64,000 nucleotides of DNA from Diplocarpon mali (Eukaryota > Ascomycota > Leotiomycetes > Helotiales > Drepanopezizaceae): contig JAENRP010000021.1 in NCBI GenBank assembly GCA_024741835.1, positions 124,001-188,000 of the forward strand, written 5' to 3'. The notes under the pieces are model-generated. The model was given only the letters and a program-made list of their open reading frames with translations, had not been told where the DNA came from and did no database searches. A program made the translations under genes and the position numbers. Positions 1-64,000 of this stretch are shown piece after piece (position 1 is the stretch's first letter; each line of letters opens with the position of its first letter).

Positions 1-246
1 GCCTCTTCCCCTCGATTTATGTCAAATTCATTGAATCCATCTGCCCAAGCAAGCCCCTTCACTCAATTCCATGTCTATTCAGCCATGCCAAAGGATTGAA
101 GTTGGACTGTTAAACATGCTTGGGTTATCTGGTGCGCCACACCGACGAGCTTCGGAGGTGTGTTACACGTTAGAGAATGCTGTAGCCTAAATCAAGCTCG
201 TTCTCAAGTCCCTCAGGGGTGAAAGGTACGCTGCATTGAAGAATAA

Positions 247-812
247 AGCTCTCCAGGTTGTCAAATTCCAATAGCAGAAGAAAAACAAGCTAGATTGGGC
301 TGCTCAGCTGCAAGAGACCAGGTCCTGGCTCTACCAGAACTTGTGGCAGCGATCATCGTCCAGATGCCACTTCATGACATTCTCATATACGCGCAACCTG
401 TCAATCGCGGCTGGAACACGGCAATCAAGTCGAAACGGATCCAGCAAGCGCTATTCTTCGGAACAATACCCTCAGGCATAAAATTCGAATTCAGTGCGCT
501 GCTGCTGTAGAGCTCCCCGCCTTGGTTCTAGATGGAAAGGAGTCCGTCTGTGTCGCGGCTTTCAAGAGACTGGAGTGGTGTTCAACTATCAAGAAATGCG
601 AGACGTACTCCAGAAAAGAAGCAAGTTGGCAACGAATGCTTCCGGCCCAGCCAGCCGCAACAACACTTGAAGTAATTCTATATGACTTGACGCAGAAGAC
701 GGCCTCGCGGCCTACTTCGAGCTTCGAGATGGACTGGCATGTGTCTTCGCCGTTCCATGACGACTTTGAGGATGATAATTTGCGTGAAGGTCTCTCAGAA
801 CGTGCTAGGTAG
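247..812 (+). pseudogene. Decayed F-box-like gene
   Basis: The first frame (open from about 247 to the TAG at 508-510) carries an F-box-like stretch: LPELVAAIIVQMPLHDIL followed by a RVCRSW-like NRGWNTAIKSKRIQQALFF, the usual start of fungal F-box proteins. It lacks an ATG: the frame is closed by TAA at 244 and TTG at 295 is the only start-like codon. A second frame, 522-812, contains EASWQRMLPAQP and then LEVILYD, which matches the conserved region further along the same fungal F-box family. The two pieces therefore look like one gene broken by a frame change and stop near 508-522, without a start. F-box proteins recruit substrates to SCF ubiquitin ligases; this copy is probably not functional. 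An unannotated intron near 500 is the main alternative. Confidence 0.6.
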
Positions 813-1339
813 ACCGGCCACGTAGAATTACCATGAAAATAGAGTATAATTTCCAGTGTAGCCGAGGTAGGAAGCCTGAACGAGGACCAGAATTCATTAG
901 CGGAGGATTCGAGGACCTCGACATTGTTTTTGGCAGAGAGACCAGGTGCGAAAGAGGCTGAATTTCTCTCTGCTTAGATATGTTTAACTACTTCTTCTAG
1001 GCTCAAATCTGATTATCCCCTAAACCGCAGAAGAGTTGCTTGGCAGTAGAGGCTCGCTTGCTTGCACTTAGCCAGCCATCCCTTCCGATCATTCCCCTGC
1101 TGCATCTGATTCTGATTTACTTTCCATCAGTTGAGTCACTGGATTCTTTCTTTCTTCCTCCATGACCGGATACTTCTTTGCTCAAGGCCCTCCGTTCGTT
1201 TTCGTATACAGATTCTTGCCACAGTTATGATGAAGCGACAGCCCATATCCTAAGCCGGCTCGCTAGGGCGACATTAATCGCCGGTCGCGACAGAACCGCA
1301 AATTATTGAATTCCAACCGCTTCTCTATATCGGGTTCAA
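813..1339. other. Intergenic, no gene seen
   Basis: About 0.5 kb between the F-box remnant and the next gene. No reading frame with recognisable content and no structured repeat was seen. Confidence 0.5.
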
Positions 1340-2056
1340 TTAAGCGGCCATTCTTCTCAATAGCTCTGCCATAAACTCCAAGCTCAAGTCGCCCGGTATC
1401 TGCCTTAATACGCAACCGAGGTTCTCCTTGAAAACCGATAAGCGCCACCCAGACCATAGACTAGTAGCCTCATGCCTCAGGGTCAATCTCCGGAGCCGTG
1501 AGTAGTCCTTATCAAACCCAAGAAGCGAGGAGCATATTAATATATCGTAAGTATCTTCTGGCCCAAAGGAAATCTCCATGGACTCGAAACGTGGAAGCAA
1601 CTGGGACTCCCAGTATGACATATCTTCGACCAGGGTGCACTGTTTCCGGAGGCTACGCATTGGTATTTCCAGGCAGTTCTGCTTGTAGAAGACATTTCGG
1701 GCTTCGTGGTAAATGGCCTTGCAGGTGCGAAGTATGCTGAATGATATGGCGACTTCTTCAAGGGGCCCCCGGGCTCCATATGCGTCGGGAGTCTGATCAT
1801 GCGTCCACGCCGTATTGGCTATCAGTTGACGATTCATGCCTGATGCTCTCAAACTGATGAGACCGCTTGGAGCGAGCACCTCAATGTATATCATGTCGCG
1901 GACCTCTCGAGGAATTGTCCGCAAGTGACAAGTATCAGTCGCCCCGGAAATTGTTGAGCTAATGGATTGTGCCTGTGCTATTCCGTGCAGCAAAGAGCCA
2001 GCGGCTCGCTCTCTGATTTGTTTCCTCGATGATCTGGATAGGTATTTCTGCTTCAT
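1340..2056 (-). CDS. F-box/DUF7730-like hypothetical protein
   Basis: Single-exon frame of 238 residues starting MKQKYLSRSSRKQIRERAAG. The segment LRTIPREVRDMIYIEVLAPSG (about residues 45-65) fits the fungal motif L-x-x-[LI]-P-x-E-[IV]-R-[DN]-x-I-Y, which opens many F-box-like and DUF7730 proteins. It is followed by ISFSILRTCKAIYHEARNVFYKQN, the second conserved block of that family (a 'LL.vCrqIy.Ea...fy..N' pattern). No membrane segment or signal peptide. A basic N-terminus precedes the domain. The biochemical role of the family is not established; many members are presumed adaptors. Short unrelated frames on the opposite strand are shadows. The gene lies in the same neighbourhood as another F-box-like remnant, but on the other strand. 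Confidence 0.65.
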   Translation of the reverse strand: MKQKYLSRSSRKQIRERAAGSLLHGIAQAQSISSTISGATDTCHLRTIPREVRDMIYIEVLAPSGLISLRASGMNRQLIANTAWTHDQTPDAYGARGPLEEVAISFSILRTCKAIYHEARNVFYKQNCLEIPMRSLRKQCTLVEDMSYWESQLLPRFESMEISFGPEDTYDILICSSLLGFDKDYSRLRRLTLRHEATSLWSGWRLSVFKENLGCVLRQIPGDLSLEFMAELLRRMAA

Positions 2057-3267
2057 CTTCTGGTTCTTGATGTTTAAATTTATTTCCTTTCGAAAAACTA
2101 ATCTACGTAAATTTGAAGAATCACAGAGAGTATACTATGGGAGCCGAGAGGAGAGGTCTTTAAAATGACGTCGGGAACGATATGGCCCGCTTGACATCAC
2201 TCCCATAAAACTTGTGAGAATCTTACCTAAGGCATGTTAGAAAACAAAATCATCGTTCCACTGATAGCCTATTTCGTCTCATAAAGTGAATCTTGGCCGG
2301 GTCTCGATCCTAATCAGAAGTAGACGATCCAACGAACATTAACAAGGGTCGTGAAATTCTAGGTACGGCTTAGAGAAAAAGCCAAATTTTCATGCCTGAG
2401 GGAAACTTCGGGAGATAGAAACTATAGATTAATAAAATGAGATTAAAAACTACAAGATATGACTCCTCACTTGATTTGTACGCACCCATCTCTTAAGTTT
2501 TCGGATTCAACATCAAAAATCTTGGATTGGAAATTGTAATGCTGCCCCTGTTATATTGTCTTATAGATTCCTTAGAGCTTCACTCATGATTCATTTGAGT
2601 ATCGCTATTTGGCCTTAATATAGCTAGAAATATTTACAAAAATGTCAACAAAACTATAGAATTAGAGAAACTCTCAACTTTGCAATACCCATTCTTAGCA
2701 CTGCTAGGTACAGAACTACTTAAGCCGATTCTCTATGATCTCCGAATTGAAGTCGAATTGAGGTCCTGTTTAGATGATCTTGTAAACAAAAAAAACTCTA
2801 TCATCCGATTTTGGCCAAGTCGCGTCCAAAAATTTACTATCAGCACTAACTGCAGGCCTGCGGCCCGAAGCGCTGACAGCATGTGACTGTAGAGGTTGCC
2901 GTCTATTTACTTCACTTTCTGGCTAACTTTTTCAACATTGACACTTCAAAACCATTCATATATAAAATGAAAAACATCATTATTGTGACGGTACCGAAAG
3001 AAAACAAGACGTTGATTGGTCTCGGCAAAAAAAGGGGGCTTGTGGCCTGAAATTCGTGGACACAAAAGAACCGCGCTAATACGTAAATCGCGGGTCGCAG
3101 TGCGAGCTTCGACGTCTCTGCATGCAGTTGAAGTAAGCAAATCCAGCAACGCAACTCTTTCTTCCCTTCAACCGGCGGGTGGTTATCTAGCTTCACTCAC
3201 CAAATTTTGATCAATCTCTGGAAACAATCACGACCCCCATTGACGCGCGTCGTCGCCTCGTCCCATC
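2057..3267. other. Intergenic, AT-rich, no gene seen
   Basis: About 1.2 kb with an AT-rich middle (roughly 2,200-2,700). Short frames here carry no recognisable domain. The last 100-200 bases should hold the promoter and 5' leader of the ribosomal protein gene that begins at 3268. Confidence 0.5.
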
Positions 3268-3945
3268 ATGCCTCTCTTCGCCCCTCCCCATCCCTCTCTC
3301 ACGCATCTACGCACTTTCTCTTGCACCGCCCGCACCCTCGCAAAATCCACAAAGAAGCGTCTGGAATTCGAGCACAGCGACGTGCCACCTTATCCCTACG
3401 GACCGTCTCAGATCTACAAACAATCCAACTTCGGTCTCTACGGCACACAGAAGATTCGCTTCGGAAACATCGTGTCTGAGAAGAACGAGATCAAGACGAG
3501 GAGATATTGGAGGCCTAACGTGCACTCGAAAAGGCTGTGGAGCGATGCGCTGCAGGGATATATCCGGCTGAGGATCACGACGAGGGTGTTGAGGACGCTG
3601 GATAAAGTCGGTGGGCTGGATGAGTATCTGCTGGGCGAGAAGGCTGGCAGGTTAAAGGAGCTCGGGATGGCAGGGTGGAAGCTGAGATGGAGGATCATGC
3701 AGACGGATAGAGTGAAAGAGAGATACAGGAGGCAGAGGGAGCTTTTGGGATTACCACCTGCGGAGGAAGCCTTGTTGGGCTCAGATGGGAAGCAGGCTAC
3801 GGAGCAGCAGATTATGGACGAGATTGCGGACTTTGATAATGCATTGGAGAAGGGAGGGGAGATCGAGCTGGCAGAGCCCGGGGTGGACGCCGCGAAGCCT
3901 AATTTTATGCACGAGGAGCCTGCTAAGCGGAATGTTGTGCTGTAG
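3268..3945 (+). CDS. mrpl24: Mitochondrial large-subunit ribosomal protein bL28m
   Basis: Uninterrupted 225-residue frame. The N-terminus (MPLFAPPHPSLTHLRTFSCT, then ARTLAKSTKKR) is Ser/Thr/Arg-rich with few acidic residues, as expected of a mitochondrial presequence. Residues about 52-120 form an L28 domain: GLYGTQKIRFGNIVSEKNE, then KTRRYWRPNVHSKRLWSDAL, then IRLRITTRVLRTLDKVGGLD. The block K-T-R-R-x-W-x-P-N is diagnostic of L28 (yeast Mrpl24). The C-terminal half is a charged extension typical of fungal mitochondrial forms. The ATG at 3268 is chosen because it directly precedes the presequence. The protein is a structural component of the mitoribosome large subunit. Nothing suggests co-transcription with neighbours. 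Confidence 0.92.
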   Translation: MPLFAPPHPSLTHLRTFSCTARTLAKSTKKRLEFEHSDVPPYPYGPSQIYKQSNFGLYGTQKIRFGNIVSEKNEIKTRRYWRPNVHSKRLWSDALQGYIRLRITTRVLRTLDKVGGLDEYLLGEKAGRLKELGMAGWKLRWRIMQTDRVKERYRRQRELLGLPPAEEALLGSDGKQATEQQIMDEIADFDNALEKGGEIELAEPGVDAAKPNFMHEEPAKRNVVL

Positions 3946-6189
3946 GGAAAACGCTCTGTATAACGACAAATGTATCACCATGAATATTGCAGATCACATC
4001 GCATTATCCTGTTGAGATAATGGGCGTATATCTGTTTGCTGGCTTCTCTCGCCAAGCGGTGGACAACAGTCAAACTTATAGTATCATCGAGCACTACCGC
4101 AATTGCTACGATTCTTTATTAACAAAAATTTTGAAGGCTATCATCGAAAATAGTCTCCAGGCGCAAGCGTGCCAGCCGGTCTTTCAGTCCGCGGTATATT
4201 CTTCGTTATATAGCAGCGCTTTTTCTCGGTTGGATCGCCTACCTTAGCTGCCAGCAGGCAATGTTTAACAATTGCTTCGGAATGCAACAGAGACGGCCAA
4301 TGTCAAGATATACCTGACCTTGAACTGTTCCTGCTACATGAGATGTTTTGCTGCTACTGATCGCACAGCTGGAAGCTCGAGATGTACATATATAAGATCT
4401 GGGGGGCGGGGGTGGGGGGGAATAAGTGTTGAGCCGAGTCAGGATCTCATCAAGGTAAGCCATGCTCTATTCCCGGTACTTAGAGAACGCGTTTGCTACG
4501 AGTCGAACATCGTTTGAAAAAGCCTTTTACTAGCCAGCTAAATTTATCTATTCCTACCTTCCGCTTCCTTCGGGCGAATTATTCTTCCATTTTGGCCTGG
4601 AACCCGAAACTTTTTTCGGCCTCGAACTCTTAGAGTGTGTGTCGAAGACCAAGCACAACCTGCCGAAGCTCCCCACATTTATGCGTGTTTGTCTATTGTA
4701 AGTCACCCTCGGGTACTTTGGAGTTATCAATGTCAAGACTCTTCATTCATAGGCTTGGTTATGACTGCTAATTGGTAGCAATATCCTGCTTTGTTGGTCG
4801 AAGTACTTTAGAATGATGATACGGATGGAATTGATCACAGTGACATCATGTTGTTACTCATTGGAGAACTTACGAACGCTATTACCGACGTCTTCTTATT
4901 TTCTCTGGATCAGCCCGCTTCACAATTCTGAAAATATTTCACGTGAAAGTATCTCCGTTCCGATATTCAAAGAACGGGAAACATCTAAACGTAAGAAATA
5001 CTATCTCTAGAGGATTTTTTGCTCATACAACCCTTTGACCCGCAAAGGAGGTATCAATTATCTGTCGCTGACCAGGGGAAGCAACCTAGTACACAAAAAT
5101 CTTTCTTATCTGGATACCCAAACTAAAATGAATCAAGCCATGAAGCCGATAGGAAATATTGGGCGGACTAAACCTGCATCAGCTTTGCCCGAATAGAACG
5201 ATCGACTCATGTCGCAAAAAGCAGACTAAAACGAAGCTTGACTCCATGGGACGTCCATCGGTTTGTGAGCTATACCGAGCTTGAGTCTATAATTGTGAAA
5301 CAATTTCGGTATCAGTAGTCTTTCAACGGGACGAGTTCGGCGCTTGATTGAATTGTGTGAGCTAGACATTTGTTTTGACGCGCTTCGTGCTTTGGCCGCT
5401 TTGGGCAACGTTTTAGTAACTCGCTTTCTATCATTTTTGTTTATGTAGAGCCCGAGAGCTCTACCGTATGATTGACAGCAAGTTTCGCCAGCACGTAGAT
5501 TGTCATTGTTTCTTCTTGTGCCGCGTCGATGATACGCCGACCCGGAAGCTTCAGGATCTAACTTTTTGAATTTCGATACGAAGCCTAGTAGTTATAGTTA
5601 GTGTTTTTCAATCGTTTGAATAATAATGATTGTCGGAACGCGGGCTCAAATGACATAGTCGATGTTCATAATATTCATCTCAAGCGAGCAGTCAACAAAC
5701 ATAGGGGCTTTCGATTATAGCTGGCTCCACTCGGTCAAAACGATCCACGATCACCTTTCCAAATCATACGTAGAAATCTCCATGGCCTCGTTCAATACGG
5801 TTGTGACATCATCCCCCATCATATGCCACTTCTGGGCAAGATGAAATGCCTCTTGGATAAAAAAACAGTGGATTGCTCAAACGGCCAACTCAGTTGGAAG
5901 TTCGAATCACCTTGAAGGGGCTTGAGAAATTGTGTAAGCTGACAAAAACGTTCTTCCTCCGAAATTAAAGCCATACACAATTCTCTCTGATACTTACGAC
6001 ACCTGAAGAGCCTACTCAGGGGCTTGTCGAGAGGCGGCTCGCTTAGCACGGCCCCACCCACAACAAACGGTAAAACAACGGAACAAACGGCGAGCGATCG
6101 ATAGGTATTTCGCACGTGTGCTTCACATCTAGTCTATACCTCCTTACAATTTCCAACACGATACCAAGAACACAGACACTCAAAGTACC
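3946..6189. other. Intergenic, 2.2 kb, no gene seen
   Basis: Many short overlapping frames on both strands, none with a recognisable domain or coherent codon usage. It includes a 20-base G-rich tract at 4401-4420 (listed separately). The final 100 bases are the likely promoter and leader of the SET-domain gene. Confidence 0.5.
4401..4420 (+). repeat. G-rich tract, possible G-quadruplex
   Basis: Twenty bases with three G runs of 6, 5 and 7, separated by single C and T. It lies just downstream of a TATATAAG-like stretch. Three very long runs can supply four G-tracts, so intramolecular quadruplex folding is possible. Function unknown. Confidence 0.4.
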
Positions 6190-8697
6190 ATGGACATCCA
6201 GGATGTGTCGCAGAACACCCAGTACGTGCAGATGCTCGCCTCCCAGAAGGCAAGACTCGAAGCAGCGCACACGCGCAAAGGAGAGAAGCCCAAAGACCGA
6301 AAAACGCGCCAGGATCTCACCCGCAATTACATGAACGAGTATCGGGACGCCGAGGCGATGAGGTACAGCGGGTCGACGAGAACGTACATGAGAACGGCGA
6401 TGATTGGGGAGCCGTACTTCCCATCTCTTGCCCCGGTCAAGAGCCTCAAGAAGATGATGATCGACGAGTTGACTCTGGAGACGCATCATCGCGGCTTCTA
6501 TTTACTTCTTCGCTTGTTCGTCCCGCCTCTCAGCATAACTGCAGTGAGTGCATGATAGACTCTACATACTCGTTGACGTGCTCCTTGATGGCGTCCCCTT
6601 CTCGCTTCTGGGCCGTACTCCTCTTTCATCGGTGTTACTGACCCTAAGTTAGGTGATAACATTGGCCGAAGACGAGGCTGGGGACGCGATACAATTCTCC
6701 TTGTATCAACAGGAGACGGCAGATGTGCGCAAAGCTCCTGACGTCTTGCCGAAAGACACTGTCATTCTATTGAAGGAACCGTACTTCAAGATTGTTGGTG
6801 ACGGAGGATATGGTCTTCGCGTCGATCATCCCACAGATGTAGTGTACCTCTCCGGCGACGATCCGATCGTCCCACACGCTTGGAAGAAATATGGAGAGTC
6901 TAGCTCTCTGGGAGCAGAGGGCTGGAAACAAAAGGGCAATGCTAACGTACAGGCAAACAAGCTCAGAGAAGCAATCACTTGGTAAGCCACGGAGTCAGAC
7001 TAAGTGATATGAAAATGCTGATGCTTTGGGTTTTTTTTTTCGATAGCTACGCTGCGGCTCTAAGCAGCTCACCGACCCTACTGGAAGCCGAAATCATCCG
7101 CAACAATCGAGCCCTGGTCTATCTACGACTTCGGCAATATGACGCTGTCTTGAGAGATACTTCATTCATTCCCGATCCAGAAAACCGTTCCGAGAAAGCA
7201 CTTTACCGTGGATCCCTGGCGCTCTACAATCTTGGTCGGTATGCCGAATGTCAAGAGCTCCTTCAAGTCCTGACTAGCAAATATCCAAGCAGTGTGTCAG
7301 GCAAATCCGAGCTTGCCCGAGCACGACTCAGACTCCAGGAGCAGAAGTCTGGTGTCTACAATTTTAAGAAGATGTACAAATATGCTAAGCTGCGACCACC
7401 ACTCGTTGACTCAGCCACGTTCGTTGGGCCAGTTGAGGTTCGCAATATTAGCAGAAAGGGCCGCGGGCTAGTGACGAAGGATGATGTCAAGGCCGGCGAT
7501 TTGCTATTCTGCGAGAAAGCTTTCTCGTATGGGTATGCAGATCAGACTGAAGATGGGGCGCTCGGTGGGGACATCGGAATGTTAATGAATCTGGGCACAA
7601 ATCGGGTGACAGTTGGTACTCATGTTACCCAACTCCCAGATATCTACCAGAAGTTGCAGCACAACCCATCAACTGCGGCCAGATTTCTCGATTTGTACAG
7701 CGGCGCTTACGAACGAGCGACTTCGCTGGAAGTTGATGGGCTTCCAGTTGTGGACAGGTATGCCTTGATATATGCTCGATAACTCTAGAAGCCAGACTGA
7801 CACAGCTGCAGCTTCTTGATCGAACGGATTCTAGCCCTCAATGTCTTCGGCTCCGCGCTCACATCAAGAGACGCCTATGCCAAGACGATTACCAAAGCAG
7901 ATTCTCTCCTGGGATCATCTGGCTTGTGGATCTTTGCTGCCTACATCAACCACTCCTGCATACAGAACTGCTCACGCAACTTCATCGGCGACATGATGAT
8001 CGTCAGAGCCACAGAGGACCTGCCCGCCAACACCGAACTCGGCTGGTGCTACGCAGATCCCATGGACCGGGCCAAGATGAAGAGATCCCTTCAGGATAGC
8101 TGGGGCTTCACATGTAGCTGTTTGCTGTGCCAAGATGAAACGAAGACGCCCGAGAACCTCAAGGAAAAAAGGAGGCATGTACTTTCTAGCATGCGCACTC
8201 GAGATCCAAGAGCAGCGGCAGCTGAGATCGAAAAGACGTACATATCACCATCCAGGGACATCCCCCGGCTCGAGCTATTCCAGACCTACAGCGCAATCGC
8301 CCAGCATCTCGTCTTCGAGAACGACGGCGCCAACTCTTTAGAGGGGCTGCTGTACGGCCTGAAGGCCCTGGACGCGTTGGGATTCATCTTGGACGGCGTT
8401 GATGTGAAGAGTGGGCTGGCGAAGGGCAAGAAAGGCCTCACAGTCAAGCGGTGGGGCTGCAAGGCGCAATCGCTGGCAAGAGTGTGGGAGACGCTGTGGG
8501 CGGTTTGGAGAACATCAGACCCGATAATGGCACTGGCTGCAGAGAAGTACTGGAAAATGGCCTACGAGATGGTGCAGGCCGGCGAGAGCGATACGTTCGA
8601 GACCACTTGTGACCCGAAGCGCCAGAAGGAGGCGACGGGAAGCGTGTTGGCGAGGGCTATCGAGAGGCTAAATTTCGAGGCCAAGGGACGCCAGTAG
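6190..8697 (+). CDS. TPR and SET-domain protein (SMYD-like, without MYND finger)
   Basis: Four exons: 6190-6543, 6653-6981, 7047-7757, 7812-8697, giving 759 residues. Introns are 109, 65 and 54 nt. Donors and acceptors agree in phase: intron 1 is phase 0, intron 2 rebuilds TGC (EAIT-C-YAAAL) and intron 3 rebuilds AGC. Residues about 200-310 form TPR-type helices (GWKQKGNANVQANKLREAI..., then NNRALVYLRLRQYDAVLRD). The SET domain begins near residue 354 (VRNISRKGRGLVTKDDVKAG) and has the SAM-binding signature NHSC at 511-514, GWCYADP near 542, and a post-SET-like C-x-C-x2-C (TCSCLLC, 566-571). This is the fungal TPR/SET family, presumed protein-lysine methyltransferases; the substrate is unknown. 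There is no zinc MYND insertion, unlike animal SMYDs. The ATG at 6190 starts a conserved-looking N-terminal region that runs into exon 2 without interruption. Confidence 0.88.
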
Positions 8698-9344
8698 AAT
8701 GGCAGGCGGGTGGACGCAAACCTAGATGATGATTCAGATTCCAGAGCTTGTTAGGCTAGAATACTGGAACCTGATCCATCTCATCGCCTTCGATGGCCCC
8801 GGGCCTCACTGGGGAAGAGGTAGGCTTGTGGCGAAGTTCGCAAGGGCTTATCCTTTTCCAACGCCCGATTAGCGCTTGGGATATTCGAGAATGCATCTGA
8901 TTCGAGACGCTGACCATCCTCAATAAATCACATATTTGCTACTACATAAAGACCTGAATCCCGAGACGAGCCCACAGCTACTCAAGCCGTCTGCTACCTG
9001 CCTGCCGAGCCGGCACGCCTCTTAGTCGAGCGCTACCCTCTATGAGCCAAAGGCCCAGCCGCGCTCTGAAACTCAAAGCTCAAGCTACAGGGAACCATGA
9101 ATGGGAGAATCGAGTTGATGCCACTCGGCCTCTTTTCCTGCGTGTTCTAGCTTCGTTCCAGAGCCCACAGCCGCCTCTCGCGAAGGACTGAGCCCGCAGG
9201 TGAAGAGAGCACCGCTCTCCAGCGGATTGGTGGGCTGAGAGCTGCACATGAGGACGAGTCGGTGAGAAGGCCAGCGCCACGGGGAAGATAGTTTTCTGAC
9301 AATGAGAAGATACCGTTGTCGGGGGAATATGAACAAGAAGCCAC

Positions 9345-9394
9345 TGAGAGAGAGAGAGAGAAATATATACATATATACATATATTGTATATATG
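9345..9394. repeat. Compound microsatellite (GA)n-(ATAC/TA)n
   Basis: A GA dinucleotide run of about 17 bases followed directly by about 30 bases of TATAC/TATAT repeats. Simple low-complexity sequence. Confidence 0.85.
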
Positions 9395-9601
9395 CCAGGT
9401 ACTATTTTGCTATCCGTCAACTACTCCTAACATTTCTGGTGGAGCTGCAGTAATATCTCCAGAATAACAATAAGGTCGCGAATGCCCCCCCTCCTCCGTT
9501 TGCCCAGGCCGGCCTAACAACCAAACACAGACAGGAGATCTAGCCCAGGGTCGGTATTGGGATGCGCCTTCGTAGTGAACCGAGACACTAAATCCTGAAC
9601 A

Positions 9602-9603
9602 TT

Positions 9604-9634
<31 letters not shown>

Positions 9635-9655
9635 ATAGATAGAGAGAGAGAGAGA
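9602..9655. repeat. Compound microsatellite (TA)n-(GT)n-(GA)n
   Basis: About 22 bases of TA repeats pass into GT repeats and then, after TATAGATA, into GA repeats. Its arrangement resembles the tract 250 bp upstream. Confidence 0.88.
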
Positions 9656-10233
9656 TCATGCGTAATACCAAAAGTTGTTGCTTCGCAAGTAAACGCATCA
9701 AACGCCAAATATCCAGTGACGAATTTGGCTCCAGCCGGTCAGGGACCGTAGCTTCGAAGCCTTCGCGGCGACGGTTTTGGAGCGATGAAGTCGTCGTCGC
9801 GTTCGTCTCCCGCAGAGATGAGCCGGCCGCTACATCTCGCTTTGCCAGTCTTGTTATTGAATGCCGTGCCTTTGCTGCCTTTTATATTGCCCTGTCCTTT
9901 CCCGTCTCCTATTTTCCTGCTGGATTCCCTGGCTTAGCCAGAAGTGCACTGATACTGCACGGATTCGCAATAAATGATAAAGATATAGCAGAATCGACAC
10001 GATCAGGACGAAATACAAATAGCGAATTCATATCATTCATCATCTCAACACCTGCAATAATCTCCGAACGATTCCCGAATGTCAAAGAAATAGCCCAGAC
10101 AGCCTGCCCTGCCAGTCACCCGTCCCGTGTTCAGTCTGATGGCTCTTTGGCTTTCGTCCCCGTGATATTTCTTATCAACTTACAGTATTCAAAATCTCGC
10201 TTGAACAGTGATGTGACTTTGAAGCCACCAAGC

Positions 10234-11452
10234 TTAAATTCCACAAATATTCTGCATTTAGTGTAAGCCTCCAACGCCCAGAAGAAGCACAGCATGAACA
10301 TACCTGCCGCCTCTCTTTGAAATCCCGATAAAGCTCCAGCCAAATATCCCGAGCGCGACAATCCACATCCCCCGCTGGCAGTTTCACGCAATCCGGCTCA
10401 TAAAATCGTATCTTCTTCTCCTCCGCCAACCACGGCTTCGACAACGGATCGTCAGAGAAATGCACAAAATTCGCCTCTTGGCTAGTTTTCTCTGGATTCC
10501 ACGCCTCACTCTCCCCTCTCAACCACATGCTATGGTCCGCTGACCTCAACTCCCCAGTCAGTAGCGCATATGGCTTGTGCGGCATGACCAGGCATTCCCT
10601 GCCATATAGTTTGTTCATGATTTCCATATCGTAGACGCCAAGATGAGCTTCTTTGATGGCATTTTCAACACGCGAAAATTCGAAAGCGGAAGGTTGAATG
10701 AGCATGATGTGGGAGCTGAGGAATGGGTAATCAAGCCACCACGCACGAGGCATCACTGCCGTTGCGGGAGGCAGAAAAAACAGGTCGTCCATGGACCGTA
10801 GGATCGTGGAGTCTGAGTCGAGGACTAGAAGGCGCGAATACTGGGTCTGGTTGAAGGCTAAGAGTTTGGTGTAGCTGTCTGACCAGTTGGGCCCGGGGTA
10901 GGAAGCGGATTCGTGATGTTGTACTGCGATGGGTACGAGCTTGACGCCATACTCTCTGCGAGATTTCAGAAGTAAGCGTCGTTCAGGGGTATCAGATATG
11001 GCATCTTTAGCTGAGTACTCAGATGGGTAGAGAAGCAGACGCTCGGCTTTGCTACCGAGACGGTGAAGGGTTTCGAATATCATTACCGAGTTGCAGAGGT
11101 AATCAAGGTTCGTAGCGTATTGCGTGTATGCGAAGCGTGACCAGTCGACATCCGGGGAGTCCCAAGATGACGGTGGATAAGATGGCTTGGCAAGAGAACA
11201 CGAGGGGCCGCTGATCCGGGTCCAGGCATGATACTCATGTATCTCAGTTCGATAATGGAGAAAAATAGCAAGAGATATCAGCACAAAGATTGCAACACGG
11301 GCTGGCTTGGACTTCAAAACTTCGACGATGCTGGGCTTGTGTTGCTGGCGTGGGATGTAGTCGTCAGCCGGGGGGTCAAAGGTTGGTAGGTATGGCGAGC
11401 TGTGGAGGAACTCCGGGAGGTCAGAGAGAGGGGCTGAACGATTCCCTTTCAT
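10234..11452 (-). CDS. Type II membrane glycosyltransferase, GT8/GNT1-like
   Basis: Two exons on the minus strand: 11452-10304 (383 codons) and 10251-10234, joined across a 52-nt phase-0 intron (GTATGT...TGCAG). The product is 388 residues. A short cytoplasmic tail of about 50 residues is followed by one hydrophobic anchor (VAIFVLISLAIFLHY, about 51-65), the topology of Golgi glycosyltransferases. The catalytic domain has the metal-binding DxD within LLVLDSDSTILRSMDDLFFL, with AVMPRAWW next to it, as in fungal GT8 enzymes related to N-acetylglucosaminyltransferase Gnt1. The tiny last exon adds NICGI, giving a C-terminus FKERRQ-NICGI that fits this family; read through without splicing, the frame instead gains 42 unrelated residues. 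It probably adds a sugar from a nucleotide donor to glycoproteins. The exact donor and linkage cannot be told. Confidence 0.85.
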
Positions 11453-13086
11453 GGTGATATGAAATAGATTTTGCAGTCCAGTCGAGGTGGTTGTGGTCTA
11501 TCTAGGTAGGAATAGCTAGCTCCAAGACCACTGGCATGAGAGGTTTGCCAGAACTCTGGAGGGTTTGACTAAGTTCTGATAAACGTATAATCTTCGAGAG
11601 TTTCTTCTCAAGTAGATCGTCTACAAGTCCATCAGTACAGCCAACGCTCCCTTGGAGAGGTACTAACCTCATAGTCACGCAAGTTGAGATCACAAGTGAC
11701 CGATGTTAGCCCTAACATCCAAACAATTCTGTCCAGATTTTACGTCTTGAGGAGCTGTAAGCCGAAACAATGTGGCATAGTCAAGATGTATATAAAAAAG
11801 CTGAACTCGATAGCCAAACTAAATGTCGAAAGAATGGTAGAACTCCGACTCTGAGATGCGGCAGAAAACCCCGTGCCGACAAGACCAGTCGCCACTTTAA
11901 CCTTAAATTACGGGCTCATGCACTAGCCTTTTGTGGCATTCTGCCGCAAAGCCGACATCTCGGTGAGCACGGGGTGCCAGCAAGATATTTGTTTACAAGG
12001 AAGCGAAGAGAAAAATGCGTGCACATTTGAAACGTTGCGCTTCGCAGGTACCCAAGGCGCAATGCCTGTCAATCAGTGATAGAAGAATTTGTCAACCATG
12101 AGCTCTGACTCGGGGAGTGAGTTTGAAGCTGCCGTTTTCCACATTGATCGGTCACTTCCCAGGCGCAGTCACCACAGTGGCTCTTCTCTCAGATTCAGAT
12201 AATAGACTACTAGTAAAGCTTTGATTAACATTGAGCAGGCAAAGTCTGTTTATCCATTCACAGAAACTGGTATCACAGCTACCTTATATCCCTACCCACC
12301 CCGGTTTGAGCTAGTGAGCTTGATTCAGTTCTACGGCCCCCTCTCGTTTCGACAACATGTGCGTCGCATTTGGACTACTTTGATCCGGATTGGGTACGTT
12401 GCTCGAAAGTCGAACGAGATGACAGATACGACGACGGGGCAGCCGCAGGTGTAAACTTTTGTGTTCTGGACATAGGATCCTGTGGATTTGAGTTTTGTGT
12501 AGTAGTTTGACATATCCTCGTTTTAGGTTGAGTATCAAGCGGCTGGCAAGATGTGGAATTGGGGTTGACTTGTATCGGATTTGAATAAAAGAGGCCAGGA
12601 GGTTCATGAAGCCAGTCATCATAAAGTTGTTCGCAGTTGTGGACAAAACTTTGTCGAGATTACAAGGACAACGACTCCATTGAAAAGACTTCGATGCCAA
12701 AAAAAGACAACAGACTGAAGCGACAGCATGTTCGAGGAGAGAGAAAGCGTCCAACGGCTGAGATAAAGGGAGCAGCTCTTTTTCCGCAACCTGCGAACTG
12801 GTTCCGTGTACTGCAGCCATATTGACGCTCACGCAATATCGGAAGCTTGAAAGAAAGGGAATCGAGATAAAGAATGAGGAGTATTTTAAGAAGCAATCAA
12901 ACCCTACCTGTATGCGGACTCAGATATAGCAAGGAGCAGACTCACCTAACGCCCACATAGACAGCATGTTGCATATGCCTCGATCTTGGGAGAATTTGTC
13001 AGTAATGAGTAAATTTAGATACAAATGTAGGTGGGAGGTTGCACCTTTTCGTCCCGCCGCAAAGTCAAACCAAGTTCTCCCGTAAA
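11453..13086. other. Intergenic, 1.6 kb, no gene seen
   Basis: Contains the upstream region of the glycosyltransferase and the 3' side of snu66. A frame of 173 codons (12311-12832, -) has no recognisable content. At about 11,858-11,985 there are scrambled copies of short words (GCGGCAGAA and its complement TTCTGCCGC; CCCCGTGC and its complement GCACGGGG), possibly the remnant of a small inverted-repeat transposon. Confidence 0.4.
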
Positions 13087-15152
13087 TCAAGCGAGTCTCA
13101 CACCAGCTTGGCCGCGCTTCTTTCGTTGCTGAGCGGTAGCGCCACTCATTCCTCCGATCTGTCGCAGCGAGTTAGCAAGTGACCGGGTAAATATACTGGG
13201 CAGAAGAGACAAACCTGACTACCATCCAGAGAGCTTTGAGCCTCTCTTCGCTTCTCGTCTTCGATCTTCTTGAGCAGCTTCTCGGTCTTCTGCTTCCCGC
13301 TCCCTTTGCCGTGGAATTGATGGGATAGGTGTTTGAAGGCATCCTTTTGGTTCATCAACCTACCGTACTCGTCTATATGTTTTATTTCCACGTTCGGTTT
13401 ATACTCTCTGTTGAAATGTTCTGCCAATTGGCGGGATTCGACTTGGTCTCGGAAAGCATTCTGGGATCGAGCATAATCTTCCTTTTCGCGGGCAGACATC
13501 TTGTCCAGTCGACCATTAGCACGGTCACGCTCCCTCTGCTGTCGGGCTTTCTTCTCGGCATCTGCTTCTCGGCGTTGCTTCTCAGCCAAGAATTTTTGTT
13601 TTTGGATAAAGATAGCATTGAGATCACCGGACTCTGCGGTCTTGATGATGCCTCTGTCTTTCAAGAGTTTCAATGTCGACCCCAAACCTCGGCTCAGCGT
13701 AGCTTCCTGTTCCAAGCCATTGCTCATGTCTTGCCCGATTGATTCTTCTCTCTTAAGTCGAGAAACCATATCCTCTTCATCCTCAACGTTGGCATATGTA
13801 TGGTCCATATTGACATCGCCTTCGTCATCAGATTCGCTACCCATGGTAGTGACCGCCTCGGCCTGTCGAGAGGTGGACCTTCGTTTTGGTTGAGGAGCAG
13901 TTGGCTTCTGAAGATTGGCAACAAACTCGGAAGTCTCGTCAATAACTAGACCGCCTTCGTCCCCTACTGGTGTTAAAGACTCCTCTTCTTTGAATTGCTG
14001 AGCGAGCTCCTCAGGTCTTAGCTTTTGACGCTTCTTCAGGACGCTTCTTCGTTGTGCGGCCAGTGAAGCTTGCAGGTCCTCGTCATCAACGAATGAAATG
14101 TTATCAAAAGTCCGTTTCTTGGCCTGTGCTTGTTGGTCGACCTCCATACCATCAAAATTTTCGAGAGGCACATCTGCGGAATCGGGTGCTGGTAGAATAT
14201 CATCTTCGTCTACAGCCTTCTGACGGGTAGACTTGGCTTTTTTCTTCTTGGGCTTCTTGACCTTGATTTCTGAGAGGTCCAGGTAATCTGACTTTGGCTC
14301 GTCGTCTTGTGCGAACCTGTTAGCTTACTGCTTCTTGACGGAATCGACAGGAAGCTTACTGAACAGATCTAGGCTGATTGCCTTGGGCTTGATCTTCTTC
14401 GCAGCAGCGCCCTCGATGCTGGCTTCTGTTGTACTTCCCATACCATCGAGAGTAAAACGTTGACGCTTCTTTCCCTCGATCTCTTCATCATAGTGCGCCA
14501 GTATACTAGTCTCGCCAGTCTCATCGACATCGTGAGGGTTGTAATTAGGCTTCTTCTTTTTCAACTCTAACTTATCCGTCAACTTCTCCCGCTCGCGCAG
14601 ATCCAAGTTCTCCAATTCGTCGCCCTCTTCTTCATTTTCATCGATCGTAGTATCCTTCAGCGTCAATACTTGATCCTCACCCTCCTGGAATGTGTCGAGT
14701 TCATGGCCAACCTTAACGCCAGCAAGATCTCGGGCCGTATACTCTGCCGCCGCTTCGGCAGCCGCTAGATCTTGCTCCCTCTTTCTCGCCTTTTCAATCT
14801 CCTTTTGCCTCTTCTTTTGCTTCATCAGCCAGGCCTTGGCGCTCATCTCTTCGTCGTCGTCTGCATCGCCCAAGCCTTTACCCTCCAACTTCGAAAATCT
14901 CTTCGCAGTATCGCGCGCTCTCTTGATTGCTTCTGCCTTCTTCTCTCGCTTAGTCCTCGCCTCCTCGGCTTCTTTTAGTTTGCGATAATTGTCGTAGCTT
15001 TCAGCCTGGCGGGACTCGAGAGTACTGCCTGCTTCTTCTGCGGGCGCAGATGGGTCCTTGAACACGGGGCCTGTTCCTGGCACAGGTAGTGGCTTCATAC
15101 CCAGCGACACCCGAAGGCGGTTCGTCTCTTCGATAGATATTGTGTCAGCCAT
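13087..15152 (-). CDS. snu66: Snu66/SART1-family U4/U6.U5 tri-snRNP protein
   Basis: Three exons on the minus strand: 15152-14360, 14305-13215 and 13158-13087, giving 651 residues. Intron 1 (54 nt) contains an in-frame TAA; the donor GTAAGCTT, branch GCTAAC and acceptor CACAAG restore the same frame. Intron 2 (56 nt, branch TGCTAAC) is phase 0. The N-terminus MADTISIEETNRLRVSLGMK plus PLPVP is the conserved SART-1 start. It is followed by long charged, Lys/Glu-rich coiled-coil stretches, YLDLSEIKVKKPKKKK, the LKLLKDRG block (in exon 2) and the C-terminal tail IGGMSGATAQQRKKRGQAGV. The family is an essential component of the U4/U6.U5 tri-snRNP, acting in spliceosome activation in the nucleus. 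An upstream in-frame ATG (15,251) would add 33 residues unlike the family, so 15,152 is preferred. Confidence 0.93.
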
Positions 15153-15794
15153 GGTTGCGGTATGTATCTTGGTGGACGTGAAGCTGCGATCGTCGAGCCA
15201 CGAGAAGGGCGGGAGTGATAACATGCTGACGCTCGGCTGCCCAAGCGTCAAAGAGCCGCTTATCCGTATTCATATTAGAGCGCTCGCTAGCCCCAACGCG
15301 GCCGCGTCGCAAGATATATTTCTTCGCGAGCTCTTCTCCTCTAAATTTTTTCCACATCCACAGATTTGTGCCCAGCGGCCCCTTCAGCTTTCGGGCTGTA
15401 CGGTCGACTGCTGCGGCAGTTCGTTCGTTCTATGGAGCCACCTATCCTCGCGGGTATTCATGGTGTCAATTTCCGATCGACAGGTCTCAGAGCAATTGGT
15501 CACCACGAAGCCTGAATTCGCTGTAAAAGGTTTGAGTTCGGTGGACGGAGGACCGAAGACGTCACATTCCAATTCCTTTCACCGAGACCGTCGGTCTCTG
15601 AGGTTTAGGACTAACCGTTTCGACTACATCTCGTATCTGAAAAGCTCCCTGGATAATGATCGGGGCTGCTGGTGGAAAGGACCGCTGGCTCAAGGCGCGC
15701 ATAGCATAAGATGTACGGACAGAATGGAACACAAGCTATACAAGGAGGCGGAGGAAGACCCGGATTATGCTCTGGAAATCCGACCGAGATGGGT
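15153..15794. other. Upstream of snu66; pre-insertion flank
   Basis: About 0.64 kb of normal-composition DNA between snu66 and the transposon stack; it holds the snu66 promoter. A plus-strand frame crosses it (to 15,831) but has no recognisable domain. A short frame beginning ATG at 15,724 runs into the target-site duplication and, in the reconstructed empty site, continues nine codons into the right flank before TGA. Confidence 0.45.
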
Positions 15795-15799
15795 CAAGC

Positions 15800-15996
15800 T
15801 GTGGTGCGGTCGGCTGGAGGGCCTTCATTAGGTCGCTCAGGAGGCTCGCAGAAGTAGGGGAAGATGATTGATTGTATTGTTCTCTAGTATATATATAGTA
15901 AGGAGACTTCGGAAAGAAAAGGGAGAGTCTATAACTTAGCAGAGTTATATAGAAGGTCTTTAGAATAAGTAGAGACTCTGCCTATTCTATATAATA
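15800..15996 (-). repeat. Element F 3' LTR (left)
   Basis: 197 bp, pairs with 61206-61402. Outer (left) half keeps G/C; inner half carries A/T at all 12 transition differences. A polypurine-like CTAAGGGG stands next to it on the minus strand. Confidence 0.93.
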
Positions 15997-17300
15997 TACC
16001 CCTTAGTTAGGCGATACTCTTAAAATCGCTTAGCTATATAAATAAAATAAAAGAAAGAATGGCAGTTGTAAAGAAAAGAGGCTTTATCTTATATGCCGCT
16101 CCTTTAAAGGTCGTTCCTTTTAGAACGAGAAGGGTCGCTATAGGCAATAAGCGCGCTTAAGAATCTTTGCGATTCTACGCTAGTACTCTATTAGGCTTTT
16201 TATAAAGTATTTCTATTGCAGAGGTTCTCTTTCCCTTCTTTTAAAAATAATCCTCCTTTATTATTTAAAATATTATCTTTATATTAATAATTTTTAAATA
16301 TAAAAGGAACTCTTGCTTATCGCAGCCCTAGCTGCCTTTGTAAAGTAAGACCCTTAGAATCCCTATATCCTATATTGTATTAACTTTACGCTAGGTTGCT
16401 AGCGCTCCCTTAAGAGCTGCAACTTTGGCGCAATTGTCCTAGCGCCTATTAAGTAATAAGCTACTGCTGCTATCGCCCCTACTGCCGCTGCCGCCCTTGC
16501 TGCCGCCGCTGCTACCTAAGAGCCCTGCCCCTACTGCGCGCCGTATGCCTAAGCCTATAATAAAGCGCGATAATATATATATGCGTTATATTATATATAA
16601 AAGTATTAGTAATCTTAATTATTAATACTTTAATAGCACCTTTAGTATATATTATATTTATTATATAGTATTAAGTAATAGCTGCTAATAGGCTAGCGGA
16701 CCTCTCCTCGCCTTTTAAGAGGCTATTATATTGGCCTGCGCCTATAGCGCCTTTAAAGAGGAAGTAGTACTATTACTTAATATAATAAAGGGTACGCTTT
16801 AAAGCTTTTATAATATATCTTATTAAGTCTTATTAAGTTCTAAGCTGATTTTAAAAGATAGGAGCGATCGAACCCTAGTGCTAAGAGGGCTTACTACTCT
16901 TACGAGTAGTAGTATCGCTGCCTCTCTTACTTTTAGCATACTATTTCCGTTCGCTCCTAGCCTCTTTAGCTTAGACCTATTTGCCTCTATTATTGCCGCC
17001 GCTACTCCTATCCCCTTTGCCTCTGCTATTGCCGCCGCTGCTATAGTCTTTCCTTTTGTCTCCCTGGCCCCTGTCGCCGCCGCGCCTGTCCTTGCCTCCG
17101 CCGCCCTTGCCCCTATCGCCCCTGCCGCACCTCCTACCTTCGCTCCTGCTATCGCTAGTATATTTGCTAGCAGGCCTTTAGCTAAGGGAGTGCCGGTAGG
17201 CCTCTCTTAAAAGGAGATCTGTATAAAGCTCTTGACTATAGCGTCTTAGCTTTTAGCCTTAGCTAAGAGAATCTAAAAGAGGGTTGCGCTTTATAATAGT
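15997..17300 (-). other. Element F 3' region with Ala/Gly-coding GC-rich patches
   Basis: Between F RNase H and its 3' LTR. Mostly AT-rich RIP-altered DNA, but with two GC-rich trinucleotide-like patches (about 16,430-16,550 and 16,970-17,170) rich in GCC/GCT/CCT. On the minus strand the second reads as an Ala/Gly/Lys-rich segment (IAAAAIAEAKGIGVAAAIIE, then a basic RSKLKRLG). No known domain. A plus-strand 110-codon frame at 16878-17210 is probably its shadow. Confidence 0.4.
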
Positions 17301-18880
17301 AGCTTAGGAATATTACCTATCTTATATTTTTAGAAAAGGAGAAGCTTTTATAGTATGCTTTATAAGAGAAAATAAATAAATATAATTATAAAAGAGTAAG
17401 AGCTTATAAGTATAAGTCTTTTAATAATAAGTAACTACTTATTAATAAGTGCAAATTGCTAAATAATTATTTAAAAGCTCTAAAGGTTTAATAAATAAAT
17501 AAAGCTTTTAAACTTTTGGCAGTTTAAGTTCTTAATAAGCCTATTTATATATATCTCTTTAATAAGGAGGTAGATTATCTAAAAGCTTTCTCTTTAGTAC
17601 TCTTAATAGATCTATATATTATTAATTTTAATATATTAAAGGCTTATCTTAATCTTCTTATTCTTTATAATAATTAGCCAAATTATCTATTAGTTATCGC
17701 AATATATATTCTATTTAAAGAGGGAGTCTATACGAATCTCCTTAAAGAGGCGTTTTATAGCTATTATCTCCTTTATAGTAGATACTATGCTATAGAGTTC
17801 TACTTTAGTAAAGGAAAGCGTAATAGTCGCTTAATAATTCGCTTTTTAAATAATCGATCCTTTAAATAGAAAGAAGATATATCCTTAAGAGGATCTATAG
17901 GTCTCTTGGTCATCTTTAAAAGAAGTATTTAAAAATGCAACCAATTAGTATTCCTTAACTTTAAAGCTATAGGCAATTCCTAAGAAGCGCGTATTATATA
18001 AGTATTAAAGCGTTTAGTCCGCGGCTAAGAGGTACTTAAAGCTTAAATTAATTAGGAAAAAAGATAATTAGAAAGCTATAAATGCAACGTTTAAGCGTAT
18101 TATAATCGCTATATAAAGAATAGAGCCTATTTTCTTTTAATACTCCTTTACCTTTTTTAAAAAAGCTTGCCTTAAGTTCTTAATAAACTCCTTTTTTAAT
18201 AATAAAGTATTAAGCACTCTCTTTATATTAGCTCCAAACTTTTAAGCAATCTTCTTAATATAAGTATTATAAATTAAGGAGATCCTCTTTACCTTTTTAT
18301 CTTAAATAATCCTTACTCTAAGGAACTAGGAGATATCTCTTATAATAGTAAGCTTATACGCCCTCTTTAAGTCTTCAATTAGACAAGTCGCCTGATTTAA
18401 GTTAAAGGCCTTATATAACACTTGAATATTATTAATATAAAATGCTATAAAGATTATATAATCCTTTATTATAAAAATATAAGGCTCCTTACTTAATAGC
18501 TTAAGTTAAAGGCCTTTGAGCGTTCCTGCGAAGTTCTTATACTATAGTACTAGAGAGTCTTTTAGCCTATAGAGCGCGCGGTCCAGTTCTACTACTATAC
18601 TAGGGCGCTTAAAGCCATTTAATAGGAAGTATATGACTAGAGTACTCCTTAAGTCTTTAGAAGCGTTAATAAACGTATTAATAATATCGAATTGCTTTAC
18701 TTTTATATTAAAGTATATAGTAAGCGCTATTAATACTTTAAAAGACCTTACTATAAGTGTAGCTATATAGGTTGAGAAAATTAAAGCTTTATCTTAAAGA
18801 TCCCTTTATATAACTAGCTATAATCGGCACTTTAAAAGCTTGCTAGAGCTATTAACCTTATAAGTAAAAACCCATTTTAA
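17301..18880 (-). pseudogene. Element F reverse transcriptase and RNase H (Copia), RIP-broken
   Basis: Translation on the minus strand, reading past stops, gives KWVFTYKVNSS...LLKCR at the start of RT (about 18,870-18,800), then ALYRLKDSLVLWYKNFAGTL and FIAFYINNIQVLY, the latter a decayed form of the Copia FVAFYVDDIQ motif: the two catalytic Asp codons read Asn (GAT/GAC to AAT/AAC). RNase H follows at about 17,950-17,300: AFLNTSFKDDQETYRSS, GYIF and TKVELYSI, matching Copia's A-D-x-S-x-A-D and T-E-A-E blocks, again with D/E losses. Function is lost. The N-terminal part of this RT lies beyond Copia-1, near 40.3 kb. Confidence 0.82.
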
Positions 18881-19075
18881 TATTAAGCTTAAGTGAGTCG
18901 GCGCAGTAGGTATAGGAAACTTCTAAAGGTCGATGGTCGATATATTAATAAGAGTTAAGGAAGGAAGGTTACCCCTTTCTTACCTATAGCTATATATATA
19001 TTAATATCCTACTAATTAAGCAATAGGGTCATATGATAATACATTAGAGTAATAGCTATATTACCTATCTTAATA
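18881..19075 (-). repeat. Copia-1 3' LTR
   Basis: 195 bp, partner of 40031-40225; left (outer) part less RIP-altered than its right part. Confidence 0.94.
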
Positions 19076-21330
19076 CCCTTACTTAGACCTTACTCCGATT
19101 AACCTGCAGTTAGGAAAATAATAACTATCCTTTTGCGCTAATCTAACTCTTAAGTATCTTTCCAAATTAAAAACAATCAATTAATAGTAACCTCTATTAA
19201 AATTACTAATCCTACTCGTAAGGCGGGACTAGGAGTTAAATTTCCAAAAGCGTTCCTTTATAAGACTATATGACTTAACTTGCGGTTTAGGCCTAGGAGT
19301 CGATTTAAAAAAAACTTTATTTTATAAGACTATATGACTTAACTCACAGGGCGGGCCCAGGAGTCGTCCTTAAGTCTACTAAGCCCCTACTATCTTCTAT
19401 AACCTTAGTATATCTTTAAACGCTTTGAACTTTGCAACTATCTCTAATAGCTTTATAAATCTATTTACTACTATTCGATCGGTTGGAATATAAGTAATTA
19501 ATAACTTATTCTTTGCAATAAGGTTATAGATAAAGTAATAAGTAATATTAATATATTTCAATCGCTTATACAAGTATAGATTCTTTATAAGTGCAATCGC
19601 CTTTATATTATTTGCTTAAAGATTAATATAATTCCTATCTTATCTAATATACTTAGCAAAACCTATATCTTTTAAAACTTAAGCGATCTATAATCCTTAC
19701 TTACAATTTGATAATATTAATATATATTTAGCCTTAGTGCTTGCAATAGCTACTAATTTCTACTTTCTACTTCCTTATAATATAAGTCCGCCATATAGCA
19801 TTATTACGCTTCTAGATATACTTTTCCAACCTTTTATATTTGCCTAATTAAAATTAGTATATACCTTAAGCTTTGCGCTTATATATTTCATTAGTCTATA
19901 TCTTACCTTTTATATAATTATCAATCGAAGGTACCTTTTAAGTCGCTTAACTGCATTCTTATATTAAATCGTCAGATCCTTTAAATTCTAATTAAGTTAC
20001 TTAATAATAAAGGCGATATTTAGTCTTATATATACTATAGTATATATAATTGCTCTAATATCTTATTAGTACTTCTTCAGATCTCTTCTTTACTTATTTT
20101 CATTAGTAGGCTTTAACTTATTATACTTTCCTTCGATTAGAGTATGCTTTAGCTTAAAGTTGGAAGCATAAGTGGAAAGTCCTATTCGGTCTAGGATCTT
20201 CTTAATATACTACTCTTAATCTAACCAGAGTTCTTAAGTAGAGCGGTTCTTTATAATACAGATGCTAAGGATCTTATAAATTCCCCTTAGATCCTTAGTA
20301 TTAAAACGTTTCCGAATTATTATAAAGAACCAATCTAATTAAGTAGTTGTTTTTATAGCTATAGTAATATCATTGATATATAGTAGCAACTTGATTCTAC
20401 GCTTAGCATAGGTAAATAGACAAAGGTCAGCTAGGCTTTAAATAAATCCCATTTCTACTAAAGTAGAGCTATATAAGAGGTTCTAATTATAAGCTAATTG
20501 TTTAAGCCTATAAATACTATAAAGTATATAAAGAAAGTGGCTAGCGCATATAGGAATACTATTAGATTGGGAGAGAAAAATCTATTCCTTTATAGTCGCT
20601 TTAGTAAATGCATTTTTAATATTATACTATTTGCATTTAAGGTCCTTAGCTGCTACTATTACTATAAATATATAAAGGGTATTTATATAAACTATTAGCG
20701 CGAATGTATTAAAGTAGTCTTTTCCATACTATTAGGAGAAGCCCTTAGCTATAAGCCTTGCTTTATAATATTTTAAGGTCTTATCTGCATATATTTTAAT
20801 TATAAAGACCCACTTTATTAATATCAAATTCACATCCTTTAGCGTCGGTTCCTTTATCTATATACTATTTATAATAAGAGAGCTTATCTCCTCTTAGATT
20901 GCCTTATTTTATACTACTCTATTCTTTAAGTTATTAATAGCTTTATTATATATCTTTAAAAGAGAGATTTTCATTATCCCCCTAGCAGCTAAGAACGCAT
21001 TATCTTCGTCAAAGCTCTATTGAAGTTTGAGCTTATAGATCTTATGCGCTATTATAGCTTAGATACGCTTAGACTTGCGTTTATCTAAGGTGTCTTCCAG
21101 TTCTAGGTCTCTATTCCTCTTTAAAGACGTAGGTTTAGCTATAGGTTCTATAGGCTTATTATTTAAGGAACCGCTTTCTAATAGTAAAGGCTTATTATTA
21201 CTTATACCTATTTTAAGAATATCCTTTACCTTAAGTGCTTTAACTAAAGGGATAATAATATCAAAGTTATTCTATACTTTAAGTAGTTCGCAAACAATAG
21301 GAATAGTCTATTCGGCCTTTAGGCGACCAA
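19076..21330 (-). pseudogene. Copia-1 reverse transcriptase and RNase H, RIP-broken
   Basis: Minus-strand homologue of 52.75-54.99 kb in Copia-2. Contains, from the LTR outward, a noncoding tail with three copies of the 23-nt GC-rich palindrome (19214-19236, 19278-19300, 19342-19364), RNase H and then RT, interrupted at 21330 by element A. Stops are frequent. Short plus-strand frames at 20498-20698 and 21075-21428 are antisense shadows of this region. Confidence 0.82.
19214..19364. repeat. Three copies of the 23-nt GC-rich near-palindrome (Copia-1 3' tail)
   Basis: Copies at 19214-19236, 19278-19300 and 19342-19364, 64 bp apart, each beginning ACTC/ACTT and ending AGGAGT around a GC core. 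They lie after RNase H, outside the presumed coding region. Confidence 0.8.
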
Positions 21331-21585
21331 TGTTACGACTCGCTCTCGAGCGTGCAGAAGGCGAGAATCGAATGACGCTGACTGTATTACCCCAAGAGGT
21401 ACGCTATGTAATTGAGAAGAAAAGATGAAGAAGAAGAGAGAGTCTCTAGTAGAGCTCCTTTAGAATAAGTATAGGTATATTACTAGCGCGCACGTGATCT
21501 AGCCACCTTACTACCTTAGCGGGCACCTGACTTCGTGCACCTGACTAATACGTGATATAACCGTATATATAATGCGGCTATAATA
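21331..21585 (-). repeat. Element A 3' LTR
   Basis: 255 bp; outer left part retains C/G (e.g. CTCTCGAGCG), inner right part is A/T-shifted. Confidence 0.94.
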
Positions 21586-21599
21586 CTACCCTCCCCCTT

Positions 21600-23230
21600 T
21601 GAAAAACTGCGCCTGCGCAATTGTATCTATAGGCGTATTGTCCTTTAGGTCCCTATAATCGTCAACTCCCTTATTATATGACCTAAGCTAGCTTAATAGC
21701 GCTCTTAGTGGCCCCTTAGCCTAAGGGTTTTTTAAATAGAAGTCTCAAATAGCATACGGCGCTATTATAGCATTAGAGCACAGGTACTATTCGAGGTCTT
21801 TATCAGCTCCTTTCCACTTAATCTGATATTTGAGCTTCTTAGCTCGAATATAAGATCCAATTATTTCTTCTATCTCCCATTCCTCTTATTCTGGTAGTAC
21901 TTTAATTAAAGTAAGAGGTTCCTAAGCTTGGCCTAGCAGAGGGTTAGGAATGTACTTTTGCAGTAAGTGGGAGTGGAATATAGGGTAGATCGAATGGAGC
22001 GAATCAGGCAATTGTACCTTCTAGCTTTCTCCTAGCTTTTCTAGTACTTTTACTAGGCTATACTACTTATTAGAGAGCTTTCGGCTCGGCCGGTCCAGTT
22101 TCCAATTCTTAATACTAATTAGCACGTTATCTCCTATAGTCTAATTAACTGGCTAGCGGTAGAGATTTGCAAGCCATTTCATTTTAGCTTATTATGCTTA
22201 GAGAGACGACTAGGCGAATTGGACTACTTTTTAAGCTCTAGTAGCTATGCGGAGTGCTATTTCACGATTTACTCTCTCGATTGCTATCCGTAGAGGCTTT
22301 AGGTTAATTAAATTCCATAAGGAGCGAGCTTCGTAGCCGTTTAGCACTTAGAAAGGGGAAATTTGCCTTAGGGATTTATAAGGCAAGGTTAATTGGGCAA
22401 TATCTATTAAAGGCAAGAGACGACTCTAATTATCTTAGTAGTATAAGTAGAACGGTCTGAGGCATTATTTTAAGTACTAGTTCATAATCTCAGTTTGGCC
22501 ATTAACATTAGGGTTATAGGCTATAGTTAGCTTGACCTTTGTACTTAGTATCTAATAGAGTTCTTTCTAAAAGGAAGAGACGAATTAGGCGCCTCTATCT
22601 AATAGAATTGAGTCGGGCATGCTAAAATGGCGTATCTAGTGAATTAAAAACAACTCTATAAAGCCTTTTGCATCGATCGAATTATGGCATAGAACCGAAA
22701 CTGCCTTCTTTAACAACCTATTGATAATTATAAGGGTAAAATTATAACCGAGTTCATTAAGCGGAAGCTTTATAAAATCCATTATCAAGTGTTGGTAAGC
22801 TCGTTCGGGAATTGGCAAGGGTTGCAGGAAACCTAAGGTCTTATTATAACGAGCTTTTATTCTTAAACAACGATAGTTCTAGATATAAGTGCCGACGTCG
22901 CTGCTAAGACTTTTCTAATAGTATTTTCTTCTTACTAGAAGTCTTATTTTCCTGATTCTAGCGTATGCGACGCAAGGTTGCTTATGCATATGATAAATCA
23001 GGGCTATTCGCAGTTTAGGAGGTTAGAATGGCATAACGAGTCTACCTTAGAAGAAGAGTTTACCTTAGCTAAGTTTATAGTCGAGGCTATACTTCTGCGC
23101 CTCGTCTCGGAATTTCTATAGCTTAAGGGAGGTCTTATTAGTTTAAATGACCTTATCAATAATGTAATAGCTTGCCATATTATACTCAACCTTAGACGTT
23201 AGGTCGGTAGGTGCCTTTATTAGCGCGATT
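21600..23230 (-). pseudogene. Element A integrase and chromodomain
   Basis: Chromodomain at about 21,690-21,890 on the minus strand: EEWEIEEIIGSYIRAKKLKY, then QIKWKGADKDLE, a clear chromo fold signature (E-x-E-I..Y-x-I-K-W-K-G). Integrase core lies at about 22,350-22,820: PIPERAYQHLIMDFIKLP holds the first Asp, DRGA.FVSSF the second and NGQTEIMNQYL the catalytic Glu. The intact stretch 22636-22818 (60 codons) is the best-preserved piece. Stops replace Trp/Gln elsewhere. Chromodomain integrases steer integration to heterochromatin. Confidence 0.88.
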
Positions 23231-24760
23231 GGCACAGTTGTTACTCGTAGGCCGGGCCCAGGAGTAGAATCGATCTGCGCTAAAGTCACTTATAGGCCGG
23301 GCCTAGGAGTAGAATCGCCTCTAATAGCGAGTACTTCTATAGAGAGCTTATCGTTGGGTAAGAGCTGCTAGTGGCGTAAAGCTCGTTTCCTGGCCTTAAG
23401 AGGGGTCAGCTCTTAGTCTCGATATAAGAGTATGTTAGCCAGCGTATTCGTTATGCCTATTTAGTATATGATAAGGAAGTTGAAATTAGCGAAGAACTCC
23501 GCCTAGTGAGCCTGCTGGGCTATTAAGTCCTTAGTTGTTATAAAGTACTTAAGGGCCTTATGATCTATATATACGTATACTATTTTCTAGGCCTTAAGTA
23601 GCTCTGCCTTATACTAATAGAACGATTTAAAAATCGCTAGGAGCTCCTTATTATAAATAGGGTAATTCAGCTCAGCGTTATTTATCGTCTTTAAGAAGTA
23701 CCTAATTAGGTAGTAGTTATCGTCTTCTTAGAGTTAGGAGAGTACGCTAGCAACTACGCCGTCGGAGGCGTCGGTCTTAAGCCTTGTCTGCTTTCGAGGG
23801 TGATAGTAGTATAAAATCGGGGTTATTTAAAGGCTTGAGCGCAGAGCTTCCTAAGCTTCCTTATAAGCATTGTTAAAGTTAAAAGGAACGTTTCCTATAA
23901 GAGCTATTAAGGGTCGGCAGATACGACTATAGCCTTGAATAAACCTTTAATAGAAGTTATAAAACCTAAGGAAGCTTTGTATACCGCGTACATTCTTGGT
24001 ATATTTCTACTCTTAAATGATTAAGACTTTATTAAAGTCTACTTTAATTCTGTAAACTTTAATAATAAACCCTAGGAACCTAGTCTTAGTAACCTCGAAC
24101 TCGCTTTTCTTAATATCTATTTAAAGGCCGTGGCATTAGAGAATTCCTAAGATCTTCTTAATATAAATCTTATAGTCAAGGGAGTTTTCTAAGTAGATTA
24201 GAATATCATCTAAGTAGGTAGAGCAGAAATCGTCGAGGTAGTTAAGGAGAATATTATTAATAAACCTTTAAAAGGTGGTAGGCCTATTTGTCAGCCCGAA
24301 TGGTAAAACCTTATATTTGTAGGTCCTATAATACGTGCGAAAGGTAATTAGGTCTTTGGCATCAGCTAATATGCAGATATAGTAGAAGGCTTATTATATA
24401 TCGATTTTTATAAAAACACAAGCTTTCGATATATATGCTATTATCTTATTAATAAAGGGAATCGGGTAGGAGTCTTTCTTTATTAGAGCGTTTAGTTTCC
24501 AGTAATCGACGTATAAACGTAGGGAGCTATTAGCTTTTCTAATAAAGAGGATTAGGGCTGCCTAGGGGGAACTTAAAGCTTTGATGAATCCTTTATATAG
24601 GTTTTTGAAAATATAGCTCTTGACCTTTAAGAGCTATTTGTCGGTAAGGCGGCAGAGGGGTTCGATTGTTAAGTTGTTCTCGCCTATTAGCTCGATTTTA
24701 TAATCTACCCCTAGTCTGGGTTCTGGCAGCTGATCAGAGGCCTAGCGACTAAAGATATTC
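23231..24760 (-). pseudogene. Element A reverse transcriptase and RNase H
   Basis: Minus-strand Gypsy RT and RNase H, reading past stops. The block IDIKKSEFEVTKTRFLGFII (about 24,060-24,115) is the classic end of Gypsy RT (K-x-x-F-x-x-x-x-V-x-F-L-G). RNase H follows to about 23.4 kb. Two copies of the 23-nt palindrome, 45 bp apart, lie at 23243-23265 and 23288-23310. Confidence 0.82.
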
Positions 24761-24899
24761 TTAAACTTAGCGTACTAAGGCAGGAGCTTCTGGTCTATTA
24801 GCTTATTATTGCTCTTATACTTAGCTTGCAGCGCCGAATTAAGGCTAAGGGAGCTAATTTCAGCTTGCCTAACCGATTCTCGGCGATTGATTTCTTAGT

Positions 24900-27260
24900 T
24901 TAGATCGTAAATAGAGCTTACAAATGTGAACTCTTTAGGCGCTGGTTCTTAAGTCTATATAGCTTGTCTTGCCCTAGTTGTAAAGCAGTAGTAGAGGGCG
25001 CCGATTGCTAAGGCTAAGATTAGGCTAATCTGGTAAGCCGGCTTTAGAGTAGCGTTCCTCTTCGCTAGGAGAGGGAGCAGGGGATCTGGTACTCCTAGCA
25101 AGGCCTTCTTTATATAGTTTAGATCTCTTTTCAAGTCTTTGAAGAAACTGCTATCCCTAGGTCTATAAGAGGCCATAGGAGTAGGAATCGAATTAGCATA
25201 TTTCACTCGCGGGCCGGGACCGGGAGTAGGATTCGAGTTCGCAGATTTCACTCGCGGGCCGGGACCGAGAGTAGGATTCGAGTTCGCAGATTTCACTCGC
25301 GGGCCGGGACTAGGAGTGGGATTCGAGGCGCTATTGCTTGCTAGCACTGAGAGCTAGGCTCGAGCCATTCTTAGGTCTTCGTCCTTAGCGTCTATTATAG
25401 CTGCTTAACGATCGACGTCTTGCTAGGCCATTAGGGGTTTTATTAGCTATAAGAGATCGATTAGTATACGTCGATTAAAGTAGGGGACAATAGGCATATC
25501 CTTAGGCTAAGAGATGCTGTTTTTCCCTTTTCCGTAGGATTGTTTAAGGTTATAGTGCTTTAGGAACTTCCTACCGATTAAAACGTCGGTTGCTCCTAAG
25601 CTTATAATTAGGAAAGGGAAGTTTATTCGTCGCCTATCGATTGTAAGGGTAAGTAAGACAGCGAATCGAATGGTTTCTCCCTTAAGGCTATTATAGCTAG
25701 TAGGGGTAATCGGTTTAAGCAGTTTAATGAACTTTACCTTAAGTCTTTAGGAGAGCTAGTATACTAAAGACGTCTTAATAATACTGAAAATATTAGCTCT
25801 ACTATTAATATAGGCAACTGTTTTAATAAATGATCTATTTCGAGCTAGTTCTATAGGAACTAAGAACTAGCGGCCGCCTATTAATAGGCGGGAATCAAAA
25901 TCCAAGTCTTTTTACAAATTGTGACCTATGCTATAGTAGGAGTCTTTGCTATAGCTTAGCAGTTTCCCGACAGCAGGTCGTTTTCCATTTTAACTTCAGC
26001 TACTATAAACTCGCCTTGCTTCTTTGGCTTCGGGCAGTCTATCGCATAGTAACTAAGGGCTCTGCAGTTGTAGCAGAGACTAGATAACGGCTTTAGGCTA
26101 GCAGACCTTTCTTAGTAAGTCGCCAGCGAGGGGGAATGAGTATAGGGAGCTAGAGAGGTAGCTATAGCAGTAGGTCTCTATGACTCCCTTTTTAATATGC
26201 TAAGGACGCGGTCCTTCGCAAGAGAGAACGCGATAGCAGGGGCGACTCATCGAGCGTTATAGGCCTCTTTTTACTTGATATTACAGGCCTCGCGGTCCGC
26301 AATAGCTAAGAACTCATTTAAAGTAGTATAATCATTATTCATTTTATACTTCTCTATTCAAAGGTCGTTCTTTAAGGCTAGGAAGACCTTTTTATAGACA
26401 TTATCAAACTAGCGAGACTGATCGATCTTTCTAGCTATAGTAAGGGTAATGAACTTAGATCGGAACTCGTTATATAATAATAAACCTATAGTTAGCCTGC
26501 TATATTTAAGCTTAGCGGACTGAATATAGTTATAGTTAAAGAACCTTTAATCTAAGACCCTAAGGATATTGGCAGCGCATATAAACTTATTAGCAAAGAT
26601 AGGATCTATATATTATAAGATTAGGTTCTAAGCTTTACCTATTATACACTTAAAGTAGGCAGTGATCTAGTCCTCTCCTAAAGTAAAGTTGCTTAAGTAC
26701 TCTTAAATAAATACCTTTATAGCCATCTTCCAGGCATTATAAGTGATTTCGCCCTAGTGGTTGCTAAAATGGGTTTAAAGGTACTTGATTCAATAGGGGT
26801 TGACGGCTAAGACTAAAGGTCTGATAATTAAAAGGTAATAGTCTAGGGGAGGCAGCAAGTCGGCGGTAAGGGACTGAGTGTTCCAAGGGCTAGCACTTAG
26901 GGAAGAAGGGGCAGCAGTATTGTTTTAGAAAGCGGCAGCTACAGCAGCGCTGACAAGGTTTGCGATTTCAGCCTGCTAGGCAGCTAAAAAGAGAGGGGCT
27001 AATATAGTAAGGGTAGACGTCGGTTCTTCCTTGACTTCAATCGACGGAAGGGGAGTATTTCGAGAATCTACTTGCGGTCCGGGACTGAGAGTGAAATCTG
27101 TACTAGGGGAGGTAGCTTCCTAAGTAGGCTTAGGAGGGGGAATATCTCTAGGACCGGGGTTGGCAGTAAGGCCTGGAGAACTGGTGGCAGTGAGGCCCGG
27201 TAGAGGTGCGGTTAACCTTTCACTCCTCCTAGGTAGCATAAGATTAGAGGTCATAAGTAT
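24900..27260 (-). pseudogene. Element A gag, zinc knuckle and protease region
   Basis: On the minus strand: gag from about 27.2 kb, a zinc knuckle at about 26,040-26,100 reading LCYNCRALSYYAIDCPKPKK (C-x2-C-x4-Y-x4-C, with the His codon changed to Tyr, a C-to-T effect), then the protease region, then a preserved 130-codon frame (24955-25347). That frame opens with three copies of a 15-residue repeat (PTPGPGPRVKSANSN) encoded by a 45-bp tandem array, then PMASYRPRDSSFFKDLKRD and a hydrophobic stretch LILALAIGALYYCF that could be a membrane segment. Confidence 0.75.
25205..25317. repeat. 45-bp tandem array carrying the 23-nt palindrome
   Basis: Three 23-nt copies at 25205-25227, 25250-25272 and 25295-25317, exactly 45 bp apart. 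Between them lies a conserved 22-bp spacer around ATTCGAGTTCGCAGATTT. On the minus strand each unit encodes PTPGPGPRVKSANSN or a close variant. The first copy has matching bases at 18 of 22 palindromic positions. Confidence 0.9.
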
Positions 27261-27299
27261 TAACTCTCTCTATATTATCTAGTTTAATCTAGAGGGACC

Positions 27300-28240
27300 T
27301 AATGCTAAATAGTAACCTATTCAAAAGAAGGAAGATCAGTATAGGCAGAGCTGTGTATATTCTTAAAGCCTTCTAGTAGAGTATGTATTAAGGTATCGTA
27401 GGTTTATAGATCTTAAGAAAGAAGGTTTTACTTTGGGATTACGTCTCTTTACTAATCAGGAGTTGCAATAAGGTTGCCTGAGGGTATAGTGCAAATCTAG
27501 GGAAGTAGGGTCCAGGGATCTAAAGCTTATTACTCTACCAAAGTTGACCTAGTCTCTAACGGTATAGTATAACCTACTAAGGCTGACCAAGTCTTTACGT
27601 ATATATATAGGTATAGGTCCCCTAGTTTGTACCTAAGTGTTTCGAAGGAAGGAGTGAGGGGCTTCGAAGAGTGTGAGGAGAGTTGTCGACGAGTATATTA
27701 TCGACGAGTATAAGAAGGTCGACGACTTATTTGTAAGGAGGGGTCTTCGAGGAGTCGAGTTATATTCGAGGCTTTCGCAGAAGAGGGGGAGTATCGAAGA
27801 GTATAAGGAGAGTTGTCAACGAGTATATTATCGATAAGTATAAGGTTGATAAAAAGAGTAATATAGAGTATTTGTAAGGGAGGGAGAGAGTTAGGAAGAG
27901 AAAAGTTATTATACTGCTTTAGGCAATAGCCTATACTAGCAAAGCGAGGGCATAGTGAATAATTTTTTTCGAATTGAACTTAAAGGTGAATCTCTATTTG
28001 CAAAATAGAGGAGGAGGTAAGGGGTCGAAAAAACGAGCTAATCTCGTATTCAAAGGTTATTTAGCTTTCTTTGAAAACTAGATTAGTAAGATGATCTAGG
28101 CGCTACGTACGAGTTGCTTAAGGCAGTTCGTAGTAGAAGTCGAAATCGAGAGATCGAGTTGCTTAAGGCAGTTCGAAATGACGATTCTAAAGGTGGTAGA
28201 TATTAAGCTTCTTAGCAGAGGTTAAGTTGATCTTTTCTTA
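27300..28240 (-). other. Element A 5' leader, with a duplicated 51-bp block
   Basis: Untranslated region between the 5' LTR and gag. Contains a direct repeat: about 27,663-27,713 and 27,794-27,844 (both starting TCGAAGAGTRTRAGGAGAGT and containing GAGTATATTATCGA). No gene is supported. Confidence 0.6.
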
Positions 28241-28495
28241 TATTACGACTCGCTCTTAAGCGTGCAAAAGGCGAGAATCGAATAACGCTAACTGTATTAC
28301 CCTAAGAGGTACGCTATATAATTGAGAAGAAAAGATAAAGAAGAAGAGAGAGTCTCTAGTAGAGCTCCTCCAGAATAAGTACAGGTGCATCACTAGCGCG
28401 CACGTAATCTAGCCACCTTGCTACCTTAGCGGGCACCTGACTTCGTGCACCTGACCAACATGTGACATAACCGTATACGTAATGCGGCCGTAACA
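28241..28495 (-). repeat. Element A 5' LTR
   Basis: 255 bp; inner left part A/T-shifted, outer right part retains C/G (ends GCGGCCGTAACA). Confidence 0.94.
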
Positions 28496-28500
28496 ACCAA

Positions 28501-29956
28501 TAGGTTATCAATCAGCAGGTATACTTAATATACTTAAGCTAAGAGAAAGGGGTTATTAGTTTAGCTTAATAGTATCACTATCGAGTAGTATACCTTGCGA
28601 ATCTCTAGGTATATAGAGCTTTAAGGACAGCTCCCCCCTATTTTAAGATTCGTCGAACTTAACTATTAAAGATATGATTACTCACCTTAGATCTAGCGTA
28701 TATATTATCTATTACTTTATTATCTATTTAATATACTTAATAAATATATATTCTCTACTTTAATCTATTAGCTTCTTACTCTTTATACCTATAGGCTAGG
28801 ACTTTAGGCTGATATAGGAGTAGTAGACACTTCTAAAGACGCAGATATAGTCCAGGCTTAGTTTCTATTCGAAATATACCTTATATAGCAATATTTAAGT
28901 ACTATTAACTATTAGTCTATTACCTATTCTATTTCGCAAGTATACATTTACTTTAACCGCAAGGTCCTAGAATTCTAATAATAGGTTAGCATCTTGCAAT
29001 AGAGCGCAATAGTCAGTCTCTACTTGCTAAATGCTTCACTTAGCAATACTATTTTAATAAGAACCTTTATATATTATAGTTAGTTTATAACAAACTCCTT
29101 ATTTTACCTATTTATTAAGCTTTACCCTAATCTCTAATATATTATCAAACTTAATAGCTATTAGCTTTAACTAGGTTTAGCATTCCTCTATCACTTTCCA
29201 AGTTTCTAGCTTTTCTATAAGCTTAGATTTAGTCCTAGCGTAAATAGTCTATATCTGCTAAGTAGAGTTATCTACTATTTAAGAAAACCAATTATTTCCT
29301 TTAATCGAAGTTATAAATAGTCTAGTAGTATTAATAGATATTAGTGCTAGTATCGAATCTTTTTATAAACTAAGCTTAATTCGCATCCGATTTCGAAGTT
29401 TTATCAGCTTGCAAATTCGGCATACTAAGCGATCCTTTAGTACTTAAATCTTCCGTTTTAGAGTTAAGACCTTATATAAGCCCCTTAATTTCTTTAGCCT
29501 TAGATATGCAAATCTTTTATATATTAGCTAATACCTTAATAGGCTTTCGGCTTCTAATAGCTTTAATAGCCTATTATCAGTCGATACTTTATTATTAGCA
29601 GCTAGAAAGGACTAGTAATAGTAGTTTAAGGTTTTACCGTTTTCTAATTGCAAGCCTAGCTTAAGAATCGTTTTTAATAAAACCGCAAGATCTACTCGCG
29701 GTCCTAGCTTAAAAGTCGATTTCCTAGAAATAGCAAGATCTACTTACAGTCCTAGCCTAAGAGTTATTATTAGCGAATTTGCAGAATCCACTTATAGTCC
29801 TAGCCTAAGAGTCATTTCTACTAAATTCACTTATAATCCCAGCTTAAGAGTTATCTTTAAGGATATCTTACAATTTACTTATAGTCCTAGCTCAAAAGTC
29901 ATTTTTGCGAATTTTACTCGCAATCCTAGCTTAAGAGTCTATCTATTCTCCTTATC
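28501..29956 (-). pseudogene. Copia-1 integrase region, RIP-broken
   Basis: Minus-strand homologue of about 51.2-52.75 kb in Copia-2: integrase core, then the HHCC zinc finger (GAG-pre-integrase). From about 29,660 to 29,940 runs a degenerate array of the 23-nt palindrome, the counterpart of the array in Copia-2. Cut at its right end by element B. Confidence 0.82.
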
Positions 29957-29961
29957 CTTGC

Positions 29962-30255
29962 TATGACGGTGGAAGCAAGGCATAAGTCGATAAAGTCACT
30001 GAGATCAAGGCTGCCAAATCGTATAGAATTCAAAGCTAAGGAGTATATATAAAGTAGGGAGCCTTCCTTTTAATATGCTCTCCTTAGCTTACGACTCTTA
30101 GAAGTCGATTTCTATTAATAAGTCATATTCTATCTACTAAAGGAAAGGTATAGTAAAGGTGCGGCGTATTTATTACATTAGTCTATTTCGCCTCTGTTTC
30201 TACTTAGATAGTTCTTATGCTTTTATCGCAACTATAGTATAACTATGCTATAATA
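29962..30255 (-). repeat. Element B 3' LTR
   Basis: 294 bp; outer left part retains C/G, inner right part A/T-shifted relative to the partner at 37736-38029. Confidence 0.93.
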
Positions 30256-31750
30256 TCACCCTCCTCCTTTTAAGAAGCGAGGTGCCTTTATCTTAACCTA
30301 TTCTTAGATAAAGTTATATATAATCCTATTTTTAGCCCTATTAATAAAGCCTTTTATCTTTTCGTTTATCGGATCACCTTTAGTACAGATAGTCTTAATA
30401 GCAGTCTCGACTAATTCGTTTAGGTTATTAAACGCGCTAATGAGCTTTCTATTATATAGATCCTTAAGATCGCATTATTATTATTGGTTTTCGCATATCT
30501 ATTCTGGCTAATCTATCTAGTTTGACTTCTATTATTTAATAAGGGTGCTGGCGGTAGTAGTAGGAGTAGCCTTCCTCTTTTGTATAATAGCATAAGTGGC
30601 GACTTGCTATTATAGCTTATCGTTCTTGTCTTGCAATATCTTAAGCTTTAATGCGTCCTTTTTTACTTTAGCTTATAGGGTTTTCAATTTGCGCGATTAT
30701 TTATTAAGGTTATTATAAAGGCGATTAAACTCGACTACCTTAAATAGTATAACGAAGACTATATAGCTACCTTATATAAAAGTTCCTCCTTTAGCCTCGA
30801 TCTTTGCAACTACTTTATTAATATTAATAAGCAGGCGTTCCTTGCTCTGCGCAGTTTTTATAACTGTCTTTTAAATGTGCTGTTTAAAGGCTTTGAATCT
30901 AGTAGGCCTTAGGTTGACCTATATCTCGCCTTAGTCAAAGATATTTTAGTATAGCTATCTTTAAAGGTTATTCCTTAAGAGTCTTAACTTGCTAGGTTAT
31001 AACTCTCTAATTATTATACTGTCTTTCCTTTTTATTAATATGCTATCCCTCTTTATTTTAATAGGCGTAGGTCGGTCATCTTTATCGTTTTTGTTCTTTA
31101 ACTTATTGCGGAGTTAGTTAAAAGGGACCTTCTTACTAAGGGTAGCGCTATTTCTAAATGGGAAGGGGGTCGGGGTCGGCGTTAGCAAGGCGGTAGGTTT
31201 ATTGTCTTCGTCTATAAATAAGAGGGGCGTTAGTAATAGCAAGGCTATAGGTTTATTATCTTTATCGCTCTCGGATTCGCTATTTGTATCACTTATAGCT
31301 AAAGGGGAAGAGGTGTTTCTAGCTAGCCTAGTTAGTATTATAAGTTGGTTGTCTATTAGCCGTTAGGCAAGGGCAGCCTATATAAGGTCCTCCTCTATTA
31401 AGAAGGCTATAGTATTATTAATACCGATTATAGAATCGTCTTATATATTAAGGGAGTCGATAGGCGCGATAGCAGGCGTAGTAGTCTTATTATTAAAGGG
31501 AAGGGGGTTGTTTATTAGTTCGCTTATAGTAATAGTTGGCCAAGTAGTTTAGTTTGATAATATAATATATGGCAGTAGAGTAGTAGGTTAAAAGAGCGAG
31601 TTGATTAATTTATAAAAGCAAAGCGAAAGTGGTAGGAAGGAGAAGTATTTATAAGGAAATAGATCTAGGCAAAAGTACTAGTATAGAACTAAGAATAAAG
31701 GAATAGAATAGTAAAGAATAGCAAGTAGTAAGGCGGTGAATCATAAGAAT
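30256..31750 (-). pseudogene. Element B extra 3' frame, coiled-coil-like, unknown
   Basis: Between the chromodomain and the 3' LTR on the minus strand, reading past stops, there is a long protein-like frame. At about 30,560-30,740 it reads VEFNRLYNNLNKQSRKLKTL, then QAKVKKDALKLKILQDKNDK: evenly spaced Leu/Ile with Lys/Asn between, as in a coiled coil. Further along: NRKLISAFNNLNELVETAIK. No known retroelement domain is recognised. It may be an accessory protein or a C-terminal extension of pol. Elements A and D do not show an obvious counterpart on this strand. Confidence 0.5.
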
Positions 31751-31799
31751 AGTTTAAAGGGAGGGTGGTCTTTATTATATGTTCTAAATAGGTGTATTA

Positions 31800-33560
31800 G
31801 CGTCCAGCGCTTTATTCCTAGTCTCTATTAAAGTTAAATTATTATTAGAGTATCTACTATTATTGCTAATACATTTGGTAATGACCTTTGTTCTTAAGGG
31901 CATTATCTAATAAGTAGTTTAGGTCGAGTTCATCTTTAAAGGCGGCTTTTAACTAGGTCTGCAATCTCGCTAAGGGCCTAGGGGCATTAAGGTAGTTGGA
32001 GTAGAACTTCTTAAATAGTATAGCCGCGTTCTTAAAGTTGCTAATAGGGTACTATTGATTATTAGGATCCTATCCTACTTAGCTGACTTTATAATAGAGT
32101 TGCTTTTACTATATATCAAATATTAAGATTTAATCAATTTCCTATTTTAAATAGGTATTAATAATAATAGGTTCTACTAGCAGGTTGATTTACTTAGGCA
32201 AAGGGTTATTAGCGGCTTTCCTTAGTCTATTAGCATAAAAGACGTTATATATTTGATAGGATAGGAGTAGGTCTACCTTATAAGAGTAGTAGACTAGACT
32301 AATGATTTTAAAAGGGCCTATAATAGGGAAGTCGAGCTTATCAAATGGTCGGTCTATTTTCTAAGCTCTCTTTATAATATATACCAGGTCTCTTAAGCCG
32401 AAGTCGGGTTGGTATTGCTTTTTATTTACTTATTTAGATTATCTCTCTTAAGCTGCTAGTATAGATTCTTAGGCAAACTAAACTACTTTATCGATTCTTC
32501 TGGCTTATGCTTGCGCTTTTTTCTTATTTAGCTTCTTTTAAGGGTTTAAATGCTTAGTAGTATAAGTAGTCTAATTAAAATCCAAGCGGGGTTTGTAGCT
32601 ATAATCGACTATAAAAGGAGAGAGGCCAGTTGACTCATTTAGGCAAGCGGCGCTAGTAGCATCTATAGCAAGGAATAAGTCGGCCTAATTATCTTAGAAG
32701 TAGTTAATAAAAGGGCGTAGTTATATATCGATTATTTAATTAATAATCTTAGTCTATCTGTCTATTTAAGCGTATTTAAAGGTCGATAGCTAGAGCTTAA
32801 CTTGCGCTAGCGTCGATAGCTTATTTATAAAGTCGGAGATAAACTAAGGTCCTTAGTCGCTGGTAATAGTAAGAGGGCTCCTTCTAAACCTTTAGATATA
32901 TTAGTAAAATAGGAAGGCGGCGGTCCGCGCAGTAGCCTTCTTTATTATTAGTAGGCAAATATGCCGCTTAGAAAGTCGGTTAACTATAATAAATATAGTA
33001 TTGCAGCTATTGCTAGTTGATCTAAGAGTATGGAAGTCTATAGATAGGTCGTCCTATATATACAAGGAGATAGGCAATAGTTTAAAGAGTCTTAGCGTCT
33101 TATCTTAAGGTTTATATAAACGTCGGCAGTTATAATAGTTAGCAATATACCTCTTTATATTATAGCGGTACATAGGCTATTAGTAGTAGTATTAAAGGAA
33201 TTATATAGTCTTAGTTCTATTAAGGTAAGCTATCGATATGCTATTATAGATTTGGTAGAGTAGGTAGGTGCGGAGATTATCCGGTTCTTTAAGAACTACT
33301 AGCCTTCTATTATATAAGAGTAGTCTGTCCTTTAATAAGGTCTAAGGAGTCTCTTTTCTAGTAGCTTTCTCTTACTCTAGTTATAGTAATTTATAAGTTC
33401 GGTTAGCGTTAAGGACTTCTTTTATTATTTGGAAATTGTTAATAGAAGAGTATTCCTTAGGTATTATAGGGTCGACTAAAGCTATTATAAGACGATCCTA
33501 AATAATATAGGTTAGGTTAAGAAGCTAATAGGTTCTCTTAGCTTCTCTTGCGGCTTTTTA
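31800..33560 (-). pseudogene. Element B integrase and chromodomain
   Basis: Chromodomain at about 31,920-32,150 on the minus strand: ILIFDI..K.LYYKVSQVGQ, then DPNNQQYPISNFKNA and LFKKFYSNYLNAPRP, the fungal chromovirus type. Integrase core: TDRQTKIINQIIEQYLRPFI, then NYFQDNQADLFLAIDATSAA and ESTGLSPFIVDYSYKPRLDF, at about 32,550-32,790. RIP-broken. Confidence 0.85.
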
Positions 33561-35000
33561 AGTAGGCGTAAGTTCGTCTTTTTATAATAGTATATTAGCT
33601 ATTATATTCTCCTTTTTAAAGCGATAGGTAATCTAGTAATTGTATCTTAAGAGTATATTTATCTATCGGATTTATTATTTATTAAGGAGTTTTTTAGTTT
33701 TAAAGTACTTTAGAGCCTTATGATCGGTAATCACTAAGAAGCTTGATATACTTTGCAACTCTACGTCCTATTCTTTTAAAGCTAGTATAACTACTAGCAT
33801 CTCTTTATTATAGATTTTATAATATGATTCCGCATTCTACAATCCTTTAAAAAAGAAGGCGATAGGGTGCTATTATTTATTATCCTTATCTTTTTAGCTA
33901 AGTACTTTAGCTGCTGCTAAGTCTAAGTAGTCAGTCTTAATCCTTATTAGTTGGTGGTTTTTAAAGTATAGTAAGGTAGGCGCGTTTAGTAGCTACTTCT
34001 TTAATTGTTCGAACATATCTTATTATTCCTTAGTTAAGACGAATGTTAGGCTGGTCTCCTTTATTATTAGCTAATTGAAGGAGCGTATAATTCGACTATA
34101 GGCTTTAATAAATCTCTAGTAGAAGTTGTAGAATCCTAAGAACGATTGCACTTATTTCTTTATTAATAAGAGGGTCTATTCTTTAATAACCTTGACTTTA
34201 GCAAGGTCGACCTATACTCCTTAGTTAGTAATAATAAACCCTAGGAATCTGGTGCTAGTAACTTCGAATTCGCACTTCTTAATATCGACCTATAGGCCAG
34301 CCTCGCATAGTCTTTCCAAGACCTATTTAATATATTATTAATGCTCTTCCTTAGTTTTTAAGAAGATTAAGATATTATTAATATATATAGAGTAGAAGTT
34401 GTTTAAGTATTCTATTAGAATAGTATTAATATATTACTAGAAGGTAGCTAAGCTATTACATAGTCTAAAGGGAAGTACTACTAGTTTAAAAGAGCTATAC
34501 CTTATCTTAAAGGCTACTTACATTATAAAGTCAAGGTCTATTAGGATATAATAGAATGTATAGTAGATATTAAGCTTTATAAAGAGCGCCGCATTCTTAA
34601 GTCGGTCGAGGGTTTTCGTAATTAAAGGGAGAGGGTACTAGTCTTTTTTAATAAGTCTATTTAACTTTTAATAGTTAATATAAAACCGCAGGCCGCCTTT
34701 AGGTTTCTTTATAAATAAGATAGGCGATAAGAAGGCAGCATTAGACGGTTATATAAATCCTTTCTTTAGATTGTCTATAAGGTATTCCCTTATCTTCTTA
34801 AGTTTAGGCTTACTTATTTTATATAAGTAGGCGGTTTTTATTATTAGTAGTAGTCCTTCGAATTCGATCTTATAATTAATTAGCTATAATAGAAGTAGCG
34901 TATTCGCAGCGCTTTTAAAGAAGCATATAGCTAGGTTGTAAAGGAAGGGTAGTAACTTAGCGCGTAACTCGTAGGCCTCTTAAGGTCCTAGAGCATTATA
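33561..35000 (-). pseudogene. Element B reverse transcriptase and RNase H
   Basis: Gypsy RT on the minus strand with the end block KKCEFEVTSTRFLGFIIT (about 34,230-34,290), matching the equivalent block of element A, followed by RNase H to about 33.6 kb. Stops at Trp/Gln positions. Confidence 0.8.
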
Positions 35001-37700
35001 CTTATTAAGCGCGTTAGGTTCTTCCTCTTCTATTGTATAAATCAGGGTCTAGTCCATTCTTAAGTCTAGTAGGCAAATAATAGCTTTGCGTCGAGTTTGG
35101 ATATAAAGGGTTCTCCTATCTCTTTTTTCAAAGAGGTAATCTAGTTCTATAAGCGTAACCGACCCGATCTTAGTATTAGTCTAATAGAGGCTAATTTTAA
35201 AAGCTAGTCCTAAGATTATCGATATATTTATACTTATTAGTTAAAGGGTATTAATATTAAGTTCCTCTCTTTATCGTTTGTAATTAGCTAAGCAGGTATC
35301 GAAGTCCTATATTAGCATATCCTTAGACTTAGTCAGGGGGTCTTTAAGAGCTTTCGGCGGTCTAAGGATGCTAGTCTTATTAAGCTATCGCTAGTCTCTC
35401 CAGTCGGCGTCCTATTGATCTAATTAATAAATATCGGGCTAATATAGCTTCTTCCTTTTATAATCGACGATTATATCTTATTTAGCTAGCTACTTGCGAC
35501 TTAAGATCATATTATATAAGCCTAAGTCGGCGGCTAAGAAGAACTATCCTTTAAAGTTATATTTATTAATTGTAATATCTATTTATATAACCTATCGAAT
35601 AGCCTTGCTAGGTTATTTATTAAATCCTTATAAAGGGATCGGTCTCTTAAGGTAGTAAGTCGATAGCTTTAGCTATATAGTTAAGGAGAGGAGTATCTTG
35701 CGATTAATAATTCCTAAGGCATTGGCCCTATAGTCTATTAGGGCTATTAGGTCAGTATAGCGCCCTTTCTAATAGAGTCGGCACTAGGTTACAAATTGCT
35801 AGCTTCTAATTAGCTTAGATAGGTCGACCGATTCTTAGTATTAGTTGCGCTTTAAGAGTGATATTTGAAATCCTAAAGCGATTCGTTTCCTAATTCCTTT
35901 ATATTATCTATTATTTTAGCGTTATTCTCTGGTTTATTATAGCCTTTCTCTACTAGTATAATCTTATATTATTTAGGGCAGTCTTAGCTATAGTGCCCTT
36001 TTTATCTATATTTATAATAAGTATCGTCGGTCTTTAGGGTTCGGTCGTAAGAGGCGCGTTTATTATCTTTAGGTTCTAAAGGTCTAAGGGTAGTATTCAA
36101 TTCCTTTTAAAGACGGCTTAGGGCTTATTTGTAGTATATAGGTCTTATTTATTAAAAGGTAGAGGAGGGCTAGTTGGAAGTTTTAGCCTAATACTTATTT
36201 CGATTAAAGCATTATAGTAAAAGGCGGAGTTATCGATTCTTCTTATTTATAAACTATTCGGCCAAGTCTCTAAGGTAGTCGAACTTTTAATTAGAGAGTT
36301 ACTTTAATAAAGACACTTTTACCTTATTTTAAAGCGCTTTATATTAGTCGTTAGTCGACTTCCTTAGTTTAAAAGCTAGTTTGCAGAAGTCGGCCTAAAA
36401 GGCTATAAAGGGGGTATTTCCCTATTTAAGCTTTATCTAATCGTCTTTAGCTATTTATCGCTCGGTTTCTTTACTGACTCTATAGGCCCTTTATAAGATT
36501 CGGAATAGCTATATAGCTATCTCAATTTGTTTAATAGATCCTTTTATAAGCCGATCTCGGATTAAGCTTTAGGCGTCCCTTATTATTAAACTAGTAGTAT
36601 ATACTAAGGCAACTGATTTATTAAAGAACTCTATATAATTAACCTTTATCTTCTACTATATATTAAAGATCTAGTTTTTAACCTTTATATCCCCTTTGCT
36701 TAAAAAGGGGTTCGGATCCTTAATCTTTATTAAGCAGACCCGGCGACTAGGTTTAAGGGTTCGACTCTATCTTTTAAAGTCAAGGGTATTAGAATAAGGT
36801 TCCCTTTCGATAGGCTATTTAAGCTAAGTGGTAAAGGGATCTCTATAGGGATTTTCAAAGAGAGGTCGGCTTTATAGAGTAAGGGTAGCCAGCTAGCTGA
36901 TTGAGTTTATATATTATTGCTCTTTTGCTAAGTTCTTCTAATACGCGCTAGTCTTCTAGGTCGTTTTAAGCTCTTCTTACAGCTGTATAGTTATAGGTGC
37001 GGTCGCTTCCTTTATCTTTTAAATATAATTATAAAAACTCTAAACTACTGAATCTTATTATTTAATATATTAGTAGTAGTATTCTACTAGGCGTTCCTCT
37101 ACTGCTAGTCGATCCTTATATATAGTAGATCTCTTGCCCGCCTTGGTTTAAAACCTTAGTAATATAAAGAAGTCGTCTCTCTTAGCCTTTATATTAGCAT
37201 AAGAGATAGGTCGGATTAAGGCTTCTTATTTAAAGGAGGTTAATATATCTTCTATATTATATAAAGTTTGTTTTAAAGAGGAGGCTAGTCGAGGCTCGCT
37301 AGTAGAGTCGGCCAGTATAAGGGATTCGTCTTCTATAGGGTTTTAAAGGGTATCCTCTCTAATTAAGAGGTTGCTTGACTTAGGAGGTACTAGCGTTATT
37401 ATCTTAAGGTTGATTCTCTTAAAGTAAGAGGTCCTTATATGACGTTTTCGTCTTATCAAAGGCTATAGTCAGGAAATGCCTTAACTTATAGATTTTACAA
37501 TTTCTTTTAAAATCAGTCGAGAGCTATTAACTATCGATAGTTATTCTAACTAAGTCTATTAGCTCTTCTTTCGATTCTTAAGTTTAGAAAGGGACCAAAC
37601 GTCGAGGCTATTCTTTAAGTTGCTTTTGCATATTATAAGAGTCGGTTAGAAGAAGGGTCTTTAAAGGGGTACTAGTCCTTTGCTAAGTATATTATATCGC
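35001..37700 (-). pseudogene. Element B gag, zinc knuckle and protease region
   Basis: Minus-strand gag, with a decayed zinc knuckle at about 35,965-36,020 (TYYKYR.KGHYS.DCPK: a CCHC box in which two Cys codons read Tyr), then the protease region. No intact frame remains. Confidence 0.65.
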
Positions 37701-37735
37701 CTTATAAGGCCGGAGGGGGTATAAGCTTTAAATTA

Positions 37736-38029
37736 TATAATAGTAGAAGCAAGGTATAAGTCGATAAAGTTATTAAAATTAAGGCTGCTAAATTGTATAG
37801 AATTCAAAGCTAAGGAGTATATACAAAGTAGGGAGCCTTCCTTTTAATATGCTCTCCTTAGCCTACGACTCTTAGAAGTCGATTTCTACTAATAAGTTAT
37901 ATTCTGTCTATTAAAGGAAAGGTATAGTAAAGGTGCGGCGTATCTATTGCATCAGTCTATTTCGCCTCTGTTTCTACTCGGACAGTTCTCGTACTTTTGT
38001 CGCGACTATAGTACAACCGTGCCGTGACA
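37736..38029 (-). repeat. Element B 5' LTR
   Basis: 294 bp; inner left part A/T-shifted, outer right part retains C/G (ends GTGCCGTGACA). Confidence 0.93.
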
Positions 38030-38034
38030 CTCGC

Positions 38035-40030
38035 TCAATTGTATTAAGGTAAAAAGTGCACTTTCCTTAAAGGAACCCACTTATAGGTCCGGCCTAAGAG
38101 TCAATTTCTATAATATCACCTTTAAGATAATATAAAGTCTATCTTTGATTTTAGCTTTAAAGATCACTTTATAGTTGTTATTTATAAATTATATAAATTG
38201 ATTATTAAAAACTCTTATACAATTCAACTCTATATAGATCTTATAGCTAGATAAAAGATTAATGCTTAAGCTAAGCATAAGGAGAACATTTTGCAAAAGG
38301 AAAGAAATGCTAGTGATATTCATCTCTACTATACCTATCGAGTCTATATACAACTTTCTACTATTAACCTTAATAGAGCGCCTTTTTATTTTAATAAGCA
38401 GGCCTTTAAATAGGTAGGGTTTATTAATCATATATGCTATATAACTAGTATCATTATATTAATTGGATTTAAGAATCTTATAAAGATCGGCTTTTAAAAT
38501 GTAAGCATCTTTATTATAATTATCATCTAAATTATCAGAAGTGGATTTAAATTCAAATTACCTATTATTATTATTAAAGGTATTTACTAAAGTTTTAGCT
38601 AAATAGCCTTTTCCTTTGCCTTTCCTTAATAGTTGCAGCCTTTAGTAGGATAAAGGCAGTTTGCTTCTTGACTTCTGCTTTAATTGCTTCTTAATATTAA
38701 AGCTAGCGACTATATTAATCAGTTGCCTTTTAACTTTATAATTAGTAATATTATAAGCACTATTATAGAAGTAGTATCTCTGATAAGCTTAAGGGCTTAT
38801 CCCGCGCTCCTTCCTCTTCTTAAGCTTATCTTTGCCTTATAATATAGTATTTGCCGATTTAAAGCGTCCTTTAAGGTCTTACTTAATAGTTCAAAGGAGG
38901 TCGATCTTCTTATAGATCTTAAGGTTAGGTTAAATAAGAAGAGATTATTTTATAATAGCAAACTTAAAAGGGAGGCTATTAAGTAGGAAACTAAAAAGCT
39001 AAGTTTCCTTAAAAGTCATAGCTATCCTAGGATCTGCGGCTTTTACTCTCCTTCTCACTTTATATAGTATAAACTAGGCAAAGTCTATATTTATATCTAT
39101 ATCCTTACTATCTTTGTCTTTTCTATATTAAAATAAAGTGATCTACTATAGTAGATATTAAGTATTAAAGGCAGTTGTTTAAAAGTATTTTACCTTTAAA
39201 GTATCTTATCTTATCTTCGCATTATTATAAACTTAAATAAAATCTCGATCTTTATCGCTTAAACCTCTATTGATCTTAAGCTTACATTTGGCTAAGGCCA
39301 GCCTATATTCCTTCTCCTTTTCTATATTTAAAATCTGCCTTTAAGATTCTTGGTTATTATCTATTAAAGCTTTTAAGCTAAGCTTATTTAATATATTTAG
39401 CAAATCCTTAGCAGTTGTATTAGCTATTAAAGTAGAAGTAGACGAATCGGTAGAAGGAGTATAAAGGGCTATTCTCGCGTATTTAATAAGTATCTTTTGA
39501 ATCGCTATTTCGATGCCTTTGCTCTTAAAGTAAAGCTCTAAATCGTTGAACCATTGTTGCCAGTTCTTTTAAAAGAGTTAGAGGTCTTTAGGTCTAGTGT
39601 TTCGGTCGGAATCAGAAGCTATTACCGTTTCGAATAGAATTGCATTTAAAAATCAAATAAATTAAATAGTTAAAGGCACTCCTCCTATCGAAAAGTCGAA
39701 ATGATTAAATAGCGGGTATTATAGAAGTATTAAATGGGGAGGAAGTCCTCTTGTCGAAAAGGGTTTTTTAAGCTATAACGCAAGGAATCACACCTCCTAT
39801 AAAATATAGTAAAGCAAGGAATCACACCTCTTGTAGTACCAAAGGGGTTATAGAGCAAGGAATCACACCTTTTGCAATATAGGTTAGCTAAATAAGGAAT
39901 CATACCTTCTATTCGCCGATTGCTTACCTCTTACTATAAGTCTTATTCAACTTCCTACTAATAGTTGCAGCGCAAGTACTTTCTAAGGGAAGTTAATAAT
40001 CTATTATCGGTCTATCTAAGGCTTATAACC
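38035..40030 (-). pseudogene. Copia-1 gag, protease and 5' leader
   Basis: Homologue of 49.28-51.25 kb in Copia-2. The 80-codon frame 38189-38431 (INKPYLFKGLLIKIKRRSIK...) is the protease/post-protease part. Gag follows to about 39.7 kb. The 5' leader (39,780-39,920) holds four copies of a GCAAGGAATCACACCT-type repeat. Next to the LTR stands the PBS-like GGTTATAAGCC on the minus strand. Confidence 0.82.
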
Positions 40031-40225
40031 TATTAAGCTTAAGTAAGTCGGCGCAGTAGGTATAGGAAACTTCTAAAGGTCAATAGTCGATATATTAGTA
40101 AGAGTTAAGGAAGGAAGGTTACCCCTTTCTTACCTACAGCTATATACATATCAATATCCTACTAACTAAGCAGTAGGGTCATATGATAATACATCGGAGT
40201 GATGGCTATATCACCCATCTCAACA
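40031..40225 (-). repeat. Copia-1 5' LTR
   Basis: 195 bp; outer right end retains C/G (TGGCTATATCACCCATCTC), inner left part A/T-shifted. Confidence 0.94.
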
Positions 40226-40230
40226 TTTAA

Positions 40231-43200
40231 TAGTATTAGCAAGGGCTTTAAGTAGTCCCTTTATACGATTCTTTAGTAACTTTGAGATTTTAAATTCCTA
40301 ATCTCCTAATGCCTTCCTTCTTTAAATCGTTTGCTAAAAGGGTGCTTCTTTAAGTCCTACTATCCTTTTAAAGGCTTTAGTAGAAAGCTTTAATATTATA
40401 AGCGGTTAAAAGACTGCGCTCTATCCTTTACCTAACTATTAATTGCAACTTTAATAATTATATAAACTATTAAATAGTCCTTCTTATCTTCCTTTATCTA
40501 TTCGTTCGCTTAAAAGGTTAATATAAACTCTTATATATATAAAGAGTAGGGTAAATCAATATTGCTTTAAAAGAGCATATGCTTTAAAATAGTAGTATAT
40601 ACTTTTAAAGTCTCCTATTACTTAACGCTTAAGCGTCTTATCCTCTTTTACTTAAAAAGAGGGAGTTCCTCCTTACGCTTTTCTCTATAAGTCTCTTCCT
40701 TTATTTTTATTATTACTAAAGGTTCTTTTAAAAGTTTAGGTAGCTCTATCTCTTAAGCCTATAGTCTTTAAGCTAGTATTATAACTTAAGGTATTATATT
40801 ATTAAGGCCTACTCCTTTTATTAAGTCGCTTCTTATAAGACTATTAAAGCTCTTCCTAAATCTTAGTAGTAGTACCTTTAGCCTTTTACCAAAGTTTATT
40901 AAAGCTTGCCTTTATAACTAAAGACTTTATCTTAAAGCCCTTAAGCTATCTCTATTCCTATATAGAATAGCAGCTAAAGATTTGCCGATCGCCTTATAGA
41001 ACTTATCTCTAAAGACTCCTTTAAAGTCGTCTATAGTTTCTTCTTTAATAGGGCCTTTATAAAGAATCATTACCTTTAAGCTCTAGTCGCTATTTGCCTT
41101 TTTAAAGACTGGCAAAGTGGCTTCTAGTTCGCTTGCTTCTACCCTTAAGTTTCTAAGTAGGTCTCTTAGAGAATTTGGATTTAAGTTAAGGCCTTCTATA
41201 TTATTAGTTAGAGGCTATAGAGCAGCGTCGGTCTATAATATAGGCTCTTCTTATATAGCGGCTTCTTCTGCAGCGATTGCGTTCGGCCTTGCGATAAGCT
41301 CCGATTCTTCGAAAATGCCTTCGAACTTAGCGTCTTAAGCTCCTTCTCTCTCTCTAATTAATTAGAGGGTTATCTTAAGTTCTTAGCGCAATATAGGGTT
41401 TATATACTTAGCTTTTGGACTATAAAAAAGAGACTTATCAAATTCGATATTATAAGTTATTATTACTTACTAAAATATAAGAACTTAGATTTTATAAATA
41501 TTAAAGGTAATATATCTAATTAAATAACCTAAGTGCCTTTGTAATTCAATTTTAAAGGTTTGGCAGTCCCTTCCCGCCTCCTTCTCCTTAATTAAAGGGT
41601 ATACGCAAGCGCTATATATATAAACGCAACTCTAGTTAGGCTTTAAGCTTACTATTATCTACTTAATAAGCAGCGGCTTATAGAATCGAAAATACTACTT
41701 AAACCAACTATAGAAAGCCTTGCTTAATAAGATCATCTTCTTCCTAGCGAGTAGGGAGATATTATAAAGGTATATAGCAGCCTTTATAACCTTTAGCCAA
41801 AGGCTTATTAAAAGCCTAGCGTAGATCCTCATTTTAATAAAGCGTTTAATCAACTCCTTTCTTACTTGCTCTGCGCTTCTATTAGGTTAGTATATATAGG
41901 TAAGAGTAAGCTTTAAATTAATTCCCTCCTCTTTTACCTATCTCTAGTACTTTATAAGAGAGTCTTCCCTTAAGGAGATTATTAAAGTATTATTATCTTA
42001 TCTAATCTTATAAATAGAAAGCCTATATTAGCATTTTACCTATGCTTTAAAGGCCTAAAGGACCTTTATAACTATATCTCTACCCTTTAATCTTAATAGG
42101 AACGTCTAAAGTATACTACTATACTTATCCTTAATTAAAAGAACCTATAAGTAACTATTATATAAGTTGTTTAAAAAGTTAAAGAGATCCTAGGAGATCT
42201 TAAAGAAGGGCCTTAAAGATCGGTTCTTAAAGGTAGCGTAAGAAATAACTTACCTAATAGACGCTATTACGTATATAAGGCACTTTAGCCTTTATATTCC
42301 CTTGATCTTTACTCCTTTAGTGCACTTAACTAGCGCTTAAAGAGCCTCTACGCCTAGGTGGCTAGCGCAAAGGTACTAAGTATATATATTATTATCCTAT
42401 ACCTTAGTAGGTATATAGCTAGATTAGAACCTATTATAAAGCATTATCTTAGCTATAAGAAACGCTATTAAGGTAGAGAAGTTATATTAAAGCATATTTA
42501 AAAGATCTAAATAGTTAATAGGCTTATATTTAAAGAAAATGAGATTATAGTAACGCTTTAACTAAGCTTGCTTTATAGAATTTTCAATACTCTTAAAGCG
42601 CAAAGTAAGGTCTACCTTAGAGTATTAAAAACCCTTATCCGCAAGGAGCCTTTTTAAAATAATATTAGTAGTAAACTCCTTTATAATAATAATATTGCGT
42701 AGCATTATTCTTATAAGAGAGCTATTATATTATAAAAGAGAGTCTACTATATATCTATTACCTCTCTTAATAATTAAGAGTCTTAAGGTACTTGCTTTAA
42801 TATATTACTATAAGTTGCTAAAAGGCTTAAAGGTGCCTGCGATAAGTAAATCCTTTAAATTAATAATATGAGTAATTGCGCAATTATTAAAAAGCGTACT
42901 TAAGGAAAGCGGGTAGCGTTCTAGCTTAAAGAGGTGGTAGATATTAAACGATTCTTCAAAAGCGTTAAAGGCAAAGGGATCTATTATTATAAAGACTGGT
43001 GAGTTCTTCCTTTTACTACCTGAACTATCCTCCTTAAAGGCTGAAGCCTTTCCCTTAAATTTGTCAATTGCTATTACTATAATATCATTCTCCTTAAGCT
43101 ATACTTAAAGACCTTTGAACTAGTCTCCTGCGTTTAATGCCTTTTGTATTTATAGGACTTCCTTTTGCAAAGGGAGAACCTTTATATTTTCCTTGCGCCT

Positions 43201-43524
43201 ATCTATAATATATAATAGTTTCCGATAGTCCTAGGGCTTCTAATAGTGATTTTTAAAACCTCTATAAGGGCACTTAGGCCTGATCTCCCTTCTAGAGCTT
43301 ATAGAGCGATTTTAGGAGCTGTTTGCTAAAGCCTGCGAAAGGGTTTCGGCATTTAAAAGAGACTCTTAAGTAGTAAAAACTACTAGTCCTTTATTATCAA
43401 TTGCTTTATTAGATTTAATACCCGCTAAGGTATAGCTTAGCTGTATTAGGTTATACTTGCATAAGGTTCCTATTTACTTATTAATGATAATTTCCTCCTT
43501 TAAGCGAGTCGCCTAACTCGGATT
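40231..43524 (-). pseudogene. Element F zinc knuckle, protease, integrase and RT start (Copia)
   Basis: Minus strand, reading past stops. Zinc knuckle near 43,300 (KCPYRGFKNHYQKPQDY, once C-P-Y-C..H..C). Copia-type protease site near 42,870 (LFNNCAITHIINLKDLL, cf. F-D-N-G-A-x-x-H). HHCC finger near 42,350-42,260 (ASHLGVEALQALVKCTKGVK, then CLIYVIAS). Integrase core 42,220-41,640: PFFKISWDLFNFLNNLYNSY holds the first D; then QDNNTLIISL and WVKEEGINLKLTLTY; then ARLLISLWLKVIKAAIYLYN. After that comes HLGYLIRYITFNIYKI, the block downstream of Copia integrases. RT begins at the left end and continues at 18,880. All frames are broken. Confidence 0.85.
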
Positions 43525-43839
43525 TGTAACGGCACAGAACCGCCGAGATGCGAGATCAAGTATAGGAGCAAGAAGTAGTGCAAAAGGCGTATTCTATAGG
43601 TCTAATACAAAGGAAACGAAGAAGTTAGAGAGCCCTTTCTATAAGAGAGCCCTTCTCCCTTATATATATAAGCAGCTCCAAGCTCTTTGCCCGTTTATAT
43701 AATATTATGTAAGAATATCCTTTTATACCTTTAAGGTCGATTCGAAATAACCCTATATCGAATCGAGATTGCAAAACTTTAAAACGCTATAATACCGTAC
43801 TCCTAGGTAATTGCACTAATTGGAGATGCAGCTGTTATA
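43525..43839 (-). repeat. Element D 3' LTR
   Basis: 315 bp; outer left part unmutated (TGTAACGGCACAGAACCGCC), inner part mostly A/T-shifted. Confidence 0.94.
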
Positions 43840-45090
43840 CTACCCTCCTCCTTTAAGAACGCTTACTTATAAGCGTTAATAGGTTATGACGATTTTCGTA
43901 TAGTAATATGCTTAGCGCATTATTATAAGAACGGTACTATTCTATATTTGGTTTAGCGCGAGTCGCATTATATACTCAAATTTGTTTTTCCTTTTATAAG
44001 ATCTTCCTTCCTTAGTATAATAACTATATATAACTGCATAGGTCCCCTACTCCTACTACTATAGCGCAGGGCTAATGCATAATAGTAGAAATAATTACTA
44101 CTACTACTACTAACTACTATAAGTAAGTTTGCCCTAATCTAAGGTCGAATCGCGTTTAATATACGTAGTGCTAATTCCCCTGCTATTAGGCGCCCTCGCG
44201 GTAGCCTACCGCGTTTATTACTACTAGTATATATAGCGCCTTATGCGCAATATTACGCATAAGTGCGAATTTAAGTTTAAATATAGTAAAAAGTGCTACT
44301 AGTACTAGGAGCAGAAGGCAAAATACATCCTTATAAGTACCTTGAATCGACTCTTTAGTTCTATTTGCGCTAACGCTTATTTATAGCTTCCCTTTTATAT
44401 TAAGGAGGAGTTCGCAGTACTATCTACGGCCCTTAAGGAGTAGCAAGGGAAGGCTGCTTAGCAGTAAGAGGAGGATAATAGTAGCGATAATAATAATGCG
44501 CGGGCGGTTTCGGTAGGGAATTGTAAAATGCTCTATTAAAAGGCGGTCCAGCGCGCCTAGGTCCTTATCAACCTCCTACTAATAGCTAGTGCAAAGGCTT
44601 TGACTAGCCACTTTTAAATCGAGCGTACTAGCCTTATAGAGCTTTGCTTTATAGCTAAGGCTATAGTAAGCCAGCTAAAGGAGGTCTAAGCGATAGTTAC
44701 TATAAATTAAACTTAAATTAATATCAAATCAATCGCTAACTTTCTAATAGAAGTGCGGCAACCTTATTAAGTTCTAATTAGCAAGGTTAAAGTAATCCAG
44801 CTAAACTATACTAAGCCTCCTAAGGTCTATTGCTATATTAGTAAAGCAGACTACTATAGCGGTAAAGTCTCTTATAAAAGGAAGGAGGCTTATAATAATA
44901 AGGGTAGCATTAGGCGCAGCGGCTAGTAAGGCGGCGCTAGCGGCGGTAAGAGGAGGTCAGGGTCGTTTTAAGCGGGGGCATAGATAGGAGGCGAGCTCTA
45001 GCTTTAGAATAGAGTTAGAGCTTATCTCTTTAAGCGCAAAGGAGGAAGGGTTAAAGGAGTTATAAAAGGAGGGGGCAGTAGGCCTAGTAT
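43840..45090 (+). pseudogene. Element D antisense frame with Cys pairs, unknown
   Basis: Opposite in orientation to the rest of D. Reading past TAG/TAA from about 44,240 to 45,010 on the plus strand gives a continuous protein: MRNITHKCEFKFKYSKKCY, then YILISTLNRLFSS, QLPFYIKEEFAVLSTALKE, LINLLLIASAKALTSHF, IKSIANFLIEVRQPY and YKRKEAYNNKGSIRRSG. The stops fall at positions where Gln/Arg/Trp would fit, as expected of RIP on real coding DNA. The N-terminal Cys-x-rich stretch (KCEF...KKCY) resembles a decayed zinc-binding box. The basic Gly-rich tail (GGASGGKRRSGSF) is polar. Function unknown; it may be an accessory antisense gene of the element. Confidence 0.5.
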
Positions 45091-45099
45091 TATTATTTT

Positions 45100-46800
45100 T
45101 ATATTTTTTATTATTTTTCTCCTTTTTTTTTTTTTATATTTTTAAATTTATTTACTAACCTATTTCGCATCTAGTCTATTATCTTTTAAGTGACTATAAT
45201 CATCTATACCGCTTTCCTAAGCCTTTAGCTAAGCTTATAAGTTCTAAAGTAGTCCTAGCTTTATAAGATTGGCCTAATAAAAGTCGCAAATCTTATATAA
45301 GGATCTTGCAAAATTTAAAGTGCGATATTAATTAGGATTAAGATTATAACTAATCCATTTGACCTAGTACTCTAAGTTCTCTTAAGATAAGCGTATATCT
45401 AGTATCTTAAATACTTTATATTCTTCTTATCCTACGATCTTTTTTATAATAGGCTAAGGTTATTCTTAACTTAGCAAAGGGTTCTATAAATCTTTAAATA
45501 GTAGCTTTAGTATAAAGATATTATATATTATAGAACTTATAAGCAGCTTAATTTAATATAAATTGCCTACCTTCTTAAGAACCTTAAAAGGACTATCCTA
45601 TTAATTAGCCAGTTTCTTACTAAGGTAATAGTTCTTAAGATTTTTTATCAAAAGGTAGACTATATCTTTAGGTTTTTAATTAATCTCCCTTTAGTATTAA
45701 TTTATAAACTTATATATTTTCTCTTAGGCGCGTTTTATATTACCTTTTGCTACCTCTTAAGCTAAGTGCATCCTCTTTGCTACTAGCCTAGCCTCTGCTT
45801 AGTTCAATCTCTCTTATAAGTTAGAAGGTTTTAAAGAGATCTAATCCTAACTTATCTAAGGTGCAATTCCATACTTAAGCTAATATAAAGTTATACTAAT
45901 AGAAGCATAAAGGAGGGTAGATTGCGTATAATCTATTAATAGAATCAGCTTACTTTAATTATCTTAATAGTAATTAATAAAAGGCTATAGCCTTAAATTA
46001 ATATACTTATTTATAATCTTTGTTTAGCCGTCAGTTTCCTTATAGTACGCTATAAAGAGTTTAATTTTAATACTAATAATATAATAGAACTCTTTTTAAA
46101 ATAAGGAGACGAATTAAGGACCTTGGTCTAAGGTGATTGTCTCTAGAGTATGGCCGAATCGATAGATCTATTAAACAAATAATCGGGCGGTTCTTTAAGC
46201 GTCGATATCCTTTTAATAAGGGATTATAATAGTACTCTTACTAAGTCGGTCTATAAAAACTAGGATTCGATCAAAACCGTGCTTATTAAGAGGGAAATCC
46301 TTAAAATCTATATATAAGTACTATATAAGATAGTTAGGAATAGGGAGGAGTTGCAAAAGGCCTTATTATTTAGTTATCTTTAAATATAAGAATTAATAAG
46401 GTCTGCAGTTTGTAACGAATCTTTTGCAATCCGAACCTATCCTAACCTAATAGTACTTAAGAGTAAGAAGCTAGTAAGTCTTTAAGCTATTAAGGTGCGC
46501 GCTTAAAGGTTGGTTATAAGCTTCTTAAATTAGATAAGTGTATAAGGGAGTATTATAGTATATGTAAAGACGCTTCTTAAAGTAAAGCAATCTGTCTTTT
46601 AAAGAGTAATTCTTAAGAAGGTTGGCGCGAATCTCTTAAAAGGATTTGCAGTTATTTTAATAAAGCTTCTTAATTAAATCAAAGGAATCCTTAGGTTAAT
46701 TTAAGGTCGAATTAAGAGTATCGGTTAATATTAGGGTAAAGGTACCTTCGGCAGATTCGGCGAGAAATTTATCAGCTAGTTTAGTATTAATTCGAAGGTT
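45100..46800 (-). pseudogene. Element D integrase and chromodomain
   Basis: Chromodomain at about 45,180-45,430 on the minus strand: EEYKVFKILDIRLS.ENLEY, then VKWISYNLNPN and NFARSLYKICDFY. Integrase: ETDGQTKIINKYINLRLQPF, then INYYQDN at about 45,960-46,050, followed by the usual downstream SLLYASISITLY-like block. Broken by stops. Confidence 0.85.
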
Positions 46801-49084
46801 TAATAAGGCAAAGGAAATCAAAACTTAAGATCGGCTATTTAGCTTTGCTTATTTGTAAACCGGTATATCCTACTTTTAATAGCTAAGAATATTAGCCTTC
46901 TAGTTGTCTTTCTTAAGAGTATATATAATTCGAAAATTGAAGTTAGATAAAAATTCCATCTATTAGCACTATTTTATAGTTAAAACCTTAGTAGTTATAA
47001 AGTACTTAAAGGAGCAGTGATTTGAGTAAATATCAACCCACTCCTTAAGTGATATAAGCTTAGGTCTCTATTTATAGTAGGATTTAATAATAGTAAAGAG
47101 TTCCTTATTATATATTTTCTAATTAGGTTTATAGTTAAAGAGTATATGCGAATAGAAGCCAATTGGGTACTATTACTTATTAGAGTATTATTAAAAAAGT
47201 ACTTTAGCGATAATGCTATCAGAAGCATTAGTTTCCAGCTTTATAAGCAAGTTGGGGTTAAAATAGTAAATCCGCTAAATTGAAAGCAATTGCTTGCAAA
47301 GCTCTTTAAAAGTGATTCGATACTCTTCTATCTAATTCTAAGGTACTATCGGTTAGGTTAGAATAGAAAGGGGTTTGGCAATTAGCTTAAAGTTGCAAAT
47401 GAATTATTAATAGAACTTGCAAAATCCTAAGTAGGACTTTACTTTAATAATAGTTTTAAGTACTTTTAATTGCGCAATAGTTCGACCTTTTCAAGGTTTA
47501 GTTCGATCCTAGTTATTATTAAAATGTATTTAAGATATTAAGTTTAAGTAATATAGAACTTGCACTTTTTAATATCTACTTAAAGGCTAGCTTCTAAGAG
47601 TCGTTTTAATACCTTTTTAATATAACCTTAATATTCCTTAATATTTTTAAAATAAATTAAAATATCATTTAAATACGCTATATAAAAATCATTTAAGTAA
47701 TTTAAAAGAATATTATTCATATACTACTAATAAGTACTAGGTCTATTATAAAGGCCAAATAGGAGAACCTTATATTTATAGGATCTGTATCTTATTCGAA
47801 AGGTAGTATATTCCTTTAATTTAAAGTCCATTTGTATCTGATTAAAAGCGGCTTAAATATCTAACTTTATGAAAATCTTAGCTTTAGATACTCGCCTTAA
47901 AAGCTCGTCTATCCTTAGAATCGGGTAAGCGTCCTTCTGAGTTAGTGCGTTTAGCTTTCGGTAATCTATGCAAAATCGGAGGCTACTATTAGCCTTCTTT
48001 ACAAATAGTACTAGCAAAGCGAAAGGGCTAGTACTTATCTTAATAAAGCCTTTGTCTAAATTCTTAAGTAAGTACTCCTTTATAACCTTAAGCTCCTTAG
48101 TAGATTGACGGTAGAAGGGCGAATAGGCATTAGGCAAGGGCCCTTTTAGCTATATCTTATAATTATAGTACTAATAGGAAAGGAGGGTATTTGCATCCCT
48201 TTTTAAGAAGGCTTATCTTAAAGATCGGTACTATTTTAAGAGTCGATTGTTAATTAGCTTTTTAATATTAGGATTTTTAAGCTTATATCTTTCCTTTAGA
48301 ATCCTATCTACTTTATAAATACTAGTTTAAAAGAACTCAATCTCCTTATACTTTATATTATAATAAAAGGCGTTAGCGCTAATTTCGCAAATAGGAATTG
48401 CAGCTTTAGGGCATTTGCAAATAAGGTCAGATTATAATCGATTCATATTAGACTGTTTTCCTAAATCTAGCTTAATTATAGGCAAGGGCGCTAGTTTAAT
48501 AATAGCAATAAGGATTTTGCACTTAGCTAGGACTACTAAATTGATATAAGACTATCTTCTATTAATCTATTAAGCTTTATCTATAGCTATTTCCTATTCT
48601 TTACAATTAATATTAGCTTAATAATTAGATCGGATCCGAAGTCCTTTAAAAGGGGGAAGATAAATAATGATTTCCTTTGCAAATTAAGGAGATAAGAGGT
48701 AATATAAAGGCTATATAAATCAGTTCTCCTTTAGATTAAGTTTAAATTAGAATTAGCATATCCATTTGACTTTAATAATAGTATTACGCTAGCCTAGGTT
48801 AAGAATAACCTAAGGGCAGTTATAAATACGCCTTTTATCAATTGTTAAGTAAAAGCATATATAGTATATAGCTTGCGCGCAAATGGTATTTTAAAATCTA
48901 TAAATAGGAATAAGGGCTAAAAGAGGAAGAATTTTAAAGCTAGTCGCTTTTAAAAGATATATAAAAAGGGAACAATTTAAAAAAAGGTAACCAAAGGCTC
49001 TAGTATCTATTAAAGCTAATAATAATACTCTAAGTCCATTTATACTAATAGTATAAGAGGTTAGGAATTGCTTCTCTTTTATTA
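46801..49084 (-). pseudogene. Element D reverse transcriptase, RNase H and protease region
   Basis: The best-preserved piece is 47853-48137 (94 codons, minus): YSPFYRQSTKELKVIKEYLL, then FIKISTSPFALLVLFVKKAN and LRFCIDYRKLNALTQKDAYP, the unmistakable N-terminal half of Gypsy RT up to FIKLDI. RNase H includes 46995-47228 (ALSLKYFFNNTLISNSTQ...). The protease region lies towards 48.4-48.9 kb. Cut at 49,084 by Copia-2; gag continues at 55,193. Confidence 0.88.
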
Positions 49085-49089
49085 AAGAG

Positions 49090-49284
49090 TGTTAAGATGG
49101 GTGATACAGCTATCACTCCGATGTATTGTTATATGACCCTACTGCTTAGTTAGTAGGATATTGATATATATATAGCTATAGGGAAGAAAGGGGTAACCTT
49201 CTTTCCTTAACTCTTACTAATATATCAACTATCGACCTCTAGAAGTTTCCTATACCTATTGCGCCGACTCACTTAAGCTTAATA
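49090..49284 (+). repeat. Copia-2 5' LTR
   Basis: 195 bp; outer left part retains G/C (TGTTAAGATGGGTGATACAG), inner part A/T-shifted. Confidence 0.95.
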
Positions 49285-49620
49285 GGTTATAAGCCCTGGA
49301 TAGACCGATAATAGATTATTAACTTCCTTTAGAAAGCACTTGCGCTGCAACTGTTAGTAGGAAGTTAAACGAGACTTGTAGTAAGAGGCGAGCAATCGGC
49401 GAATAGGAGGTGTGATTCCCTATTCAGCCAACCCGTATTGCAAGAGGTATGATTCCTTGCTCTATAACCCTTTGGTACTGCAAGAGGTGTGATTCCTTAC
49501 TTTACTGTATTTCGTAGGAGGTATGATTCCCTATGTTATAGCTTAAAAACCCTTTTCGATAAGAGGACTTCCTCCCTATTTAATACTTCTATAACACCTG
49601 CTATTTAATCATTTTAACTT
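49285..49620 (+). repeat. Copia-2 PBS and 5' leader repeats
   Basis: The PBS GGTTATAAGCC resembles the complement of the anticodon loop of methionine-initiator tRNA (GGTTATGAGCC with one G-to-A). From about 49,407 to 49,525 four spaced copies of AGGTRTGATTCCYT follow, most preceded by GCAAG or GTAGG. The same repeats occur in Copia-1. Confidence 0.7.
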
Positions 49621-50600
49621 TTCAATAGGAGGAGTGCCCTTAACCATTTAATTTATTTGATTTTAAATGCAATTCTATTTGAAATAGCAATAGCATCCGA
49701 TTCCGATTGAAACACTAAGCCTAAAGACCTCTAACTCTCTTAGAAGAACTGGCAATAATAGTTCGACGATTTAGAGCTTTACTTTAAGAGCAAAGGCATT
49801 AAAATGGCGATTCAAAAGACACTTATTAAATACGCAAAAATAGCCCCCTATACTCCCTCTACCGATTCGTCTACTTCTACTTTAATAGCTAATACAACTG
49901 CTAAGGATTTGCCAGATATACTAAATAAGCTTAGCCTAAGAGCTTTAGTAGATAATAATTGAGAATCCTAAAGGCAGATTTTAAATATGGAAAAGGAGAA
50001 GGAGTATAAGCTAGCCTTAGCCAAATGCAAGCTTAAGATTAATAGAGGTTTAAGCGATAAAGATCGAGATTTTATTTAAGTTTATAATAATACGAAGATA
50101 AGATAGGATACTTTAAAGGTAAAATACTCTCGGACAACTGCCCTTAATACTTAGTATCTGCTATAGCGGATCACTTCATTTTAATATAGAAAAGACAAAG
50201 ATAGTAAGGATATAGATATAAATATAGACTCTACTTAGTCTATACTGCGTAAAGCGAGGAGGAGAGTAAGAGCCGCAGATCCTAGGATAGCTATGACTTT
50301 TAAGGAAACTCAGCTTTTTAGTTTCCTACTTAATAGCCTCCCTCCTAAGTTCGCCGTTATAAAACAATCTCTTCTTATCTAACCCAACCTTAAGATCTAC
50401 GAGAAGATCGACTTCCTTCGAACTGTCGAGCAAGACCTCGAAGGACACTCTAAATCGGCAAATACCGCATTATAGGGCAACAATAAGCCCGAGAAGAGGA
50501 AGGAGCGCGGGACGAGCCCTTAAGCTCATCGGGGATGCTACTTCTATAATAGTGCTTATAATATTACTAATTGTAAAGTTAGAAGGCAACTGATCAATAT
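49621..50600 (+). pseudogene. Copia-2 gag
   Basis: Reading past stops: NWQ.WFDDLELYFKSKGIKM, then AIQKTLIKYAKIAPY (about 49,750-49,840) is a Copia/UBN2-type gag start. A middle part follows (LFSFLLNSLPPKFAVIKQSL; KIYEKIDFLRTVEQDLEGHS), then the zinc knuckle CYFYNSAYNITNCKV at about 50,540-50,580 (CCHC with one Cys and the His replaced by Tyr). The gag packages the element RNA. Confidence 0.82.
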
Positions 50601-51123
50601 AGTCGCTAGCTTTAACATTAAGAAGCAATTGAAGCAGAAGTTAAGAAGCAAACTGCCCTTATCCCACCGAAGGCCGCAACTACTAAGGAAAGGCAAAGGA
50701 AAAGGCTATTCAATTAGAACTTTAGCAGATACCTCTAATAACAATAGTAGGTTATTTGAACCTGAATCCACTTCCGATAATTCAGACGATAATTATAATA
50801 AAGATGCCTATATCTTAAAAGCCGATCTCTATAAGATCCCTGAATCCGACTGGTATAGTAATACTAGTTGCATAGTATATATGACTGACAAACCCTACCT
50901 ATTTAAAGGCCTACTTACTAAAATAAAAAGGCGCTCTATTAAGGTTAGTGGTAGAAGGTTGTATACGGACTTAATAGGTATAGTAGAGATGAATGTCGCT
51001 AGCGTTTCTTTCCTTTTGCAAAATGTTCTCCTTATACTTAGCTTAAGCATCAATCTCTTATCTAGCCGCAAGATCTATACGGAATTAAATTGTATAAGAG
51101 TTTTTAATAATCAATTCATATAG
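50601..51123 (+). pseudogene. Copia-2 protease and linker
   Basis: A 164-codon open stretch (50629-51123). A Lys/Arg-rich start is followed by an acidic linker (EPESTSDNSDDNYNKD) and the protease site SDWYSNTSCIVYMTDKPYLF, where Copia proteases have W-x-x-D-S/T-G-x-x-x-H-M-T; the catalytic Asp and the Gly/His appear lost (Asn, Cys/Ser, Tyr). Then come KIKRRSIKVSGRRLYTDL and NLLSSRKIYTELNC. One of the longest unbroken pieces in the stack. Confidence 0.75.
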
Positions 51124-51209
51124 TTTATAAATAATAACTATAAAGTGATTTTCAAGGCCAAAATCAAAAATAGACTTTATATTATCTTAAAGGTAATATT
51201 ATAAAAATT

Positions 51210-51595
51210 GACTCCTAGGCCGGACCTATAAGTGAATTCCTTTAAGGAAAGTGCACTCTCCGCCCTAATACAATTAAGCGAGGATAGGGAGAATAGATGG
51301 ACTCTTAAGCTGGGATCATAAGTGAATTTGGCAGAAATGACTCCTAGGCTAGGACCGCGAGTAGATTCTGCAAATTCGCTAACAACGACTCTTAGGCTGG
51401 GATCGCAAGTGAAATTCGCAGAAATGACTCCTAGGCCAGGACTGCGAGTGAAATTCGCGAATTCGTTAGAGACAACTCCTAAGCTGGGACTGCGAGTGGA
51501 TCTTGCTATTTCTAGGAAATCGACTCCTAAGCCGGGACTGCGAGTAGATCTCGCGGTTTTACTAAAAACGACTCCTAAGCCAGGCTCGCAATTAG
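51210..51595. repeat. Degenerate eight-copy array of the 23-nt palindrome (Copia-2)
   Basis: About eight copies of a GACTCCTAGGCYRGGAYYGC-GAGT-like motif at irregular 35-90-bp spacing. In the plus-strand frame they encode TPRLGPRVDSA, TPRPGLRVKFA, TPKLGLRVDLA and TPKPGLRVDLA, i.e. repeats of T-P-[RK]-x-G-x-[RQ]-V. They lie between protease and the HHCC finger. Confidence 0.88.
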
Positions 51596-51639
51596 AAAAC
51601 GGCAAAACCTCGAACTGCTATCATTAGTCCTTTCCAGCC

Positions 51640-52660
51640 GCCGATGATGAAGTATCAACTGACAACGGGCTACTAAAGCTATTAAAAGCCGAAAGCCTAT
51701 TAAGGTATTAGCTAATGCATAGAAGATTCGCGCATCTAGGGCTAGAGAAATTGAGGGGCTTGCATAAGGTCTTAACCCTAAAACGGAAGATCTAAGTACC
51801 GAAGGATCGCCTAGTGTGCCGAATTTGCAAGCTAATAAAACTTCGAAATCGGACGCGAACTAAGCTTAGTCTATAGAAAGATTCGATACTAGCGCTAATA
51901 TCTATCGATACTGCCGGACTATTTACAACCTCGATCAAAGGAAATAATTAGTTTTCTCAAATAGTAGATAACTCCACTCGGCAGACATAGACCATTTGCG
52001 CTAGGACTAAATCTAAGCTTATAGAAAAGCTGGAAACTTAGAAAGTGATAGAGGAACGCTAGACCTAGTTAAAGCTAATAGCTATTAGGTCTAATAACGC
52101 ATTAGAGATTAGAGTAAAGCTTAACAAATGGGCAAAATAAGGAGTTCGTTACAAACTAACTGTAATATACGAAGGTTCCTATTAGAATGGCATCGCTGAG
52201 CGAAGCATCTAATAAGTAGAGACTGACTATCGCGCTCTACTGCGAGATGCTGACCTGCTATTAGAATTCTAGGACCTTGCGGTTAAGGCAGACGCATACT
52301 TACGAAATAGAACAGGTAGTGGACTAATAGTCAATAGCACCCGAATATCGCCATATAAGGCATATTTCGAATAGAAACTAAGCCTGGACCATATCCGTAT
52401 CTTTAGAAGCGTCTGCTACTCCTATATTAGCCCGAAGTCCTGGCCCGCGGGTATAAAGAGTAAGAAGCTAATAGACTGAGGTAGAGAGTATGTATTTATT
52501 AAGTATATTAAATAGATAATAAAGCAATAGATAGTATATGCGCTAGATCTAAGGCGAGTAATCACATCCTTAGTAGTTGAGTTTAACAAATCTTAAAATA
52601 AGAGGGAGCTGTCCTTAAAGCTCCGCATACCTAGAGATTCGCAAGGTATACCACTCGACG
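51640..52660 (+). pseudogene. Copia-2 HHCC zinc finger and integrase
   Basis: LMHRRFAHLGLEKLRGLHKV with CRICKLIKLRN downstream is the HHCC finger (about 51,715-51,850). The integrase core follows: LISIDTAGLF (first Asp, near 51,900), then NGIAERSI (catalytic Glu region, near 52,190), then SPYKAYFE and RIFRSVCYSYI. Stops occur throughout. Confidence 0.85.
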
Positions 52661-54690
52661 GTAATACTATTAAGCCGAACTAATAACCCCTTTCTCTTAG
52701 CTCAGGCATATTAAGCGCACCCGCTGATCAACGACCAGCTAGTCGTCCAAAGGCCGAATAGACCATTCCTATTGTCTGCGAACTACCTAAAGTACGGAAC
52801 AACTTCGATATCGTCGTCCTTTTAGTTAAAGCGCCTATAGTAAAGGATATTCCTAAAATAGGTACAAGTAATAATAAGCCTCTACTACTAGAAAGCGGTT
52901 CCCCAAATGATAAGCCTATAGAACCCACAGCCGAACCTACGTCCTTAAAGAGGAATAGAGACCTAGAATTAAAAGACACCTTAGACGAACGCGAGTCTAA
53001 GCGTATCCGGGCTATAATAGCGCATAGGATCTATAAGCTCGAACTTCAATAGAGCTTCGATAAAGATAATGCGTTCCTAGCCGCTAGGGAGATAATGAAA
53101 ATCTCTCTTCTAAAGACGTACGACGAAGCTGTCAATAACCCAGAGAATGGAGCAGCATAAAGTAAGGCAATCTAAAAGGAGATAAGCTCTCTTACTGCAA
53201 ATAGCATATAGATAGAGGAACCGACGCTAAAGGACGTGAACTTAGTATTAACGAAGTGGGTCTTTATAATTAAGATATATGCAGATAGAACCCTAAAGCG
53301 TTATAAGGCAAGGCTTATAGCTAAGGGCTTCTCCTAATAGTATAGAGAAGACTACTTTAATACGTTCGCGCCAATAGTTCGCATGGACACCCTTCGCATA
53401 TTTATAGTGATAGTAGCCGCTAAGGACCTTGAATGCAGATAGTACGATATTAAAAATGCATTTATTAAAGCGACTATAAAGGAACGGATTTTTCTCTCCC
53501 GACCTAACAGTATTTCTATACGCGCTAGCCACTCTCTTTGTATACTCCGCAGTATCTATAGGCTCAAATAATCAGCCTATGATTAGAACCTCTTATATAG
53601 CTCTGCTCTAGTGGAAATAGGATTCGTTCAAAGCCTAGCTAACCCTTGTCTATTTACCTATACTAAGCGTAGAATCAAGTTGCTACTATATATCGACGAT
53701 ATTACTACAGCTGCGAAAACAACTACTCAATTGGATTGGTTCTTTATAACGATTCAGAAACGTTTTAATACTAAGGATCTAAGGGGAATTCATAAGATCC
53801 TCGGCATCTGCATCATAAGGAACCGCTCTACTCGAGAACTCTGGTTAGATCAAGAGCAGTATATCAAGAAGATCCTAGACCGAATGGGACTCTCTACTTA
53901 TGCTCCCAACTTCAAGCCAAAGCGTACTCCAATTAAAGGAAAGTATAATAAGTTGGAGCCTGCTAATGAAAATGAGCAAAGAGGAGATCTAAAGAAGTAC
54001 TAATAGGACATTGGAGCGATTATATATGCTATAGTATATATAAGACCAGATATCGCCTTTGTCATTAAGCAACTTAGTCAGAACCTAAAGGATCTGACAA
54101 TTTGATATAAGAATGCAGTCAAGCGACTTAAAAGGTACCTTCGATCGATAATCATATAGAAGGTGAGATATAGACTAACGAAACATATAAGCGCAAAGCT
54201 CAAGGTATATACCGATTCCGACTAGGCAAATATGAAAGGTCGGAAAAGTATATCTGGAAGCGTAGCAGTACTATATAGTAGACCTATGTCATAGGGAAGT
54301 AGGAAGTAGAAATCAGTGGCTACTGCAAGCACTAAGGCCGAATATATATCGATATCATCAAATTGCAAGCAAGGATTATAGATCGCCTAAGTTCTAAAAG
54401 ATATAGGTTTCACTAAGTATATTAGATGAGATAGGAACTGTATTGATCTCCAAGTAGATAATATAGGGGCGATTGCACTTATAAAGAATCCACACTTATA
54501 TAAGCGATCGAAATATATCAATATTGCCTACCACTTCATCTGCGACCTTATTGCAAAGAATAAGTTGTCGATCACCTATATCTCAACCGATCGAATAATA
54601 GTAGATGGATTTACAAAGCTACTAAAGACGGTTGTAAAGTTCGAAGCGTTTAAAGATATGCTAAGGTTATAGAAGATAATAGGGGCTTAG
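52661..54690 (+). pseudogene. Copia-2 reverse transcriptase and RNase H
   Basis: Copia RT from about 53,240: LTKWVFIIKIYADRTLKRYK, then ARLIAKGFS; NTFAPIVRMDTLRIF; and the largely intact 53611-54003 frame with LLLYIDDITTAAKTTTQLDW (the Y-x-D-D core is Y-I-D-D here, intact). RNase H at about 54,190-54,660 contains YTDSD.ANMKGRKSISGSVA, then STKAEYISISSNC, QVDNIGAIALIKNP and YHFICDLIAKNKLSI. Stops replace Trp/Gln. Confidence 0.88.
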
Positions 54691-54704
54691 CAGGCTTAAG
54701 GACG

Positions 54705-54854
54705 ACTCCTGGGCCCGCCCCGCGAGTTAGGTTACGTAGTCTTATAGAGGAAAGTTTTTAGATCGACTCCTAGGCCTGGACCGTAAGTTAAGTTATATAG
54801 TCTTATAAAGGAATATCTTTTAGGAAATTTGACTCCCGGTCCCGCCCTACGAGT
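54705..54854. repeat. Three copies of the 23-nt palindrome (Copia-2 3' tail)
   Basis: Copies at 54705-54727, 54766-54788 and 54832-54854, after the RNase H stop. They are the counterparts, on the opposite strand, of the three copies in the Copia-1 tail. Confidence 0.85.
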
Positions 54855-54992
54855 AGGAATAGTGATTTCAATAGAGGTTGCTATTAATTGATTATTTTTA
54901 ATTTAAAGAGATACTTAAGAGTTGGATTAGCGCAAAAGGATAATTGTTATTTTCCTGACTGTAGGTCAATCGGAGTAAGGTCTAAGTAAGGG

Positions 54993-55187
54993 TATTAAGA
55001 TAGGTGATATAGCTATCACTCTAATATATTATTATATAACCCTACTGCTTAGTCAGTAGGATATTGACACGTATATAGCTATAAGGAAGAAAGGGGTAAC
55101 CTTCCTTCCTTAACTCTTACTAATATATCGACTATCGACCTCTAGAAGTTTCCTATACCTACTGCGCCGACTCACTTAAGCTTAATA
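54993..55187 (+). repeat. Copia-2 3' LTR
   Basis: 195 bp; inner left part A/T-shifted, outer right part retains C/G. Confidence 0.95.
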
Positions 55188-55192
55188 AAGAG

Positions 55193-56324
55193 TTAAGATC
55201 TAGCTTTAATAAGTCGCACTTTCGCAAGCCTAAGTAAGAGTCTTTTCCTAAGCCTTTTCGTTTTCCTAATCTTCTTCCGTTTTAACCCTATTCTTAATTA
55301 AATCTAAAGTCGGATCATCTTCCTTTATATCTTTTAAGGTATTAATCTTACTTATAGAAGGATACTTAATCTTATAGTAACCAGTTTTGCTATAGGTCTA
55401 GTAAGTAGCTTACTTAAAGGGCAAAGTAAGAGAACTAGCCTTAGCTGGCGTATCTTAGTAAAAAGGGGTAATAGGCTTTAGGGCTAATAGCCTAGAAACT
55501 TAAGTGGTATTTCTAGCGCTCGGACTGCAAGCGGTCTTATTAAAGAGCGAACCGGATATCTTCTAATATAATACTAAGGTTATCTTACTTTTAATCGAAG
55601 GGTTAAGAAGTTGGTTACTTTAGCGTTTAGCATTAAAGGCATTCAATTGGTTAACTATAATAGTATAGTCCTTCCTTTAAAAGGCCTTAGCTAAAGCGTA
55701 AGTAGCTCTAAGCTAAGGGGTAATCTTATTTTATATAAAGAAGAACCACTTAGATCTTAAGACCTTTTCTTAAATTATAGTAGATTAGAATTAGGTATAA
55801 AATTAAAGGAAAGTTTCTTTAAAATAATTAGCTTCTCTTATATAAAGGTAATAGAAAGTGGATTAAAATAGGTCTACCTCTTAGCTAATTAAAAAGTAAC
55901 TGCTTAACAGCTCTACTATTTCTTAATAGTTCCGAAAGGAGTTAGTCTCTAAGAGGTACTAGGGTTTAAGGTACATTTAGGCTTATCCTATAGTAGATCC
56001 TTAAATAAGAGCTTAGCGAGCTCGCTTATTTAGATATAAGTTAGTATTAACTTATAATCGGTCTTAAACTAAAGCTAACTACTACTTATATATTAAAGAG
56101 GTTCTATTATTAAAAGGGGTGATCTTTTCAATTAGCTGAATTTTTAGCTGTTTTATATCTATATCGACTTCTAAAGGAGGCTAAGTCTTGCGAGGGTAGG
56201 TAGAATCTCGCTTAGTAGTCTAATATACGCGCTAAGCCGTCTCTTAGCTTTAATAAGCTAGGGTCTTTAGGCTAAAGATAGCCTAAGCAATCCTACTAAT
56301 CTTACTTTATAATTATCAATTAGA
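55193..56324 (-). pseudogene. Element D gag (C-terminal part)
   Basis: Minus-strand degenerate coding DNA between Copia-2 and E, placed where gag of D is expected. It reads basic near the left end (RKKIRKTKRLRKR). No zinc knuckle could be made out. The assignment rests mainly on position. Confidence 0.45.
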
Positions 56325-56328
56325 TTAA

Positions 56329-56575
56329 TATAAGACAGAGGGGAGACAACATAAGAATAGGCCTAAGGGAAGACCTAAAAACAAGAGGAAGGAAGCACTA
56401 TAAGCGGGCTCTCTGAAGATAAGAACTAGGATAATTCACTAGTTAAGGGTAGAATAAGTAGTTAGTATTGCGCGCTATCTCTAAGTATAATAGTAGTCTT
56501 ATATATACCCCTTTCTTAATCCTTATCTAACTATATGACTTATATTATAAGATCCTCTACTTTTAGGTCTTTATA
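56329..56575 (-). repeat. Element E left LTR
   Basis: 247 bp; outer left part retains C (GACAGAGGGGAGACAAC), inner right part A/T-shifted. Confidence 0.92.
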
Positions 56576-56726
56576 TATGCCTTAACTAACTTAAGTAGCA
56601 GCCCCCTGCTACTATTAGCGAAGATATAAGGCTTTTGCAAGCCGAGAATACTAATCCCTATTTGCAAATAAATAATAAGTGCAAGTAAGGTTAATACCTA
56701 AAGTTGTAAAGGTAGGGAGAGGAGAG

Positions 56727-56850
56727 NNNNNNNNNNNNNNNNNNNNNNNNNNNNNNNNNNNNNNNNNNNNNNNNNNNNNNNNNNNNNNNNNNNNNNNNNN
56801 NNNNNNNNNNNNNNNNNNNNNNNNNNNNNNNNNNNNNNNNNNNNNNNNNN
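56727..56850. other. Assembly gap (N)
   Basis: 124 undetermined bases inside element E. An apparent 62-codon frame across it has no meaning. Confidence 0.99.
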
Positions 56851-56904
56851 CGGTAGTAAATAAATAAAAATGATAGAAACTCCTTTTCCTCTTTTAATAA
56901 CGCG

Positions 56905-58349
56905 ACTCCTAGTCTAAGACCGCGAGTTAAAAGCTTAAAGTTATTAGAGCTATTAAATCGCAGTTTTAAAGAAAATTCGAAGACAATTTCAAGTAATCCT
57001 AAGTATATATGCCCTAACTAACTTAAGAGGCATCCTTATTAAAGAAAATCTAGGCTTTGTATAAAATTCGATTAATAATTTAGGAATTTCTTTAATATAG
57101 CTATATTCAATTATTAAGCTTCTTTAAGGTAGCAACTCGCTTATTTAACTTAAGGGAAGCTGGATTTAGGTATTTAAAGTTCGTATGCTAGTTTTTACCT
57201 TTTAGAGCCTATCGATTTTCAAACTAAAGGGCGCGATAAGTTTCCTAAAGAAGGCCCTTGATTAAGGTTTCTAAATATTAGATATAGAGTTTAGAAAACT
57301 AGGCTTTGAGTTCCTTAATTTTTAAAGCAGATTTCACTCCTAGGCTAGGACTGCGAGTAAAGGGAATTACTATTGGATTTCTCTTTGCCTCCTTTATAAC
57401 TTCTAAAGCCTTTAAGTGTTTTTAAACCAAGCTCTTAAGGTCTTTAGTATAAGAGGGAGTAGGGGATTTTTCCTATTCTATAGCATTAATAGTTCTCTTA
57501 TTAAGATCTGATTTCAAAGCAAAGGCCGAGAACTCCTTAAATAAGGCAAAGGTTATAAGGTCTTATTTATCAATCTTAAAATTCTTAATAATCTTATTGC
57601 AAAGGCTAGTAGGTAATTTAAGTAAGAAAAGGCGGCCTCTTTTAACTTCGCTAAGTATTTTCTAATTGATTAAGGTATTTAATACTTAAGTGAAGGTCCG
57701 ATAGTAGTTTTTAAGTTCCTTAGGAGTGCGAGTAATAAGAATAAACTCCTTTAGAAAGGCTAGAGTATTGCGAATCTGCTATCTATTAAATTCTTAAAAT
57801 TCAGCTTTAAGAGCCTTAACGAGTAGTTCCTAGGACTTGCGAAGCTTCTACTTAGGCAAAGATTTGATAATATCTTTACTAGTTTAGTTGTAGTAGTGGG
57901 AAAGTTAATTGATTATCTTATTATATCTAATGCCGAAATTATAATAAGTCTCCTTATATTATTTAAAGAAATTAGTAATATTAGCTCTAGTGAAATAAAA
58001 AGCGCTAAGGGAACTAAGGAAGGGAAAATGATTAGTAATAGCTTTAAAGGCGGCTATTATCACTTTATTTATTTTAATAGGAGGGGAGTTAGGTCGAATA
58101 TAGGGCCTAAGGTGTTCTAAGGAGTTTTCAGAATCTAAGTTAATCTTAGAGTGACTAGGGCGAGCTTGAAAAGATTTGGGCAAAGGGTCGAAAGGAGGTT
58201 TAAAATTAATATTTTTAGTATTTTCAAGTGTTAATATTGAAAAAGCAGGTGCAATTGTCAAAGGGGAAGGTATTAAAGGAGAAGGCGAAGAACTTGAGTT
58301 ATATAAAATTGCATTTTTATATTCCTACTCGCGGGCCTGGCCTAGGAGT
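56905..58349. repeat. Three dispersed copies of the 23-nt palindrome in element E
   Basis: Single copies at 56905-56927, 57336-57358 and 58327-58349. The last keeps a high GC content (starts ACTCGCGGGCC, ends CTAGGAGT) in otherwise AT-rich DNA. Confidence 0.82.
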
Positions 58350-58400
58350 GAAAATCCAGCTTTTATAAAAAGTTTATTTATACTTTGCTAAGACTTCTTT
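57000..58400 (-). pseudogene. Element E gag-like protein
   Basis: Minus strand, reading past stops at Trp/Gln positions: KDIIKSLPK, ELLVKALKAEF.EFNR, then RNTLAFLKEFILITRTPKEL, NYYRTFTQVLNTLINQKILS, RLFLLKLPTSLCNKIIKNFK and ITFALFKEFSAFALKS. The pattern (helical, then L-x-x-Y-x-R-x-F, then R-L-F-L-x-x-L-P) is that of a retrotransposon gag capsid. The N-terminal part includes the open 57959-58261 stretch. Without pol, it would only package. Confidence 0.7.
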
Positions 58401-59067
58401 AATAGGTATAAAGTAATAAATAAAGGTATTGCAATTACTAATAGTAAGAAAAGGTTTATTAAGTCAAAGACTAATTTCTATAATAAAGTTTTTAAAAAAG
58501 ATTCATCTTAGCTTTTAGGACAATTCCTATTAGTTCTTAGAATAAAGGGGTCTTTAGAGATGATTTTAAGGCAGTTTTTAAAGTCCTATTAAGTAGAGGC
58601 GGCTAAAGTATCTGATTTAGCTTTTTAAAAAAGCTAAAGAGACTCTTCTAATTGGAGCTTTCGTTTAGTATTATATAAATACCTAAAACTGCTTTTATTT
58701 AAAGTAGCTATTATAGCTAATTAAACTTCTTTATATTAGAAAGGCTGGAAATCCGATAATCGTACCGATAGGCTGATAATTTAAGCTTATCGGATCAGAG
58801 GTAGGTAGGAGAGGCGGAATAGGGGCCGAAATGGGAAAATCTAAGGTTGTTAATAATAGAGAGTAGTAATTGACAGTTTTAAATAACTAAGTAATTGCAA
58901 GGTCGATAATAGAGGAATAATAACTAATAGTTATAAATAACTGAATGATTATTATCTTAAGAGGGGTTTTCGAAGGGTTGATCTCTTATCTGCGAATTAA
59001 GAGAATTAAAAGGAGAAGTCGTATAAAGACGAAATCTTAAAGGAATCGTCCCTGCGTAGGTCACTAA

Positions 59068-59314
59068 TATAAGATAGAGGGGAGATAATATAAGAATAGG
59101 CCTAAGGGAAGACCTAAAAACAAGAGGGAGGAAGCACTACAAGCGGGCTCTCTGAAGATGAGAACTAGGACAATTCATTAGTTAAGGGTAAAATAGGTAG
59201 TTAGTATTACGCGCTATCTTTAAGTATAATAGTAGTCTTATATATACCCCTTTCTTAGTCCTCATCTGACCATATGACCTATATCACGAGATCCTCCACT
59301 TCCAGGTCTTTATA
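59068..59314 (-). repeat. Element E right LTR
   Basis: 247 bp; inner left part A/T-shifted, outer right part retains C/G (CACGAGATCCTCCACTTCC). Confidence 0.92.
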
Positions 59315-59318
59315 TTAA

Positions 59319-59861
59319 TCTTAATATTATAAGGAATCCTTTAAACCTAAGACTATTCCTTATAAGACGTTTAAGTTCGAAAAGTCTCGTTTATCTTAAT
59401 TAGCTTAGCTATAGCGTTATAGTCTCTTGCCCTTAGCGGCAGAGGAAGGTCCAGCCCTAAGGGCTAGGATAAGGGTACTCCCTATAGAAGCTAATTCCCC
59501 AAACGAACCAGGTATATTCTATATTTGCTAACTTCCGACTAATAGGGAATTTATTTTTCCGATTTTGATTTCAATAGGGATTCGGTTAAAAGGGGTTCTA
59601 TAGAAAAAGGGTTCTAATAGTATAGTGCTCTCTTAACTTCTGCCTATAGCACTTCTATAAAAGGAGTAGTTAAGAAAATCCGGCTAATAAAAGCGTTCCT
59701 TAATTATACTAGTTAATAAGCTATACTTAAGCTCCCAGTTTGTTTAAGAGATCTTTAAGATCCTGACTCTATTAAAAGTCGAAATAACTGCGAATCGATT
59801 TTCAAAAGGGGTAGGATATTATTAAAAGCCGTCCTTAGCAGAAAAGAACTTCTTCATTTAA
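59319..59861 (-). pseudogene. Element D gag start and leader
   Basis: Remaining part of D between E and its 5' LTR; expected to contain the leader, PBS and gag N-terminus on the minus strand. No motif could be identified with confidence. Confidence 0.4.
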
Positions 59862-60176
59862 TATAATAGCATAAAACTACTAAGATGCAAGATCAAGTAT
59901 AAGAGTAAGAAGTAGTGCAAAAGGCGTATTTTATAAGTCTAATACAAAGGAAATAAAGAAGTTAAAGAGCCCTTCCTATAGGAGAGCCCTTCTCCCTTAT
60001 ATATATAAGCAGCTCTAAGCTCTTTGCCCGTTTATATAATATTATATAAGAATATCCTTTTGCACCTTTGGGGTCGATTCGAAATAACCCTGCATCGAAT
60101 CGAGATTGTAAAACCTTAAAACGCCATAATACTATACTCCTAGGTAATTGCACCAGTTGGGGGTGCAGCCGTTATA
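59862..60176 (-). repeat. Element D 5' LTR
   Basis: 315 bp; inner left part A/T-shifted, outer right part mostly unmutated (CACCAGTTGGGGGTGCAGCC). Confidence 0.94.
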
Positions 60177-60181
60177 GGATT

Positions 60182-61205
60182 AATCTTTACTATAATTAAG
60201 TCTAAAAAGTCAGTAACTCTTAGTCTCCCTTTGATTTTAAGGAGATTGTATTATTCTGCTAAGCGGTACGCCTCTTACTACTCCTAGATCTACTGCTAAG
60301 TATTAGTTCTTTTAGTCTTGCCTTAGCATAGTACGTCGCAGTATTAAAGCCTTATCTAAGACTGAATAGCCTTATTAGAAGGCGTAATATCATACTTTAA
60401 AATAGATACTAGGCCTTAGAGTAAGAGTTGCTAATTTACTAAATTAGTATATAGGTTATTAGTAGTAGTTCCACTTATAGGAGTATCTTTATCAGGTATT
60501 AAGGAGGAAAGCTTCTTAGCTTAGATTTATACTTAAGCTATTATAAAAGCTAAGAGCGTTCTATTAACGGTCTTAGAGACCTATTCTAAGAGTAGCTTAT
60601 AGTATTTGTATTAAGTCTTCTAAGTTTCCTTACGCATATAGTACTCCTTTATTAGGATTTTATATTTATCCTTAATATCCTTATAAGAAGCCTATAAAGG
60701 AGGAGCCTTTAATAGATCTCTTAAAGGAAAGCGGGCGTAAATCTATTCGGATAGAGTCGCTATATACTCTTTATATAACCTCGCGTATATTATGCAAAGG
60801 TTAGCCATTTCCAGTTCCTTAAGCTCTTATATAAAGGGAGCTTAAGGCTTAGTCTCTATAATTAACTTAAATAAGAGTCTCAAATTAGTAAAAATAGTAA
60901 TATTATAAAGCTTAGCAAAGAATATATATTTACTAAACCACTTTACTTAAGAGGCAAAAGTATTAAGGTAAGGCTTAGAGATACTCGAAGAGTTAGATAT
61001 ATTGAATAGAGTCTAGTAAAAAAGGTTAAGTATATAAATGAAGTTTGCAAATAAGGTTCGATTAGAAATTGGAGATTTATTAATTGAAAATAAAGGTCCT
61101 TTGAGTTATTATAAATACTCGAAAAGTCGGTTAAGAGCTCAAAGGGCCCTCTAGCCGAATGCATGCAAAGAGAAAGCATATTAAAGTGCTTATAGGGCTT
61201 ATAAC
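60182..61205 (-). pseudogene. Element F gag start and PBS
   Basis: Minus-strand degenerate coding DNA between D and the F 5' LTR, with words such as ELKELEMANLCIIYARLYKEY and KDIKDKYKILIKEYYMRKET, typical of a Lys/Glu-rich gag N-terminal region. Directly next to the LTR stands GTTATAAGCCC, the PBS-like word shared with Copia-1 and Copia-2. Element D splits this gag at 60,176. Confidence 0.6.
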
Positions 61206-61402
61206 TATAGTGCGGTCGGCTAAAGGGCCTTTATTAGGTCGCTTAAGAGGCTTGCAAAAGTAGGGGAAGATGATTGATTGTATTATTCTCTAATATATAT
61301 ATAATAAGGAGACTTCGGAAAGAAAAGGGAGAGTCTATGACTTAGCAGAGTCACGTAGAGGGTCTCCAGAATAAGAAGAGACTCCGCCCATTCTGCACAA
61401 CA
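61206..61402 (-). repeat. Element F 5' LTR (right)
   Basis: 197 bp, partner of 15800-15996. Inner left half carries A/T at its 12 transition differences; outer right half is unmutated and ends CTGCACAACA. CAAGC follows at 61403-61407. Confidence 0.93.
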
Positions 61403-61407
61403 CAAGC

Positions 61408-62623
61408 CCAGATGTGACGGACGGATCGCGTTGTGAAGTAGTATCTGCAGTGCTTTCTCTGCGACTTCGTTTACCAATACATGTATTATTTCCTCTGTAT
61501 TATCCGTCCTGCGTGCTCAGCGTGTTATTGATATATCTGATTTCGGTGATGTTACTTCGTTTCATTGTGAATATTTCCATGTAACGGGCCTTTGGAAACT
61601 TTCTCCTTCCCTTGGCAGCGTCAAACTTGCGCTCAATAAGGTATCTTTCCAAACCGCCCACCAGCGATCTTCGATACTATGAATATTCTCCAGATGTTAC
61701 TGCCCTAGAAATTTCCCAGGATATTTGCCTAGGTGCCGCCAACATTTATGCTCTCCGTCAGCAGTGATCAAATACTACCAGATCTCGAGCCTTTTCTTTT
61801 CCATCTGAATCTGGGCAAGGTTGCTAGTTCTAGGAAAACGGAGTTTCCTCGCGCTAGAGCGTCCATGAGTAAGCTGCCAAAACAAATTGAAGGTGATGCA
61901 TTGATGAGTTCGTACCACCGTCACTTTCTGGTTCAGAGACAGTGGCAATATTTAAGGCTCACTGTGATATGGCACCCGCAGCTTTCGAGACGTCTTTCGG
62001 AATCAGAAGCTGCTTGCCTTGAGACACACGTTCATTATCAGTCAACGTCTTTTGAAGCAGGGTGGACAACTTCAATTTGCTTCTGCTTCTCGGGTGTTCG
62101 CTGTGTCTACCGTGTCTTCTTCTCGTACATCTCATTCCTTCCGCTACCTCTCTGACCGTTTAAACCTCTATTTTGCACTTTCCATCTCAATTGCAATCAC
62201 AACTTGCACCAAATTCCTTCAATATCCCAAAATATTCTCTTCCTCCGTCTCTCTCCTCGCCTCTCAATCCTTCTCAAACCCTTTCATCAAGCAGTTACCT
62301 TGCCAGCGACGGCTCAGACCCACCTCATGTCTTGAATGAAATTTGCTGCATTTAATATGCTGTGGTCAGATCAAACCTCTGTTTTTTTGTCATGACCAAT
62401 AGCTATTTGGCATCGGCTAACTGGCGTTTTCGGCAGAAAACTGTTGATACCTACTGCTCTGGGTGAGAACGTATCAAGAATAGCCTTCTGAAAGATGAAT
62501 GACGGATCATGGCATGGCAGAAAAAAAGAAAAGAAAAAATATATAACTGGCGAGCGTGGCGCCGCCAGGCGATGTTGTCACACACTCGCCACCCAACATC
62601 TCTTGCAACAAGCAACTGAAATA
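61408..62623. other. Unique flank, no gene identified
   Basis: Normal-composition DNA to the right of the stack. Overlapping frames of 60-140 codons (61733-62155; 62019-62339) are Ser/Phe/Leu-rich and carry no recognisable domain. The last part is upstream of the oxidoreductase remnant. Confidence 0.45.
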
Positions 62624-64000
62624 ATGGCTAGTATTTTGGTTAGTATTGTTACTCGTGAGTCGAAGAACTACGAAGCGAGCACTACAAGGTGGATCGCTGC
62701 TGCCGAGAAACCTGCTGTAAGTTGCGATTATCAATCAATCGCAGAAACTCATTGTTGACATACCCAGGGAATCACTGTCTACCCTACTTCAGCTGAAGAC
62801 GTCGCCAAGGCTATCCTGTTCAGTATTGCACAAGAACTTGAGTTAGCCGTCTTCTGCGGTGGCCATGGGACTAGCGGTGCTTCATCCACGGATGGAGGTC
62901 TCATCATTGACCTGTCAAAGATGCGAAGAGTGACTGTGAATGAGAAATCTAAAACCATCACAGCACAGGTCGGTACATTATGGGCTGATGTCGATAACCA
63001 AGCTGCAACATATGGAATTTCGGCTGTGGGAGGGACTGTCAATCACAATAGCGTCGGCGAGCTGACTTTAGGCGGAGGTTAAGGCTATCTGACTCTAGCA
63101 CATGGGCTTGTGATTGATAATCTGCTGGAGGTCGAAGCAGTGCTGGCTGATGGCAGTATCATAACAGCATCCGAGAAGATAACGCCGGATTTGTTCTGGG
63201 CTGCGAAGGGTGCGGGAATTTGCTTCGGAATCTTCACCAAGTTCACTTACCAAGCTCATGAGCAAGGCCCCGTGTGGGGTGGCATACTGGTATTCTTAAG
63301 GGAAAATCCGGATGCTCTGACTCAGTTCGCCAGTAAGCTTGTTATTCACAAGAGTGGCAAGAGTGATGTTTGTTGGATTTGTGGCACCTCCTGCTCATCA
63401 ACAGGTATGCTTTCTCTCCGCAACATGGTCGGAGCCCTTGCCCACTCTCTATCCAGATCCTCCTAACCATTGTGTTTTACAACGGCACAGAGGAAGAAGC
63501 GAAGAAGTTCTACAAGCCCCTCCTCAGCCTAGACCCTTTGTCAACAACACTGCGTTGATAACATACCCCAAAATCAACAAATTGCTCAACGGACCAACGT
63601 TCCACGGAATTGGACGAACCATGGAGGGGTCGGCTTTCCTTGCCCCGCTCGATACCAGATTTGCTGGGAGCGTCTTCGATGACTACGTAGATTTCATCAC
63701 CAAGACCCTCAACGCAGTCTTCTCTGCCGTCTTAAGGGAATTCATTCCATTCGGCAAGATCCTCGAGGTCTCGCAAATAGCGACTTCTTTTGCCAACCGC
63801 GGCGTGTAAGGAAACCTCGTATTCAGACATGGATGGACGAAATCTGAGAGTGATGTGACCTGCCGTGAATGGACGAGGGCTGTCTACTCAGACCAGAGGT
63901 GAGTTGCAAGGAAGGATAAGTGAAGGAACAGATGCGGTCACCAAGGATAGCGTGGGCGAGTATACCAACTATGACTCTTGGAGCAAATGGAAAGGACTTT
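62624..64000 (+). pseudogene. Decayed PCMH-type FAD-linked oxidoreductase
   Basis: Exon 1 62624-62716 and exon 2 from 62768 (51-nt phase-0 intron) encode AAEKPA-GITVYPTSAEDVAK, then FCGGHGTSGASSTDGGLIID, where the His of GGGH is the usual covalent FAD attachment site; then AVGGTVNHNSVGELTLGGG. A TAA at 63080-63082 interrupts the GGG-x-G loop. The frame continues as HGLVIDNLLEVEAVLADGSI and DLFWAAKGAGICFGIFTKFT. A frameshift lies near 63355-63372; an intron at 63405-63456 leads into ILLTIVFYNGTEEEAKKFYK; a second frameshift lies near 63535-63542. Then comes GRTMEGSAFLAPLDTRFAGS, another TAA at 63807, and TCREWTRAV up to the window edge. This is the BBE/6-hydroxynicotine-oxidase-like family, often in secondary metabolism. 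With at least two stops and two frameshifts it is non-functional. Confidence 0.88.

What the first reader, a model, noticed from the sequence alone, without database searches (positions are those of the whole stretch)
19214..58349. A 23-nt GC-rich near-palindrome shared by unrelated retroelements
A motif starting ACTCGCGG and ending AGGAGT (or its complement) recurs in Copia-1 and Copia-2 (Copia), element A (Gypsy) and element E (gag-only). Examples: 19214, 19278, 19342, 23243, 23288, 25205, 25250, 25295, 27070, 54705, 54766, 54832, 56905, 57336, 58327, plus arrays at 29,660-29,940 and 51,210-51,595. The best copy matches its own reverse complement at 18 of 22 paired positions. These elements share no other obvious sequence, and the motif stands out as GC-rich in RIP-altered DNA. 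It occurs both in coding frames and in 3' tails after RNase H, so coding constraint alone does not explain it. It may be a tiny hitch-hiking palindromic repeat (compare mobile GC clusters of fungal mitochondria) or a binding site used by several families.
Basis: seen in the sequence. Interest (0 to 1): 0.85.

Follow-up and report, generated by a model that had tools for sequence, protein, structure and literature searches.

The report
Palindrome shared by unrelated fungal retrotransposons
In a plant-associated fungus, a 23-letter near-palindromic DNA word recurs thousands of times inside several unrelated jumping genes, at different places and in both directions, which suggests that a very small repeat has been passed between them.

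Summary
All 15 listed copies and both arrays are present. A RIP-tolerant 23-nt pattern matches 6,251 times in the 49.4-Mb genome, its reversed control 0 times. A profile finds 215 copies in 262 kb of chosen regions and none in one Markov null. Copies lie in two Copia lineages, a Ty3/Gypsy lineage and less well typed elements, at non-homologous places and in both orientations: in spacers between domains or frames and in a 3' tail, none in the LTR kinds probed (0 of 215). Two other LTR elements of the window have none. Outside the tail all eight distinct neighbour spacings are divisible by 3. Translation is supported in Copia-B, uncertain in Copia-A and Gypsy-A, contradicted at some sites. Variation is dyad-symmetric: positions 9, 12, 15 vary, the other 20 hardly by transversion. 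One common ancestral linker is rejected. Best reading: a tiny palindromic repeat spread laterally between retroelements and grew in tandem, like Rickettsia palindromic elements but in nuclear transposons. Movement is inferred; no empty/filled pair outside arrays was found.

The parts
18881..40225 (-). Copia-A copy 1 (Copia-1), interrupted by Gypsy-A (21330-28493) and another LTR element (29962-38022); 11 motif copies
   Evidence: LTR and inverted-repeat matches; profile hits per element
19214..19364 (+). Copia-A copy 1, 3' tail: three motif copies (19214, 19278, 19342), spacing 64/64
21330..28493 (-). Gypsy-A element (LTR about 254 nt); integrase piece 22639-22878 matches the Ty3 Gag-Pol chain 7q5b (E 6.3e-6)
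   Evidence: Pfam gave no match
23243..23310 (+). two motif copies just 5' (in sense) of the Gypsy-A integrase piece, in its frame
   Evidence: only three alignments for the shared-stop test, so not informative there
25205..25317 (+). array of three motif copies, 45-nt unit, downstream of a Gypsy-A protease-like piece (by reading), inside open frame 24958-25353 (-); a stop shared by all copies lies 39 nt before it in the same frame
27070..27092 (+). single motif copy in the gag-side region of Gypsy-A; shared stops in the motif frame at -30 and +114, so probably not read in frame 0
29646..29938 (+). Copia-A copy 1, array (seven copies, 39/48-nt spacing)
38079..38101 (+). Copia-A copy 1, outermost array unit, beyond the nested element
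49085..55187 (+). Copia-A copy 2 (Copia-2): Pol_BBD-like piece 50524-51120, RVT_2 piece 53587-54000
   Evidence: RVT_2 above, Pol_BBD below the Pfam cut-off
51211..51593 (-). Copia-A copy 2, array of eight motif copies between the Pol_BBD-like piece and the RT (integrase side by Copia gene order, not by profile); same frame as both pieces, but bounded by stops shared by all aligned copies
54705..54854 (-). Copia-A copy 2, 3' tail: three motif copies, spacing 61/66, behind a stop (54688) that all 16 aligned copies have in the frame of the RNase H-like piece
   Evidence: RNase H label by reading, no profile or PDB match
56326..59324 (.).
   Evidence: 56727-56850 reads N
29962..38022 (.). LTR element (LTR about 287 nt) without a motif copy: contrast
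43527..60163 (.). Outer Ty3/Gypsy element (LTR about 300 nt; RT piece 47856-48149 matches Ty3 7q5b, E 2.4e-12); its own 7,535 nt hold no motif copy (best match 5.0 bits): contrast

Best explanation
The 23-nt word (core of a weaker 35-nt palindrome, RAWTY-n-[23]-n-RAATY) is a very small repeat that spread laterally between co-resident LTR retrotransposon families and was then amplified with them. Shown: a discrete unit, non-homologous positions, both orientations, tandem growth and loss by whole units, unit lengths divisible by 3 outside the tail. Inferred: it enters spacers between domains or frames and the 3' tail because those tolerate it. In frame 0 both strands read through it as a similar Gly/Pro/Arg-rich peptide (TRGPG[L/P]GV or TP[R/G]PG[L/P]RV), so insertion either way round does little harm where it is translated. 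Its self-complementarity would let reverse transcriptase switch templates between RNAs packaged together, carrying the unit from one family to another and duplicating it in place. It works like the protein-coding palindromic repeats of Rickettsia, but on retrotransposons.
For: Copia-A and Copia-B align only at RT/RNase H-like pieces (about 25-46% protein identity) yet carry arrays at different places: before the RT and integrase side in A (element positions 2127-2509), behind the integrase SH3-like piece and in the gag tail in B. Gypsy-A has an array behind its protease-like piece and two copies before integrase. Both orientations occur, even within Copia-B. Outside the tail all eight distinct spacings are multiples of 3 (108 of 108 pairs, not independent); in the tail one of four (5 of 20 pairs). 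In Copia-B the motif frame has no stop shared by all copies at the gag site (13 alignments) or the second array (19), the other frames 3-6. Array units come and go between sister copies. At four orthologous E comparisons (about 70-75% identity) 4 of 12 free cells and 1 of 80 others changed by transversion, against about 8% around; one changed its half-site type, as unit exchange would. Patchy by family: 31 copies in four window elements, none in two others.
Against: No empty/filled pair outside an array; single sites fixed in the copies examined. No target duplication visible at the listed sites (read). Flank similarity beyond RAWTY/RAATY exceeded a 300-permutation null in one of three spans only (0.000, 0.063, 0.170; related sites inflate the first). 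Frame keeping is not universal: in Copia-A and Gypsy-A, stops shared by all copies in the motif frame lie before the array (offsets -90 and -9; -132, -108 and -39) and in Copia-A also behind it; the Gypsy-A gag copy fits another frame better; in an L014 open frame only one of three copies is in frame 0 and one pair is 107 nt apart. No moving agent was identified. The symmetric constraint could be functional.
Confidence: 0.47

Rival explanations
1. A selected cis-acting site used by several families: either a self-complementary RNA dimerisation/packaging signal (which would work in either orientation and anywhere in the transcript) or the binding site of a dimeric host or element protein. Unrelated families share it because each needs the same partner.
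For: Dyad-symmetric constraint: transversions at positions 9, 12, 15 (29 of 81 cells, positions picked after the fact) and almost none at the other 20 (7 of 540); position -1 is a pyrimidine in 58 of 58 half-sites while position 0 is free. It persists in the tail. A 6-nt GC-rich palindrome is the proposed Ty3 RNA dimerisation site (PMC11381356, passages); palindromes are proposed for Ty1 (PMC4974528, passages). Sireviruses carry repeated palindromes, most with a CGG-CCG core (PMC2829016, passages and section 9).
Against: RNA folding is inconsistent: 4 of 8 copies have z below -2, two are positive. No motif pair covaries across 56 site representatives (lowest shuffle fraction 0.06). No centre in the seven LTR kinds probed (0 of 215), where a promoter-type site would be expected. 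Two LTR elements in the window do without it. Arrays of eight or nine units look more than a site needs.
Confidence: 0.31
2. A selected peptide linker: the Gly/Pro-rich stretch between polyprotein domains is useful (spacing or cleavage), and DNA similarity follows from codon use.
For: Unit lengths divisible by 3 outside the tail; no shared stops in the motif frame at two Copia-B sites; variable positions 9, 12, 15 (and 0, 24) are third codon positions in frame 0 on both strands.
Against: Third positions 3, 6, 18 and 21 show no transversions, though Thr and Gly codons would allow them; copies lie behind the pol stop in the Copia-A tail; shared stops flank the Copia-A and Gypsy-A arrays; both strands serve as sense.
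Confidence: 0.07
3. Vertical inheritance: one ancestral gag/pol linker carried the motif before Copia and Gypsy families diverged.
For: The tail sites of Copia-A and Copia-B lie at similar distances behind the aligned RNase H-like ends (36 and 91 nt), so that one pair could be ancestral.
Against: Arrays sit at different places and in different orientations in Copia-A, Copia-B, Gypsy-A and E; two elements lack it.
Confidence: 0.05
4. A target site for nested insertion of other retroelements, shared for that reason.
For: One element is inserted about 30 nt from an array unit in Copia-1 (window 29962).
Against: The other nested junctions found lie 94-1465 nt from the nearest copy with no visible clustering (not tested formally).
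Confidence: 0.03
5. Chance or composition artefact of GC-rich words.
For: None.
Against: 6,251 against 0 control matches; 215 against 0.
Confidence: 0.005

Closest known systems
Rickettsia palindromic elements (RPE) and the protein-coding palindromes of Wolbachia and Methanocaldococcus
   Same: Short palindromic repeats present in frame in unrelated genes, in parts of proteins that tolerate insertion (PMC10969869 passages; PMC2996958 passages).
   Different: RPEs are about 150 bp and dispersed in bacterial genes. This unit is 23 nt (about 35 with the weak arms), often in tandem, in fungal nuclear retrotransposons, also in a tail behind the pol frame, and its translation is supported only at some sites.
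[quoted passage not shown]
   Same: Tandem in-frame repeats whose DNA has imperfect dyad symmetry, in part linked to mobile elements, some in eukaryotic microbes (PMC2996958, abstract and passages).
   Different: 75-nt unit, 25-residue amphipathic domain, many in membrane proteins; here the unit is shorter and Gly/Pro-rich.
Sirevirus repeated motifs (plant Copia genus)
   Same: High-copy palindromic words, most with a CGG-CCG core, in otherwise very divergent retrotransposons (PMC2829016).
   Different: They lie in LTRs and beside the env-like gene, differ between elements and belong to one Copia genus. Here one 23-mer is shared by Copia and Gypsy, with 0 of 215 in the LTRs probed.
GC clusters, PstI palindromes and MUSE1 of fungal mitochondria
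   Same: Very short repeats thought to be mobile (PMC7218506 passages).
   Different: Mitochondrial; here nuclear and, in my sample, inside retrotransposons.
RNA dimerisation palindromes of Ty3 and Ty1
   Same: Self-complementary word in the transcribed part of an LTR element.
   Different: The Ty3 site is 6 nt, near the 5' end; here 23 nt, 3-11 copies per motif-bearing window element.
Coding palindromes in Nematomorpha mitochondrial genes
   Same: Inverted repeats inside protein-coding genes of a eukaryote (PMC6649704, abstract).
   Different: Long perfect inverted repeats (up to 284 bp), not one word repeated across unrelated elements.

Membership tests
Rickettsia palindromic element-like coding palindrome | palindromic repeat | tested here: met
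   mean 13.8 of 22 self-complementary positions against 5.9 for shuffled copies; best 22 of 22
Rickettsia palindromic element-like coding palindrome | in-frame presence in unrelated proteins | tested here: inconclusive
   23 of 23 copies that I anchored (chosen sites in Copia-A, Copia-B, Gypsy-A, L013) are in frame 0; shared-stop test supports translation at two Copia-B sites, not around the Copia-A and Gypsy-A arrays nor at the Gypsy-A gag copy; L014 one of three
Rickettsia palindromic element-like coding palindrome | insertion shown by empty orthologous sites | tested here: inconclusive
   only array-unit differences found; single sites fixed in copies examined
Rickettsia palindromic element-like coding palindrome | sequence homology to RPE families | not tested
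   no RPE sequences were compared; no homology claimed
PARCEL | 25-residue amphipathic repeat, 75-nt period | tested here: not met
   main periods 39/45/48 nt, Gly/Pro-rich peptide
MITE / classical DNA transposon derivative | target-site duplication | tested here: not met
   none visible at the 27 listed sites (read); flanks are inverted, not direct
Sirevirus repeated motif | location in LTR and env-side linker of a Copia element | tested here: not met
   0 of 215 in the seven LTR kinds probed; also in Gypsy-A
RNA dimerisation site | drives RNA dimer formation | not testable with these tools
   folding of single copies inconsistent
Known structured RNA | match to an Rfam family | tested here: not met
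   at gathering thresholds only Afu_309 at 15345-15631 in the window

The most novel reading that the evidence does not exclude
A sub-genic selfish repeat that lives on retrotransposons: a palindromic cassette that moves between unrelated Copia and Gypsy elements during reverse transcription, because its self-complementarity pairs (and co-packages) RNAs of different families. It would be a parasite of parasites and a shared 'dimerisation code' that makes unrelated retroelements exchange sequence.
Probability: 0.2. Interest if true: 0.88.

Novelty: new variant of a known kind. Interest (0 to 1): 0.65.

Why it matters
Palindromic repeats that spread through unrelated genes are described from bacteria and archaea, and coding inverted repeats from mitochondria. 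A nuclear case with over 6,000 copies, in my sample inside retrotransposons and shared by Copia and Gypsy, would be a tractable system in which gains and losses can be counted across strains and sister species. It bears on how unrelated retroelements exchange sequence, how spacers in their frames evolve, and whether selfish units exist below the size of a transposon.

Tried and rejected
Tried without result: (1) shared flanks as a sign of transfer: one of three spans above a 300-permutation null, the others not. (2) Covariation of paired positions: none in the motif. (3) A stable RNA hairpin as common denominator: inconsistent. (4) Nested-insertion target: no clustering seen (its first version failed with a script error). 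(5) Viral contigs: 5 contigs with one match each, about what I would expect by chance, not examined further. (6) Protein relatives of the Copia-B array frame: 0 of 271 candidates; of the Copia-B gag piece: 1 of 38, a 107-aa Diplocarpon coronariae protein that ends before the motif region, although a host-gene control found 878 relatives (the named ones among the 120 listed are fungal). (7) Within-family transversion rates: 0.40% at 20 positions, 3.02% at the free ones, 2.15% in flanks, but 1,546 non-independent pairs, little weight. (8) Copies lacking the motif in E and F: none among 40 scored of 393 and of 272 candidates. (9) Gypsy-A gag copies up to 27 nt longer than the query: the four fetched all keep one motif copy at the same site; the extra length in the two longer ones aligned lies elsewhere. 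(10) PDB matches for the Copia-A RNase H-like and RT pieces: none.

Corrected on checking: I first treated the Copia-A and Gypsy-A arrays as translated linkers; the shared-stop test does not bear that out, so I lowered the best explanation from 0.50 to 0.47 and the peptide rival from 0.10 to 0.07, and raised the cis-site rival from 0.28 to 0.31. A stop directly behind the RNase H-like piece is in only 10 of 17 copies; the one at 54688 is in 16 of 16. Rejected: chance, one common ancestral linker, a microsatellite; a promoter-type LTR site is disfavoured.

Papers: passages only for PMC10969869, PMC7218506, PMC11527701, PMC5628827, PMC11381356, PMC3414828, PMC4974528; abstract and passages for PMC2996958; abstract only for PMC6649704; passages and section 9 for PMC2829016. 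That I found no description of this motif in print rests on ten searches of one open library, of which I saw the listings.
Full report
OBSERVATION. A weight matrix found 215 copies in 262 kb (the window plus twenty 8-10-kb regions that I chose because they held matches, so this is not a genome average) and none in one Markov resample. In the window 31 hits score 20 bits or more; only two others exceed 3 bits. Genome-wide there are 609 exact matches to the fixed ends with a gap of 5-12 allowed (reversed control 1; every listed match, the list being capped, has a gap of 9) and 6,251 to a RIP-tolerant form (control 0).

WHERE IT LIES. The genome is 49.4 Mb in 676 contigs. Its mitochondrial L28 protein has as nearest named relative Diplocarpon rosae (88%), and a gag piece has its only relative in D. 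coronariae (82% over half the query). I infer a Diplocarpon, perhaps D. coronariae, whose published assemblies are about 50 Mb with about 34% repeats, more than half of that Copia (PMC11527701, passages). In the window the copies fall in two Copia-A elements (11 each), Gypsy-A (6) and the gag-only element E (3). Two more LTR elements, 8,061 and 7,535 nt, have none (best match 5.0 bits), one of them Ty3-like by its RT. All 28 extra loci around listed genome matches (L001-L008, L034-L053) fall in repeated elements: 25 in families already seen, 3 (L045-L047) in a further family F, of which 40 scored copies out of 272 candidates span the site. An isolated match on contig 1 lies in an E-like relic. 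None of 215 centres is inside an LTR of the seven kinds probed, which cover 13.4 of 262 kb. Host genes were not surveyed genome-wide.

NOT ONE ANCESTRAL LINKER. Pieces of Copia-A and Copia-B proteins align at RT and RNase H-like stretches at about 25-46% identity; otherwise, among aligned stretches of 30 residues or more, only the arrays match each other, and these lie at different places: positions 2127-2509 in A, between a Pol_BBD-like piece and the RT; behind an integrase SH3-like piece (E 0.002, below Pfam's cut-off) and in the gag tail in B. Gypsy-A, identified by its integrase piece matching Ty3 (E 6.3e-6; Pfam gave nothing), has an array behind a protease-like piece (by reading), two copies just before integrase and one on the gag side. 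Both orientations relative to sense occur. Only the tail sites of Copia-A and Copia-B are near-homologous in position (36 and 91 nt behind the aligned ends), so a shared ancestor for that pair is possible.

FRAME. Outside the Copia-A tail all eight distinct neighbour spacings up to 110 nt in Copia-A, Copia-B and Gypsy-A are multiples of 3 (39, 45, 48, 54, 66, 72, 78, 90; 108 of 108 pairs, not independent). In the tail one of four is (61, 64, 65, 66; 5 of 20 pairs), and one pair in E3 is 107 nt. Anchored to neighbouring or surrounding frames that I chose, 23 of 23 copies are in frame 0: 8 in Copia-A, 5 in Gypsy-A, 9 in Copia-B, 1 in L013; in the tail of Copia-A-2 2 of 3. Of 26 copies inside open frames of 150 codons or more, 21 are read in frame +0, 3 in -0, 1 in +1 and 1 in -1; 18 of the 21 are antisense frames of Copia-A arrays, and the L014 frame holds +0, +1 and -1. 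A stricter test asks for stops that all aligned copies share. In Copia-B the motif frame has none at the gag site (13 alignments) or the second array (19), the other two frames 3-6. In Copia-A the array is free of them but bounded by shared stops at -90, -9 and +414; in Gypsy-A shared stops lie at -132, -108 and -39 before the array; at the Gypsy-A gag copy they lie at -30 and +114 while the +1 frame has none; the copies before integrase had too few alignments. So translation is well supported in Copia-B, uncertain for the Copia-A and Gypsy-A arrays and unlikely in frame 0 for the Gypsy-A gag copy. The Copia-A tail lies behind a stop that 16 of 16 copies share in the RNase H-like frame (54688), so protein constraint on pol cannot explain its conservation there. 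Arrays gain and lose whole units between sister copies.

ANATOMY. Across 27 chosen site representatives (several from one array), transversions from the majority base are 29 of 81 cells at positions 9, 12 and 15 and 7 of 540 at the other twenty (counted). Flanks carry a weaker inverted consensus, RAWTY and RAATY, with a free base on each side of the 23-mer; position -1 is a pyrimidine in 58 of 58 half-sites. Beyond about 5 nt no robust similarity between families remains. The free positions are third codon positions in frame 0 on both strands, but so are 3, 6, 18 and 21, which do not vary by transversion; coding alone is not the rule. Paired positions do not covary, and folding z-scores of eight copies range from +1.4 to -3.4. 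At four comparisons of orthologous E sites, transversions hit 4 of 12 free cells and 1 of 80 others, against about 8% in surrounding sequence; one site changed half-site type, which looks like replacement by another unit. The remaining variation is mostly C-to-T and G-to-A change, as RIP would cause.

MECHANISM. I favour lateral spread of a small palindromic repeat among retroelements, with tandem growth in place. Shown: a discrete unit, independent positions, both orientations, array turnover, unit lengths divisible by 3 outside the tail. Inferred: insertion into tolerant spacers and tails, harmlessness in either orientation because both strands read as Gly/Pro/Arg-rich peptide, and transfer by template switching between co-packaged RNAs. 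The main rival is a selected cis-acting site (RNA dimerisation or a dimeric protein), which the symmetric constraint also fits. Against mobility stands that I found no empty/filled pair outside arrays and that single sites are fixed in the copies examined.

KNOWN KINDS. Coding palindromes of Rickettsia and relatives, PARCELs, Sirevirus palindromic repeats, fungal mitochondrial GC clusters and Ty dimerisation palindromes are the closest that I found. None of these, as described there, combines a 23-nt unit, tandem arrays, copies behind the pol frame and sharing between Copia and Gypsy. Ten searches of one open library showed no description of this motif (listed in Tried and rejected).

Noticed in passing
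window 51180-51617 (-) and the same array in L015, L016, L018, L021, L022: The antisense strand of the Copia-A array is one uninterrupted frame of 145-159 aa in several RIP-altered copies, while the sense frame is bounded by shared stops. Whether it is ever used is unknown.
   Followed up: partly
window 29962-38022 and 43527-60163: Two LTR elements of 8.1 and 7.5 kb (own sequence) lack the motif while their neighbours carry 3-11 copies.
   Followed up: partly
L016 8779-8801 (-): A single copy in an untyped element that matches its own reverse complement at 22 of 22 paired positions (sequence; maximum).
   Followed up: no
Copia-A array linkers, e.g. window 51388-51475: Some spacers between motif copies look near-palindromic themselves, so the array seems to alternate two palindromes (read).
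   Followed up: no
window 15345-15631 (+): Match to Rfam RF01512 (A. fumigatus sRNA Afu_309), 143.8 bits, E 5.3e-39, beside a SART-1 family gene.
   Followed up: no
L001 and L013 (451-3877): The E-like region is continuous with a zinc-knuckle-like and protease-like stretch in two copies, so E may be a gag-only derivative of a longer Gypsy-type element (by reading, Pfam gave no match for the L013 piece).
   Followed up: partly
window 18881-40225 and 43527-60163: Nested LTR insertions: Gypsy-A and a second LTR element inside Copia-A, and Copia-A plus E inside an outer Gypsy element.
   Followed up: partly
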